Assembly: GCA_922989275.2 (NCBI GenBank)
Contig: OV277864.1
Coordinates: 4,774,001 to 4,838,000, forward strand
From: Gari tellinella
Taxonomy: Eukaryota; Mollusca; Bivalvia; Cardiida; Psammobiidae
Direction: 5' to 3'
DNA: 64,000 nt
Part shown: in pieces, positions 1-64,000 of the stretch
How positions within the stretch are numbered: the first letter of the stretch is position 1
How the letters are laid out: each line of letters starts with the position of its first letter
Notes under the pieces: generated by a model
Seen by the model: the letters and a program-made list of their open reading frames with translations, nothing else
Databases searched by the model: none
Told to the model about the DNA's origin: nothing
Position numbers and translations under genes: made by a program

Positions 1-163
1 CCATCTAATCATGTCATGTGTAATGTCTTCAGAATCGTCTTACAAAGACGATTCCACAGAGAGGTCACAAGAAAAGATTAGATAGAGAAATAAGAAATTA
101 AAAGCATTTTAAAATTTTGACTTATGACAACATTTGTCGTACGAAGATTTATGAAACGGGCCC
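1..163 (+). mobile_element. FamF MITE, cut by window edge
   Basis: The right part of a FamF element, ending in the terminal repeat ATGAAACGGGCCCC. The internal GATTAGATAGAGAAAT block and the GTCGTACGAAG subterminal motif match the complete copy at 6302. The left end lies outside the window. Confidence 0.75.
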
Positions 164-439
164 CAGGTTTATAACTGGTTAAAGATGTGGGGAAACTTTC
201 AAGTTTGCTTATGGAAGGTCGGTAGTTCTACCCAGTTACCGATGTGTGCCTGAAACAGTGCAACAAAGGCTTCTGGGGTCTTCATTTATGTGTAATTATA
301 GCTTGACGTCGCAATGCTACTGAAATACTGTTAAAAGCAACGAAAAACTAACACATTATAACTGGTTAAATACACAATTAGAAAGAGATTGATTTTCAAG
401 CTGTTTACCCTTTAAATGCTTAGCATAACTTGGCTAGCA

Positions 440-607
440 CTTGTAAACAGTGGAGATGTAGGAAAGAAAAGACGCCGTGAAACACGGCGTCTTTTCTTGA
501 TTAACAATCATATTTTACATTTCTTCAGCGTAATAAAAATAAATCTCATTTCTAGTATTTTCGCAGACGATGTTTTTAAAGCAGACGACGAGGCAACTCG
601 AAAAGTG
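440..607. mobile_element. FamB-like remnant with a substituted hairpin
   Basis: Contains a perfect 16-bp stem with a 3-nt loop at 464-498. Its inner part (GACGCCGTG/CACGGCGTC) is the FamB/FamC core, but the outer arms differ from every other copy. Downstream lie the paired GCAGACGA motifs typical of FamB right halves, then TTAA at 608-611. The left end is not recognisable. Confidence 0.5.
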
Positions 608-611
608 TTAA

Positions 612-1029
612 TCGTCAATCAAAGCGCTTCCGTTAAGACGTTAACATAAATAGCTGTCAAATACCGACACGTGATCAATCATCCAGAAAATATGTATATT
701 GAATTTGCAAAAATAACAATAATTTAGAATTTACAATGTTTATCTGAAATAGTTATGTTTGGACGAAAATATATTTATTTTCAGAAAGATAAATATTGTC
801 TAGTTGAACGAATTAGTTTAGAAATGAATTTCGTTAGAACTGCAGAAAATGAAATAATGGTTTTATTTTTTACTGCTAGAAATGTACATTGTACAATACA
901 GGATAGTTTTATGCGGTATGCAAACAGGAAGGAGTAACTGTTGTGATATTTCACAGCAAGTGGTTGGTTAACGCATTCAATGTGCAAACAGCTACATGAA
1001 GTTACTTTAATTAGTACGAAATACCAATG
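612..1029. other. No recognisable feature
   Basis: AT-rich sequence with only short random frames. I see no repeat family, RNA gene or coding signature. Confidence 0.5.
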
Positions 1030-1160
1030 GTGACTTTCGACTTCAAAATTCAAGCTTCATACTTTAGACTTGAAACATAAAACTTCAGATTTCTGACTTC
1101 AGACTTCAGACTAGTTTAAACATATTTTATTTCGAATATTTTACTTCAGACTTAAAATAG
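1030..1160 (+). repeat. Degenerate GACTTCA tandem repeat
   Basis: The heptamer GACTTCA and close variants (ACTTCAGA, GACTTGAA) recur about ten times with irregular spacing. It is a decayed low-complexity or minisatellite tract. Confidence 0.6.
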
Positions 1161-1283
1161 CTCATGGGAAAAACACCGACATGCCCTTCTTTTAATTTTG
1201 GCAGAGGAAACAATCGCCGTCAAATTAATACACAACTAAGCCACCCACCCACTGCAAGGTAGGAATATATTAGGGAGTCTTAC

Positions 1284-1460
1284 AGTGGAGAAAATACTAA
1301 ACTCTCCTCCCCTCAAACAAAACCTCACAAATAATCAATAAATTCCGTTTCCATGTGTAACATATTAAATCCATTGCAAACAGACTGTAACAAGACTAGG
1401 CGCCGGGTAAGCCGGTGTAAAATTAAGGTCCTAACTGTTTGCCACTGAAATAGACTGTTC
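1284..1460 (-). mobile_element. FamA remnant, strongly degenerate
   Basis: Begins ACAGTGGAGAAAA and contains TTGCAAACAG, GGCGCCGGGTAAGCCGG and AACTGTTTGCCACT in FamA order. Both ends and much of the interior are eroded. Confidence 0.45.
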
Positions 1461-1643
1461 TACATCGCATTCAATTCGAGTGCGTTTAGTTTCTCTTGTC
1501 GAGTGTCGGTTACGAGACGTTCAGATTTAGTATCATTAAAATGATAATTTATATGCATTCTAGGTTCTGTTTGTCACTAGCTCAAAATGAATCAAAATAC
1601 TTACGCAAAGTAATTGACATTTAACACGTTATGTCAGTCATAA

Positions 1644-1887
1644 CAGTGGAGAAGACGTCATTCGTCCCATTTAAACACCACGCAATGCAAACACAATGCA
1701 CTAGAATGTAGACAATTTCAATATTTACACATTTAAACGGTTCATTTAAATGTGAGTTACAAGCAGTTTGGAGCATGATCAGACGCCGGATTATCCGTTG
1801 TCTGATCTGGCTCCAAACTGTTTGCAACTGAAATAAAAGTTACAGAGTAAACGCGTTTATTTGGAAAGGATGGTGTCTTCCCCGCTG
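1644..1887 (+). mobile_element. FamA (A2) element with core palindrome
   Basis: CAGTGGAGAAGACGTCATTC at the left and CGCTG at the right, TA on the right side. The core reads GGAGCATGATCAGACGCCGG and mirrors back to GGCTCCAAACTG. GTAAACGCGTTTATTTGG near the right end fixes orientation. Confidence 0.8.
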
Positions 1888-2024
1888 TATCATTTGCACA
1901 TTTTGTTGTTTTACAACTGTTCTGGGATTTTATATCTCTGTATTTCATTCAGACAATATAATTAGAATGCCAAACACTTTTAATCCAGGAGAGACGTCAA
2001 AATACTCTACATTTCATGCATGTA

Positions 2025-2265
2025 CAGCGGAGAGGACGTTATTCTTTTCCGTTTAAACGAAACTCAAATGCATCGCAATAAAACGCAGAAAATGACACCC
2101 TTCCGACAATTTTGATTATGTTTGTTTATCTTAGTGGCAAACAGTTTGGAGCCTGATCAGACGACAGATTATCCGGCGTCTGATCAAGCTTCAAACTGTT
2201 TGTAATGGAACTATTTGTTTTAGCATAAACGCGTTTATTGGGAATAAATAACGTCTTCTCCACTG
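2025..2265 (+). mobile_element. FamA (A2) element with core palindrome
   Basis: TA-flanked, from CAGCGGAGAGGACGTTATTC to CTTCTCCACTG. The core is GGAGCCTGATCAGACGAC with a partly mismatched right arm. Confidence 0.85.
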
Positions 2266-2322
2266 TATGGATTCAAAATGGTATAGTTTTCAATTTTTCG
2301 GATATAACGTGCAGAATGCTAA

Positions 2323-2487
2323 CCCTTATCCTGTCGATTGAAAGTTGACTGGTATTTGCAAACAGTGTCGATCTAGACCAGCCAACGCACAACACTATGT
2401 CTCATCTGGATATAAACAATGTGTAAACAACAAATGAGCATTTTAGCAGACGACAAATTCAAAGCAGACGATATAACAGGGTGAAGG
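2323..2487 (+). mobile_element. FamB (B3-like) remnant
   Basis: Starts CCCTTATCCTGTCG after TAA and ends before TTAA at 2488-2491. Has TTGCAAACAGTG and GCAGACGAC twice. The palindrome itself has mostly decayed. Confidence 0.6.
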
Positions 2488-2499
2488 TTAAAGTACTTA

Positions 2500-2756
2500 C
2501 AGTGGAGAAAACGTTATTCTTTCCCAATAAACGCGTTTCGCAAATACTAATATTTCACGTACATGTACAAACACTTTGGAGCCAGATTAGAAGCCGTGTA
2601 ACCTGGTACATGTATCTGATCTGGCTCCAAACTGTTTGCCACTCAGCTTAAAATCAATATTTAGAATTGTCAAAACTTGTTATTTTCTACATTTTAGTAT
2701 ATTGCGTTTGCGTTTCGTTTGCGTTTAAACGGGAAGGAATAACGTTTTCTCCACTG
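2500..2756 (-). mobile_element. FamA (A2) element
   Basis: TA-flanked, from CAGTGGAGAAAACGTTATTC to CGTTTTCTCCACTG. The core has a short insertion holding ACATGTA in its loop. GCGTTTGCGTTTAAACGGG lies at the right. Confidence 0.85.
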
Positions 2757-2789
2757 TAACATTCCTCAATCATGAACATCATTCATGTA

Positions 2790-3035
2790 CAGTGGAGAAA
2801 ACGTTATTCTTTCCCAATAAACGCGTTTACGCTAAAACGATTATTTCTATTACAAACAGTTTGGAGCCAGATCAGACGCCGGGTAACCGGGCGTCTGATC
2901 AGGCTCCAAACTGTTTGCCACCAAGATAAAGATGAATTATCAGAATTGTCCACAAGTTGTACTTTTGTACGTTTTAGTGTTTGGCGTTTGCGTACGTTTG
3001 CGTTTAAACGGGAAAGAATAACAGATTCTCCACTG
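2790..3035 (-). mobile_element. FamA (A1-like) element
   Basis: Complete, TA-flanked, about 246 bp, with core GGAGCCAGATCAGACGCCGG. The left TIR uses the A2 spelling (GAAAACG) and the right the A1 spelling (CAGATTCTCC), so it looks intermediate or recombinant. Confidence 0.9.
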
Positions 3036-3378
3036 TAATGTGCAATACAGGTGTGCAGCTTAAACTCGGATACGTATAAGCCAGAAGTTCATACAACAAT
3101 CCTTTGAACCTGTTTTGATGTAAGCAGTCCTAGTCTTAGACACTGATTTTAACTTCTATTATATGGGATTATACCGTAATTCTAAATGGTTTTTATTGGT
3201 ATGAAGCAAATTAAGTGTTAATTCATACATTAAATGGAATCTTTATAAATGAAATATCGATTGCCTTAAAAAGAAATTTAAAAATGATATAATGTGAATT
3301 CCTATCTCCTCAATTACTGCAACAGCACCCGTCTTCAACTTGAGATTTTACGTCAAATGCCTTTCAACTGAGCAATTA

Positions 3379-3680
3379 CAGTGGCGAAGACGTTACTATT
3401 TTCCTATAAACGCGTTAACGCTAAAACCATTATTTATAGTGCAAACAGTATGAAGCAAGAGCAGACGCCGTATGATCAGATTCAAAACTCATTACACGAA
3501 ACCAACATTATACCATACTACACCAACTAAAGCGGACCAACTGTCATTGTTTCCCGTTTGTACACACATCTAAGCGCAAACAAAATGAGACAAAATGTAG
3601 GAAATGACAGCTTTTAAAGGCAATTTATTTTTATCACAGGGACAGCCAGTTTGAAGCTTGAGGTTATAGAACTTAACAGA
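3379..3680. mobile_element. Two overlapping degenerate FamA remnants
   Basis: A minus-type left end (CAGTGGCGAAGACGTTAC) runs to a collapsed core near 3490. From about 3547 a plus-type piece follows, with TTTCCCGTTTG, AAAATGTAGGAAATGAC and CCAGTTTGAAGC. Boundaries are approximate. Confidence 0.5.
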
Positions 3681-4180
3681 CCCTTTGCTCAAAGTTCAAT
3701 GTGGATTACACTTTATTGTAACTGCATTTACCTGTCGTTTCACCTTGTAAGTACATGCATATAATTTCATGTGAAGCACGTTTGAACGCACAACTTCTTA
3801 AGAAAAGAACACTATGTAAATCTGGTATGATAAATGTAATAAATAAATAAGAATAGAGACTGTACTGTTTACAGAGCACGATCTAAACGCATTTAGTAAT
3901 CATTCGGGTATATTTTTATAATACATGTAGAATTATTTATGCAAATACTACTTGTATATAATTAAATATTTGATGAGGCGTTATGAGCAGAGAAACTAGA
4001 AGTTGTGAACATTTATTATCTCGATTAGCAAGCGTCGGGTCAAGATGTAAACTGTTTACAATTGGAATAACTGTTTCAGCGCAGATCAATGTAATACTTG
4101 CTGTTTTAAGAGTATCTGACAGTCTTTAGCATTGAGACAAAAACCAAGATTCCTCTTGCCTGGCCATAATAACGAAACTT

Positions 4181-4638
4181 AAGTGGCGAAAACTTTATTC
4201 TTTCCGTTTAACACTTTCATTACAAAATTATTCGGGAGATGTTTACTCAATCATCGCTTTATCGTCGTCTGCTTCATTATTGTTGTCTACAAGACACGTT
4301 TAAGGATGTATTATTAAATAAATATCGATAAGAGTGTCAAACAGTTTGGGTCCTGATCAGACGCCGCATTACGCGGCGTCTGATCAGGACCCAAACTGTT
4401 AGCAAAAACGTGCTTTAAAGCGTCATTGAGAGTGAAAGGGTCAAACGCAGTGCAATAAAATTGATTAAATGTCAACTTGATGACAGTTCTGACTATCTAC
4501 ATTTATTTCAGTGGCAAGTATCAGACACAGGGTTACCCGGGGTCTGATATGGCTCAAAACGGTTTGTAGTTTAAATAATGGTTTTAGCTTAAACGATTTT
4601 ATTTTGCAACAAATAGAGGATAACTGTATTGTTTGGTG
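4181..4638 (+). mobile_element. FamA (A2) host interrupted by FamB
   Basis: The left end (GTGGCGAAAAC, TTATTCTTTCC, GTTTAA) stops at 4211 and resumes at 4441 as TCAAACGCAGTGCAATAAAA, continuing through the core (ATCAGACACAGGGTTACCCGG) to a decayed right end. Removing 4212-4440 and one TTAA restores FamA order. Confidence 0.75.
4212..4440 (-). mobile_element. FamB element inside FamA, at its TTAA
   Basis: Runs from CACTTTCATTACAAAATTAT to GAGAGTGAAAGGG. The core is a strong palindrome, GGGTCCTGATCAGACGCCGC with full complement. Flanks are TTAA on the left and TCAA (one change) on the right. Confidence 0.8.
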
Positions 4639-4639
4639 T

Positions 4640-5666
4640 AAGATCGAAATTAAATTCATTGAGTGAACATCAGATATTATATTTTTACGAGTGGCGAAGG
4701 CACGAATGAATATATGACAGCCTGCTGTTCACAAGTGAATAGAATTTAGTTATTTCACTGAAAATATAAAGTTATTCTATTTATTCTATTTATTTCATGC
4801 TTTTTAACGACTCCCAAATTTATATCGAACGTCACTGATTTATTGGTTTGACGTCACCGTATTACGTCATTACTTTTCTTCCGTTTCGTACATGTAGTTC
4901 TCGACAAATCGGACTACCGTGCCGGAATAACACGATTACACACGATTGACTACGATTCTTGTCATACGGGCGTGGCGATTATCCCACTTTAAAACAGTGA
5001 GATTATCAGTGATATTCCACTATTATTCCCTAGTAAACTACCGGAATGCATGACATTATTACTTTCTTCTTCACTCTCTAATATAGACAAATGAGACAGA
5101 TAATTTGTGTCGTGACGTGCCTCAAATATAAAAGGTCTATCATTTGCGTTTTACTGGAAACCATTTCGACCCTCTGTACCTTCAACAGTAGACTTGCCAG
5201 TATTTGTTGTAAAGCCTTCAAATGGCGTGTCACTTTCCTAATATAAGAATAAATGAGTCACATACATATTTGTAAACAAATGACGCATGCCATTGATAAA
5301 CTAGTGAATTGTACAATGTAGCATACTTTCCCATATCAATATTTGTTTCTAGTCGTGAAAACACGACATGACATACATTGCGATAATATAGAAGCAAAAG
5401 AGCCCTTCTATTGCGACGTTTCAATTTTTAAAGCAGGTGGCTGGCTAAAGAAACGTAATATGAAATGTTCACAGATTAGGAGCTTTCTGCTTAATTTTCA
5501 TATTGCTGTAGGCTGTGACCTGTCTTTAGACCATCAAGTGGCGGTAACAGTGGGGGGTACTGTACATACATGAAGTATTTATCTAATTACAGTAATTAGC
5601 TAGGTTTCTCACATGCATTGTAGGTCATTATCTCAGCGATCAGTGCTATTAAAACTGTATTACTTA
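4640..5666. other. No gene recognised; a TATA-like motif near 5130
   Basis: No repeat family or coding homology seen. AAATATAAAAGG at about 5126-5138 resembles a TATA box, and TGACGTCA-like motifs lie near 4848-4868. Open frames here are short and unremarkable. Confidence 0.4.
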
Positions 5667-5667
5667 A

Positions 5668-5855
5668 CCCCTTTATTGCCACGACGTCATCAAACTAAAC
5701 ACTTTTCGTCTGCTTTCATTTCTCAAATGGAAACTTTAGGTGTTGCGGAAGAAGATATTTGATCCCCATCAGACGCCGGGACACGCGACGTTTGATCTGT
5801 TTCCAAGCTGTTTGCAAATAACTATTGTACTTCAGGTGAGGCATTGAATAGGTTT
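5668..5855 (+). mobile_element. FamB (B2) element, degenerate
   Basis: TTAA at 5664-5667, then CCCCTTTATTGCCACGACGT. The core is GATCCCCATCAGACGCCGGG with an eroded right arm. The right end, GAGGCATTGAATAGG, has lost its TTAA. Confidence 0.65.
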
Positions 5856-5895
5856 CAATCCCGACCTGACTGGCGTATGTTAACCGTGTTACATG

Positions 5896-5964
5896 TTAAA
5901 GCAGGCTGAAAGTAAAACAGAATGCACCTAAGGTGCATTCTGTTTTACTTTCAACATGCTTTAA
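5896..5964. repeat. FamD-type 69-bp hairpin
   Basis: Near-perfect palindrome with arms TTAAAGCAGGCTGAAAGTAA and its complement, centred on CACCTAAGGTG. The surrounding FamD body is not clearly preserved. Confidence 0.85.
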
Positions 5965-6070
5965 TAACCAAGATTACACACGGGTCTACTCGACGAATGC
6001 TAAGAATTATAACTGACAGTCGATTCCAATTGTATTGGCTATGTACACACTAGTACATTACTCCTTTAAA

Positions 6071-6293
6071 CAATTCACTGCCACGACATCATCTGCGTCG
6101 AACAATTGTCTTCTGTTTGTATTTCTCAAATCTAAATTATAGGTACATGTAAATGATCTAAAATAATGACGGTAAAGAATATCAAACAGTTTGGAACATG
6201 ATCACACGCCGCTTCAGACTTCAATATTCAAGCAGACAATAGTATAGAAATGGAAGTATTTAAATCAGGCTAACAATTTTGGCGATGAAAGGG
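6071..6293 (+). mobile_element. FamB remnant
   Basis: Has TCACTGCCACGACATCATC and CAATTGTCTTCTG on the left, TATCAAACAGTTTGGAACATG in the core, and GCGATGAAAGGGTAA at the right. The right arm of the core is lost. Confidence 0.5.
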
Positions 6294-6301
6294 TAAGAGG
6301 T

Positions 6302-6546
6302 GGGCCCGTTTCATAAAACTTCGTACAACAAAATTAATGTTGTCGTAAGTCAGATTATAAAAGTCTCAATTATTTTATATTTCTCCATCTATTGTCTTGT
6401 GATATCTCTTTGGAAATTATCTTCAAAAGACGATTCTAGAGAGATTTCAGAAGACAGGATTAGATAGAGAAATCAGAAATTAAATGTCTTTCAAAGTTTA
6501 GACTTACGACCCTTTTTGTCGTACGAAGTTTAATGAAATGGGTCCC
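6302..6546 (+). mobile_element. FamF MITE, complete
   Basis: Inverted termini GGGCCCGTTTCATAAAACTT and its near-complement ending AATGGGTCCC. The subterminal motifs TTGTCGTAAGTC and GACTTACGAC also mirror. No coding capacity. Superfamily not assigned. Confidence 0.85.
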
Positions 6547-8985
6547 AGAAGTACATGTATCATGACACCACTGTGTTTAACAATAGTTGTTGTAGGCTTA
6601 TCTATACAATATTTGCTATTTGTAATCCACTTTTCGAATTGCCAACATATAATGGTCTGTTATAACCTGTTCAATCTTCTAAGTATTAGTAGAAAAAAAC
6701 AAACTCGAATAACATTTCAGAGCTAGAATATAATCAACCTATATCTACACAGTTTGCAAGGACATCGACCTCAATATCTAGCATTCATTTTAAGAATGAT
6801 ACATGTTGGAGACACGCCCTACCACTACAGATAAATGTCAATTTGCAAAATATCAAGTCAATTTTCATGTATATTAGGCGGTTTTTTGCGTGTTAAACTA
6901 GGTTAGATTTAAAGTTGATAAACATTCGTTCGAATATAAAGCCCTGTATATATTAAAGATTTAAGAAAAATAAAAAGATGACAAACTAGATGATTCATAT
7001 GGTCAGCTTAACAATACAGTTGAGAGTATGTCATTCTAACCCAGTAAACCTGTTTCTCCTTAATACCACAGTTTGTGTGTGAGTACATCGTAGAACCGCC
7101 GATTGTTGTAGATCATTCTCAGGACACTGTGATCTTGTCATTGACGTTTGGTCACATATCATAAGGAGGATATTAATTGCCCATTATACATCAACTAGGG
7201 CTACGAAAAGTGGCATCAAAGTACACGGTAGGGTGACATAGTGTTCCGAATATTTGTACAATGCCGTGACTTAGAGATTTATATTTGACCCAATTATAGA
7301 GGCTTATCCATAGCATATCCCCCATATCACACCAGCTTCCAGGAATTCCTAAAGTTGATGTGGGCGTACATCTAAGGATGATGGTATATGGTACATGTAT
7401 ACGGTGATATTTACCTTTGACCTCATTTATATAAAAGGATTGTCAGGGCACATTTATCACACCACATCAACTAGGAAAACAAATGTTGGTAAATGCGTTT
7501 ACATTTTGATGACATAGTGTCGCTTTCCATTTATAAATGCTGTGATATACATGTTTGACGTCCATTTATATAATGTTTGTACACATTTGAATTCAATTAA
7601 ATTCAAATTTTAAAGCATCTGGTGCATTTTCAAACATAATACATTGCTTTTGATACAACTAAGCAGGTTGTTTCCAAGCTCAGAATTGAAAAGTTTAAGA
7701 AGCTTTTTATGACTCTGACTAGTGACTCATGCCACGGGATATGCGATACCTACACACATTACACAGGTACAAATATTGCTCAGAGTCATGTTTACTAATT
7801 TTACACACAATTTAATCATGACATGATCTTGTGTTTCTGTGTACGCCATTATGTTTTTTCAAGTTTGACCAGTGTTAAAGGCCTTTACGTCGTATATCCA
7901 TGAAATAAATATAATGGATGGATGTCAGTACTACAATTGGCGGATTTTCTAACAAAATTAGTTTTTATTGTAGTTTTACGTATACATGTATAACTATGCG
8001 ATTTATCCTTTTCCCAAAAAACACATTATAGCGCATTTACTATTTCCTTGTTGATAGGTTATGATTTTACTTTGCCCTGTCCACGGACATAAGGTGGACA
8101 TATTTTAAATGTGTTTTAAACTTAAATCTGGTTTATCTAGCCACCTCTGTAAACTTTAAATCACACGCTATGGTTGAAAGGGTTACAAGTAATGTAATAA
8201 CTTATCTACATGTATGCCACATTTCTGCTACGTTCTTGACATTTTAGTAAAATGTTTAATGTCATGGGTGCATGAAAGTTCTAGGCAACTAGCAGCGAGG
8301 TTATTAGATAGCAATTCAAGTTTTAATACAATGCATCTGAAGGCTTAACTTTAACCTTCATTACGCTAAGCGATTGGCATCTGCAGAATATATCATCTGC
8401 AACAATTCTCAAAATGGATGTATTCTGCATTTTATTTTAACATTTTTCACAAAAAAATCAAACAATTTTGATCCAAACGCTTTGCTACAATTCTCACAAA
8501 TATGCCCATACCGTGCAGAGAATTAAACCAATAAAACATAACTGGCTCTTTGAATCCTATCATAACACTAGCTGGCAATTCATATTTGTGAATAAGCTAG
8601 ATGACGATAATATTTACGCCATGTGGCGTGAAAACAAGGTGTCCCCTGTGGGAAATGAGGGACAATATCAATAATAGTTCGTGCATTGCGATTCCTGCTC
8701 TGTTGTGAGTTATGGAAAGAGATAACCTTAGATCAAACGATTTCAGCAAACAATGATCTGCTTAGCCCGAATAATTGAAAGTGTCACGCAATTCTGTCTC
8801 AGGATTTACCGTGTTAAAACCTGAATTTACGTTATGCATGGCATTATTTCCCGTGTTCGGAATTCGCCCATATTCACATTAGGCAAACAAGGTGTATGAA
8901 ATGCAGAAACTGCATTTAGATATCTAAAGTTCTATGTTCCATTGTTACACTAGTATATATCTGTATGTTCTAAAATATATTGAAA
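6547..8985. other. Repeat-poor stretch, no gene recognised
   Basis: About 2.4 kb without FamA-D elements. Weakly similar blocks at about 7185-7290 and 7460-7570 share CATCAACTAGG and GACATAGTGTC. Frames up to 68 codons show no recognisable domain. Confidence 0.45.
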
Positions 8986-9232
8986 CAGTAGAGAATACGT
9001 TATTCTTTCCCGTTTAAACGAAACGAAACGCGAACGCAAAACACTAAAAGGTAGAAAAATGCAATTTTTTGGACAATTCTTATAATTCATGTTTATCTTG
9101 GTGGCAAACAGTTTGGAGCCTGATCAGACGCCGGGTTACCCGGCGTCTGATCTGGCTCCAAACTGTTTGCAATAGAAATAATAGTTTTCGCATAAACGCG
9201 TTTATTGGGAAAGAATAACGTTTTCTCCACTG
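8986..9232 (+). mobile_element. FamA element, complete
   Basis: CAGTAGAGAATACGTTATTC to CGTTTTCTCCACTG with TA on the right. Perfect core GGAGCCTGATCAGACGCCGG / mirror, loop GTTAC. Confidence 0.92.
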
Positions 9233-9353
9233 TATGTTATGATTAGGCTATACATGTATTTATCTGAGATGTGTATCTGTTTTTGTATATCTTTCACTGT
9301 CTGTCTGTTTGTGTGTCTGCCTGTAAGGCTGTGTCTAAATATGACTGTATGTA

Positions 9354-9520
9354 CAGTGGAGACGACTTTACGAAACGAAACACAAACTCAGTGTAATGCA
9401 ATTCGTAACAAGACAACTTTGCGAATATTTTGACGATCCATTTTAATATGAGCGTCAAACGGTGTCTGATCTTGCTCCAATATGTTAGTAGAAATCATAA
9501 GGGTTAAGTAGACACGTGTT
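9354..9520 (+). mobile_element. FamA remnant with deleted left core arm
   Basis: CAGTGGAGACGACTTTACG at the left, then AAACGAAACACAAACTC. Most of the left arm is gone: GCGTCAAACGG runs straight into TGTCTGATCTTGCTCCAA. The right end is eroded. Confidence 0.6.
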
Positions 9521-9616
9521 ATTGCGCATGTCTGCCTGTATGTCTGCATGTATATATGTCGTTTTGTGTCTCCTTTCATAACACTGTTTGTGTATGTTTG
9601 TATTTCATAGTATATT

Positions 9617-9690
9617 GAAATACAGAAGACATTATTCTTTCCCAATAAACGCATTTATGCAAAACTATATTAGCCTTTGCAAAGCTTTAG
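9617..9690 (-). mobile_element. FamA left-end fragment
   Basis: GAAGACATTATTCTTTCCCA followed by ATAAACGCATTTATGC. Truncated before the core. Confidence 0.6.
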
Positions 9691-10079
9691 ACAAATCGTC
9701 TAAGCTGTATGAAATTCTCACGAAAACGGGAAAAACAAATCCTAGTTGTGGTGCACAGCAATTCATGGAAGATCATTTTGAGGACATTTCAGTCAAAATT
9801 ATTTATGTCTGACCCAATACATCAAACCATGTATACATGTACTTTGGGACCACTTTGAAGCACACTGTGAACTTTAATATCCATGAATATATCTCAAGCC
9901 CCTGTACAATATTTATGAAAGAAGAACTTTCGGTGCAATGTGTCCATTGTCACGGAATTGAACACACATGAAATTAATTAGATAATTGTTAACAGTTCAG
10001 TTTTGGTTGAGTGTTACACAGTTTTGAGCCCATTAGGTATTACAATTATGCAGCGATTGATGTTTTACCCTAATTGTTT

Positions 10080-10190
10080 GAAACTAGAGTAACTGCTTTG
10101 CCCCGAGTAAAATGACGTTTTGATTCGACATTGAGCAGACGCCGCGTAACTCAGCGTCTAATCACTCATTACGATATCTTTTCAGTTAAT
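10080..10190. mobile_element. FamB core fragment
   Basis: GAGCAGACGCCGCGTAACTC with a partial mirrored arm. Flanking FamB sequence is degenerate. Confidence 0.45.
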
Positions 10191-10421
10191 TTGCTAAAAT
10201 CTAAATTTGAAAAATAAAAGCTTAAATCAATGACAGTTAATGGATTAAATGAGTATTTCAGGAAGTAAATGCGGTTTGGTGACTTTGCTCCCTCCAAGCT
10301 AAACAATCGTCATCAAATATAAAAGTGGTTTTTGAAAAGGTGAGTGACATTAATCCTATTCACTGCCTTATCCAAAGTACAATGGATATACAGACGAAAA
10401 TTACATGGACTACAAGAGCTA

Positions 10422-11029
10422 CAGTGGAGAATACGTCTTATTGCAAATAAACGCGTTTATGCTAAAACTAGTACAGCGTTCCCTCTCTACAACGACATCC
10501 AATGGGAGACACAAAGAATGTTCGTTGTTCGGAGGGAGTCGTTATAGGGAGTGAAATTTGCTCACACTTGCAAACAGCTTGAATCCAGATCAGACGCCGC
10601 GTAACGCGGCGTCTGATCTGGATTCAAGCTGTTTGCCACTCGTCATTAAGTTTTTGTTCTGTCAAAATGTCAAAAATGTAACTTTGAGAAAAGCAGCAGA
10701 CGACAATTTAAGCAGACAAAATTGCAGTCGTGAAAAAGTTGGACGTAATTGTCCTGTTTAGGGAACTGTGATAAGGGTCGTTGCAAGGAGGGAGTCGTTG
10801 TTGGGAGGGCCGTTGTAGAGAGGGAGAGCTGTACTTCCAGTGCAAACAGTATTGATCAGACGCAGGATACATGTAACGTGGCGTCTGATCAGGCTCCAAA
10901 CTGTTTATCGCTCAGATTAAATTGTATAGATCTAGTAAGAATTGTCAAAAACGTCTACATTTTATTGCAGAGCGTTTACCTTCCGTTTGCATGTAAACGA
11001 AAAATAATTACCTTTTCTGCGCTTCGTGT
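10422..11029 (-). mobile_element. FamA host interrupted by FamC
   Basis: The left end CAGTGGAGAATACGTCTTAT and GCTAAAACTAGTA stop at the FamC insertion. CTTCCAGTGCAAACAGT resumes after it and leads into the core (GTGGCGTCTGATCAGGCTCC) and an eroded right end. Excising FamC plus one TA restores the usual FamA reading. Confidence 0.85.
10474..10831 (+). mobile_element. FamC element, complete, nested in FamA
   Basis: 358 bp with TA on both sides. Termini CAGCGTTCCCTCTCTACAAC and the complement of CAGCTCTCCCTCTCTACAAC. The core is CTTGAATCCAGATCAGACGC with perfect mirrored arms, so it carries the shared palindrome in its own spelling. The right half has AGCAGACGACAATTTAAGCA, as in FamB. CAG termini with TA duplication fit a Tc1/mariner-type origin. 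Confidence 0.9.
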
Positions 11030-11714
11030 AAATAAATCAATTCGGTCATTTAGGTGCAGGTATGCAAGGAGATTGATCTGATGGTTTGAAAATGAAACTC
11101 CGTATGCATATTGAACCCTTTAAGGGCATGATTGTTTAAAATGGTAATTTCTTATATGTATATTTTCTATGTATAAAAAATAAATCGACTGTTATATTCC
11201 TGGCATATACCTCAACTTTATTAAGAATATACATAAATGTGTCGATTTCTTATCGAGATAGATAGAAAAATAAGAGAGTTGTTATGTAAATCTTATGAAT
11301 GGGTCCCTATAATTCTTGGAAGGCCACGTGATCGATACAGGGGCGACAATTCATACACACTGTGTGTGCCGTTATCAGTTTGTGTAACATTTAGTGGACA
11401 AAATTGAGGGGTTGCCTCTCTTTGATGGGAAACCCTCTTAGTTTCAATCGCAAATAGTTATGACGTCATCGACGTGTGTGTATAGATTATGCTTAGAAGC
11501 TTTTACCGCGTATCTCCGTAAAATGTCGTCGTTATTCAATTACAAACACGCTGGACTTAAAATTTGACTTGTTTCCGCAAATTTTACAGGTTTGTAAGCA
11601 CTAATACCTAAAAGATCACCACGTTTTAGTTTTCTTATTTTTATATGTAATTAGTACGACAGATCCATACATTTTATGTTAGAAAAATGCTCGAGTTTGG
11701 TAATTTGATAGCCA
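11030..11714. other. No recognisable feature
   Basis: AT-rich sequence without recognisable repeat families or coding homology. Confidence 0.4.
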
Positions 11715-11805
11715 CATTATGGCTGTAACCGCTTTATGAGACCAATGATGTCGCTGTAACGCAACGTCTCATCAGGATCCAAACTGTTTGCCACTCACAT
11801 GATTC
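11715..11805. mobile_element. FamB core fragment
   Basis: CGCAACGTCTCATCAGGATC and CAAACTGTTTGCCACTC are a degenerate right core arm. The left arm is barely visible. Confidence 0.45.
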
Positions 11806-11931
11806 TTTCTTAAGTTACATGTAACCCTAGAGACCTTCCTACCTTGTCGTGGTGCTGGACTAAATTGTCATAGATATTTCTTTAATGTTTGTTAGACCGA
11901 GATTTTCCCCTCCGTCAAGAACTGAAAGGTA

Positions 11932-12177
11932 CAGTGGAGAATCTGTTATTCTTTCCCGTTTAAACGCAAACGTACGCAAACGCAAAACACTAAAACGTAG
12001 AAAATAACAACTTTTGGACAATTCTGATAATTCTTGTTTATCTTGGTGGCAAACAGTTTGGAGCCTGATCAGACGCCGGGTTACCCGGCGTCTGATCTGG
12101 CTCCAAACTGTTTGCACTGCAAATAATAGTTTTAGAGTAAACGCGTTTATTGGGAAAGAATAACAGATTCTCCACTG
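11932..12177 (+). mobile_element. FamA (A1) element, complete
   Basis: 246 bp, TA-flanked. TIR CAGTGGAGAATCTGTTATTC perfect at both ends, perfect core palindrome with loop GTTAC. An open frame runs through much of both strands but is a by-product of the repeat. Confidence 0.95.
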
Positions 12178-12374
12178 TAGGCAGGTCGGTGGTTTTTATC
12201 CCATGCACTGCTTGACAACGAATGATATTAGCCAAACTCCTCTTCCTGAAATCACCCTCATGACATCTCTTCATTCCTCATCATTCATCGGCGCTATATG
12301 ACCTATTTTGTGTCACAGATCCGTAAAACCAAACTCATCATCATCAGCAGCATCGCCATCTTCTTCTGAAGTTA

Positions 12375-12454
12375 AACTACCTAAAGTTTTAATTTAAGAA
12401 ATAAAAGTCAGACGATAATTGTTAAAAATGGATGACGTAATGGCAGTGAAGGGG
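12375..12454 (-). mobile_element. FamB (B2) end fragment
   Basis: AAGTCAGACGATAATTGTT, GATGACGTAATGGCAGTGAA and GGGG before TTAA at 12455-12458 match the terminal 80 bp of B2 copies such as 32686-32894. Confidence 0.65.
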
Positions 12455-12473
12455 TTAAGTATTTGCAAGCATA

Positions 12474-12719
12474 CAGCGGAGAATGTGTTATTCTTTCCCA
12501 ATACACGCGTTTACGCTAAAACTATTAGTTGCAGTGCAAACAGTTTGGAGCCAGATCAGACGCCGAGTAACCCGGCGTCTGATCAAACTCCAAACTGTTT
12601 GCCACCAAGATAAACATGAAATATCAGAATTGTCCAAAAGTTGTACTTTTCTACGTTTTAGCGCTTTGCGTTTGCGTACGTTTGCGTTTAAACGGGACAG
12701 AATAACAGATTCTCCACTG
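12474..12719 (-). mobile_element. FamA (A1) element, complete
   Basis: CAGCGGAGAATGTGTTATTC to GATTCTCCACTG, TA on the left. Core complete, with one loop-side change (CGAGTAACCCGG) that breaks one base pair. Confidence 0.93.
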
Positions 12720-13045
12720 TATAAATGTGTCTCTACTTTCAGTAAACTCTACAATTGAATCAATGTTATCCTCGCACGCTTCCATATCGTTAGCAGAGAC
12801 ATGCCTACACAGATAAAGACACTAGTTTGGGTTTTCGTATCGTAAATCTAATTCGAAATATATAGATTAAATCCAGCTCGGGGCTCTCTGTAGTACAATT
12901 TGATAACGATATCGCGTTGTGTTTAAATGCGTTTTAGAAAATAATAAAGATGGAATTATTTGTTTTAATCTCTTTTTGAAGATTAAAATTTAAATATTTA
13001 CATGCAAGGAGACAGCATGCAACAAATGCACGCACCTGTATTTAG

Positions 13046-13440
13046 TACACTTAGGTAGACGTTATTATTTCCTGTTCTAACGAAATTAAAGGCAATATAA
13101 TAAAATACAATAAAACATCTCTATTACGACCACAAACACGAATGCTCATTGTTTTATAAGAAACATGTGACAGCTAAAGCAATGTGTGAGTTTTATTGTC
13201 ACATTGCTTTAGGCAGTAGTATATCGTTAACACCTAATAATTATCGAAATTTAGTGGTCATAATAGAGAGGTTTTACAGTTCCGGTTTTTGTTGTGAACA
13301 TTCTGTTGTTTTTTATCTCACTTGCAAACAGTTTGGAGCCTGATCAGTCACCGTGTTTAACACGCTTCTGTTATGGCTCCAAATTGTTTATAATAAAAAT
13401 AACTGTTTTTATCAGAGACGTGTTTATTCGAAAAGAATAA
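13046..13440 (+). mobile_element. Degenerate FamA host containing FamM
   Basis: The left part is GACGTTATTATTTCCTGTTC and GCAATATAATAAAATACAAT. After the FamM insert the core follows (GCAAACAGTTTGGAGCCTGA, eroded loop), then GTGTTTATTCGAAAAGAATA. Confidence 0.6.
13112..13276. mobile_element. FamM: short inverted-repeat element nested in FamA
   Basis: Termini ACATCTCTATTACGACCAC and the complement ending TAATAGAGAGGTTTT match over about 20 bp. An internal hairpin CTAAAGCAATGTG / CACATTGCTTTAG sits near 13165-13210. About 165 bp, no coding role; class unassigned. Confidence 0.65.
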
Positions 13441-13494
13441 CACGTGCAACCTTAATTATAACCGTTACATGTACATAATTTATACAATAAAAAT

Positions 13495-13978
13495 AAGCCA
13501 TACCAGGAGAAAACCTGACTTGTTGCATTTCAAAAAATGAAGATCAAGGTCAGACAAATACGCGGCGGCAGGTCTTGAGCTACACTGTTTGATACCCACA
13601 TGCATCTTAAGCATTTTATGTACAGTGGAGAATCTGTTATTCTTTCCCGTTTAAACGCAAACGTACGCAAACGCAAAGCGCTAAAACGTAGAAAAGAACA
13701 ACTTTTGGACAATTCTGATATGTCATGTTTATCTTGTTGGCAAACAGTTTGAAGCCTGATCAGACGCCGGGTTACCCGGCGTCTGATCTGGCTCCAAACT
13801 GTTTGCAATGCAAATAATAGTTTTAGCGTAAACGCGTTTATTGGGAAAGAATAACAGATTCTCCACTGTACTTGTATTTGGCATTGTAGACCAAACTCAG
13901 TTACAGAGAATGGGGTGACGACGGTGCTTGTTCTGTACAATGTTGCAAAGCAATAAGGTTGGTTTTCTCATGGCACGA
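13495..13978 (+). mobile_element. FamR element interrupted by A1
   Basis: Matches 50201-50452 on both sides of the A1 insertion (CCACATGCATCTTAAGCATT before; CAATGTTGCAAAGCAATAAG after). The termini are inverted repeats around CCTTATTGC. The centre has CAGACAAATACGCGGCGGCA, a diverged relative of the shared core. Confidence 0.7.
13623..13868 (+). mobile_element. FamA (A1) element, complete, nested in FamR
   Basis: 246 bp between TA and TA, perfect A1 TIRs. The left arm has GAAGCC instead of GGAGCC, one unpaired change. The FamR copy at 50.3 kb gives an approximate empty site. Confidence 0.95.
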
Positions 13979-13981
13979 CTC

Positions 13982-14120
13982 AATGTTATCATTTTCCGTT
14001 TAAACGTTGCTAAACATAAATGCATACATAAATGATATGGATTTATGAAAATATTGACTATCTATTTTTAATTGAATGAATATAACGGAGTTTGATCACA
14101 AGCCGAGTCCCTTGGCGGAA
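13982..14120 (+). mobile_element. FamA remnant
   Basis: AATGTTATCATTTTCCGTTT, AAACG, then GACTATCTATTTTTAATTGA and an eroded core (GGAGTTTGATCACAAGCCG). Confidence 0.45.
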
Positions 14121-14372
14121 GAAACTTTCGTTTGCTTGTTGTGTACTTTTACGACTATTCCATCGAATGCTTAGTGACGGTTGCATGTGCATGTACAACA
14201 GTAATGTGACATGGTCCTACCTGCGATTTCTGTTTTGCCTAGAACTTTGTTGTAACCACTCCACTGCATAAATATACGAACCCAAATAAATACGAAATAC
14301 TCAAGCAGGAAACGTAACACAAACAATACACCCACCTCTCAAGCAGAACAAACACACACACTCATACCACAA

Positions 14373-14375
<3 letters not shown>

Positions 14376-14405
<30 letters not shown>
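14376..14405 (+). repeat. (CA)n microsatellite
   Basis: About 15 uninterrupted CA dinucleotides, with imperfect CA-rich sequence from 14350. Confidence 0.95.
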
Positions 14406-14408
<3 letters not shown>

Positions 14409-14922
14409 ATACAATTCCTACATCTACACACTAAATAGAAAACAACACGCAAGACAAACATAAAGCAAAGTGAATATAGGAGCCCGCCTTGGTACGGTCA
14501 GTAGCAATCAATAATTAACTATAAATTAATTAATTATTAACAACCACTGGGGGGTTATATCTGGGTTTAGGGGCGCCCAACCTCACACTTATCTCCTGCA
14601 CATATAAAGACGAACAACCTCACAATCAAAAAGACCGCCAGCACAGTAAGTAAATACATGTAAAACATTTAATAAAAATTCTATGACAAGATCATTAGTA
14701 ACATGGGAAAGAATTAAACATTCAAGCCCGTGTTAAAAATAACCCACTATGGCAACGGTCAAATTGTACTCAAGCGACTAGTCTGTAGTTACAATGTACG
14801 AGCAACTGTAAGACATGGAAGGGTCCAGGGTACGACAGAGAGGGAGGGAAAAAACAAAGCACGAAAATCCGACATAACTCTCCCGGTTAAGGACGGCTTT
14901 AGAGATACATCATCATGTAGTG

Positions 14923-15870
14923 CTAAGCCCTGTCTGTCGTCGCACAACCAAAGAGGAAAGCATAGTTATCAATTGTAGACTGATCGATAACCAAACGTGA
15001 AGTGCGCAGCAATATAGTTGGATCATAATCTTTTTTGAGGAAAAATCTAATACGTTTCACAAATAGGTTTTGAAAATGTATATGTCCAAGAATCTTACGA
15101 AGTCTGTAAATCACATCACCATAAAACTCCGGATGTGAAATACCTTGCCGCAGAAAATACTTTAAGTTACATTTATAATTGTTAATGAGAGGAGATTTCT
15201 ATAAAAGAATTTAGAAAATGTTTTACGAAGTTTATGAAATCTGTTCCCCTGTTTAAGAAGCTTTTCAGTAATAGTTTTATTACGAATGTGGAAGTCCTCA
15301 ACAGAGGTACATGTACAGGCCTTAGCAAAGCGAATAAGTTGTGAAATATAAACCCCGTAAGATGTGGAACGGGGAACATCGCCATCTAGATGAGGATAAT
15401 TTACAATACTAAAATCAAAATTATCTCGTTTATCGTAATCTTAGAAGAAACAATTCCGTTATTTATAAAAATATCCAAATCTAAAAATGGTGCCGACAAA
15501 TTTGACTCGTTTGTTTTATTAAGGCGTAGTTCTTTTGGGTAAATAAAAGGAAACAACGTATCAAAAAATGGGTTGTCTATATTAAAAATATCATCTAGAT
15601 AGCGCGATGTATTGTTAAAGGCTTCGATCATATCTGCCTGTGTATCAGGTTTTAGACTAAGCATAAAGTCCCTCTCATAACAGTACAAAAATAGGTCTGC
15701 GACAAGCCTGACTTAATCTGAATATAATATCCATGTAACAAACCAAATTGTTATATGTATGTCCAATGAAATCAAAGACAAAAATGGAAGCTTCAAATGA
15801 GTATTGTCCGTTGCTGCGACGGTACTTTTGGAACATCAACGGCCTTAATCATGACAAACAGGCCAATTTG
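14923..15870 (-). pseudogene. Decayed reverse transcriptase of a retroelement
   Basis: On the minus strand the sequence reads as a reverse transcriptase broken by frameshifts. Just upstream of 15688 is a frame giving ADLFLYCYERDF, the palm segment. The frame at 15688-15401 contains SRYLDDIFNI, where YLDD is the catalytic box, followed by PFLDLD. A frameshift near 15425 moves the reading to YDKRDNFDF, DGDVPR and SYGVYISQLIRFAK, which covers about 15420-15200. EFYGDVIYRLRK near 15100 marks the domain end. This motif order is known from animal retroelement polymerases; I suspect a Penelope-like or related group but cannot assign it. No N-terminal part, terminal repeats or endonuclease is visible. 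It is a dead partial copy. Confidence 0.8.
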
Positions 15871-15898
15871 TGTTGTTGTAATAGCATAAGTTTATATA

Positions 15899-16112
15899 TT
15901 CCTGCACTGACATGACGTCGTCAATATTTAACAATTGTCGTCTGATTTTATTAATGTTCTCAAATATACATTTTAGGTATTATAACTTAAGAACTATTGA
16001 AATGAGTGTTAAATAGTTTGGTTCCTGTTGAGACGCCGCGTCACGCGGCCTCTGATCAAGCTCCACACTGTCTGCAAATAAGTAGTGTACTCGAGATCAG
16101 GCAGTGGAAGGG
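15899..16112 (+). mobile_element. FamB (B2) element
   Basis: CTGCACTGACATGACGTCGTC on the left; GGCAGTGGAAGGG before TTAA (16113-16116) on the right. Core GGTTCCTGTTGAGACGCCGC with partly mirrored arm. Confidence 0.75.
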
Positions 16113-16126
16113 TTAATTTCGTCTAT

Positions 16127-16560
16127 CCCTTTCACTCTCAATGACGCTTCAGAGCGCGTTTTCAAACAGTTTGGGTCCTGATCAGACGCCGCGTGACGCG
16201 GCGTCTGATCGGGATTCATAATGTTTGACACTCGTTTTGAAGTTTCTTCTGTCATACTGCCTTATATTTTAACCCTTATCCTGTGGTGATGTCGTCTGCT
16301 TTGAAATTGTCGTCTGCAAAGTTTGTTAAATTTAGCTTTATACATTTTTTCAAGTAAGTAAACAAAAAGACGAGTGTCAAACAGTTTGGATCCAGATCAG
16401 ACGCCGCGTTACGCGGCGTCTGATCTGGATCTAAACTGTTTGGAAAAATCAATAAAGTCGCGACCAGCAGGCAAATGATTAACAGACAACAACATTGAAG
16501 CAGATGATAATTAAACGGTGTAGGGGTAAACTTCTCCCGAATAAGTTGATCATGAAAGGG
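16127..16560 (+). mobile_element. FamB host interrupted by B3
   Basis: CCCTTTCACTCTCAATGACG and its own palindrome (GGGTCCTGATCAGACGCCGC) precede the insertion. CAGACAACAACATTGAAGC and GATCATGAAAGGG follow it. Read without the insert, it matches the copies at 39487 and 58749. Confidence 0.8.
16273..16478 (+). mobile_element. B3 element nested in FamB
   Basis: TTAA at 16269-16272 and 16479-16482. Starts CCCTTATCCTGTGGTGATGT, has GTCGTCTGC twice, a perfect palindrome GGATCCAGATCAGACGCCGC, and ends GCGACCAGCAGGCAAATGA. It matches 24042-24246 in reverse orientation. Confidence 0.85.
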
Positions 16561-16915
16561 TTTACGGTAAAAAAGCTCTGGGATGAAGAAGCCACACTGT
16601 TTATCAAAGCGAAGACATTCAAAAAAAATAACATGAATGGGGGAATACTCGGACAATAAAAGCATACCTACATGTGTGTTGTTGCGGCGATTTGTTTACG
16701 TGACAGAGAGTATCCCCTCTGTCCAGAGCTAAACGAAAGGCAGGTCGATGAATTTAATATGCACTGATTTGCAGGGAATGATATAAGCAAATATCATATT
16801 CCTGAAAAAACCCTCACTACATGTACATGTATCATCATATCGTCCCATCATTCATCGGCGCTATGTGAACGGAGTCGCAGTGCCGTAAAACACAAATAAT
16901 CCATTCATCCATCCT

Positions 16916-17171
16916 CAGGGCTGCCATTTCTCCGGATTTTTCCTAAATCTTCGGACTTGTTTTCTAATAAATGGTAGATTAAAGCAGACTGAAAGTAAAG
17001 CAAAATGCGCCTGAAGGCGCATTCTGCTTTACTTCCAGTCTGCTTTAAGTAGCCACGTGTCAACAAAACTAGAAACAAGCGTTGGGGTGAAAGCACGATT
17101 CGTAAAATCGCACTTGAAAAATGCAAATTTGGAAATCTTAGGATTGTTCATGTCAACTTATGGCAGCCCTG
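16916..17171. mobile_element. Element with CAGGGCTGCCAT ends carrying a FamD hairpin
   Basis: Perfect 12-bp inverted termini CAGGGCTGCCAT / ATGGCAGCCCTG. CATCCT directly abuts both ends (16910-16915 and 17172-17177), a likely target duplication. The termini resemble hAT-type ends, but six rather than eight duplicated bases are visible. The centre is the FamD hairpin. Confidence 0.75.
16979..17048. repeat. FamD-type 70-bp hairpin
   Basis: Arms TTAAAGCAGACTGAAAGTAA and complement, centre GCGCCTGAAGGCGC. Sequence beyond the right arm (CCACGTGTCAACAAAAC) also resembles FamD flanks. Confidence 0.9.
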
Positions 17172-17559
17172 CATCCTTTAACGAACATAAATGATGTATT
17201 CTTCCTGAACGGAGCAACAGTTACTTTCTCATAATGTTATATGTACGTTATGGTATTTATTGTATGTATATTTCTATTTCATATATATGTGATTGAGAGT
17301 ATGTACTTTGTACGAACCAGACGGTTCTGTTCATAAACCAATACCAAATAGATGCAGAAAATAACAGCTTCAGAAACGGGTTCTTTTGAAGAATTAACGT
17401 CTTTATCATTGCTACAGACGGGAAGCAGACGTTTCGGTAACTCATATGGCCACGCGCTGTTTGCCATGTCGGCATGACCTATATTCCCTCGACGCCGCTC
17501 ATTTCTTTTCCCAAAGTCGATTGTCCAGAACCATAATGAAATCCTCTCTCATGAGCCCA
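17172..17559. other. No recognisable feature
   Basis: No repeat family seen. Overlapping minus-strand frames at 17257-17475 show no known domain. Confidence 0.4.
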
Positions 17560-17768
17560 CTAACTGCCAATATCGACGTCACTAGCATATACATGTACAA
17601 ACTTTTTCAATCCTTATCAAACGGCGAGTCATTAAGCGTCTGATCTAGATCCAAGTTGTTTAATATTTCTTGTCCACATTTTTTTTCAATAACAGTACTA
17701 AAACATTAATTACAGAAATGACAGAATACTACAAGTTTTCATCAGTAGCTATCATTACAGTGACGGGG
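17560..17768 (+). mobile_element. FamB (B2) remnant
   Basis: CCCACTAACTGCCAATATCG at the left; AACGGCGAGTCATTAAGCGT in the core; TTACAGTGACGGGG before TTAA (17769-17772). Confidence 0.6.
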
Positions 17769-17772
17769 TTAA

Positions 17773-17970
17773 CCATTACACTACCGAGCCATCGTCTGCT
17801 TTGAAATTGTCGTCTGCAAATTTGGTAAAATTAAGAGTTACACATATTTAAATTGTAGAATCCCCAAAACGAGTGCTAAACTGTTGTTATTCAAATCAGA
17901 CAGCGCATTACGCGGCGTCTGATATGGATCAAAACTGTTTGCAAATACCAGTTAAAGTAGCAGGATAAAT
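17773..17970 (+). mobile_element. B3 remnant sharing a TTAA with the preceding B2
   Basis: CCATTACACTACCGAGCC, then GTCTGCTTTGAAATTGTCGT and the core CAAATCAGACAGCGCATTAC with GCGGCGTCTGATATGG. The right end is eroded. Confidence 0.6.
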
Positions 17971-18248
17971 ATTAATGCAAATCAATCTATAACATGGTAT
18001 GTCTGTTGTGCTTACCAGATATCGGTTAATCGATAATGATGAAACTAGCCCAATTCCGAATAACGACCGATGATGGTGTATGTAAATTATATTTACACTG
18101 CCTAATTGCTCGTTAGTCAGACAAAAGTGTCTGGCTTTGTATTTGTATTGGTATATAAAAGGGTCGTTTTACAGGCTTCAAAGTTGAAAAAGTGGTAAAA
18201 ATAGCACATATTGTGTTTTTGCAGATGCACGTGTTAATACATGTAGTA

Positions 18249-18494
18249 CAGTGGATAATCTGTTATTCTTTCCCAATAAACGCGTTTACGCTAAAACTAA
18301 TATTTGCAGTACAAACAGTTTGGAGCCAGATCAGACGCCGGGTAACCCGGCGTCTGATCAGGCTCCAAGCTGTTTGCCACCAAGATAAACAAGAATTATC
18401 AGAATTGTCCAACAGTTGTTCTTTTCTACGTTTTAGCGCTTTGCGTTTGCGTACGTTTGCGTTTAAACGGGAAAGAATAACAGATTCTCCACTG
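18249..18494 (-). mobile_element. FamA (A1) element, complete
   Basis: CAGTGGATAATCTGTTATTC to GATTCTCCACTG, TA on both sides, perfect inner core. A TATA-like TATATAAAAGGG lies about 90 bp upstream. Confidence 0.95.
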
Positions 18495-19041
18495 TACATG
18501 TAGTGTATACATATTAAAGTTTTTACCAGTATCTATGAACATTGATTAATCGCAAGGGTACATTTGTGGCATCGAGTCAACAAGTCTTGGACGTTATTTT
18601 AAAGTTCAAATCGAAAGTACATTGCCCATCCAATCTGTCACAAACTTGGTTTTCCCGTTTATATTATTAACAATGTTCCATACTATATATCAAGACAAAA
18701 AACAAGTATACGTGTAAATGAAAATCAAACTAATAACAATGACAAATCCAGAACAGTTTATATTGATCTGGTACATGTACACCATCTCACAGGAACAGGC
18801 AGGCTTTGTCAAACGGGTATTCTTTAAAGAAGCCTTTCTCAGTCAAATGCTATCGCTTGCTTCATCTTTTTCGACCTCGCTTTAATAGTATTGTCTCCAC
18901 TGCTGTTTAAAGTTAAATGTAAGGCAAAATGAACGAATAAATTGAGAGCCTGAATCCCGATCAAAACTATTTTCAATGTCAATTGTACATAGTCGCCTAC
19001 ATCGTTTTACTTATTAAATGACAAAATGCGAGCCGACACCA
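18495..19041. other. No recognisable feature
   Basis: AT-rich. TTGTCTCCACTGCTGTTTAA and GAATCCCGATCAAAACT may be traces of old FamA/FamB copies, too weak to place. Confidence 0.35.
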
Positions 19042-19282
19042 CAGTGAATAAGACGTTATTATTTCCCAGTAAACTCATTAATGATAAAACGAAATTTACA
19101 AGTCCAAACCGTTTGCAACTCAAATGAAAATGAATCGGTAAAACTTTCTTCAAAATGACAATTCCTTCACTTATTTGCATAACTTTCAGAATTGTCTAAA
19201 ATGTTTTATTTTCTTCGTTTTATTGCGATTCATAGGCGTTCCGTTTGGGTTTAAACGTTGAAGAGTAACGTCTTCTCCACTG
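19042..19282 (-). mobile_element. FamA (A2) element lacking most of the core
   Basis: CAGTGAATAAGACGTTATTA to GTCTTCTCCACTG. Between AAATTTACAAGT and CCAAACCGTTTGCAACTC the left arm and loop are deleted. Confidence 0.75.
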
Positions 19283-19332
19283 TATCTTCCTAGTAGGATG
19301 TTACAGATTAACCCTTCATCATACATCACATA

Positions 19333-19578
19333 CAGTGGAGAATCTGTTATTATTTCCCGTTTAAACGCAAACGTACCCAAACGCAAAGCACTAAAACGTA
19401 GAAAAGAACAACGCTTGGACAATTCTGATATTTCATGTTTTTCTTTGTGGCAAACAGTTTGGAGCCTAATCAGACGCCGGGTTACCCGGCGTCTGATCTG
19501 GCTCCATACTGTTTGCACTGCAAATAATAGTTTTAGCGTAAACGCGTTTATTGGGAAAGAATAACACATTCTCCACTT
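19333..19578 (+). mobile_element. FamA (A1) element, complete
   Basis: CAGTGGAGAATCTGTTATTA to CACATTCTCCACTT, 246 bp. The core is intact with minor changes (CTAATCAGACGCCGG). Confidence 0.93.
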
Positions 19579-19762
19579 TAGCAACGGACTAATCATTGAC
19601 CTTGACAAATTTTGTACTGTTCACTAACCCCCTAAAAATGAACAAATATGTTTAAAAACCACCCATAGACTGAACATATTTAGCTGAAACAAATGCAAGA
19701 CAGGTATATCCGAAAATTCGCAGTAAACTACAAGTTAGTGATGAGTGCAGTTAAACGAATTA

Positions 19763-20008
19763 CAGTGAAGAAAACGCTATTCTTTCTCGTTTAAACGCAA
19801 ACGAAACGCAAACGCATTGAATTGAAATAAACGTAGTAAAACGTGTTGACATTTAAGATCATTTATTTTAATCTGAGTGTCAAATATTTTGGAGGATGAT
19901 CAGAAGCCGGGCTACCCAGCATCTGATCCGGCTTCAAACTGTTTGCACTGAAAATAATAGTTTGAGTGAAAACGCGTTTATCTGGAAAGAATAACGTTTT
20001 CTCCACTG
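19763..20008 (+). mobile_element. FamA (A2) element
   Basis: CAGTGAAGAAAACGCTATTC to CGTTTTCTCCACTG, TA both sides. The core is diverged but mirrored: GGAGGATGATCAGAAGCCGG. Confidence 0.88.
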
Positions 20009-20257
20009 TACCAGCAAGGAACATTTTGATATGTGCGCTTATTAAATTTGCTGTTCAGACTGTCGTGCCGGTACCTGAGATTAGTCTGCGGATTGTGCTG
20101 TGGAGGACAGAATTTGATAAATTGATCCCAAATGTAATCGGATAAACGGATGAAAATGTTTTACTCGCAGAAACAAATATGCCCTTTCGGTACCCGCAAC
20201 ATCGCCAAAGGAACCAATCTTCACAGTTGAAACCTGCTAGGGAAACCGCAAGTTGTA

Positions 20258-20841
20258 CAATGCAGAAGAAGTATTTCGCAATAAAACTGCTTACGTTAAG
20301 ACTATTAGTTCCTTTGCAAACAGTTTGGCGTCAGCTCATACACTGGGTTACATGTACCATGTGTCTGATCAGACTCCAAACTGTTTGCCACTCAAAATAA
20401 AAAATATATTCTCAATAGTCAATATACATGTATTATTATGTTCTACGTTTTATTGCAATGTACAATGCTCCCTCCCCACAACGGCCCTCTCAACAACGAT
20501 TCCCTCTTTACAACGACTTTTGTCGCAGTTCCCTAAAAAAGAAAATTAGGTCTAACATGCTCACAGCTGCAATGTAGTCTACATAAAAGTGTCGTTAGCT
20601 GTTTTTTCTCGAAGTTGCATAGTGGATATTTTGACATATATTTTAATGACGCATGACAAGCAGCTTGAATTCAGATCAGACGCCGCTTCTGATCTGAATT
20701 CATGATCTTTGCAAATGTCCCTCCCCATAGCGACTCCCTCCGAACAACACACACAATCTTTGTCTTCCCTTGCGTGGTTGTAGAGAGCGATATTGCGTAT
20801 TATTTGCGTTTAAACGGGAAAAAATAACGTCTGCTCCACTG
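20258..20841 (-). mobile_element. FamA host interrupted by FamC
   Basis: CAATGCAGAAGAAGTATTTC, then core CAGTTTGGCGTCAGCTCAT with CTGATCAGACTCC, then TTCTACGTTTTATTGCAATG up to the insertion. ATTTGCGTTTAAACGGGAAA and CTGCTCCACTG follow it. Confidence 0.75.
20463..20795 (-). mobile_element. FamC element nested in FamA
   Basis: CAATGCTCCCTCCCCACAAC at the left, GTTGTAGAGAGCGATATTG at the right. The core is CTTGAATTCAGATCAGACGC, mirrored as GCTTCTGATCTGAATTC with the loop lost. TA precedes the left end; the right TA is not intact. Confidence 0.78.
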
Positions 20842-20929
20842 TATGTTCATCCACGTTGTGACGTTCACCTCTTTACAATCCACAACGTGTCTCTCAAGAA
20901 CAGTAGTCAAATGGAGAAGCTCTTGTAAT

Positions 20930-21124
20930 GCTCCGTTTAAACGCAGACGAAAAAGAAACGCATTGCAACAAAACGTAGGAAATGCCAAACAGCTGACAAT
21001 TCTGATTATTTATTAAAAACATAATCTAGGAGGCAAAAAGTTCTTGGGTCCACACTGTTTGCAATAGCAATTATAGTTTAGCATAAAGGGGTTTATTGGG
21101 GAATGAATAACTTCTTCTTCACTG
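20930..21124 (+). mobile_element. FamA (A2) remnant
   Basis: CTCCGTTTAAACGCAGACG, AAACGCATTGCAACAAAACG, a collapsed core (GGCAAAAAGTTCTTGGGTCC, ACACTGTTTGC), then CTTCTTCTTCACTG. The left terminus is missing. Confidence 0.65.
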
Positions 21125-21126
21125 TA

Positions 21127-21371
21127 AGACATTTCATACTTTTCCAACAAATGCGTTATTTGGTCTCAACGATCACGCCTGTTGCAAACCGCTCGGATGC
21201 AGATCGAACCCCGAGAAATCCATCATCATGATCAGAATCATATTTGTTTGCGATTTAGATTTAAATAACATAACAACACTTTCTCAAAGCTGTTCTTTTT
21301 AGCCTTTTAATGCATGGTGTTATTGGTCAGGTCCATTTAAAATCTTAAATAATAACGTATTCTCCGCTTTC
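21127..21371 (-). mobile_element. FamA remnant, strongly degenerate
   Basis: TTTCCAACAAATGCG, TTGCAAACCGCTCGGATGC, then CGTATTCTCCGC at the end keep FamA order. Confidence 0.4.
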
Positions 21372-21539
21372 ATAAAATATCTGTGAGAAAGGGTTTTAAT
21401 TAAAGTGACACCTAGGAAATCATTTAGATAGTATTTCTACAGGAGAAAGACGGGTTGCATTTCTCTAGAAACGCGAGTATAGCATTAACAACCAATTAAC
21501 CTATATCTTGTTTCTTGTTTTAAAGAGAGATGGCCTCTT

Positions 21540-21612
21540 AAATCAGATTGAACGTTAAGAAAATCATGGCTTAGGGCGCATTTTTCTTTACTTTCAGCTT
21601 TCTTTAAGCTAC
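21540..21612. repeat. Degenerate FamD hairpin
   Basis: GGGCGCATTTTTCTTTACTT and TCAGCTTTCTTTAAGC keep one arm. The other arm is eroded. Confidence 0.4.
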
Positions 21613-22164
21613 ATGTACAATTTGCAAGGAAATGGGAACTATGTTACAAATTCATATATAAAATGAAATAATTGTCTTCGTTGCATAAATAAATTAAATG
21701 AGTACAAAGACTCATTTATTGAGCGATTGGCTACATGTACATGTAGCTCTGTTACTACAAACTTAATGTCGATTACACTACCGTTGGTAAACGATTGCTC
21801 CGGTTAAATGCCGAGTAACTCGGTGTCCTATCTGAATTCAAACTCTGAATTTGAAATAGTTGCAAACTTTTTTGAGAGGTTTATAATGGAACAACATTAA
21901 AAACAATGTATCTGAGTCCTTTTTTATCAGGGCCTGCACTATTTGTCATTTTACACTGTATTTCAAAACCATCTCTAGATAGTAAACAACTGACTTGACT
22001 TAATTCGCAACCGGAATTGTCCGATTCAAATCCTTAATGGTGCATAAGTTAAAAACCAATTAGTTTAAACATATTTCATTTAATATATACAAAGAAATAG
22101 TATTCGGCCACAAGTTCTCACACAATTAGATTCGGTCCTTCCCCTAAATATCAATAAATACTTA

Positions 22165-23000
22165 CCTACGTAGGCGGGACATAGGGCCGTCACCGCAATT
22201 CACCATCGAACCCGGTCTGTTGCCACTCTCTTACCCTCTGCCGACGACATGTTGACCTTAGAGAGTACAGTGTTCAGGGGCTCGTTTCATAAAACTTCGT
22301 ACGACAAAAACGATCGTAAGTCAAAACTTTAAAATACATTTAAATTCTGTCTTGTGACATCTCTTTGGAATCGTCTATTCAAGATAAATTTATAATATGA
22401 CTTACGACAACATTTTGTCGTACGAAGTTTTATGAAACGGGTCCCAGGGTTCTCCTCCAGGTGTGGAGCGGTCGACCTCTCTTTCGTCGTCCCTGGGTTT
22501 ATTTTCCAATCCATGGAGTGACGTGCTATGTTTGGCTGGTCCCTACGCAGAGTGTGTCCAATCCACCTCCATTTCCGCTGTTTGATAGCGTCTGTGATGA
22601 ATTTCTGATTGGTTTGATGCCATAATGCCCTGTTGAATATTTTATCCGGCCATCGGCCATCTGATATGAAGAATTTTGTCTAAGGCATGTGTTAATAAAC
22701 ACGTGTAGCTTGTAGCCCAGCTTCTTGGTGGGTCTCCAGGTGTCTGCTACATATAACAGTACTGTTTTGACATTGGAATCAAATAGCATGATCTTAGTTT
22801 TCAGGTGAATGTTCCTGTTCCTCAAGATTAGTTTGAGCATTGCAAAGGCGTGTCTTGCCTTGCCAATTCTGGTATTTATATCCTCTTTGCTGCCTTCTGT
22901 CTTGCTCACTACCTAGACATGTAAACTGGGTCAACTCCTTTTTGATCTGTTCCCCCAATTGTATGGGTGTTTCTTGAACAAGAAATAACAATAAGTACCA
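22165..23000 (-). pseudogene. LINE (non-LTR) reverse transcriptase C-terminal remnant, split by FamF
   Basis: Read on the minus strand, the sequence is the C-terminal end of a non-LTR retrotransposon polymerase. From 22909 the frame gives EDINTRIGKARHAFAMLK and VKTVLLYVADTWR. A frameshift then leads to KWRWIGHTLRRDQPN and, near 22520-22450, DWKINPG with a TWRR-like stretch. At 22445 FamF interrupts it. On the far side, near 22270-22190, reading resumes with MSSAEGKRVATDRVRW and ALCP, which belongs directly after TWRR in this protein class. The order of these motifs is the basis of the call, from family knowledge. Frameshifts and an in-frame stop show it is dead. The 5' part of the element is absent. 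The exact LINE clade is not assigned. Confidence 0.82.
22277..22445 (+). mobile_element. FamF MITE inserted in the LINE
   Basis: GGGGCTCGTTTCATAAAACT to GTTTTATGAAACGGGTCCC. The internal region is shorter than in 6302-6546. LINE protein similarity continues on both sides. Confidence 0.85.
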
Positions 23001-23083
23001 GCGTAAAAATAATGCCACATGTACATAACATAGTCGACCTTGGTAATTGTTTAATACACGAATATTCTTCGCATTAACGCAAG

Positions 23084-23174
23084 CTTACCCGGCGTCTGAT
23101 CATGCTGCAAACTGTATGCAAAGGACACATGATTTTCGCGTTCCTTTGGAAATAATAAAGTATTTTCCATTGTA
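23084..23174 (+). mobile_element. FamA right-half fragment
   Basis: TTACCCGGCGTCTGATCATG, AACTGTATGC, then TATTTTCCATTG. Confidence 0.55.
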
Positions 23175-23349
23175 ACCAGGCATTTTATAAAACTATATGG
23201 CCTATAAGGCTGTTAGTCAACAAAGAAAAATGCTGCCGATACTTTGGTCAGATGAAAAATGCATTGTGTCCTATAAGTCTACATGCATGTAATTACATGT
23301 ATATTCATATCAAACTTAGTTCGTTTGTAATGTCATATACATGTACATA

Positions 23350-23575
23350 CAGCTGAGAAGACGTTATTAATTCCGGTTTACCGCAAACGAAACGCAAACA
23401 CATTGCAATAAAATGTAGAAAATTGCAACCTGTTGACACTTCTGACTATCTATTTCAATATGAGTGGCAAACAGTTTTGAGCCTGGTCAGATGCCGGGTT
23501 ATAATTAAAGTTTAATGGAAATAATAGTTTTAGCATAAACGCGTATATTGGGAAAGAATAACGTCTTCCAGACTG
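23350..23575 (+). mobile_element. FamA (A2) element with right core arm lost
   Basis: CAGCTGAGAAGACGTTATTA to CTTCCAGACTG, TA both sides. After GCCTGGTCAGATGCCGGGTT the mirrored arm is missing and TTTAATGGAAATAATAG follows. Confidence 0.8.
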
Positions 23576-23809
23576 TACAGCGAGGAAACCACTACTCATT
23601 CCAGTCTAAATGAAACAAAACTGAAAGACAATGTGGAAAAATGGAGAAAATACAATTGGAGAGCACTGACTTTTTATATTTATATATATACAATTATGAT
23701 CAATAACAGTTTGAAAGTTGAAAGTTTCAAAGTTTGGAGCCTGATAAAGTGTCGAATTAATAAGCGAATGATATTAACTATTTACATGCTAACGGCGGAT
23801 TCATGTGCC

Positions 23810-23960
23810 ACAGTGATAACATTTGCAAATCGCGGCGTCTCATCAGGATCCAAACTGTTTGACATTCTTACCCTGTTTTGAAAAGAAATTTTGACAATTC
23901 TATTTTAAGAACAGTAGCAGACGACAATTGTTGCAGACGGAAAAATATCCATCGGTTGAT
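23810..23960. mobile_element. FamB right-half fragment
   Basis: GCGGCGTCTCATCAGGATCC, CAAACTGTTTGACATTC, then AGCAGACGACAATTGTTGCA. Confidence 0.5.
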
Positions 23961-24041
23961 AAAACCTATTTGCACTGGAATATAGCAGATGTGCTGTTAT
24001 AGCAAGGCGCGTATAATACAGACTATATATTACCACTTTAA

Positions 24042-24246
24042 CCCTTTGCCTGCTGGTCGCGACTTTATTGATCTTTGCAAACAGTTTAGATCCAGATCAG
24101 ACGCCGCGTAAGGCGGCGTCTGATCTGGATCCAAACTGTTTGACACTCGTCTTTGGGTTTATTTACTTAAAACATGTATATATCTAAATTTAACAAACTT
24201 TGCAGACGACATTTTCAAAGCAGACGACATCACCGCAAGATAAGGG
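24042..24246 (-). mobile_element. B3 element, complete
   Basis: TTAA on both sides (24038-24041, 24247-24250). Ends are CCCTTTGCCTGCTGGTCGCG and CACCGCAAGATAAGGG. The palindrome is near perfect, with one loop-side change (CGTAAGG). This is the reference copy for B3. Confidence 0.93.
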
Positions 24247-24389
24247 TTAAGATGTTAAGTGAGTATAACCCGGAAAACTTCTACTAATAACGTAAATGAA
24301 ATAAGACTTTAATTCAGCCTGTTCTTAAGTGTTTCCTCAATTAAGGCTTGGACGACTGCTTAAGTATTTCGTTGCAGTTAAATAGTCTG

Positions 24390-24500
24390 CATAAAAATGC
24401 CGTCTGCTCATTTTGTCAAATAAAGTTATATTCTTTTTCAATTTGTCGAAATCGGAAGACGGCGTGGATCCAAACATTTTGCAAATACACGTCAATTCGG
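24390..24500 (+). mobile_element. B3 remnant with collapsed core
   Basis: GTCTGCATAAAAATGCCGTC, then GACGGCGTGGATCCAAACAT and TTTGCAAATAC. Confidence 0.45.
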
Positions 24501-24937
24501 GATCGGGTTTGAACAGGTTTATGCTATACCTCATGCAGATTCGTACATGTAAGCACTAGTTACGATATCAAATCTGTTGTACTTGATAATCAAATCGCTG
24601 ACGGCTCTTTAGAATTGTAACTTTGATTACACATAATAGGAACGTTAACGGTCTTGTTAATGGCGTTTTACACAGCAACTTCCTAATGGTTTAATGGCTT
24701 TTAAATAATTGGCAATTTAAATGATAGTGTTTCAAGGATATATTTTCTAGTGTCTTAATTAAGTGTTCCTACAGAAAGCCGGAAAAACGTTATTCACAAT
24801 TAACGGTGCACAAAATTGACTGGAGTCGGTTAAAACTGACGCATCTATACATGTATGTACGTAACATCATCAACTGCGTAATTTCGTCGAACATGTAATT
24901 CAAGATTTCGTCTATTTGAAGTTCAATGATTTCGCTG

Positions 24938-25110
24938 CCATGTTCAGACGCCGCGTAGGGTGGTATTTCATCAGGATCCAAACTATTTGACTAACTTAGC
25001 AATGTTTCATAAGTTCAGAAACATACAAAGTTTTACATGTACATGTACATGTAAATATAATAAATAATAGCAGATGTAAATTTGAAGTAGACGATATCAC
25101 GACAGTGAAT
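24938..25110. mobile_element. FamB remnant
   Basis: GTTCAGACGCCGCGTAGGG, ATCAGGATCCAAACTATTTG, then AAGTAGACGATATCACGACA. Confidence 0.5.
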
Positions 25111-25133
25111 GTGCTAGACGGAGTTTTTATCCT

Positions 25134-25380
25134 ACAGTGGAGAAAACGTTATTCTTTTCCATTTAAACGCAAACGAAACGCAAACGCAAAGCAACAAAAC
25201 AGAGAAAAAGACAACATTTCGACAATTCTGACTATTCATGTAAATCTTAGAGGCAACAGTTTGGAGCCCGATCAGCCGCCGGGTTACCCGGCGTCTGATT
25301 GGGCTCGAAACTGTTTGCAATGGAAATAATAGTTTTAGCGTAATCGCGTTTATTAGGAAAGAATAACGTTTTCTCCATCA
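25134..25380 (+). mobile_element. FamA (A2) element
   Basis: CAGTGGAGAAAACGTTATTC to GTTTTCTCCATC. The core GGAGCCCGATCAGCCGCCGG mirrors to CGGCGTCTGATTGGGCTC. Confidence 0.9.
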
Positions 25381-25489
25381 TAACTGCAGCGAAACGATTA
25401 ATAAAAACAAAACGTGGTCTGGAATGAAACGTTATCCTCTCCTGTGTCAACGACGTTGAATACACTGAACGATAAGCCCCATTCAAGTA

Positions 25490-25970
25490 CAGTGAAGATT
25501 ATTTTCCCCCGCTTAAACGCAATCACAACGCAATAAAATATAGAAAATGACATATCTCTGATACAGTACTGAATCTTATTAAATTAACAATTTTTGCGAT
25601 TCGATGGCAAAGTACTAACTCTACCCTCGGGTAAGTTTTCTTGAATGGTGTATCTCACAAATGTTCGCAAATATGCCGTCGTTATTTTTTTCGATTCCAT
25701 TTTTGTCACAACCGCTTCGGAAAATTCGCGTAAAAATAGTCAAACGTAGGATTTGTTTTTTGAAGCGCGCGATTCGATGGCAATTCGATGGCAATTTGCT
25801 TGCGATTATCAATTTAATTTAATAAGGTTCAGTACTGTTTTTCCGACCCTTCATGTAATCTAATTTGGAAACAGGTTGTCCGGCGTCTTACCTGGCTCTA
25901 AACCGTTTGCACTGGAAACATTGTTTAATTATAAAATCGTTTGTTAGGAGCGAATAACGTCTTCCATTCT
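25490..25970 (+). mobile_element. FamA (A2) host interrupted by FamO
   Basis: CAGTGAAGATTATTTTCCCC and AAATATAGAAAATGACATA precede the insertion. A half core (GTCCGGCGTCTTACCTGGCT) and ATCGTTTGTTAGGAGCGAAT follow. Confidence 0.7.
25564..25837 (-). mobile_element. FamO element nested in FamA
   Basis: 274 bp; termini CAGTACTGAATCTTATTAAA and complement, preceded by TA. It carries repeats of GATTCGATGGCAA and, on the minus strand, a short frame GIFANICEIHHSRKL shared with the copy at 52.9 kb. Confidence 0.85.
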
Positions 25971-25994
25971 TTTATAAACTAATTAGTGTACCTT

Positions 25995-26160
25995 GTCAAT
26001 ACTCTTGCACCAGACCAATTCCCGGATAACACGGTGTCGAATTAGGCTCCAAACTGTTTGTCACTCAAATGGAAAATAATAGTTGAACCTGTCAAAATAT
26101 TGTTATCGTTTTCTACATTTTATTGGTTTTCGTTTAGCTTGCTTTAAACCAAATAAAGTA
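25995..26160 (-). mobile_element. FamA remnant
   Basis: AATTCCCGGATAACACGGTG, AGGCTCCAAACTGTTTGTCA, CGTTTTCTACATTTTATTGG. Confidence 0.5.
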
Positions 26161-26584
26161 TGTATTGCAAATAAGTGACAACTAACAGCAAGTTGAAATT
26201 TAAGCAGAACGCGTCAGAATGTTTCAGGAAAATACCAACCTGAACAATGACACCAAGATATGGGGGCGAGGCTACATATTCGGATCAACATATTTATCTA
26301 TAATTGTATCACTTACCTAATGGACAGTCAGTAGACATTACAGAAAATCTCGTGCGTTTGATGATGATGACATGGCTTCCATCATGTGTGCTTTGCTTCA
26401 TATTTATGTTACATGATGTCGTCTAGAAGTCCATACAAAAGAAGAAAAAAAACATCCCTGAGGATATAGCATTGCAATGAAAAGTATTGTATAATAAACT
26501 CTCTTTATTCCGACCATAAGATTCCAAATACAAAGAAAGGCATATCCATGTATCGTATGGTTTGGGTTTGAGAAGTAAACAAAT
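26161..26584. other. No recognisable feature
   Basis: No repeat family or coding homology seen. Confidence 0.4.
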
Positions 26585-27345
26585 ATGTAAAAGAGAGTCC
26601 GATTACATAAGGGAAAGGGGTAAACTTAAGAGTTAGTTGAGAAGGAGAGGCTATATCGGTAGGACGATAGAAAGTCAGTTAGTAAGAGTTGATAAACTTG
26701 ATAGATCAGATACTCTGCTAAAGCACCAATCAGATAATAGTAGAATGAATAGGGTTCCTTTACATGTAGTTCTGACGTATTCAAATATACTGCCCAACAT
26801 ACATGACATTGTAAAATGCACTCAAAAGTTTTACACCAATCTGAGAGACTGTAAGAAGTATTTCAGGAAATACCTATTGTAGCATTCGGGCGTGATAAAA
26901 ATCTGTGACATACTGGTACATTCTACGACTAACCGCATTGTTACATGTAAAGCTAATAGTGTGGATTGTTCACAAGAATGTGCTACTTGTATTATTCGTG
27001 AAATGTCAAGTGTTAGAGACACAAATGAACAATCAATGTTCAGGGTGTCTACTAATACATTTATTAACTGTAGGGAGAGAATTGTCGTGTATGCAATAAG
27101 AAGCAATAACTGTGATAGGGTGGTGTATGGTGGCGAGACTGAGAGAGAATTCAGGGAGTGAATGATAGAACATTTGCGTGATTTAAGGCATGAGACAGAG
27201 AAGCCAATTAATAGGCATTTTGGAGTCGGACGACATAGTAGTGATGACGTTAGGTTTGCAGATTTGAAGCGGCAGTTGAATGGAAGCAGAATTGAAAGAC
27301 ACATTTATGAAACTGATTGGATTTGAAATCTGAGAATGTACAAAC
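26585..27345 (+). pseudogene. Penelope-like element C-terminal remnant with GIY-YIG nuclease
   Basis: The plus strand encodes, across two frames broken by stops, the tail of a reverse transcriptase joined to a GIY-YIG endonuclease. First comes RRRGYIGRTIESQL, then RVPLHVVLTYSNILPNIHDI, the linker typical of these proteins (26637-26879). A stop at 26880 interrupts. From 26892 follow ICDILVHSTTN, the cysteine pair CSQECATC, and VVYAI...CDRVVYGGETERE, which fits the GIY and YIG strands; the usual Y-V-G-E-T has become Y-G-G-E-T. After a stop at 27159 come IEHLRDLRHETEKPINRHF and RIERHIYETDWI, matching the rest of the nuclease fold. This RT plus GIY-YIG layout is known from Penelope-like retroelements. 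The RT palm is missing and the copy is dead. Confidence 0.78.
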
Positions 27346-27700
27346 CATTAGGTTGTAACGTCAATGAGGATAATGCGCTTATTCATGCATGACGACGTTG
27401 CACACATGACGTCATATGATGATGTCATGATAATGGCCTCATGACAACGAAAATAACAAACAATGTTGCCGTGACGTTAAATGAACAATATTCTATTGAT
27501 TTTATGGCTGAATGCATGTAACAAAAATGTGACTTGTGATTTGACATGATTTTCTTTGAAAAAGGCCCTTAGAGATCGAACTATTAGAAAAGAACTGTTT
27601 ATGTATTACTAGTATTAGATAATGTTATATTAATTACAATGTTTTAGGTGTTTATGACAGGTGGTATTACAGCAAGGTAACGTGAAACTTCAATCTTGCT
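27346..27700. other. No gene; cluster of TGACGTCA-like motifs
   Basis: CATGACGTCATATGATGATG at about 27408 and other TGACGT matches lie within 130 bp. Otherwise featureless. Confidence 0.35.
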
Positions 27701-27704
27701 TTAA

Positions 27705-27945
27705 CCAATTACACTTCAGCATGTGTGTAGCTTTGAAGATTGGTGACCATTTAAAGCAGGTTGAAAGTAATGCAGAATGAAACTTAGCGCATTCTGCTTT
27801 ACTATCAACATGTTTTAAGGTACAAACTGCCAGGATTTAGAAAATATTGTTTACGGTTCATATTCATGACTGCATAAATTGGAACTAATTTCTTTAGTGG
27901 ATGATTAAATTACAGGCGAAAACTGCGTATTTATTGGGTACTGCA
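27705..27945 (+). mobile_element. FamD element, complete
   Basis: TTAA at 27701-27704 and 27946-27949. The left end CCAATTACACTTCAGC matches reversed FamD ends at 31.1 kb. The hairpin at 27751-27818 has mismatched centres (AATGAAACTTAGCGCATT). Confidence 0.7.
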
Positions 27946-27949
27946 TTAA

Positions 27950-28766
27950 TATGCAATTTGAATTTTATACCATCAATTAGCCCTCCTTTAATTGGTCGTA
28001 TTAGAGAGGCTATATAACATGACTTCTACAATTTTCAGTGAACCTTTACTTCAGATCTGGTTCTTACTAGTTTTAAAACATCTTCCATACGGCGGAGAGA
28101 TACCGACCAAGTTAGGATCTTCTTTCAGATTATCCGTTTGGGTATCTCGAAACCCCTATTTAAGGTCGCAGACAGTTCAATTAAAATCAAATTGCGATAA
28201 AAAAAATTAAATGCCGTTTTTAAGGGAGATTATCATATTACGCTCCGTCATTAAAGCTGTACGCTTTCTCTCCCTTCTCCGAGTGAGTGGTGTTCTATTT
28301 ATAGATTAGACAAGGTGTCTTCTAGCTACGGTTTGAAATTGACAATTTCAAACAATTTGTTTACCAGAATTACAAACGAAAGTTTGCCACAGATAGCGGT
28401 GTGTGTACACTCTGTGTAATCGCATTTCAGCGTTGCTATTCGCGTTGCTATGTGTAAAGCATGTACAACAACAAGCGCCACCTAATTGTTTAAATATGCT
28501 TTGATAATGGATATTCAGATTGAAATGTTTGTTTTAGTTTCTTACGAGCGTTCTTAAAGCACAGCTAGAACGTTTACTGGGTAAATCCTTGAATTTGTAA
28601 TTCAATTACAGTACATGTAGTTAGGACTACTTTAAACTGGAATGCCTATTACATCGATATATCATCTATCAAACTTATTTGGCCGGTATATGATATATGC
28701 ATATACATGAAAACAAATCTGGTCAAACTACACATTAAATGGACAGGACAGAAAATATAAATATAA
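27950..28766. other. Repeat-free stretch, no gene recognised
   Basis: No element ends seen. A 72-codon frame at 27992 has no recognisable domain. Confidence 0.4.
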
Positions 28767-28924
28767 GGAATAAACAACATCTTTTTGCCGCTCACGACGG
28801 TATGAATACATTAGCTATGGGGATAAATTTATCGTAAACGCCCTTCGGGCGCTTACGAAATTTTCCCCCTATGAAGCTAATGTATTCATACCGTCATGAA
28901 CGTAAAAAAGATGTTGTTTATTCC
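28767..28924. mobile_element. 158-bp near-perfect hairpin element
   Basis: Arms GGAATAAACAACATCTTTTT and complement extend about 75 bp each, with few mismatches, around CGCCCTTCGGGCG. TATA-like bases flank both ends. A foldback MITE, single copy here. Confidence 0.8.
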
Positions 28925-28984
28925 TATAGTGTATGTCGAAAACCATGTATCATGTTTTCTATAACTACACATTGCTACACTTCA

Positions 28985-29130
28985 TTGTCAAATTAAACAG
29001 TTTGAACACCAGTCATCCGTATATGCTCCCTTTGCAAACAGTGTACATATGAATAAAACCATTGTACAGGAGCCACCTGATCAGGATCTGCACTGCTTGT
29101 CATGTAACAATACATTGCCTAAACAACTCT
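28985..29130 (+). mobile_element. FamQ remnant (diverged core element)
   Basis: CCCTTTGCAAACAGTGTACA and CACCTGATCAGGATCTGCAC recur at 34.5 kb in the same order. The arms resemble the FamB core without the GACGCCG segment. Confidence 0.45.
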
Positions 29131-29208
29131 ATTAGTAATAATAATGAACTACACTACAAAGGAAACTGGAATGTCGATTTGAAGTATCAGGGGGGAGGGG
29201 TTTGTATA

Positions 29209-29562
29209 CAGCGCTCCTTTCTACAACGACACCCAATGGGAGACTATATTATGTGCATTGTTCGGAGGAAGTCGTTATAGAGAGGGAAATTGGCTACATT
29301 TGCAAACAGCTTGAATCCAGACCAGACGCCGCGTAAGGCGGCGTCTGATCTGGAGTCAAGCTGTTTGTCACTCGTCATTAAGGTTTTTTCTGTCAAAATG
29401 TCCAATATGAGACTATGAGAAAAACAGCAGACGACACTTTTAAGCAGACGATATTGCAGCAGTAAAAGTGTTAGAAACAACTGTCGTGTTAAATGGAACT
29501 GAGGCAAGGGTCACTAAGGAGGGATTTGTTGTTGAGAGGGCCGTTGTAGGGAAGGAGCACTG
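29209..29562 (+). mobile_element. FamC element, complete
   Basis: 354 bp between TA and TA. CAGCGCTCCTTTCTACAACG to GTAGGGAAGGAGCACTG. The core is CTTGAATCCAGACCAGACGC with near-perfect mirror. The right half has AGCAGACGACACTTTTAAGC. Confidence 0.92.
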
Positions 29563-30189
29563 TATATGTAAATCTTAAGCTCCTTGAATTATATCCAATA
29601 TTGAAATATTTGCAATATAAATTCTACAAGCATTCTCAAAATTGAGTTCCTAATGTAAAATTCTGAATCATTCCAAAGCAAAGGCAAACTCAAACTCTTC
29701 TAATTTAAAAACTCATTTTTCTGTTGTTTCCTACCAGACTAAGTGACTCTTCTAAAATGCTAATCTCATTTGTAGAGCTTTAATTTTAGTAAAAAGAAAT
29801 CAATTCAAGAATGGAACTCAAGTGTGAGCAATGCAACGTGCCTTATTAAGAGAAATTCAAAACAATTGTTTCTAGAATAAATCGATCTAAAACTGTGAAG
29901 ATTATCCATTTGTTTAAATGTAACCTATAATGCAAATATTTGTTAAAGGCATATATCTGGCTCAGTAGGATGTACATTGAACTGTATATTGTGTTAGGGT
30001 CTAGTAGGGTCCCAAAATACTAGATACACAATTGTTACATCATATTACCCAAATGCACCCAGATGCATCATTGTCTAGGGTACTATGTATTATCAAAGGT
30101 AGACAAGGAATCTATAGCTGATTAATTTCAACACTGTGATTGTTTTATACATAATCACTCAGTTTTGTTCCAGCTCATGTGCTTTGTAA
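29563..30189. other. No recognisable feature
   Basis: AT-rich, no element ends or coding homology. Confidence 0.4.
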
Positions 30190-30292
30190 TTGGGAACCAG
30201 TTTGGATATAGATCAGATGCGACATTATTCCGAATCTAATATGGATCCAAACTGTTGACAAATAACATTCAACTCACAATCAACAGTACAAG
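30190..30292 (-). mobile_element. B2/B3 remnant
   Basis: CCAGTTTGGATATAGATCAG with CTAATATGGATCCAAACTGT, ending CAGTACAAGGG before TTAA. Confidence 0.5.
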
Positions 30293-30412
30293 GGTTAATT
30301 GCACTGATATCGTCCCCTAGAATGGTCAACATCTATCAATTAGTACCCTGCTGTGATAATTGGCTTGCAATACGTATACCCTGATCTTATCTCCAAGTAC
30401 AAGCTGTGTTGG

Positions 30413-30424
30413 GGGGGGGGGGGG
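30413..30424 (+). repeat. Poly-G run
   Basis: Twelve or so consecutive G in AT-rich surroundings. Confidence 0.9.
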
Positions 30425-30532
30425 TAATGCTATGAAAGACTTGATATAACCCTTTAAGTGTGTACTCTGTGTGTTTACATATACTCTCAGCTTTGGTCAT
30501 GTGTACATGTACCATTGCGCTATTTAATACAA

Positions 30533-30708
30533 CAGTTTAAACGCAAAACGTATGGCAATAAAACGTAGAAAAATACAATATGTTGGCAATTCTGAGTTGC
30601 AAACAGTTTGGAGTTTGATCAGACACCGGGTTTCCCGGCGTCTGATCTGGCTCCAAACTGTTTCTACTGACAATAATAGTTTGGGAAAGAATAAGTTCTT
30701 CTCTACAG
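30533..30708 (+). mobile_element. FamA element lacking its left terminus
   Basis: Starts at AGTTTAAACGCAAAACG. The core is GGAGTTTGATCAGACACCGG with intact right arm. The right end has a deletion of the GCGTTTATT part. Confidence 0.75.
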
Positions 30709-30876
30709 TATGAATCTTTGAACTAAAATTCTGAAATGTTAAGCGACGATTAAGTAACACATCCTACAACTTTATATTTCAAACTGTAAAGTAAGTTATT
30801 GCCTAAACGTTTCCCATTTGTTCAAAGTATATTTGCCAATGTTTATAAGTATATTTGACGGGAACCTTTTATTTAA

Positions 30877-31121
30877 CCCCTTACCCCATAAATACGCCAT
30901 TTTACACCATAACTTTATTCCCCCACAAAAGGAAATATCATCAATTTATATAGTCTAGAATATGCACCATCAGAAAGAAAATATATTTCCTAGCAGATGT
31001 AAACTTAAAGCAGGCTGAAAAGTAAAGCAGAATGTGCCTTAAGGCACATTCTGCTTTATTTTCAACCTGCTTTAAATGGTTACCTATTTTCAATACTAGA
31101 AACCGGCTATTGGGTAATAGG
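30877..31121 (-). mobile_element. FamD element, complete
   Basis: 245 bp between TTAA at 30873-30876 and 31122-31125. Ends are CCCCTTACCCCATAAATACG and GGCTATTGGGTAATAGG. The hairpin at 31005-31075 has arms TTAAAGCAGGCTGAAAAGTA and complement around GTGCCTTAAGGCAC. Confidence 0.9.
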
Positions 31122-31194
31122 TTAAGGGTAGACAGTTTAATTGTTTCTTATGTCATTTGTATGTTTTATAGAAATTCCTGTTACATTGTAGTTA

Positions 31195-31255
31195 GTGCAG
31201 ACTCAGATAAAACGTCGCATTATGCGGTGTCTGATCTGATTATGCAGTTTGCTAA
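31195..31255. mobile_element. Core fragment, FamB type
   Basis: ACTCAGATAAAACGTCGCAT and GCGGTGTCTGATCTG, isolated from other FamB parts. Confidence 0.4.
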
Positions 31256-31262
31256 TAACCTA

Positions 31263-31508
31263 CAGTGGAGAAAACGTTATTCTTTCACAGTAAACGCGTT
31301 TACGTTAAAACTTTTATTTCCAGTACAAACAGTTTGGAGCCAGATCAGACGCCGGGTTACCCGGCGTCTGATCTGGCTCCAAACTGTTTTCTACTCAGCT
31401 TAAAATCAATACTCAGAATTGTCAAAAAGTTGTTATTTTCCATATTTTAGTGTATTGCGTTTGCGTTTCATTTGCGTTTTAACGGGAAAGAATAATGTTT
31501 TCTCCATT
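31263..31508 (-). mobile_element. FamA (A2) element, complete
   Basis: CAGTGGAGAAAACGTTATTC to ATGTTTTCTCCATT. The palindrome is perfect, and here symmetric even at the position that usually mismatches (CCAGATCAG / CTGATCTGG). Confidence 0.92.
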
Positions 31509-31851
31509 TAAACACATGGGTTAATGGCTTTACAAATGTCATCTGTCTAGGGATAAATAAATACTTCTGTCGAACAACATACGTGACATGTCATCTAAAA
31601 CACATACAATCAAGTAAGATAGATCTAAGAATAATTTGACAAAACTGTGCTACTTGTGGAATAAATATTACTACAATTCGGAAAACGTCACGAAATGTAA
31701 CGCAAAAGTAAATGCTGTAACACAAATGCTTTAAAATGACAGCAGCCATCAATAACATTTGTAAAAATTAAATTAAAACGACAGGTCAGGTGTCTATTAA
31801 CAGTTTGTCCGACAGGGCCACACGCTATTTGAAACTGACATAAATTATTTA

Positions 31852-32055
31852 CAGTGAAGAAAGCGTTATTCTTTCCCAATAAACGCGTTTACGATAAACT
31901 ATTATTTCCATTGCAAACAGTTTGGAGCCAGATCAGGTTTCAAACTGTTTGCCACTCAGAAATGTTGTCTTTTTCTACGTTTAATTGCGATGCCTTTGCG
32001 TTTCGTTTTCGTTTCGTTTGCGTTTAAACGGGAAATAATAACGTTGTCTCTACTG
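31852..32055 (-). mobile_element. FamA (A2) element with core centre deleted
   Basis: CAGTGAAGAAAGCGTTATTC to TTGTCTCTACTG. GGAGCCAGATCAG runs straight into GTTTCAAACTGTTTGCC, removing the loop and inner arms. Confidence 0.88.
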
Positions 32056-32232
32056 TAACCCTGGGCTCCCATAGTCTGTTTTCGAAACTTTGAAACTTAG
32101 CTCGTATAACTGTATCAGGTTCACTACCGTTGACAGCATTAGCAATGTACAAATACAAAATGCATACATATAGTTCTGAAATTATGTGACTACAAAAACT
32201 GCATGAACGCAGTCTACATGTACATAGTTTGT

Positions 32233-32375
32233 ACTTTACATTCAGCCTGCATTAAGCTACAATCTGCTAGAATATATTAAATATACGTTAGGGTGCATAT
32301 TAGTGACGGTATAAAGTGGAAACATATTTTTCACTCAAATTAGAGGCGTAAAAGGCGTATGTGTGGGGTACAGGG
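32233..32375 (+). mobile_element. FamD right-half fragment
   Basis: One hairpin arm (TTTACATTCAGCCTGC) followed by GACGGTATAAAGTGGAAAC and GTGTGGGGTACAGGG before TTAA (32376-32379). Confidence 0.65.
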
Positions 32376-32685
32376 TTAAAGTACAAACATGCCTACATGT
32401 TCAATTGTTTAGTTGGAAAGAATGGCGCCCGCCCTTGATTTCATTATTGTATTAAACATGTATGAGAAAAGGTTGGTACATTTTCCTGATAAAGTATTAC
32501 TAGGTGTCATACTATTCGCTTAACTACGGATGACTGAGTCAAAGTTATAATTGGTCATCATTAAGATACTATCTCAAATACCAGTACCGTAAATTCCATG
32601 TATAGAACATCGTCCTTGGTTATCTTGGAATTGGGAATGGTACTACTTTTACAGTTTTGTCACAGCTTTGAGTTTGCAATCTGAA

Positions 32686-32894
32686 CCCCGTCACTGCCTT
32701 AAGCCGCATACAATAGTTATTTGAAAACTGTTTTGATCATGATCAGACGCCGCGTAACGCGGCGTCTGATATGGATCCAAACTCTTTGCCACCCATTTCA
32801 ATATTTTTATAAGTCAAAATACCTAAAATTAAAATTTGAGAAAAAAAGCAGACGACAATAGTTTAAAATTGATGACGTCATTGCAGTAAAGGGG
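32686..32894 (-). mobile_element. FamB (B2) element, complete
   Basis: CCCCGTCACTGCCTTAAG to GACGTCATTGCAGTAAAGGGG with TTAA on the right (32895-32898). The core GATCATGATCAGACGCCGCG has a perfect inner mirror. Confidence 0.88.
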
Positions 32895-33271
32895 TTAAGC
32901 GATTTAGATTTAAATTGGTTTATCAAGGATCAAATAAAGCTATATTGGATATTTTATAGTATGGCACTGGTGAAACCAATTTAAAGTTGAGTAGATTGTG
33001 TCTAATCAACTTAGAAATTCTGTTTGCTTAGAGAATGTAAGGCTATGTACTTGCGTGAGCAAAATAAATGGAAGACATCTAATTTCTTATGCAAACAGTT
33101 TAACAGTAGTATAATCAATATTTTAATTAAATTTGTGTTTACGGCAGCCCTGGAACTAAGATGGTAAGAGGCAATGTAAGCGAAATTATACAACAGGATT
33201 AGGCTAATGTAAGTTCTACAATATAAAAACCCATAGTGAATTCTGTGTTTCAGCGTGGATTTGTATTTCTA

Positions 33272-33517
33272 CAGTGGAGAATGTGTTATTCTTTCCCAAT
33301 AAATGCGTTTACGCTAAAACTATTATTTGCAGTGCAAACAGTTTGGAGCCAGATCAGACGCCGGGTAACCCGGCGTCTGATCAGGCTCCAAACTGTTTGC
33401 CACCAAGATAAACATGAAATGTCAGAATTGTCCAAAAGTTGTTATTTTCTACGTTTTAGCGCTTTGCGTTTGCGTACGTTTGCGTTTAAACGGGAAAGAA
33501 TAACAGATTATCCACTG
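33272..33517 (-). mobile_element. FamA (A1) element, complete
   Basis: CAGTGGAGAATGTGTTATTC to AGATTATCCACTG, TA both sides, 246 bp, perfect core. Confidence 0.95.
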
Positions 33518-33706
33518 TACATGGCAAAAGAAATGCATACATCGCCAACAAGATTGGCAGCATTGGCATTATTTACATTAAGCAAAAATGTTTTTAAGTT
33601 ACATGTAACCTCTCAAATAGTTGGGTACACGTAAAAATAAAACACCCCTTGAAACGAAATGCAACGCAAAGGCAATACAATAAAATTGAAAACGATTGGT
33701 AAGTTA

Positions 33707-33949
33707 CAGTGGAGAAGACATTATTCTTTACCAACAAACGCGTTTACGCTCAACTATTATTTTCAATGCAAATAGTTTGGAGCCAGATCAGACGCCGGGG
33801 AATCCGGCGTCTGATCAGGCTCCAAGCTGTTTGCCACTAAGATTAAAAAAATTGTCTGAGTTGCTAAAACATGTTATTTTATACGTTTTATTGCAATATG
33901 TTTGCGTTTCGTTTGCCTTAAACAGGAAAGAATAACGTCTCCTCCACTG
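33707..33949 (-). mobile_element. FamA (A2) element
   Basis: CAGTGGAGAAGACATTATTC to GTCTCCTCCACTG. Core GGAGCCAGATCAGACGCCGG, loop GGAA. A further plus-type left fragment (CCCCTTGAAACGAAATGC) sits at 33645-33700. Confidence 0.9.
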
Positions 33950-34039
33950 TTAGAGTCTAATGAGACACCGAATTACATTACTCGACGTCAGAGTAGTATC
34001 AAAACTGTTAATATAGGCAAAGTTGCGCAAAGCTTGATA

Positions 34040-34170
34040 CAGTGAAAGCGACGTTATCATTTATCAATAAACCCGCTTTTTTCTTAAGGCATTGATATCC
34101 ATTGCAATTAGCGCGGAGTCTTATCAGACACCGGCGTCTGAACAGGCTCTAAACTGATTGTCACACAGAT
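34040..34170 (-). mobile_element. FamA (A2) left-half remnant
   Basis: CAGTGAAAGCGACGTTATCA, then a core without loop: TCTTATCAGACACCGGCGTC. Confidence 0.6.
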
Positions 34171-34484
34171 TATAAATACGTTTACTTACAAGCAAGTTAG
34201 AGCAACACTCTGCGCATTATTATATCAACATTTGAACAGTGTCAACACTAACCAACACTTCTATCGATAGTTTCTTCGGAGGAACTGCTAACAATCTTAC
34301 ATGAAAGAAATTCCGGCGACGATATAATCCATTTCGCCTACGAAGATGACTATATCCAACAGTAATATTGCCTCGAATCTTGCAACAATACAAACCATAG
34401 CTTCATAGCAGACACTTTCACGGTTTTGAAATGGTTATAGCTGGCGATAGTGTTGGTTGCATAGAAAGGGTAAACCCTTTGAAC

Positions 34485-34740
34485 CCTAGTCACGCATATG
34501 CGAGTCCTTTGCAAACAGTGTACACGTGAAGAGTACTCTTGTCCAATTGAAACGGTTTAGACCGAGATCAGGGAGTATATAAAGGAGACATCTGACCAGG
34601 GTTTGTTCTGTTTGCTATATTGGAGAAAAAAACATTGACGTAAAGAAACAATTAACAGTCTAAATTACACTAGACTAGATTAGAAACCTGAATTGTCAAC
34701 TTGAAGTTTCTAGGCGACAAGGGTTATCCATGTTGCCTCC
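34485..34740 (+). mobile_element. FamQ element
   Basis: CCTTTGAACCCTAGTCACGC, TTGCAAACAGTGTACACGTG and ACATCTGACCAGGGTTTGTT parallel 28985-29130. Ends are not defined. Confidence 0.45.
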
Positions 34741-35860
34741 GTGTTAAGCAGCTGTTACATCGCTTCACAGGTTATGTGGTTCATATTTCATTCGTATTAA
34801 TGGTTCAGCTGATTTCTTAATAATGGGCCGTGAACAAACATCAACACATATGCAAATTGTTAATTAGATTTAGACATTGGCGAACTCCCTGCTCATACAT
34901 AGTTTACATTCCGTTTTTATTGTAGATCTAGTTCGGTATTGTTAATAATAAAGTACACACACACGACATGAATAGCGAATTTTATGTCAATCGATGCCAT
35001 TGAATACCATTCTTGCGTAACTTAAGATGTCAACATGCATTCCGGTGTCCGGGATGTTACCAAACTAACGATATTCAGACAGGGATGTTTTGTGGGCAGG
35101 AATGGGTTTATACCTTATTTCCGCTCAAACAAGCGTTTGAACTCAAATGAACAAACGCTGAAAGCCTGATAAGACTCTGAACTGGTTGCCATTCCGATTT
35201 AACAATTGTTATACATGTACAATTAGGTATTTGTTTGCCTTATGTTTCGATTTCGTAGGAAATACTATTTGACGCCCAGTTTTAAAATAAATTAACAACG
35301 TTTTCGAAAAGAATCAATTTCATTATTGCAATTCATAAGTTTTGTCTTTTGTTTAAACAGAAGAAACAAACGATGTTCGAACTATTTACGCCTTGTCAAT
35401 ATTGTAGCATAACTGTTATCGAGCATTGTTTAGTTACATGTAGCTGGTCTGGCTCTACAATATGACACACTCGTGAGTCCAAAATTGAATTGCATCCTGA
35501 AATGAATTCGAGAACACCGAATTACAATTTCGTCGAAAAGCTATTACTGGAAAATTGAACAATTAGTATTGGGTCGATTCTCGGCACTTAAATCATCCTC
35601 CGCCAGTTTCTCTACCCACTGTCAGACACTGACACATAATCAGTCAAACAACACATAATCTCATTTTGATACGCTAAAATACTGCTATGTAAGATGGTAT
35701 CATATGAAATATTTTCAGGAGTTCGATTTAGAAAATACATACGATATCATCTATAAAAACATATCCGCGTCACGAGAAAATGTGCTCTCGGCCGATGAAA
35801 TCTGTGAATCAAGTTCGGCTGCTGCATTTCCCCATGGAGGTTTTGTACAATATAAATTAA
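34741..35860. other. Mostly unique sequence, no gene recognised
   Basis: Faint FamA traces near 35110-35280 (TTATTTCCGCTCAAAC, GCCTGATAAGACTCTGAAC). A frame from 35704 has no recognisable domain and runs into FamB. Confidence 0.4.
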
Positions 35861-36071
35861 CCCTATTACCTTACAATGTATCCCGAGTTCAATGGTTATT
35901 TACAAACAGTTTGGGTCCTGATCAGACGCCGCTTTATGCGGCGTCTGATCAGGATTCAAACAATTTGACACTTATTTCAATATTAATTAAGTAGAAATAC
36001 CTAAATTAAAATTTGAGAATTAAAAGCAGACGACAATCGTTTAAATTTGATGACGCCATGGCAATTAAGGA
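35861..36071 (-). mobile_element. FamB (B2) element
   Basis: TTAA at 35857-35860, then CCCTATTACCTTACAATG. The core is strong: GGGTCCTGATCAGACGCCGC with loop TTTAT. Right end GACGCCATGGCAATTAAGG has lost its TTAA. Confidence 0.85.
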
Positions 36072-36204
36072 GCGAATCATAAAATTAGAAATTCGGTTAA
36101 CAGTATAAGTGTTATATTGGTAAAAGAAAGAATCAGGCGTTGCCAACTACTTTTTGTGACTGATTTGTTTTTAACATATTTTTCTTCTAAAAAGATTGAA
36201 AGGT

Positions 36205-36387
36205 ACAGTAGAGAAGACTACTGAATGCCCCGTTAAAATGACACGAAACACACTTCGATGCAATAAAATGTAGAAAATGACATCGGTAACCAATGATACA
36301 CTGCGTCTGATCGGGGTCAAAAGTGTTTGAATTGGAAGTAATTATTTTCGCATAAACGCGTTGATTGGGGATGAAAAATTCCACTGT
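36205..36387 (+). mobile_element. FamA (A2) element with left core arm lost
   Basis: CAGTAGAGAAGACTACTGAA to ATTCCACTG. Only the right arm CTGCGTCTGATCGGGGTC remains. Confidence 0.7.
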
Positions 36388-36930
36388 TCATGTTTTTACA
36401 TCAGTCATAAATACATACAGTCGAAAGTCGATAAATTCAAACTCGGCTCGAACACATCCATATTTCAAAGTTAAAACGAGGCCTAGCCACGTTTTAACTT
36501 TTTTGAAATACGGGTATGGTCGACTTCACCAAGATCGATTTATCGGAATCAAACTTATGAAATACCGGTGATGTTGATTTAAGCGAGATGGAAGTATCGG
36601 GTCTCGACTGTATTTCTAATTGTAAATCCAGTTTTGAAAAACGAATTAGTAATACAGAAAGCAGACTACATAATGGCGATGAAAAGGTTAAACTAGACGA
36701 GCAATTTGGCGCTGAAAGAACTAAATAAATAACACGTACTTCTTCCTTTACTGCTGGTCTCCTATCGATTCTTCTACGGTAGCATTTATTCCGTTTCAGG
36801 AGAAACGTATGCCTATAAGAGGGGAAAACGATATTCAATTTCACCCAAACTCTTGTACTCAAAATTACTGCTGTCCACTACAAAGTGTTTGGTATCAGAC
36901 CAGACCCCTTGTTGGTTGACAACCGGAGTA

Positions 36931-37176
36931 CAGTGGAGAATCTGTTATTCTTTCCCAATAAACGCGTTTACGCTAAAACTATTATTTGCAGTGCAAACAG
37001 TTTGGAGCCAGATCAGACGCCGGGTAACCCGGCGTCTGATCAGGCTCCAAACTGTTTGCCACCAAGATAAACAAGAATTATCAGAATTGTCCAAAAGTTG
37101 TTCTTTTCTACGTTTTAGTGCTTTGCGTTTGCGTACGTTTGCGTTTAAACGGGAAAGAATAACAGAGTCTCCACTG
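36931..37176 (-). mobile_element. FamA (A1) element, complete
   Basis: 246 bp, TA both sides, A1 TIR with one right-end change (CAGAGTCTCC), perfect core. Confidence 0.95.
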
Positions 37177-37200
37177 TACCTCTTTTACTGTCTGCTTTAA

Positions 37201-37370
37201 CCTCTTACCGCTAAAATATCGTCTGTATTGGTAGTGTTGTCTGTAATAATTATACTTAAAGTCAGCTTTAGAGCTGTTTTGACTGACAAAATGTCTATAC
37301 AAGAGTAAAACAGTTTGGATCTTGATCAGAGGCATTTGATCGGGATCCGGATCCAAACTGTTGGCAAAGT
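37201..37370 (+). mobile_element. B3 remnant
   Basis: TTAA at 37197-37200, then CCTCTTACCGCTAAAATATC. The core GGATCTTGATCAGAGGCATT has lost its loop. Confidence 0.6.
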
Positions 37371-38938
37371 CGTCTGTTGGCGCCTTTGGCAGTAACTGTC
37401 ATTTTCTACATTGTATTGTGTAGCGTTGGCGATTAATATCAATATAAATGAATGGAAAAAGTCCCCAAAGACCTATTATTATTATGTAACCGATCAGAAA
37501 AGTTCGTTTGTTTTGCAACAAAAATGACATAGCAGCTTTTAATTTGTATTGCCTTTTCTTTGCCCCTTGGAGATTTCTAATCGAGATACCAATTTACGAC
37601 CTTGTTCTGCTAGTAAATCAATGCATAAACACCATTCCCTTATGAAATAGGAAAATATGCCGAATGTGAAATTCCTTCTGGCACTTTAACAATTTACGCC
37701 TAGCTTGATTATTTTTTCTGGATGATCAATACTAGTGTCGACGGTATTAGAGGTTTACAGTCGTATTTACGGTATGACCATTGTCCTAAAAGGAACAATT
37801 GACGCCCCTGACACCAGACTATCGATATAAAACCGCATGCTTAGATTTCCACGCATACACCAATTTCTGACGGATAGCAACAACATATTGGATAATATTG
37901 AACGTCGCCTGAGCGAGCCTTAAGAACGCAAAGAGTACAGAGAGCAAATTTGATATCGACAATCAAGACGCGGGGATTCGCCCTCGCTGCTCTGTTCAAC
38001 GCGAGCTATTTCATACGGGATTTTACGGAGGTAAATTCGACTGTGCTGTAATGTAGATAATTCTTGGAAATGTAACTCTCGTGATGCGTAAAATTAGGTG
38101 CAAAGAACAAAGGTGAAGCCGGGAAAAGTTTCAGAAATGATGAGATGTGTTGTCAAAATTGTGATTGTTGTTTTAGTTATTATTGAATTCCAAGATACAG
38201 TTTGGTTATGAGATTGGAGACGTGCCCAAGAAATTTGGAATGGTCTGTTAAAACGATATCATACAAAACCACGCCGGGTGATACATAGCCAGCAACAATA
38301 ACTGTGTTGTAATTAAAAAGAAAGCTGTCATTTCCAGCGTAGTTTGCCTTAGGAATCATTCTTGTGCACTGCTTGATTACAGTTATTTATATCTATCTGT
38401 GGGGAAATAAGAGCGTTAGTCTGGATATAGTGAACGTATCTGTATAGAATGTCGCGCTGTGGCAAATAAAATAAATTATGTGATGTTATATAAATATAAG
38501 GGAATTAGTTTGTTCACAGTGAAGCGGATTGTCTTATCGGATTTACGATAGACGAGAAATCAGGAAGAAATACATGGAGTTTAATTATTTCAATGACTGG
38601 TAGGAAAACCAGGGATCCGGAAATAATTGAGTTTCTTCTGTGAATAATTATGGATGAAGCAAAGTGGTCTTCAATAGATTTGGCATGAATTGGTCGTTAT
38701 GTGGGAATGTATTCAGGCAGAACGAAACATCTAAACGTCGAACGGAAGGCATGTGGTCTCACATCAAATGAATGTGAATATGAACATTTGTAGATTTTCA
38801 CTGAAGCTTATGGTTTGGCAAGCAATGCTCTGGGTGATACGATTAATGGTTTTATTCGAAATATATATCCCAACAGGTGAGTAAGATGGAAGCCCGCCCA
38901 CTTTGAATCGGTTCATAGATTTTGGCGAATACATGCTA
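37371..38938. other. Longest repeat-free gap; possible first exon
   Basis: No FamA-F element for about 1.5 kb. A TATA-like ATAAAACC stands at about 37827. It is followed by GC-richer sequence with a 28-codon frame (from 37840, starting MLRFPRIHQFLTDSNN) and a splice-donor-like CGGAG|GTAAAT at 38031. This could be a promoter and 5' exon; nothing in the sequence proves it. Confidence 0.25.
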
Positions 38939-39434
38939 CAGTGGATAAGACATTATCCTTTCCCTTTCAAACTTAATTTAACTCAAATGCAAAACAATAA
39001 AATGTCGAAAATGACAACACTTTAAAAAGAACATTGGCGATTCATTTGAACCCGAGTGGCAAACAGTTTAGAGATTGGTCAGACGCCGAGTTTCTTGGCG
39101 TCTGAAAAAATCAAATCAGTATCATTTGAAATAATTATTTTAGCACACACGCGTTTATTGGGGAATATTGACGTCTTACAGTGGATAATCTGTTATTCTT
39201 TCCCGTTTAAACGCAAACGTACGCAAACGCAAAGCGCTAAAACGTAGAAAAGAACAACTGTTGGACAATTCTGATATTTCATGTTTATCTTGGTGGCAAA
39301 CAGTTTGGAGCCTGATCAGACGCCGGGTTACCCGGCGTCTGATCTGGCTCCAAACTGTTTGCACTGCAAATAATAGTTTTAGCGTAAACGCATTTATTGG
39401 GAAAGAATAACACATTCTCCACTGTATCCATTGG
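38939..39434 (+). mobile_element. FamA (A2) host interrupted by A1 in its right terminus
   Basis: CAGTGGATAAGACATTATCC, a core CAGTTTAGAGATTGGTCAGA with GGCGTCTGA, then GACGTCT. The last bases TATCCATTG continue after the A1 element. Confidence 0.78.
39179..39424 (+). mobile_element. FamA (A1) element, complete, nested
   Basis: 246 bp between TA and TA. CAGTGGATAATCTGTTATTC to CACATTCTCCACTG, perfect inner core. Confidence 0.95.
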
Positions 39435-39486
39435 TTAAGGATCACAGGAAGCGCATTTGAAAAGAGGAGTTCTCAACATACTTTAT

Positions 39487-39702
39487 CCATTTCACTCTAA
39501 ATGAGGCTAAAAAAATAACGCGTTTGCAAACAGTTTGGATCCTGATCAGACGCGGTTGGATCAAAACTGTTTGACATTCTCTTTTAAATTTCTTCAGTCA
39601 TACTGCCTTAAATGAAACTTTGAAACGATATTGCAGACGACAATGAAATAGCGAAGTGGTAAAAAATTCACGATTAATTTGGCAGCGAAATATTTAAGGT
39701 TA
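39487..39702 (+). mobile_element. FamB element
   Basis: ATCCATTTCACTCTAAATGA to ATATTTAAGG. The core is GGATCCTGATCAGACGCGG, shortened at the loop. CATACTGCCTTAAATGAAAC matches other FamB copies. Confidence 0.7.
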
Positions 39703-40086
39703 GCATTGCCACTTATAGGATATGGTCTGCTTGGTTTTGTTGCCTGTTTTTAATTCTAAAATAAAATGTGATGGAATTGTAAATAAACAAAAATCAATAT
39801 TAGTGGTAAACATTTTGGATTATGATAAAAACGTCGAGTAAATTTGCATCATATCAGGACTCAAATTGTTTACAATCACCAGTGAACGGCAGCGAAATAC
39901 GTAGCAAACTAGATACAATCATGGTTTGTTGTGGGTTGTTGAGCCACTTACAAGCGCTGCTTCTTTGAGAAATATGGGATGAAAATAACAGAAAATCGCA
40001 TGTAAGTGTTAAATATCATTCTTATTACATGTATGTATGAAACAGATACATGTATTTATCTATGAGAAAGCCCATGGTTGGTTCTT

Positions 40087-40336
40087 AACAATTTGTCTCT
40101 CAATGACGCTTTAAAGCGCGTTTGCAAACAGTTTGGGTCCTGATCAGACGCCGCGTTACGCGGCGTCTGATCAGGACCCAAACTATTTGACACTCTTTTC
40201 GATACATGTATTTTTTAAGTCATACAACCTTAAATCTAACTTTGAAACGTGTTTTGCCGACAACAATACTGATGCAAACGACAATAAATCGGTGAAGGGG
40301 TAAACATCTCCCGAATAATTTGATCATGAACGGGTT
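40087..40336 (+). mobile_element. FamB element
   Basis: The left end is at TCTCAATGACGCTTTAAAGC. The palindrome GGGTCCTGATCAGACGCCGC is perfect. The right end is CCGAATAATTTGATCATGAA, then CGGG and TTAG. Confidence 0.8.
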
Positions 40337-40939
40337 AGATTGCCTCTTTGTACACGTCTGATTGTACAGTAAAATATATGTAGACCGAACACTCTTGAAA
40401 AGAAAAGGTAGACCATTTAACACAGGTGACTACCGTAAAACTCAATTGTATTATATTCCCCATTAAGCTGCAACAGGTTACATGTATATGTACCAAGTGG
40501 TGTAGATACCGAAAATTTCGTTTTAAAAGTGTCCGGTATGGATAGGATTCACTGTATATAAAAAAGTAAACGATAAAAGAGTGGATAATAATGGTGCAGA
40601 TTATAATCACTCTTACGTCAAGTACTGAAAGGCTCGAAGAAGAAGATATCTATACAGGTAACGCTTATGCTAGTTATTCTGAAAACGCCATGACTAATGC
40701 TGATATAAAATTAACGTTATAAATGGTACAACAATAATTATGTGGAAACAAAGTTGCTATGATATAATAGACATGATCGTAATGCAGGTATATCAAGTAG
40801 TAAGAATGGTAGTAACACTCATATATATACGACGTAATCAAGAAAAACTCATACATGTAACTGTACTGCTCTTTCTAAAACAAATATCACAGTTGCTACA
40901 GTACGCTGTTAATATTACTGCTGCAGATAGAAAAAAAGA
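40337..40939. other. No recognisable feature
   Basis: AT-rich sequence before the trinucleotide tract; frames here are low complexity. Confidence 0.4.
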
Positions 40940-41935
40940 ATAACAACTACTACTGTTACAACTACTATCAATACTAATAAAATGTCTACTACCACCACCA
41001 CAACAACTACTACTACTACTTGTATTACTACTCCTGAAACTACTTCTACTATTACTACTACTGCAACTACTACTACTATTACTACTACTGCAACTACTAC
41101 TACTATTACTTCTCCTTTTACTACTTTTGATTATAGTTCTTATTCTAAATCTACTTCTACTACTACTACATGTACTATTACTGCTACTTTATTATGCTGA
41201 ACCTCATGCTTCTGCTACCAGTACATCTACTAAAACTATCACTGCTGCTACTGCTACTACTGTACCAGTTCTTCTTCTACATGTACTACTACATGTACAA
41301 CAACTACTACTTCTACTACTACTACCCCAGCAACATATAAAACGACAACAATAACTTCATACAGTTATACTACAACTACTAGTCCTACCCCTGTTACTAC
41401 TGCTACTTCTCTTACTACTTACCCTATTACTTCTGTTACTGATGTAACCTCCATTTCTACTACATAAACTTTTTTTTATAATCTCTATCATTACTACCCA
41501 TAAACTGCTGCTGCTGTTATTGCTGCTAGGACCTCTACTAGTGTTATTATTACTACTACATGTACCGCTTGCTGCCTCTGCTTCTGCGTGTACTACAACT
41601 ACTACTATTTATGCTTCAACTGTATATACTACTACTAGTAGTAATAAAATACTACTACTACTACGAGTAGTTGAAGTGGTTAATGTAGTACAAGTAGTAG
41701 CAGTTGTAGTAATTTTAGTACAAGTAGAAGTAGAGAAAAATGAAGTAGTACATATAGCAGTTATAACAGTAGTAGTAGTAAAAGTAGTAGTAGTAGAAGA
41801 AGTAGTAGAAGCAGAAGAAGTAGCAGTAGCAGTCGCAATAGAAGTAGTAAATTTATCAGTTATAATAGAAGTGGTAGTATTAGTATTCCCAATACTATTA
41901 CTCCTTGATATTCCTCTTCCTGTCCGGTAACAGCT
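40940..41935. repeat. (ACT)n tract switching to (AGT)n: large imperfect foldback
   Basis: From 40940 to about 41665 the plus strand is dominated by ACT/TACT triplets. After 41665 it is dominated by AGT/GTAGTA to about 41935. The two halves are reverse-complementary in composition. The long open frames here (Thr-rich, Val-rich) are artefacts of the repeat. Confidence 0.85.
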
Positions 41936-41965
41936 ATTTTGCTATTACCACTTCTTTTCTACTGC

Positions 41966-42138
41966 CATATCAGACGCCACGTACATGTACTTCGGTGTAA
42001 ATGCTATATGTCATTCAGATTAAAAAGAATCGCCAAACGTTTCATGAAGTTGCCATTTTCTACATTTCATTGCCTTGTTGTTATAGTTTGTTTCATTTTA
42101 GACAAGAAAGAATAACGTCTTTTCCTCCTCACTTGTAA
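41966..42138 (-). mobile_element. FamA (A2) right-half remnant
   Basis: ATATCAGACGCCACG, TTTCTACATTTCATTGCC, GAAAGAATAACGTCTTTTCC. It abuts the trinucleotide tract. Confidence 0.55.
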
Positions 42139-42361
42139 GACTCATACTGCTAATTTATTGCTATGTTTATTGTACTGCCTCAATAAGTTACATCTATAAT
42201 GTTTTAAAATTACTGCTACATCTACTACTTTAACAGTAGTTACTGTACTTCTATTTGTACTACATGTACTTATGCCTTTTCTTTAACTATATTTTCTACG
42301 TGTACTACATGAACTTCTATTCACACGTACGTGTATATAATGTATAAATGGGGAGGGAACG

Positions 42362-42390
42362 AGGGGGGGGGGGGGGGGAGGGGGGGGGAG
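42362..42390 (+). repeat. Poly-G tract
   Basis: Nearly uninterrupted G over about 29 bases, with one or two A. Confidence 0.9.
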
Positions 42391-42469
42391 AGAAACGGAA
42401 TTTTATCCATTATTTTCGAATAAAACTATTTTTATTAAACTATTTTCCTTGGAAATAGTTTTGTTTCCC

Positions 42470-42789
42470 TTGGAATAGTTTGGAGCCAGATCAGACGCCC
42501 AGGTAACCCGGTCTTAACATGCTTCAATCAGTTGTTACATGTAACTCAGATACTTTAAATTGTTAAAACGCTGTCATTTTCTACATGTACATGCTATTGT
42601 TTTTCGGCGTCCGATATAGGTCCAAACAGCTTGCATATGTTAATATGCGAAATTCTTAATCTGAGTTGCAAAACAATTAGGTCATGCTCGAACTTCAGTT
42701 ACATGTATCTTGCTCCTAATTGTTCGCAAGGGATATATTTGTTTCAGCATAAGGGCGTTTATTAGGAAAATAACGTCTTCTCCACTGTG
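42470..42789. mobile_element. Two FamA remnants head to head
   Basis: A minus-type piece (AGTTTGGAGCCAGATCAGAC, TTTTCTACATGTACATG) to about 42600. Then plus-type pieces: TTTTTCGGCGTCCGATATAG and, at the end, GGGCGTTTATTAGGAAAATA with TTCTCCACTG. Confidence 0.5.
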
Positions 42790-42891
42790 TAATGTACAGC
42801 TAATTCTTCAATTTCTTGTACGACAGAAATCTGCCCAGCTACATTTACTTATTTCCTGCAACTACATGTATTACTTTCTCTACTTTAAGTA

Positions 42892-43138
42892 CAGTGGAGA
42901 ATCTGTTATTCTTTCCCGTTTAAACGCAAAAGAAACGCAAACGCAAAGTACTAAAACGTAGAAAATGACAATTGTTCGACAATTCTTAATGTTTATTTTA
43001 ACCTGGACGACAAACAGTTTGGAGCCTGATCAGACGCCGGGTTACCCGGCGTCTGATCTGGCTCCAAACGGTTTGCATGAGAAATAATAGATTTAGCGTA
43101 AACGCGTTTATTGGGAAATAGTAACGTTTTATCCACTG
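42892..43138 (+). mobile_element. FamA element, complete
   Basis: The left TIR has A1 spelling (GAATCTG), the right A2 spelling (CGTTTTATCCACTG). Perfect core. TA both sides. Confidence 0.93.
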
Positions 43139-43513
43139 TACTACCGTGTACTAAAAGCACTTCTTCCACACCTATTACATAGTAATTGTACCATTACAAG
43201 TACCGTCTAATTACCTTCGTTTCAACTCCACATATAAATGTCAAGTGCCTTTCAGAATTAAAAATTACACTTAATGTGGCACTCTTGGAGTTCCTTACTT
43301 ATCAATTATAGATATAAATTAATGATTTCTTAACTGGAGCAATTTGTTGATATTTAATAGTATTGATAATGCGGAAAATCAAGTGATACAGGTAATTTGT
43401 AAGTACATAACTGTTATTGAAATTCGCAAATGATACATTCTGTAGGAGTAGTTTTGATCCAGAGGAGACGCGTATGATTAGGATTCAAACTGTTTACTTG
43501 TTGGTAATAATAT

Positions 43514-43747
43514 ACAGTGGGAAGAGGCGATGTCTTCCCGTTTACATGGCACTTAATGAAAATGATATGCAATAATATGTAAACAAAAAAAGTTGATTAC
43601 TCTCTTTTAATCTGAGTTGCGAACAGTTGGGGGCTTGGTATATTTGCGGATCACCCGGTGTCATATCTGGGTCCAAACTGTTTGCAACGGAAATAAAACT
43701 TTTAGCACAAATATATTAATAAAGAAAACATAAAGTTTTCGCCCCTG
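43514..43747 (+). mobile_element. FamA (A2) element, degenerate
   Basis: CAGTGGGAAGAGGCGATGTC to TTTTCGCCCCTG. The core right half GATCACCCGGTGTCATATCT is visible. Confidence 0.65.
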
Positions 43748-44338
43748 TATCTAAACAAAATGATACAAAATAAGACAAAGCCAACAAAACAACCAACAAT
43801 GAGATTCACTACAGATGACACCTAGTGCAGAAATGTGAGATTCTCAGATTAAACTAATAGAAGAGAGGGGAAAAAAACGACCAGCACAGAACGGTAGCTG
43901 AAATAAAGCGAGCATTGAAACATCTGTCTCCACTGATGTATTATCAAGTCTGTTTTCTATTATTGTTTTCTGTTGTCTAACACTTAGCTTTCAATTGTGC
44001 GATCACATCGGCTCATACATGTAGCGTAGAGAAAATAGAGCTTAGGCTATAGATAGCCCGCCCTGAAACCATACATAGCGCCTCTACATGATAGGACTGA
44101 GTACTAAATTATTGCTTTCTGTAGAAACAACCGGAATAAAGTTAATGTTTTGCAGACTCTATGCGCTACTTTTAGGCGAAAGCTGCCATTTTTCTGCCCA
44201 CGGGCAAAGCTTCTGTCTACAGATACGGTACATGCAGACGGGGAGAATCTGGTCTACGTCGAGTATAGTGCACTTCAAGTATTACACGTACGAACACTCA
44301 CATCAGTATTTTATATCCGATTATAAGGCATGTGTCTG
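43748..44338. other. No gene recognised
   Basis: No element ends. A frame from 44088 crosses the hairpin at 44339 and shows no domain. Confidence 0.35.
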
Positions 44339-44410
44339 TTTAAAGCAATATGAAAGTAAGGCAGAAAGCTCCTTAAGGAGCTTTCTGCTTTACTTTCATA
44401 TTGCTTTAAA
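44339..44410. repeat. FamD-type hairpin with variant arms
   Basis: Arms TTTAAAGCAATATGAAAGTA and complement, centre AAAGCTCCTTAAGGAGCTTT. The GCGCATT segment of other copies is replaced on both arms. Confidence 0.88.
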
Positions 44411-45043
44411 CTGTCGCTTTATCGGACGCGATAAGAGAGCTTTCTGTAAGTTGACGTTAAAGTGAGAATTTACTGTGGTTTCTATTGATTGCCAGCATGT
44501 TGAAAGTATCTTTCTCTTCACTATAATGCGGCAGTATTTGTAGGCCCCTACTCTACTTCCTAATCTCGCATTCCATCTTATTTGCACACGTTTCAAATAA
44601 ATCTCAAACATTTAATCAACACTGTTAAATGAAAATCAGTCTAATCTGCATTATTGAATTATCTCGCAAACTGGATATCCATTTTACTCTAGAAACCTCT
44701 AAAACATGGTTAATTAAAGAAATCTGAGAAATAAAAGTGTCTTTATGACGCACCTCCTAGTGTGGACAGAATATTATTTATAGTTTCATATTCATAACGA
44801 CTTTATAGAGTCTTAAGAGTTTTGTTTTGGCGCCATTAGACCGTCTGCTACGTTGCTTAGTAACGGTCGTATACGTCAGTCTCTGATTTAATTTGTGAAG
44901 ACGAAACTCAGATTATTGCAGTGATGACATCTTGTTGGATGTACATGTTTTGTATTTTAATGAAAAATATCCCAAAATACTGCATGCCTAGCATTTGTGT
45001 TTTATAATAGAGACGACCTTCGTCATTAATACATGTACCATTG

Positions 45044-45293
45044 AACCCATTACCCCATCAATACGCTTTTTACGCCTTAAAATTATTTCTCTACTGAATA
45101 ATTGTTCCAATTTATACTGTTACAAATAGGAACCATAATAATTATTTTCTATATTCTAGCAGATACATGTAATAGCTTCAAACAGGCTGAAAGTAAAGCA
45201 GAATGCGCCTTAAATGCGCATTCTGCTTTACTTTCAACCTGCTTTAAATAGTCACCTGTCTTAAAAACGTGAAACAGGCTATGGATAAATTGG
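45044..45293 (-). mobile_element. FamD element
   Basis: CCCATTACCCCATCAATACG to GGCTATGGATAAATTGG, then TTAA. Hairpin at about 45175-45247 with centre GCGCCTTAAATGCGC. Confidence 0.82.
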
Positions 45294-45599
45294 TTAAACG
45301 AATCAATGTGCCTGGCGCTAAGTTTGAAGATTAAAACAGGATACAAATAAAGAAGAAATCTCATGGAGGAACTTTATGTCTTACTTTCAGCCTTCTTTAG
45401 CAGCTATCTTTATTAGATGTTGTAGGATATTTGGTTTTGGTATAGATCTATATTATCTTGAAATTCTACACACTTCAAAAAACTGAAGTGTAATTGGTTA
45501 AATATGTCAACACTAAGTTACTATTGTTGGTTAATATGTTCCCTTGTGGATATTTTTAGTTACCAAAACAGAAACCAGTTTACATGGATTTCTGGTTAG

Positions 45600-45690
45600 T
45601 TTAATAAATACTGGTCTAAATAAGACCCTGTGTAGACAATGTAGACCCCTGATCAGAGGGCTCCTATATGGTCTATACTGTTTGCAAATA
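45600..45690. mobile_element. FamQ-like remnant
   Basis: AGACCCCTGATCAGAGGGCT and GGTCTATACTGTTTGCAAAT, a diverged core. Confidence 0.4.
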
Positions 45691-45826
45691 TAATGAGTTT
45701 ATTTCAAACTGGTTCATGGCATTTAATGTAAAAGCTTGTGGAAATAGACACTATAAATCGCGCAGAACAAATAAGGCAGGAATATATGTTCACACCTAGG
45801 ATACATTTTCTAAGTTAAGAAGAATC

Positions 45827-46109
45827 TAAACGCAAACGCAATTCTTTAAATTGAAGAACATTATTTTGAAATTGTTAAAGATTTATATTTTATCTTATTG
45901 GCGAACACTGTATCAGACCTGAGGTTGTTCGGCGTCTTATCTAACTCCAAAATATTTACAAAGATGATAATGTCTTTAGCAACAACGTGCATATCGGGCT
46001 GGGGAAGGGTATATACCCGGCGTCTGATCTGGCTCCAAACTGTTTGCACTGCAAATAATAGTTTAAGCGTAAACGCGTTTATTGGGAAAGAATAACGTTT
46101 TCTCCACTG
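45827..46109 (+). mobile_element. FamA composite: old copy plus A2 right half
   Basis: AAACGCAAACGCAATTC and CGAACACTGTATCAGACC belong to a degenerate copy. From 46010 an intact right half follows (CCGGCGTCTGATCTGGCTCC to TTTTCTCCACTG). Confidence 0.65.
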
Positions 46110-46120
46110 TACAAGAGCCA

Positions 46121-46365
46121 CAATGGAAAACATCGTTTTTGTCCGTTTAAACGCAAACAGAAAGCAAACGCAGAGCACTAAAATGAAGAAAATTCCAAAT
46201 TCTTGCCAATTTTTACCGTTTAATTTTATCTGAGTGACAAACAGTTTGGAGCCTGATCAGACGCCGGGTTACCCGGCGTCTGATCTGACTCCAAACTGTT
46301 TGCATTGGAAATGATAGTTTCAGCATAAACGCGTTTATTGGGAAAGAATAACGTCTACTCCACTG
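46121..46365 (+). mobile_element. FamA (A2) element, complete
   Basis: CAATGGAAAACATCGTTTTT to GTCTACTCCACTG, with a perfect inner core palindrome. Confidence 0.9.
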
Positions 46366-47157
46366 CACATATTAAGCCGATCCCCGAATGTGGCCGTAAA
46401 CTTGTAAGGAGTAAATATGACAAGCATTTACCACTCATTTGCCTGCAAGTTGTAACACTATGCAAATATGTCGTTGGCCTTATCCCTCTGGGATCTTTAA
46501 CAATAATAGTTATGTTGATCGACTCCCACCGTGGCTGGTTGGTAGGAATAGCTGCCGCCAGCCTGATGCGTATCCTGCACGCAAAATAATATAGCTACAA
46601 GTGAGTTACACATCCTAGCACAGTAAATCACTATTCCTTTGACTGAACCTAATCCAATATTCCTAAACGTATTGAAATAAGTTTAGGATTGGCCGATTTC
46701 ATGTAAATTTGTCACTTCCACAGTGCTCCAGATACATGTAAGGGGAGTATTTTGAAAATAAAAAGTTTTAGCATGCAAAGAGCGAATACTTACTCGTTTA
46801 ATTACTTGTCTATTCTAGGCGAGGTTGATGGGCATTTTAAGCAACATGAATTGCTTTGGAATATAATGACGTCATCAAATGGAATGGATTGACGTCTTGG
46901 AAAAGAGTGACGTAATTAAAGTGTCCTCCCGAATGTTTGAGACAAGGATATTCGCGATCGTTGTTCGCCATTGAACACATGGTAGTTATGTGAGAACATC
47001 GTTTTCTCCATTTTGTTTAACAGCGTTTGTATTTCTCCACTGTGAGAATTCATAATAGCGGACATAGCTGTATAAACTTACAGCAGTTGGGTAGTAGTGT
47101 AGACAGAAAGGGGTGTCAAGCAATATCAAAGCAAAGTAAAACACCCGCATGGTACAT
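46366..47157. other. No gene established; a short hydrophobic frame and CRE-like motifs
   Basis: A frame at about 46380-46589 encodes a hydrophobic stretch (YVVGLIPLGSLTIIVMLI), unlike the repeat-derived frames around it, but matches nothing I know. TGACGTCA and GACGT motifs cluster at 46867-46915. Confidence 0.3.
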
Positions 47158-47610
47158 ACACATTACCAGTTGACAGAGCGATACAGAGTGATGTATTTAG
47201 CTCGAGACGTTTTTGGCGGAAATAGCCGATCTGACGAGCGCCTTGGCGCGAGTCTGATCGGTTGTTTCCGCCAAAAACGTCGAGAGCTAAATGCAACACT
47301 CTGTTGCGCACTGCCAACTGGTAATGTGTTTATTATATGCCTTGAATACAAACCAGAAACAACTAAATAGTTGTTTAAATAATTTTATATCCAAAAATTA
47401 TTAGTTATTTGAAGCAGAACAAGAATTGTGTATGCCACAAAGAATAACGCAGCACTCGTAGATGTACGTAAATGACGTCACGTTAAATCGAAAGCGACGT
47501 CAGAGTAAAATACAAAGTGGCTGATACAAGGTGGCTGATACAGACTCTTGTATTTTACTGAGCAGATACACGCGGAAACGCTCGATATCACTCGAATGCA
47601 TATAATAAAT
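47158..47610. mobile_element. FamE foldback unit 1
   Basis: An inverted repeat of about 175 bp opens the unit: ACACATTACCAGTTGACAG pairs with CTGCCAACTGGTAATGTGT, and GACGTTTTTGGCGGAAAT pairs with TTTCCGCCAAAAACGTC. About 275 bp of spacer follows, with TGACGTCACG and a second stem AGTAAAATACAA / TTGTATTTTACT. Confidence 0.8.
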
Positions 47611-48066
47611 ACACATTACCAGTTGACAGTGCGATACAGAGTGGTGTATTTAGCTCGAGACGTTTTTGGCGGAAATAGCCGATCTGACGAGCGCCTTGTC
47701 ACGAGTCTGATCGGTTGTTTCCGCCAAAAACGTCGAGAGCTAAATGCAACACTCTGTTGCGCACTGCCAACTGGTGATGTGTTTATTATATGCATTGAAT
47801 ACACACCAGAAACAACTAAATAGTTGTTTGAATCATTTTATATCCAAAATTTATTAGTTATTTGAAGCAGAACAAGAAATTTTGTATGTCACAAAGAATA
47901 ACGCGGCACTCGTACATGTACGTAAATGACGTCACGTCAAATCGAAAGCGAGGTCAGAGTAAAATACAAAGTGGCTGATACAAGGTGGCTGATACAGACT
48001 CTTGTATTTTACTCTGCAAATACACGCGGAAACGCTCCATATCACTCGAAGGCATATAATAAATGT
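47611..48066. mobile_element. FamE foldback unit 2 (tandem copy)
   Basis: Direct tandem copy of the previous unit at a period of 453 bp with few differences. Its inverted repeat extends further out, TGCATATAATAAA / TTTATTATATGCA (47597-47794). Confidence 0.85.
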
Positions 48067-48098
48067 AGTGTCCTACTTATTTAGAATCAATACTGATA

Positions 48099-48335
48099 CA
48101 GGGGAAAAGACGTTATCCTTCTCCGATTAAATGCAAACGCATTGTAACAAAATGTGGAAAATAACGATCTTTTTGAATTTTCTTATGATTAATTTTATTC
48201 CGAGTGTCAAACAGATCGGAGCCTACTCAGACGTCGGATTACCCGACGTCTTGTATGTCGCGAAACTGTTTGCAGTGTACAAAAGGTTGATAACATAAAC
48301 ACGTTTATTTGGAACGAGAGACGTCTTCTCCACTG
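48099..48335 (+). mobile_element. FamA (A2) element
   Basis: CAGGGGAAAAGACGTTATCC to GTCTTCTCCACTG. Core GATCGGAGCCTACTCAGACG keeps an inner stem GACGTCGG / CCGACGTC with changes on both arms. Confidence 0.82.
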
Positions 48336-49594
48336 TAACCTGCTTCGAGCATTCACCTGCCTTGAATACAAAAACACACACAAGTCTTCATTTAAGTGGT
48401 CATAATAGCGGGACTTTGCTGAATAATCAGGAATCAATTTCAAGAAACATGTGAACGCAGCTGCCAGTCATGTTTGTTAGAGAATAATCAGTTTTAGCTG
48501 AATTACGATTGGTTGTTAAAAACATGCATGCAATGATGCACTAGGCTCTTCACATGTAAATTTTGACATTTTTCAATATTGCATTGTAGATGGGGTTACT
48601 AGTATTATAAAAAATATAGCTAGCAAAGATCTGGTGTCTATCAAGGGACAGAAAGTTTGATACACATTCGGTGTTTCTTCAGTTCAATTGGCTATTAGTT
48701 TTGTAATAAAAGCAACCTATTTAAATGGCCGATATTGTGGCATAAAATTGGTAAGGCATGTTTATTGCAAATATGTTCTCTCTCAACGTCTAATATTACA
48801 TCAAACTGTTTGTAATTGTCATTTGTCACTGGTTGCGGAAACGCATCACCACAGTTGTATATAAAACACTGTCAGTTAAACCCATGATTGTTCACCGTCC
48901 AAAAGTAAGCATTAGCAATACAAGTAGTCACTACTTAGTAAAGCTAATATTCGGCGTCTCATCAAGGTCTGCAATAATTGATATTCCATATGAAATAAAC
49001 AGCTGTATACAAACACTCCTGTGTAATTTAAACTTACCGTTGTATATTTATAATGTTAATTTCCTGCAAACACGTAAATAGAGTTCATTTAGGAATTTAC
49101 AGTTGAGCTATTGAATAATTATTATGTTAAGAATTTCAATTTGTTAATATCACCATTAGTTCCTCATACATTTTGGGATCGTCTCGCATACAACAGTGCA
49201 ATTAGCTCTAAACTAACAATTGTTTGGATGTGATATATTATTGTTCCTTTGTTACCGGTGTATTTATGTCTTAATATTACGACAACTGTAACATACTTTT
49301 AAAAGTGCCAATAAAGACCTGAGAAGAGGGTCATATACATGTACGTGCAACCTATATTTTGTTAGGGTATAGTTAATGCTGGTTCTTAGAGATAAAACAT
49401 AATTCCACGTTGCTCAAACACGTATTCTAACCATAATGGCGTCGTTTTTCAACATAGAAAAGTATTCAACACAATTACAGGTTCTATATACAGTTCCAGT
49501 TGGCAAAATATCTATATGCTGTTTATTCGAATACCACAGCTACACTATGTCTATACAAATTGAACCTGTCGCACGTTTTAGTCTATTTTACGAT
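48336..49594. other. Mostly unique, no gene recognised
   Basis: A lone core trace (TTCGGCGTCTCATCAAGGTC) near 48955. AATAAA-type motif near 49311. Frames show no domain. Confidence 0.4.
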
Positions 49595-49835
49595 ACAGCA
49601 GAGAAACCACTCTTTCCCAAAAACACGTTTATATTTAAACTTATATCCACCGAAAACAGTTTTGAGCCGGATGAGACACCGGGTTTTCCGGTGTCCAGTC
49701 AGGTTCCTAACTGCTTGCTCCTCAGATTAAATTAAATTGTAAGCAATTTCAAGATATTGTAATTTTCTATATTTCATTGCCAATCGTTTACGTTTCATTT
49801 GCGTCTCGTCAGGACCTAAACTGTTGGACACTGAG
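49595..49835 (-). mobile_element. FamA (A2) remnant with a FamB scrap
   Basis: CAGCAGAGAAACCACTCTTT at the left. The core GAGCCGGATGAGACACCGGG mirrors to CCGGTGTCCAGTCAGG. From 49801 a FamB right arm (CGTCTCGTCAGGACC) replaces the end. Confidence 0.65.
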
Positions 49836-50200
49836 GTGATATTTTGTCATCGAATTGGTACACATACTCGTATATGCAGTCAAACGAGTTTTCAGAATAA
49901 TTTCTAGAAACATCGCAAAGGTTTTAGTTGCACAAAAACCTGTGTTTTGTAACTTATCATAATGTCCTGAGGAGAAACGTTTTTAGCAGAGATATTCACG
50001 AGAGATTTGGCGAGAGGGCGAATTCCTATAATGTTCTTGAACTTGAGTCGCGATACGCATGGATGTACAGTGAAGAAGAAATTATATCATTTTTGTTTAA
50101 TACGAAATACATTAGACAATGACAGTCTTTTAAAAATCTCCAATAAATTATAGTTATTTCTCGGTAGAATACGTTGAGAGGATGCAAAGAAAACAACAGA
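49836..50200. other. No recognisable feature
   Basis: A 64-codon frame at 49928-50122 has no known domain. Confidence 0.35.
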
Positions 50201-50452
50201 GCCGTGTCATGACAACACCAGCCTTATTGCATTGCAATTAGTGTAGTTCAGGGTCAGCCACCGCGTCAAAGAAGAGGCGGCTGGTCTTGATCTACACCTT
50301 TTGACACTCACATGCATCTAAAGCATTTTATTTGGCTGTATTCTATACGGTAGTTGGTAGTGAAACCAAACTAAGATACAGAGTCTGAGATGACAACAGT
50401 GCTTGGTCTGTTCAATGTTGCAATGTAATAAGGCTAGATTTGTCATGGCACG
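50201..50452 (+). mobile_element. FamR element without insertion
   Basis: Inverted ends GCCGTGTCATGACAACACCA and complement of CCGTGCCATGACAAATCTAG, then CCTTATTGCATTGCAA on both sides. Centre: GGTCAGCCACCGCGTC and GGCGGCTGGTCTTGA, then TTTTGACACTC as in FamB. Confidence 0.72.
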
Positions 50453-50631
50453 GCGCAATTGTTTTCACACAACCACGTAGTCTCCAGTGTATACTTTTGC
50501 AAATGCATGACAAAGGTAATCAAAATGTTTCTCTTAACGATTTCTGTTTTACCGTTTTTTGCATCTTACTGTCACATATCTTAAATAATCAGCACAGAAT
50601 AACCTCTTATTGTAATCAAAGTAAGTGTTAA

Positions 50632-50883
50632 CCCTTCAAACCTTTACCCAATAACCTATTTATAATATTAAAGACAGTTGATCACTTAAAGCAGATTGAA
50701 AGTAAAGCAGAATGTGCATTAAGGCACATTCTGCTTTACTTTCAATCTGCTTTAAACTACCATCTGTTAGGCTAGATAAAAGTATTTGTTATGGTAATTG
50801 TTCGTGAGGGTATAAACTGGAACTATTATTTGCAGCGTAGGAATAATTTAATAGTCTAAAAGTCGCTTCTATGGGGGAAAGGG
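50632..50883 (+). mobile_element. FamD element, complete
   Basis: 252 bp between TTAA at 50628-50631 and 50884-50887. CCCTTCAAACCTTTACCCAA to CTATGGGGGAAAGGG. The hairpin at 50686-50755 is nearly perfect. Confidence 0.92.
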
Positions 50884-51552
50884 TTAACTATCATTATGAC
50901 GTAAAAGCTCGTCTAACACAGTCGTTGACATAATATCGGCTGCTTAATTAACACTTTCATCGGTTAACAGACACTATAAAACAATATGCAATCTTGTAGA
51001 TGCATCATGTTTGCATATATCTGACAATAACTTCTAAAGATATACATTGATTTTACAGTTATGAGTATTTTAATGAAGAGCCCTAAAATTCGTTTGTATG
51101 ATATCGGTTTTTGTGGTTACGCACAACAGCTTTTTGTACTGCACATACATGTAGTCTTAACAATACATGTAACGGTTTTATGTTTTACTTGTATACGTAT
51201 AAATTGTCCAAGAAAGCCAAGATTGCACAAGCATATTAAGTCTACTGAATTGTCCTTTATTTTTATTTATTTATTCTAAAATGATAACAAACTCCCTGTG
51301 CTTTGAGCGGTTTTTCTTGTCAGTGTATATGCCACAAACGTTGGATACGAAACACTACATATGTTTAATTCATATTGCACCTCGTCATATTGTTTCTGTC
51401 AATCATTAATTTGTGCTGATTATTTCATTACCAAAATATCTGTACAGTTTTACATCGATGTCGGAACCATATTATGTTTTGTTTCTACATTGCCAAGTTT
51501 TTTGAATACTCGGGTCATGCTGTGTTAAAAGAGACATTCCAGCAGATGCTAA
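50884..51552. other. No gene recognised
   Basis: AT-rich; a 72-codon frame at 51061 shows no domain. Confidence 0.4.
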
Positions 51553-51618
51553 CTTAAGGAATTCTGTAAGTAAAGTAGAATGCATGATACATTCTACTTT
51601 ATCTTCAACACGCTTAAA
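51553..51618. repeat. FamD-type hairpin, diverged
   Basis: AAGTAAAGTAGAATGCATGA pairs with ACATTCTACTTTATCTT. The right flank ACAGGCTATGGGATACTGG is a FamD end. Confidence 0.65.
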
Positions 51619-51759
51619 GTGGCATTCTGTCTTTAGTCTATAAACAGGCTATGGGATACTGGTTATATAGGTTAGAATGTATAATGTATTCAAATGGATT
51701 TGATTTCTCAAAATTAAATTTAATTTATTTGTCTTTTGAAATATTGAAATGTGTTTCCA

Positions 51760-51825
51760 TCATTTGGATCTTTATCGGACGTCGCGTTGCACTACATCTT
51801 ATCAAGACCCAAACGTGTTTTAAAT
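51760..51825. mobile_element. FamB core fragment
   Basis: TTATCGGACGTCGCGTTGC with ATCAAGACCCAAACG. Confidence 0.4.
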
Positions 51826-52181
51826 TACCATTTTTTTACGGGTAAGGCAGAGTGCAACTTAATGCACAATTTATTCTGCCTACAGAAATAGAATAACGCT
51901 TAAGCACTTAGCTATGTTTTGTTCAACACTAAGTATTTACGATAAAGACAGTATTCACATTTGGAGACAAACATAAATTGTGTTAGTCGTATGTTTTGCA
52001 CAAAAATAGAAAATGTGCACGCTGTAGTGTCCAAAAGTACGTCTCGTTTCCGAAAACAGACACTTACGATCAATTAACTATTCCACTGTAATATTGTCGC
52101 AGGTTGTAACGCCGCCGTCTGCAATTTGTTGTTAAGCTTAGATTTCAAGCACTCAAGGCTTGTGAGACATCGTCACAAGTA

Positions 52182-52369
52182 CAGTGAAGAAGTTATTTTA
52201 TTCTCGTTAACACTCAAACGAAACTCAAACGCATTGCAATAAAATATAGAAAATGACAACGTGCTGACAAAATTCTGACTATTCATTTTAATCTCCAAAC
52301 TATTTGCAATGAAAATTGATTTTTTAGCGTAAACGGATTTATTTGGAAAGAATAACGTTGTCATCACTG
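52182..52369 (+). mobile_element. FamA (A2) element lacking the core
   Basis: CAGTGAAGAAGTTATTTTAT to CGTTGTCATCACTG. ATTCATTTTAATCT joins directly to CCAAACTATTTGCAATG, so the left arm, loop and inner right arm are gone. Confidence 0.8.
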
Positions 52370-52450
52370 TATCAACTTAATGGTTCATACCTTGTTTTCA
52401 ATACTGCAAACAGATGGTTGATTAAATCATGCTGTAAATAAAACAAACTA

Positions 52451-52696
52451 CAGTGGAGAATCTGTTATTCTTTCCAGTTTAAACGCAAACGTACGCAAAC
52501 GCAAAACACTAAAATGTAGAAAAGTACAGCTTTTTGACAATTCTGATAATTCTTGTTTATCTTGGTGGCAAACAGTTTGGAGCCTGATCAGACGCCGGGT
52601 AACCCGGCGTCTGATCTGGCTCCAAACTGTTTGCACTGCAAATAATAGTTTTAGCGTAAACGCGTTTATTGGGAAAGAATAACAGAATCTCCACTG
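52451..52696 (+). mobile_element. FamA (A1) element, complete
   Basis: 246 bp, TA both sides. Loop reads GTAAC rather than GTTAC. Otherwise perfect core. Confidence 0.95.
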
Positions 52697-52764
52697 TACT
52701 CCTTTATGACCATTTTCTTTATAAGCATTATTTTTCGCCTGCTTTACGCTACAACTTATCTTAA

Positions 52765-53368
52765 AATATTCCCCCATAGTTTGTTTTAAACATTGTGTGG
52801 ATCCTGGAAATATACATAGTTGACCAGCATCCATTTTGGATCTGTTACTTTAGGCAGGCTGAACGTAAAGCAGACTGCTGCTTAAGGAGCTTTCTACCTT
52901 ATTTAGTCTGCTTTAAATTTCAAGCTGCTACGATATACAGTACTGAACCTTATTAAATTAAATTGATAATCGCAATCGAATTGCCATCGAATCGCCATCG
53001 AATCGGGCGCTTCAAAAAGCAAACTGTGTGCTTGAGTCGTTTCACGTGATCTTTCCGAAGCGGTTGTGACAAAAATGGAATCGAAAAACATTAACGAAGG
53101 CATATTTGCGAATATTGGTGAGATGCACAATTCAGGAAAACTCACGCGTTAATTGCGGTGGACAATATTCACAAGCGAATTGCCATCGAATTGCAAGCGA
53201 ATTGCCATCGAATTGCAAGCGAATCGCAAAAAGTGTTAATTTAATAAGGTTCAGTACACATGTATGACATGTTGCTTATGTGTACATTCATGACGTTATC
53301 CGGTAAAACCTTTTCTTTATTGGAGGAATGAATTAAACCCACCAAAAGGCATATATATGGAGCAATAG
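52765..53368 (+). mobile_element. FamD host interrupted by FamO
   Basis: TTAA at 52761-52764, then AATATTCCCCCATAG. Hairpin at about 52850-52916 with centre TGCTTAAGGAGC. After FamO, GTTGCTTATGTGTACATTCA to GGAGCAATAGG matches FamD right sides at 27.8 and 50.8 kb. Confidence 0.65.
52938..53258 (+). mobile_element. FamO element nested in FamD
   Basis: CAGTACTGAACCTTATTAAA to AATAAGGTTCAGTAC, preceded by TA. Internal tandem repeats of GCGAATTGCCATCGAATTGC. A short plus-strand frame at about 53074 starts MESKNINEGIFANIGEMHNS and is shared with 25.6 kb. Confidence 0.85.
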
Positions 53369-53482
53369 GTTACAGTGTTTGGATCCTGGAAATATACATA
53401 GTTATTCAGCATCAATTCCGGATCTGAAACGTTTGCAAGAATCAGTGTAAACAATATTAGCAGTTAAATAGTTTTGTGTTAA

Positions 53483-53718
53483 CCCTTTTACTTTCGATGA
53501 CTTCATAAAGCGCATTTGCAAATAGTTTTGATCCTGATTAGACACCGCGTAAAGCGTCGTCTGATGACGATAAAAACTAGTTGCCACTTGTTGTATAATT
53601 ACACCAGTTATACTGTCTTAGTTCTAACTAAGAAACAATATTGCAGACAACAATATTACAGCAGACAATATCACGGTGAAAGGGTAAAATCCTCAAGGTA
53701 GATTTGATCATGAAAGGG
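53483..53718 (+). mobile_element. FamB element, complete
   Basis: 236 bp between TTAA at 53479-53482 and 53719-53722. CCCTTTTACTTTCGATGACT to TTTGATCATGAAAGGG. The core is diverged: GATCCTGATTAGACACCGCG. Confidence 0.88.
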
Positions 53719-54051
53719 TTAAAACTGTCTTGTTTATAATGACGTATTGTTAACAAAATTCCGCTGAGTGCTGGCGCACAAATTGAATTTTTGCGGGTTG
53801 CGTTGTTTTTGTATATTTGTTAGACTTGCTGCAACGGTGTATTATTAAGGAAAAACAGCTAGGATAAGTAGTCTTTAAGAAAGTAATGCCTTTACTATAC
53901 AAGATGAAAGAGGCCACAACAAGGCGTTATTGCCAATAATTATTATACAAGCTTAAGTATGAATCCTCCCCTCGACCACACGTCGTTAAGTGCAGAGAAC
54001 AAATAGAGCTGAGGAGAGTTCTCTCGACATACAACTATTTACTCCTTCACT

Positions 54052-54250
54052 GCCGTGACGTCATCAATTTAAAACAACTGTCGTCTGCTTTTGTTTATAA
54101 AATTTAACTTTTAGGTTTTTTGATATCAGATATATTGAAATGAGTGGCAAAAAGTTTGGATCCTGATCAGACGCCGCGTTACGCGGCGTCTGATCAGGAT
54201 TCAAACTGTTTGCAAATTACTCTTGCACTCGGGGTAAGGCAATGAAGGGG
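54052..54250 (+). mobile_element. FamB (B2) element, complete
   Basis: CTCCTTCACTGCCGTGACG to GGTAAGGCAATGAAGGGG. Perfect palindrome GGATCCTGATCAGACGCCGC. Flanks TTTA and TTAT are decayed TTAA. Confidence 0.88.
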
Positions 54251-54254
54251 TTAT

Positions 54255-54440
54255 ATCATGCCAACTGTATTTATCGTCGGCTTCAAAGTTGTCGTCTGCT
54301 TTTATATATTTAACAAACTGATGCCATATTCGTTTTTTATAATAAAACCATTAATGTGAGTATCAAATAGTTTGTATCCCGATCAGACGCCGATTAACTC
54401 GGCGTCTGATCGGGATCATACTTTTTTGTAAAATGTATTC
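54255..54440 (+). mobile_element. B3 element, degenerate ends
   Basis: GTCGGCTTCAAAGTTGTCGT, then core TATCCCGATCAGACGCCGAT with GGCGTCTGATCGGGATCATA. The arms co-vary (CCCGATC/GATCGGG). Confidence 0.7.
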
Positions 54441-54736
54441 ACGTAGTGTTCAGCATACTTTGGGTGGAAAGAATACAGAGGATTTAATTAGGTGCTAGGA
54501 TAGCAATAACGTTAATGGAAGAACCGTTGTTAAGTGGGGCTTGTCTTTATTTTTACAATACAAAACCACTACGTGATGCAACAACAATCATACACCGAAT
54601 AACTCTGCCTTTTGTCTATATAGTTCATCTAAACAATTCCGCCTGTTTATTGTAAACAGTAAAATGACGTTCTGTCCCAGCAAACACATCTGCACTTTAA
54701 TATCCTGTGCGTATGCGAACTGGTTTGAGCTAGATC

Positions 54737-54950
54737 AGGGGCCAATCTTACGAAACGTTGTACGACAAAAACAATCGTAAGTCAGATTCTAAAATTCTCA
54801 AATATTATTTATTTCTCTATTTAATCTTCTCTTGTGCCATTTTCAAAACGATTCCAAAGAGATACCACAAGAGAGGATTAGATAGAGCAATCAGAAAGTG
54901 AATGTATTTTAAAAGTTTGAGTTACGACCGATTGTGTCGTACGATGCCTA
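54737..54950 (+). mobile_element. FamF MITE
   Basis: GGGGCCAATCTTACGAAACG to GTGTCGTACGATGCC. The internal GGATTAGATAGAGCAATCAG matches 6302-6546. Confidence 0.75.
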
Positions 54951-55398
54951 GGTTATAGTTACTCATCGCCAACCAGACTTTAAATTGTGAAACATTCTGA
55001 TACATGCATGATAAATCGCCAATATTTGAAACTTTCTCAATTGTGTGTCCATTTATTGCATTGTCGCTTACGTTCGGTTTAAATGGGCAAACTAAACTTA
55101 GCAAATGTAATGAAAAGGCGCGTTATGGATTGTTTTGTGCTTTCCTTTCTGTTCCGGATCAGATGTCGACTAATAATGGTTTATAAATGTACATTTACGA
55201 CTCTTTATCACGAAACACATTTAAACTTCGAGCAACTATTTTGCAGATGTTAGTTGAGAAGCAGGTACATGTAATACTTGAAACGTGAAATACAATTCAA
55301 CTTTTATCTAACTTAGCTTAAGTATTGTCGAAATGGTTCACAGACCGTAGAGAACGACAGTCCTTGAAACATTTTAGCACTTCGGCCAGTTACATGTA

Positions 55399-55646
55399 CA
55401 GCGGAGAAAACGTTGTTCTTTCCCGTTTAAACGCAAACGAAATGCAAACGCAATACACTAAAAGGTAGAACATAGCAATTGTTTTAAAAAGTCTGACTAT
55501 TGGTTTTAAGCTGAGTGGCAAACAGTTTGGAGCCTGATCAGACGCCGGATTAGCCAGCGTCTGATCTGGCTCCAAAATGTTTGAAATGGAAATAATAGAT
55601 TAAACGTAAACGCGTTTATTGGGAAAGAATAACGTTTTCTCCACTG
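55399..55646 (+). mobile_element. FamA (A2) element, complete
   Basis: CAGCGGAGAAAACGTTGTTC to CGTTTTCTCCACTG, TA both sides. Core with one loop-side mismatch (CCGGATTAGCCAGCG). Confidence 0.92.
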
Positions 55647-55662
55647 TATCATCTGCTTCAGC

Positions 55663-55790
55663 TAACCCATTTGCGCCTAGTGTCTATTAAAGGGGATACA
55701 TGTATGGCTAAACAGTTTTGACCCTGATGACACGCTGCCTTACGTGATGTTTCACCAGGGTCTACACTATTTACTATTTCATATGAAATG
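55663..55790 (+). mobile_element. FamQ/FamB-like remnant
   Basis: AACCCATTTGCGCCTAGTGT, core TTGACCCTGATGACACGCTG with GATGTTTCACCAGGGTC. Confidence 0.5.
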
Positions 55791-55924
55791 CTGCTGTATG
55801 GACAAACACTGTAGTAACTTTAGATCACCATTGTATATATGGTACCTCATACATGTACATGTATCAACGGGAATGTATTGCCAATATGCCAAACACGTGG
55901 AGTCTAGACGAATGAAACCCTGTA

Positions 55925-56154
55925 CAGTGGAAATGTTATTCGTTCTTAATAAACACGTTTATGTTACATTCTGCTAAAACACTTGTGCCAATTCAAACTG
56001 TTCAAATCGCTACATAAACCCGCATCTGATCAGGCTCTAAAAATTACAATAGCTGAAACACGAATTGATATTCTGATTAAAATTAGCTGTGATCATATTT
56101 AAACAATTGTCGTTTTCTATATTTTATTAAACGAGAAAAATGTCTTCTTCGCTG
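55925..56154 (-). mobile_element. FamA (A2) remnant with eroded core
   Basis: CAGTGGAAATGTTATTCG to GTCTTCTTCGCTG. CGCATCTGATCAGGCTC is the remaining core arm. Confidence 0.65.
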
Positions 56155-56360
56155 TAACTGTCTGACATAATAAAGTGAAGAGGACGTACTTTTCCCGTTT
56201 AAACGCAACGAAACGCAAACGAAGTTTTTTTTAAAAAGTTGGAAAATTACAATATTGTTACATTTCTATCTATTTATTCAAATGTGAATGGCAAGCAATT
56301 TGGAGCCTGGTCAGACGGTTACCCAAATTGTTTGGAATGAAAATAATAGTTTAAGCTTAA

Positions 56361-57778
56361 GGGTGTATCAATGTCATGAGCCATTTTTTTCAAAGTATTA
56401 AACTTTTTGTCTATCATTGTTTTTTTGGAAGAGCTATTTATGATGAATGAAAAAATGAAAAAAAATATATATGGTGGTGTCCTTTTTTTTGAGATACAGC
56501 GATTTGAAAAAGGTATGTCAAATTTGGATTTTTTTCTTCAAATTTTACCCATTCAGAGTACAAGCTTCAGTAAAATCTATTTCAAAACAAAACAAAAATG
56601 TTAATTTGGGTTTTCATTATTTATTCCATGTCTATGGTGGTATGTTCACATATATAAACCAAATTTAGACAAAGCAGGCACCAGGTTTGAACAATATGGA
56701 TCCTTGAATATCAAAAATATGCTTAATATAGGGCATGATTTTATTTGATTTTTTATTTTATGATAAAAAGTAAAAAAGTTTGAAAATGAAATAGTTCTAG
56801 TATTAAACTTTTTCTTATATTCTACCAGATGATAGCCCATACTAAGGCTGTTCAAAATATGAAAAGAAATTGAAAGGTCAGTGTTGAAAAGTTTGAGTTA
56901 TTAAAGTAAAAAGAGTTATCGCCCCTTACAAAATTTACAAAAAAGTACCATACCGATGATATTTAGAGCTTTATAAATTTCACATTTGGTGCCTTTTTTT
57001 TCTTAAATTAGTTTCTGTATGAAGAAATACTACCATAGATAGGAAATAAATAACACAAAACCAAATTATCATATTTGTTTTCATTTAAAATGGGTTTTCT
57101 TTATTTATTTCATGTCTATGGTGGTATGTTCACATATAAAAACCAAATTTAGACAAAGCAGGCACCAGGTTTGAACAATATGGATCCTTGAATATAAAAA
57201 ATATGCTTTATTTAGGGCATGATTTTATTAGATTTTTTATTTTATGAAAAAAAGTAAAAAAGTTTGAAAATGAAATAGTTCTAGTATTTAACTTTTTCTT
57301 ATATTCTACCAGATGAAAGCCCATACAAAGGCAGTTCAAAATTTGAAAAGAAATTGAAAGGTCAGTGTTGAAAATTTTGAGTTATTAAAGTAAAAAGAGT
57401 TATCGCCCCTTACAAAATTTACAAAAAAGTACCATATCGATGATATTTAGAGCTTTATAAATTTCACATTTGGTGCCTTTGTTTTCTTAAATTAGTTTTT
57501 GTATGAAGAAATACTACCATAGATAGGAACACAAAACCAAATTATCATATTTGTTTTCATTTAAAATGGGTTTTATTGAAGCGGGCTGTTTGAAAAGGAC
57601 AAAATAAGAGGAAGTGGGTGGGGTAAATTTTACATGGCCGTAGAGCCAACTGTTGTTCACCAAAATGTACACTTTTTCTATTTTTTCATGCATCTTAAAT
57701 AGCTCTTCAATACAAAACCATCATAGAGTGTTTTCATATACTTTGAAAAGTTCCCAAATTCATGACATTGATACACCC
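56361..57778. mobile_element. FamT: 1418-bp element with 19-bp TIRs in a TTAA
   Basis: Perfect 19-bp inverted termini GGGTGTATCAATGTCATGA, flanked by TTAA at 56357-56360 and 57779-57782. Imperfect inverted similarity continues about 110 bp inward (GAAGAGCTATTTA). The interior is very AT-rich with no convincing coding frame and holds a tandem duplication. Non-autonomous, with a TTAA preference like piggyBac-type elements. Confidence 0.9.
56596..57570 (+). repeat. Two tandem copies of an about 480-bp unit inside FamT
   Basis: CATGTCTATGGTGGTATGTT begins at 56627 and again at 57111. GTTATCGCCCCTTACAAAAT and TACCATAGATAGGAA also recur. Few differences, mostly single bases and an 8-bp gap. Confidence 0.92.
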
Positions 57779-57935
57779 TTAAACACGTTTATTGGGAAAG
57801 CATAGTTCATCTTCTCCATTATCCGTGTAATAATATTTTCTCATAACCATCCAAACTGAATGGAAGGAATTAGCACATAGGAGCCGTTCGCATTTCAAAA
57901 TCTATAACTTGTGGAGATTCTGTGTTCTGCCGATA

Positions 57936-58128
57936 CAGTGGAGAATCTGTTATTCTTTCCCGTTTAAACGCAAACGTACGCAAAACGCAAAGCGCTAAAA
58001 CGTAGAAAAGAACAACTTTTGGACAATTCTGATATTTCATGTTTATCTTGGCTCCAAACTGTTTGCACTGCAAATAATAGTTTTAGCGTAAACGCGTTTA
58101 TTGGGAAAGAATAACAGATTCCCCACTG
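57936..58128 (+). mobile_element. FamA (A1) element with a 53-bp core deletion
   Basis: A1 TIRs and flanks are intact (TA both sides), but TTTATCTTGG joins CTCCAAACTG. The left arm, loop and inner right arm are lost between TTGG and CTGG. Confidence 0.93.
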
Positions 58129-58748
58129 TACCTGGCGTCTACATCAATCCCCAGAGTTGTGTATCGATCATTGTTGACATTTTGTTAAACCAGTGACAAA
58201 CAATACGGGTCCTTTCAAACGCTCCCCATTTTTAAACCAAGGTGTGTGTGTGTCCCTTGTACAGTTGGGGATATGTTATGATTTTCCAATAAAGCTAGAA
58301 TCTGTGTCAAATGCCGTAAACTGCTTCCCATGTGTATTTAGATTGAAACTAAATGTAAACGTCTTGAAAAGTCTGTCATTTTTTAAATTGTATTTCATTG
58401 CATATGCATTTATTTTGTTAAAACATGAAGACATAACACTTTCTCTAATGTATCAACATCATTTTAAGAGTGCGAATGGCTTCCATTGTGAATATCCTAT
58501 TATTTCTCAAAGAAACTCGCTGCAAATCAATCAAGAACCGTTACACCCGTTGAAATGTTTGAAAGCTCATCAGACGTCAACTCTCTCAACGTTTGATCTA
58601 TCTGGTAACGAACTGCAAGACGTTCATTTTGAAACATTACGTCCATACTTTTAATAACTTGGTATTTCTACAACCCATTCCATTGTGTTACGGTTCGTCT
58701 AAAATGGACAGAATAACGTCTTTCCAGTTGTAAAAACAGGCGTGTTAA
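58129..58748. other. Probable very old FamA copies; no gene
   Basis: TACAGTTGGGGATATGTTAT with TTTTCCAATAAAGC near 58259, and ACAGAATAACGTCTTTCCAG near 58709, look like FamA ends. A 153-codon frame (58193-58654) crosses these remnants and has no domain. Confidence 0.4.
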
Positions 58749-58992
58749 CATTTTCACTGCCAATGGCACCAAAAGGCGACTTTACAAACAGTTTTGGTCC
58801 TGATCAGACGGTGCGCAACGCGGTGTCTGATCAGGGTCCAAGTTGTTTGACACTCGAATCGATAGTTTTGACGTCAAACTACATGTACCTAAACTCTAAC
58901 TTTAAAATCACCTTGCAGACACCAATGTTGAAGCAGACGACAATCTGGTGGTGAATGGATAAAAAATGCACGATTAATTTCGTGCCGAAATG
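58749..58992 (+). mobile_element. FamB element, complete
   Basis: 244 bp between TTAA at 58745-58748 and 58993-58996. The core TGGTCCTGATCAGACGGTGC mirrors with loop CGCAACG. GCAGACACCAATGTTGAAGC follows on the right. Confidence 0.85.
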
Positions 58993-59317
58993 GTTAAACA
59001 TACTTAACAATGATTTATGTATTCGCTTCTGTTGTAAGACAATGACGGTCAGTGATAGGCTTTTGACAGGTAATTATACGGTGTTTACAAGAAACACACA
59101 AACCTCGTATGTTGAGGTAGTGTTCTTACATTTCATATTTATTATTTAAGACTCGTCAAAGTGTCTGTGTCATGACGAGTTTTTCTGTAATGTTGTGAAT
59201 TTAGGCAGTACATGTAACTGTTTACTAGGGAAAACTAGATATACTATTTAAAGCTGCAATATATTTCACAACTGAGTATGGGAAGACTCTCGATGTTTCG
59301 TTGACATTTTATTCCAG

Positions 59318-59475
59318 TTAACCCTTCATTGTCTCATCCTTAGTACAATATATAGTTCCAAACAGTTTGGAATATGACCGGACTCCACGTTAGATCCAGT
59401 CTGTTTGCCACTCATTGCGATAAGGTTATTTTACCTCCACTTTTACATTTGAGAATTAACAGCCGACGATGCGTA
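59318..59475 (+). mobile_element. FamB remnant
   Basis: CCCTTCATTGTCTCATCC after TTAA, core CAGTTTGGAATATGACCGGA, then GAGAATTAACAGCCGACGAT. Confidence 0.5.
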
Positions 59476-59732
59476 CATTTACATACACTAAACGCATTTT
59501 CTCCTTGTTTTAAACCGTTAATTGTTAATCGAGTACACCGTTTACCTTCAGTCTGCTTTAAATGCACCCCTTTCAGGATCATCATACATACTATATTGGC
59601 ATATTTTAACATATGATATGTATATCGCAATTTGGATACCGGTACTCTTAACTACTTATTGCATTGTAATCTAAATGGTTGCTTATAAATCAGTAAATTA
59701 GCAGATACATGTACATGTACATGTATTTATTT

Positions 59733-59803
59733 CCGGCGTCTGAACCTTTTTACATGTAGAAGAAACGCACATTATGGGAAATAATAACACCTTGTTCACG
59801 GTA
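59733..59803 (+). mobile_element. FamA right-end fragment
   Basis: CCGGCGTCTGAACC, ATGGGAAATAATAACACC, TTGTTCACGGTA. Confidence 0.45.
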
Positions 59804-59895
59804 AAGCAAAAATGTAATTTATAGGGATTTGTTTTCGTTATCAACACTGCTACAAATTCCATGCTATCGATTACGAATTAACTGAGTAAAGTTGT

Positions 59896-60249
59896 ATCGA
59901 GGTGCGCCCTCTCTACAACGAGTGTGTGTGTTGCTCGGAGGAAGTCGTTATATGGAGGTAAAATTAAGACTTTGCTTACATTTCCAGATATCTTGAATCC
60001 AAATCAGACGCCGCGTTACGCAGCGTCTGATCTGGATTTAAGCTGTTAGTAATTCGTCATAATATTTCTTCTTTCAAAATATCGACTTATATGTCACTTT
60101 AAGGAAAGGCAGCAAGCGACAATTCTAAGCTGACGATATTGCAGCAGTAAAAAGGAGGTAACATAATTGCATTGTTTAGGGAACTGCTGAAAGAGTTGTT
60201 CTTAGGAGGCAGTCGTTGTTATGAGGGCTGTTGTAGGAAGGAAACACTA
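59896..60249 (+). mobile_element. FamC element
   Basis: GTGCGCCCTCTCTACAACGA to GTTGTAGGAAGGAAACACT. The core CTTGAATCCAAATCAGACGC mirrors to GCGTCTGATCTGGATTTAAG. TA is seen on the right. Confidence 0.82.
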
Positions 60250-60355
60250 TAATGTGAAAATGTAGAAAGGGTATCATAATACAATTCTACATGCATGGGG
60301 GAAGTGTTAAGACGTTTGCTGAGATAAAAAGAAATAGTGATACATGTACACGATA

Positions 60356-60601
60356 CAGTGGAGAATCTGTTATTCTTTCCCGTTTAAACGCAAACGTACG
60401 CAAACGCAAAACACTAAAACGTAGAAAAAAACAACTTTTGGACAATTCTGATAATTTTTGTTTATCTTGGTGGCAAACAGTTTGGAGCCTGATCAGACGC
60501 CGGGTTACCCGGCGTCTGATCTGGCTCCAAACTGTTTGCATTGCAAATAATAGTTTTAGCGTAAACGCCTTTATTGGGAAAGAATAACAGATTCCCCACT
60601 G
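60356..60601 (+). mobile_element. FamA (A1) element, complete
   Basis: 246 bp, TA both sides, perfect core; right end AGATTCCCCACTG. Confidence 0.95.
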
Positions 60602-60609
60602 TACATGCA

Positions 60610-60845
60610 CAATGGGGACCCCATTATTTCTCAATCAACGCGCTAATGCGAAAACAATAATTTCCAATGTAAACGGTTTGGAGATATAAAAAACCGGAAC
60701 ATTCGGTGTTTGATATGGCTGTAAATTGTTTGATACTCTATTTAATAAAAATGATCATCAGAAATTCCAGGTCATTTTATATTGTGTTTTCTTTTTTATT
60801 TCGTTTAAACGGGAACGAATAACGTCTTCTGACTCTTCTCCACTG
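60610..60845 (-). mobile_element. FamA (A2) element sharing its right TA with the next element
   Basis: CAATGGGGACCCCATTATTT to GACTCTTCTCCACTG. The core is eroded: GGAGATATAAAAAACCGGAA. The right flanking TA is 60846-60847. Confidence 0.72.
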
Positions 60846-60847
60846 TA

Positions 60848-61062
60848 CAGTGGAGAATCTGTTATTCTTTCCCGATAAACGCGTTTACGCTAAAACTATT
60901 TTTTCTTTTACAAACAGTTTGGAGCCAGATCGGCGTCTGATCAGGCTCCAAACTGTTTGCCACCAAGATAAACATGAAATATCAGAATTGTCCAAAAGTT
61001 TTAGCGCTTTGCGTTTGCGTACGTTTGCGTTTAAACGGGAAAGAATAACAAATTCTCCACTG
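60848..61062 (-). mobile_element. FamA (A1) element with loop deletion
   Basis: CAGTGGAGAATCTGTTATTC to AATTCTCCACTG. GGAGCCAGATC joins GGCGTCTGATCAGG, losing the left GACGCCGG and loop. TA both sides. Confidence 0.93.
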
Positions 61063-61354
61063 TATCACGGACTATTGATAAAGAGATAAACGAACGAATC
61101 TTTACATTTACAACTGTATATATTATACAAATACTATAAATAAATCTTAACCATTAGCATATAGAGTGTTTCATGAATATGAAAATAAGATGAGTTACAC
61201 TCCATATAGTGACATGCTGTTTACAAATGGGAAAACAGTCTAAGGAATATGGTATTCGTATAATCAACATGCACTTTAAGTTGATGCGAAAGCCATGGCA
61301 GACAGTAGTTAAGCAGCTTAATTTTACATTTAGTACAATTTTCATATGCTATTA
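61063..61354. other. No recognisable feature
   Basis: AT-rich; overlapping short frames on both strands without domains. Confidence 0.35.
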
Positions 61355-61540
61355 TTTCCAATTTAAACGTAAGAAAATGCATATGCAGTTCCAAAAAGAA
61401 AATGTTCGTATCTTGAAATATTGACGACTTTTTATATACATTGTATGTGTACCAGTAAGACTTAAACAGCTTAGGCCTGAAAACACCCCGGTTTTCTCGG
61501 TGTCTAATCTGACCCAAACAGTTTACACGGTCGTCAGTTC
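61355..61540 (+). mobile_element. FamA remnant
   Basis: ATTTCCAATTTAAACGTAAG and, later, GGCCTGAAAACACCCCGGTT with CGGTGTCTAATCTGACCC. Confidence 0.5.
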
Positions 61541-62324
61541 TTTAAAAGCAAATGCATTGAACAGATAATGCATTCCTCAATGTTCACATTGTCAATAAAT
61601 AGCTTCTAGCGAACGTTACTCAAAGTTTTGAGACAACTGATGGTAGTCTTAAACTGAAATACAAAATGTACAGAGATAAGGATTGACAAATAAACCAGGA
61701 GATTAAAAGTTAAAAATCTGAAAACATTGCTTCTTTTTAAATGCCTCTGATAGTAGGATTTGTACATTAAATAATACTGTAAATAGCCTGACAATCTGTA
61801 TGTGGCCTAAACCTATTTTTTGTAAAGGACTTAAAGACTTGAATATTATTGCAGACATGTTTGGAGATTATCTATACATATGGTCTTGGAATTGTATCAA
61901 ACAGTCTCAAAGAATAAATTCAAAAGCCGTAGAATCGACAATTCTCGGTGCCGCCGTATTTTAAAGCAGCCTGGCCCTTCCCTGGTCCGGAAACTATCCA
62001 TACGCAACAGAAAGTGAAAGTAGGCCATCATGTTTACTTCAGAATATAGTGTGTATTCCCTGAAATTTAAACATTTTAAAATCGTTTTGAATTTCATTGT
62101 TTCATTTAAAACATATGTCTTATTGATAATATCATATATTTAGTTTTGTTCTTCTTGAGGGGATGACGACAGAGTCAAAGTCTTGGAAACTCGACTCTGA
62201 CTGCAGAGGTTTCAAAGAATTGAAACCATCAAAAATGGTTTTGTAAAACACTGACTACAAGTATAAATAAAGTGTCTTGTGTCTTGAATTGTGTATGCCG
62301 TCATGCAGTTAAAGACGTCATGCT
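61541..62324. other. Possible retroelement 3' tail; no gene
   Basis: GTATAAATAAAGTGTCTTGT followed by GTCTTG at about 62261-62286 looks like a poly-A-signal-bearing tail with short tandem repeats. Nothing coding is recognisable upstream. Confidence 0.25.
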
Positions 62325-62490
62325 GTACCGTTTAAACGAAACAAAACGCAAACGTAACCAATAATAAGTAGCACATTACATATCTTGGAAACATGCTTAC
62401 GGATTATTTTTATTATGAGATGCAAAGGGTATGGATAATGGCCTTAAAACTTTTTGCAAAGGAAACTGTTGTTTAAACTAAAACACGTTT
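62325..62490 (+). mobile_element. FamA remnant without core
   Basis: CCGTTTAAACGAAACAAAAC, GCAAACGTAACC, then AACTGTTGTTTAAAC and AAACACGTTTA. Confidence 0.5.
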
Positions 62491-62493
62491 ATA

Positions 62494-62968
62494 CAATGGA
62501 GAAAACGTTATCCTTTCCCGTTTAACCCCCACATTATTTTTGAGTTTTTTATCCCTACACCGTTATTGTGTCGTAAGCTGCAATACTATTGTATCCAATA
62601 TCATTTCAAAGTAAGAATTAATAGATTATTACATAAGACATATCGAAAAGGGTGTCAAACAGTTTTGATCCTGATCAGACGTCGCGTACCGCGGCGTCTG
62701 ATCAGGATCAAAACTGTTTGCAAAATCGACTTTAGTCGATTCTGGCGGTGAAAGGGTTAAACGCAATCAAAACGCATTGCAATAAAACGTAGAAAATGTC
62801 AACTTGTTGATAATTTTGTCTATTTATTTTAATCTGAGTGACAAATAGTTTGGAGCCTGATCAGTCGCCGGGTTACCCGGCGTCTGATCAGGCTCTAAAC
62901 CGTTTGCAACGGAAATAATAGTTTTAGCGTAAACCCGTTTATTGGGAAAGAATAACGTTTCTCCACTG
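62494..62968 (+). mobile_element. FamA (A2) host interrupted by FamB at its TTAA
   Basis: CAATGGAGAAAACGTTATCC and TTTCCCGTTTAA precede the insert. TTAAACGCAATCAAAACG follows and leads through a full palindrome (GGAGCCTGATCAGTCGCCGG) to GTTTCTCCACTG. Without the insert it is a normal 240-bp A2. Confidence 0.93.
62526..62756 (-). mobile_element. FamB element nested in FamA
   Basis: 231 bp between TTAA at 62522-62525 and 62757-62760. Palindrome GATCCTGATCAGACGTCGCG with full-length mirror. A small extra hairpin ATCGACTTTAGTCGAT sits beside the right arm. Ends CGGTGAAAGGG. Confidence 0.93.
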
Positions 62969-63034
62969 TAGGTCAAGAGTACATGTAAGGGCCTCTACGT
63001 TGCATTTGCCCGTACTTGTCATTTCACTGTGTTA

Positions 63035-63490
63035 CAGCGGAGATGACTGACGTGACTCATTCTCATTACATGCGTCTATACTAAAACAATTATTTCTATT
63101 GCAAACACTTTGAACCAGATCAGACGACGGGTAACTTACAGTGGAGAATCTGTTATTCTTTCCCGTTCAAACGCAAACGTACGCAAACGCAAAGCGCTAA
63201 AACGTAGAAAAGAACAACTTTTGGACAATTCTGATAGTTCATGTTTATCTTGGTGGCAAACAGTTTGGAGCCTGATCAGACGCCGGTTTACCCGGCGTCT
63301 GATCTGGCCCCAAACTGTTTGCACTGCAAATAATAGTTTTAGCGTAAACGCGTTTATTGGGAAAGAATAACACATTCTCCACTGTATCTGATCGTGCTCC
63401 GAACAGATTTACAACTCATATAAAAACAAGATTTATTTGAAAAGTTGTCATCTTCTGCATGCTAATGCGTTGCTTTTTCCATTTTTCCCA
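63035..63490 (-). mobile_element. FamA (A2) host interrupted in its core loop by A1
   Basis: CAGCGGAGATGACTGACGTG, TTGCAAACACTTTGAACCAG and ATCAGACGACGGGTAACT reach the A1 insertion. TCTGATCGTGCTCCGAACAG resumes after it. The right end is eroded. Confidence 0.75.
63139..63384 (+). mobile_element. FamA (A1) element, complete, nested
   Basis: 246 bp between TA and TA. Core near perfect (loop-side GGTTTACC). Confidence 0.95.
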
Positions 63491-63589
63491 GAGCCTATTT
63501 CTAGGTTTGACGGCATGTAACCATTTAAGTTATAGTTACATGTAGAACATATTAAGTGAAATCTTAATGATTAAGACGGGGCGTAACGA

Positions 63590-63829
63590 GCGTTAGAATA
63601 TAACCTATTTTTTGATTGGCCCATTCAAACGCTTCTAGTAAACATTCTGGTTGTGAGATCGCCAAATATGGCAGTGTTTACAATTAGTTGCTACGAGCCG
63701 GAGCTATCTTATAGCGCGCGCAGACACCACGCGACGTCGAAAAACAACGAAATTCTTAATGATTAAGTGCCGCACTTATTGGGTAGCAAAAGGCAGTTTG
63801 ATTGGTTTAAAATGTAGGTTATATTCTAA
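63590..63829. mobile_element. FamS: inverted-repeat element
   Basis: GTTAGAATATAACCTATTTT and the complement of GTAGGTTATATTCTAAAG form the ends; ATTGGC/CCAAT blocks follow inward. Near the right end CTTAATGATTAAG also occurs, and the same word lies just outside the left end at about 63563. Single copy here. Confidence 0.6.
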
Positions 63830-63834
63830 AGAAG

Positions 63835-63894
63835 ATTAATAAAAAGGCAGAATGTGTCTTAACGTACATTTTGTTGTGTCTTTAGTCTGCTTTA
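63835..63894. repeat. Degenerate FamD hairpin
   Basis: AAGGCAGAATGTGTCTTAAC on the left arm, TAGTCTGCTTTAGG on the right. The two arms match poorly. Confidence 0.45.
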
Positions 63895-64000
63895 GGCAAT
63901 TGCCTGTCAGGATGCAGACACAAGTTTTCTATGCTTCTTTCAAGAGATCATGGTTATATCATGAAAGGGGTATCTCTATGAGGAAAATGTAAGTGCGATA

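Follow-up and report, generated by a model that had tools for sequence, protein, structure and literature searches.

The closest precedent for the elements described here is the CMITE group of Acropora corals (PMC2872659). In the sections of that report considered here, CMITEs resemble our elements in a TTAA target with CCCTTT-like ends, in an interior of about 75 bp whose conservation across families exceeds that of the ends, in core variants that track the end families (with one exception among CMITEs), and in tandem arrays and a new element arisen by CMITE insertion. piggyBac- and pogo-type MITEs in general are likewise short and non-coding, with inverted ends and TTAA or TA targets. According to the same sections, MITE families as a rule differ far more in their interiors, whereas here one interior is common to the families and, as in CMITEs, is more conserved across them than the ends. 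CMITEs as described there have TTAA ends only, whereas families that start TA-CAGTG occur here as well. Their interior is not called palindromic in these sections; ours is palindromic almost throughout and shows mirrored changes, and the pattern recurs in a second palindrome. A 60-nt CMITE query matched six consensuses from our elements no better than shuffles did and thus revealed no homologous interior.

A further parallel is the V highly conserved domain of SINEs and of the MITE MER6 (PMC6887750), which, in the part of that account used here, also occurs across mobility types and has spread by riding another element. Its carriers are a retroposon and a Mariner-derived MITE of vertebrates, whereas ours are two types of DNA transposon in one genome, and the shared part is a palindrome.

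Results

An earlier note on the window, i.e., the whole 64-kb stretch of DNA analysed, had described one 65-nt palindrome in MITEs with different ends and more than 50 copies or traces of it, and both statements hold. With at most one mismatch allowed, CAAACAGTTTGG is found at 96 places in the window, where shuffles predict 0.51, and GATCAGACGCCG at 97, where they predict 0.06. One BLAST query located 56 core places; three queries gave 64 core pieces, a few cores being counted as two pieces. In 205 kb sampled from this 1.6-Gb genome there were 68 pieces, the density in the window being about threefold that of the sample. Extrapolation gives several hundred thousand cores genome-wide, roughly half a million, compared with about 1600 CMITE copies in A. 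millepora as estimated in the sections considered (PMC2872659).

The 65-nt consensus core folds into a hairpin of 31 pairs, or 30 in family A, closed by a 3-nt loop; for four consensus cores, stems of 30–31 pairs with −57 to −62 kcal/mol and z of −14 to −17 are predicted. Between family consensuses, cores are identical at 56–64 of 65 positions, and the ends differ. The spacer between the two motifs, formerly described as a variable hexamer, has 5 nt (AGCCA, ATCCT) and for the most part differs by family instead of varying freely; a literal pattern with an N6 spacer hence finds no match.

The core is carried by two TA-CAGTG families (A and C; FamC consensus end CAGTGCTCCCTCTC) and by at least five TTAA families with differing ends (B1, B2, B3, D and F), into which the supposed single FamB dissolves. 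All families have the features of MITEs, with lengths of 213–362 nt, TIRs and TA or TTAA ends. Since FamA and FamC both begin TA-CAGTG, there are two target types and not three kinds of end; the termini are thus of different types for TTAA versus TA, and of one type for FamA and FamC. Our copy sets comprised 58 A, 13 C, 34 B1–B3 and 14 D-set copies. TA flanks both ends in 37/58 FamA copies and one end in 12/58, and for FamC in 6/13 and 5/13. With 2 nt slack, TTAA was present at both ends or at one end, respectively, in 2/10 and 4/10 copies of B1, 1/12 and 8/12 of B2, 3/12 and 7/12 of B3, and 4/14 and 8/14 of the D-set. Many of the copies scored are old or cut.

The piggyBac superfamily is marked by a TTAA target and a CC[C/T]T TIR start, as given in the sections of PMC2872659 considered. 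B1, B3 and F agree with this, starting TTAA-CCCTTT, CCCTTT and CCCTTA, respectively; B2 was counted with them, but starts CCCCTT, with the fourth base outside the motif, and FamD departs from it (consensus TTAA-CTCTTTGC). The pogo/Tc1-mariner combination of a TA target and a CAGT start, which DDE_1 elements of this genome also have, is found in families A, C and H (TA-CAGTGGAG, TA-CAGTGCTC and TA-CAGTAAAA). TIRs were found in 6 of 15 DDE_1 loci, with starts TA-CAGTTGAAC, CAGTAGAAC and CAGTTAAAC; as the TIR scan itself demanded TACA, only the GT of CAGT is free evidence.

Across the genome, the piggyBac domain PF13843 had 86 matches, of which 10 were read and 5 yielded TIRs, and 150 of 486 candidates were scored for the pogo-type DDE_1 domain PF03184. 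FamF ends resemble those of the piggyBac element L031 (0/1000 and 1/1000 shuffles, 40 comparisons made). The ends of B1, B2, B3 and D matched neither L031 nor L024, the two elements compared. By eye, the A, C and H TIRs matched those of the 6 DDE_1 loci no further than CAGT; other DDE_1 elements may match, because just 15 of the 150 scored were read. Among the elements read, none with a transposase carried FamA, B1, B2, B3 or FamC ends.

Of 127 core places, 109 could be assigned to a flank family, and in all 109 the core type (of three) agreed with it; the other 18 had no assignable flank; a first, cruder classifier gave 94 agreements, 6 disagreements and 27 unassigned of 127. The core is hence inherited within families. 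When 79 loci were chosen solely by their flanks, the enclosed stretch was at least 45 nt long in 75, including 59 with precisely 65 nt. In the remaining four it measured 6, 11, 37 and 43 nt, and the two shortest show that nearly core-less copies exist. The agreement of core and flank that the earlier note gave as refuting its reading, judged by comparing types rather than trees, applies within families and breaks down between FamA and the TTAA families.

FamB1 and FamC have about 150 nt in common (80%), starting 3 nt left of the core. The FamC consensus continues to GCAGTGAAAGTGTTAG, by eye near the FamB right end GCAGTGAAGGGGT(T/A)AA, so that what looks like a decayed TTAA end follows the FamB1-like stretch. 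Pairwise comparison of the right flanks among B1, B2, B3 and C gave a match in all six cases (0/1000 shuffles each). FamA has just the core and CACTC in common with the TTAA families: its right flank, CACTC included, matched the other families no better than shuffles (best 58/1000), and its left flank gave no convincing match to TTAA copies. An initial match of FamA to FamD (0/2000) was traced to a FamD set that was mixed; a clean set weakened it to 60/2000.

The core can pass between transposon types via nested insertion, which bears out the earlier proposal of a capturable module. Two FamA copies in the window each hold a FamB3 element nested at their TTAA (Table 1). In the genome, the DDE_1 (pogo-type) TA-CAGT element L034, which is 2794 nt long, ends in TA and has 16-nt TIRs with a single mismatch, contains a full-length FamB1-type MITE (70% over positions 1–213), and a TTAA MITE with the core sits in the 3′ part of the DDE_1 copies L032, L033, L039 and L040. 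No intermediate shrunk to FamA was seen. Nothing in these data orients the transfer between TTAA and TA elements.

Table 1. Copies of core-bearing families in the 64-kb window
Element	Positions	Strand	Core and remarks
FamA best copy, TA-CAGTGGAGAATC...	36929–37178	+	36994–37058
FamA	1643–1889	−	1760–1824
FamA	2023–2267	−	2138–2202
FamA	2498–2758	+	insertion at 2568
FamA	2788–3037	+	2853–2917
FamA, split by nested FamB3	4442–4612	−	
FamA	8985–9234	−	9105–9169
FamA (68%)	10832–11023	+	
FamA	11930–12179	−	12050–12114
FamA	12472–12721	+	12537–12601
FamA	13621–13870	−	13741–13805
FamA	18247–18496	+	18312–18376
FamA-like, old (66%)	19041–19284	+	eight mirrored arm changes
FamA	19331–19580	−	19451–19515
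FamA	19761–20010	−	19881–19945
FamA-like, old (63%)	20912–21126	−	
FamA-like, old (62%)	21136–21368	+	
FamA (72%)	23348–23577	−	damaged
FamA	25133–25377	−	25253–25317
FamA	31261–31506	+	31326–31390
FamA	31850–32057	+	deletion
FamA	33270–33519	+	33335–33399
FamA	33705–33950	+	33769–33833
FamA-like, old (68%)	38937–39172	−	
FamA	39177–39426	−	39297–39361
FamA	42890–43140	−	43011–43075
FamA-like, old (64%)	43513–43749	−	
FamA-like, old (64%)	45830–45998	−	
FamA	46120–46365	−	46238–46302
FamA-like, old (69%)	48097–48337	−	
FamA-like, old (69%)	49594–49804	+	
FamA	52449–52698	−	52569–52633
FamA	55397–55648	−	55519–55583
FamA-like, old (64%)	56191–56360	−	
FamA	57934–58130	−	mostly missing
FamA	60354–60603	−	60474–60538
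FamA-like, old (67%)	60623–60830	+	
FamA	60846–61064	+	deletion
FamA, split by nested FamB3	62757–62970	−	62842–62906
FamA	63137–63386	−	63257–63321
FamC best copy, TA-CAGCGTTCCCTCTC...	10472–10833	+	10571–10635
FamC, nested in FamA fragment	20461–20790	−	
FamC	29207–29564	+	29303–29367
FamC	59925–60241	+	59985–60049
FamB1, TTAA-CCCTTTGCCTGC...	24038–24250	+	24078–24142; TTAA both ends
FamB1	16269–16482	−	16378–16442
FamB1 (77%)	17769–17961	−	
FamB1, possible (61%)	404–611	+	
FamB1-like (66%)	37197–37369	−	
FamB1-like (68%)	54274–54455	−	54364–54428
FamB2, TTAA-CCCCTTCATTGCC...	54038–54253	−	54148–54212
FamB2	32684–32898	+	32724–32788
FamB2	35879–36070	+	35903–35967
FamB2 (76%)	15901–16116	−	
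FamB2-like (67%)	5664–5854	−	
FamB2-like (63%)	17593–17772	+	
FamB2-like (62%)	24941–25116	+	
FamB2-like (70%)	51699–51849	−	
FamB3, nested at FamA TTAA	4208–4444	−	4338–4402
FamB3, nested at FamA TTAA	62533–62760	−	62656–62720
FamB3	40085–40337	+	40125–40189
FamB3 (66%)	39483–39697	+	deletion
FamB3-like (65%)	53479–53722	+	
FamB3-like (67%)	58745–58997	+	
FamD-set, TTAA-CTATTTACATGC...	23774–23945	+	damaged

Variants shared by at least two copies are less frequent per site in the core than in the flanks in 7/7 sets (pooled odds ratio 2.07, p 2e-11); in two sets the difference is not significant by itself (p 0.12 for young A, 0.27 for D), and the flank sets are partly mixed subfamilies. Private, single-copy variants show a much weaker depletion than these inherited ones; in young A, B1, B3 and D they too are less common in the core. 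The core seems to be held intact mainly while elements still jump. Its divergence is below that of the flanks in 65 of 75 loci chosen solely by their flanks. Of the changes that separate family consensuses, 13 are mirrored on both arms and 5 are not, against 98 and 765 within single copies (Fisher p 5e-9); counting every mirrored type a single time (9 to 5) and restricting the copies to gapless cores (59 to 454) gave p 7e-6. Within family A copies, 23 changes are mirrored versus about 4 expected under independence, with subfamily-shared and CpG changes included.

Discussion

Our preferred reading, to which we assign a probability of about 0.55, is that the core is an old interior of TTAA MITEs which was nested into TA families and is selected in lineages still jumping, likely as an amplification aid. 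It would have been an internal part of a large piggyBac-type TTAA MITE group; the ends of this group would have diverged or undergone replacement, the core changing little. A core-bearing TTAA MITE might then have inserted into a TA-CAGT (pogo-like) element and been copied along with it, and later deletions would have left a TA MITE with the core inside. The direction from TTAA to TA, and this route for FamA in particular, we infer. Selection would keep both the sequence and the mirror symmetry of the core in lineages still jumping, most likely because amplification profits in cis from a dyad or hairpin, regardless of which transposase handles the ends. Such a cis-acting aid is our best guess at the role, and we infer the amplification function. 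The earlier idea of a function needed by several MITE lineages draws partial, indirect support from the depletion of inherited variants and from the mirrored changes.

Unlikely, though the likeliest of the alternatives, is that the core has no function and is a relic of common descent and nesting, and that template switching or gap repair during copying or transposition mechanically renews its symmetry. Palindromes can self-correct through template switching, family-wise inheritance and nesting require no function, and mirrored changes do arise in single copies (98 of 863 changed pairs), in family A above independence. However, 765 of the 863 are unmirrored, so correction after insertion would be slow relative to mutation and would have to act in transposition only. 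It also leaves unexplained why consensus cores agree in sequence, beyond their symmetry.

Improbable to our minds is a selected RNA role, in which the arms would be transcribed and the hairpin RNA would give rise to small RNAs or shield from silencing. The stems predicted for the four consensus cores suit such a role, as does the preservation of the fold by mirrored changes; however, an Rfam search of the window returned no family matches, and the expected pattern would be no different for a cruciform or dyad site in DNA. That the core is itself a mobile module inserting into MITEs, one option of the earlier note, is very improbable: core places without assignable flank and FamA homology to B1, B2, B3 and C that ends near the core edges (inspected by eye) would fit, but core type tracks flank family throughout the assignable places, nearly all flank-picked loci retain most of the core, and the homology of B and C runs past it.

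Returning to a core selected as an amplification aid, we may speculate, with more doubt than confidence, that palindromic cores are transposase-independent amplification modules, acting in cis and constrained in sequence and symmetry, gained by nesting across superfamilies and kept for raising copy number, with both the palindrome described above (P1) and a second one (P2) as cases. It is an open question why certain MITEs attain huge copy numbers. In this genome the interior, and not the ends, is constant across families and two target-site types, in two unrelated palindromes; this makes possible a direct test of whether a palindrome raises amplification with both piggyBac and pogo-type transposases. 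Nesting in a transposase-bearing element and subsequent shrinking would offer a plain route for interiors to cross superfamilies. P2, unrelated to P1, repeats the sharing between target types, being present in 64/64 TTAA copies and, as P2b, in 9/9 TA copies, with 50 of its 123 places unassigned; in the TA family (9 copies), depletion of core variants was absent. In 269 kb of genome, 138 long near-perfect palindromes were found, and 128 of them belong to P1 or P2.

The core and its families

The palindromic core proved to be a real feature of this genome, with 64 core pieces in the 64-kb window and 68 further ones in a 205-kb sample from 13 contigs, where 18 of the 21 stretches contain it. Scaled from this small sample, about half a million core pieces may be expected genome-wide, a few cores counting as two pieces. 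The source assembly measures 1.6 Gb in 80 contigs, and the window is G000:C9:4774001-4838000. On folding, the consensus CAAACAGTTTGGAGCCAGATCAGACGCCGGGTAACCCGGCGTCTGATCAGGCTCCAAACTGTTTG forms a stem of 31 pairs closed by a 3-nt loop, with one mismatch in family A; across the window, Rfam showed no family above gathering scores. Removal of core places that were cut by a locus end or fused with a neighbour reduced the 132 pieces to 127 places, among which one core of stretch L007 is still entered twice.

MITE families were defined by grouping the sequences around the cores. Copy-by-copy inspection showed that the D set is mixed and contained an additional family, FamF, whose ends match those of the piggyBac element L031. 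A single locus in stretch L012 suggests yet another TTAA family.

Core-bearing MITE families and coordinates of features in the window and in the sampled stretches
Feature	Position	Copies	Target	Ends	Length
FamA		58	TA	CAGTGGAGAA	251 nt
FamC		13	TA	CAGTGCTCCCTCTC	361 nt
FamB1		10	TTAA	CCC...	
FamB2		12	TTAA	CCC...	
FamB3		12	TTAA	CCC...	
D set		14	TTAA	CTCTTTGCATGC	
FamF		3, one of them out of the B3 set	TTAA	CCCTTAGCCTGCC	
Suggested further TTAA family	L012 8034		TTAA		
Three core-bearing FamB units, head-to-tail, spacing 242	L010 6432-6980				
FamB3 inside FamA, at TTAA of GTTTAAACGG	window 4208-4444				
FamB3 inside FamA, at TTAA of GTTTAAACGG	window 62533-62760				
Chimera: left end of FamB3, core and right end of FamC	L020 7811-8100				
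Second palindrome P2, GCAGGTTGAAAGTAAAGCAGAATGCGCC...	window 5911, 16994, 27766, 31021, 44355, 45192, 50701, 52864	8			72 nt
Tandem repeat, 94% matches	window 56607-57574	2			484-nt unit
Inverted arms in the tandem repeat	window 56959-57195				
Three-base repeat stretches (CTA, AGT)	window 40986-41849				
Open frame resembling, by eye, a non-LTR retrotransposon piece	window 22526-22912				

Constraint on the core

The earlier note had proposed either a mobile or capturable module or a function needed by the MITEs. The best reading of the constraint found here, short of proof, is that the core may function in amplification. Variants per site were tallied separately for core and flank, those seen once being mostly post-insertion and those in several copies mostly inherited from the source. 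Variants seen once amounted to 1.03 in the core versus 0.69 in the flank in old A copies, 0.72 versus 0.73 in C and 0.97 versus 0.90 in B2; the core had fewer of them than the flank in young A (0.28 versus 0.42), B1 (0.71 versus 0.96), B3 (0.77 versus 0.88) and D (0.63 versus 0.85). Inherited variants were scarcer in the core in all seven sets, for example 0.25 versus 0.53 in C and 0.17 versus 0.51 in B3, and significantly so in five sets individually, young A and D not being among them. Pooled, this depletion has an odds ratio of 2.07 (p = 2e-11), an effect that mixed subfamilies and flank alignment error may inflate.

Of the changes that separate the family consensuses, 13 are mirrored in both arms of the palindrome, against 5 that are not, compared with 98 mirrored and 765 not in single copies (p = 5e-9). 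This count took the cores that fit the pattern (A 54/58, B1 8/10, B2 11/12, C 12/13) and left out, from the 14 D-set copies, the six that belong to neither D nor F; copy L014_377 was reassigned from B3 to F. With each mirrored type counted once and gapless cores only (A 46/58, B1 7/10, B2 10/12, B3 11/12, C 10/13, D set 9/14), the ratios were 9 to 5 and 59 to 454 (p = 7e-6). As mirrored changes dominate between families and not in single copies, decay after insertion breaks the symmetry, while the source lineages keep it.

Possible capture through nesting, and self-mobility as an unlikely reading

Of the proposed module, the capturable variant stands in part: TTAA MITEs are seen nested in TA elements, and transfer of the core by this route is possible in general and likely for FamC. 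FamB3 lies inside FamA twice. L034, a 2794-nt element with a DDE_1 (pogo-type) domain, 16-nt TIRs and TA at both ends, carries a full-length FamB1-type MITE between its TIRs. The DDE_1 copies L032, L033, L039 and L040 have one core-bearing TTAA MITE in common; in L032, L033 and L040, a FamA copy or core also lies within the stretch common to them. The sequence read stops short of the right end of this lineage, so that both the MITE and the FamA sequence are placed within the common stretch, possibly between the TIRs. The chimera in L020 is a further sign of exchange.

FamB1 and FamC have about 150 nt in common at 80%, comprising the core, CACTC, a spacer and GCAGACGACA, and in FamC this stretch is followed by sequence that by eye resembles a TTAA MITE right end. 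B1, B2, B3 and C have related right flanks (0/1000 shuffles for each pair), and the relation to D is weaker. For these reasons the FamC core probably came from a TTAA MITE. FamA has just 71 nt in common with B1, B2, B3 and C, followed by CACTC, and its flanks, CACTC aside, do not rise above shuffles; we infer that its core likewise came out of a TTAA MITE.

Some flank comparisons were rejected or weakened. Homology between the left flanks of FamA and FamD, at 0/2000 shuffles at first, fell to 60/2000 with a clean FamD consensus, and individual D copies ranged from 2 to 202 of 2000. A relative of the FamA left flank sought among 162 flanks was not accepted, the best score of 20 lying above the 99.9% point (17) and below the maximum (21) of the null. 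Among 240 flanks compared with the FamC left flank, L034 scored 22 (null 99.9% point 16, maximum 23), a match that is only suggestive.

No core lies between the ends of the piggyBac elements with TIRs (five of the ten loci read, out of 86 matches). The piggyBac copies L024-L027 and L030 are 98-99.8% identical, with open frames of 614-633 aa, and are perhaps recently active; CCCTTTCGGCGCC ends were found in L024, L026, L027 and L030. Five DDE_1 elements of 2.8-3.1 kb (L036, L037, L038, L041, L043) have CAGTAGAACTTCGATG or CAGTTAAACTTCGATG ends next to TA.

A core that moves by itself is unlikely: flank-only probes assigned a family to 109 of the 127 core places (18 stayed without assignment), and core type (A, B or C) matches the flank family in all 109, namely 54 A, 14 C and 41 B1, B2, B3 or D places with a B core. 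An earlier, cruder classifier had found agreement in 94 places and disagreement in 6, with 27 left unassigned. In loci chosen by both flanks with the core ignored, at least 45 nt lay between the flanks in 75 of 79 and exactly 65 in 59; the remaining four, with 6, 11, 37 and 43 nt, were excluded from the divergence test. Since core type follows flank family and the core is retained in 75 of these 79 loci, it is a regular part of the families.

Precedents

The closest precedent is the CMITEs of the coral Acropora. They are described as TTAA MITEs whose interior is conserved and whose ends vary; they form tandem arrays and include a composite element, and a role in transposition is suggested (PMC2872659). 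A tandem array occurs here too, formed by FamB units in L010; sequence comparison with the CMITE interior showed no homology. A literature search over titles and abstract openings, including few subscription papers, found no earlier account of the core palindrome or of one interior common to TTAA and TA MITEs.

Three core patterns had no match in viral contigs, one core pattern none in prokaryote genomes and one FamA stretch none in phages. Two translated pieces had no homologue in protein collections, which offered one word-sharing candidate each, none of them scored. Spurious peptides containing a comparable palindrome in translation may occur in mollusc or cnidarian annotation, for which the searches gave no support. 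As the collections were viral, prokaryotic or protein-based, these results say nothing about other animals.

A second palindrome

P2, a palindrome unrelated to the core, occurs in 131 places of the sample L001-L021. It was found in 64 of 64 places assigned to a TTAA family with CCC ends, and its variant P2b in 9 of 9 assigned to a TA family with CAGTAAAACCTCTCTA ends; 50 of 123 places were unassigned. Comparison of the two cores by the consensuses of families G and H gave 13 differing sites, which make up five mirrored and two non-mirrored pairs, as against 38 mirrored and 245 not in single copies (p = 0.001). In the TTAA family, inherited variants per site were fewer in the core than in the flank (1.19 versus 2.26), and variants seen once were more frequent there (0.93 versus 0.45); the small P2b family, with its 9 assigned places, showed no depletion of inherited variants in the core. 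Among the 138 near-perfect palindromes with a stem of at least 24 in 269 kb, 65 are the core and 63 are P2.
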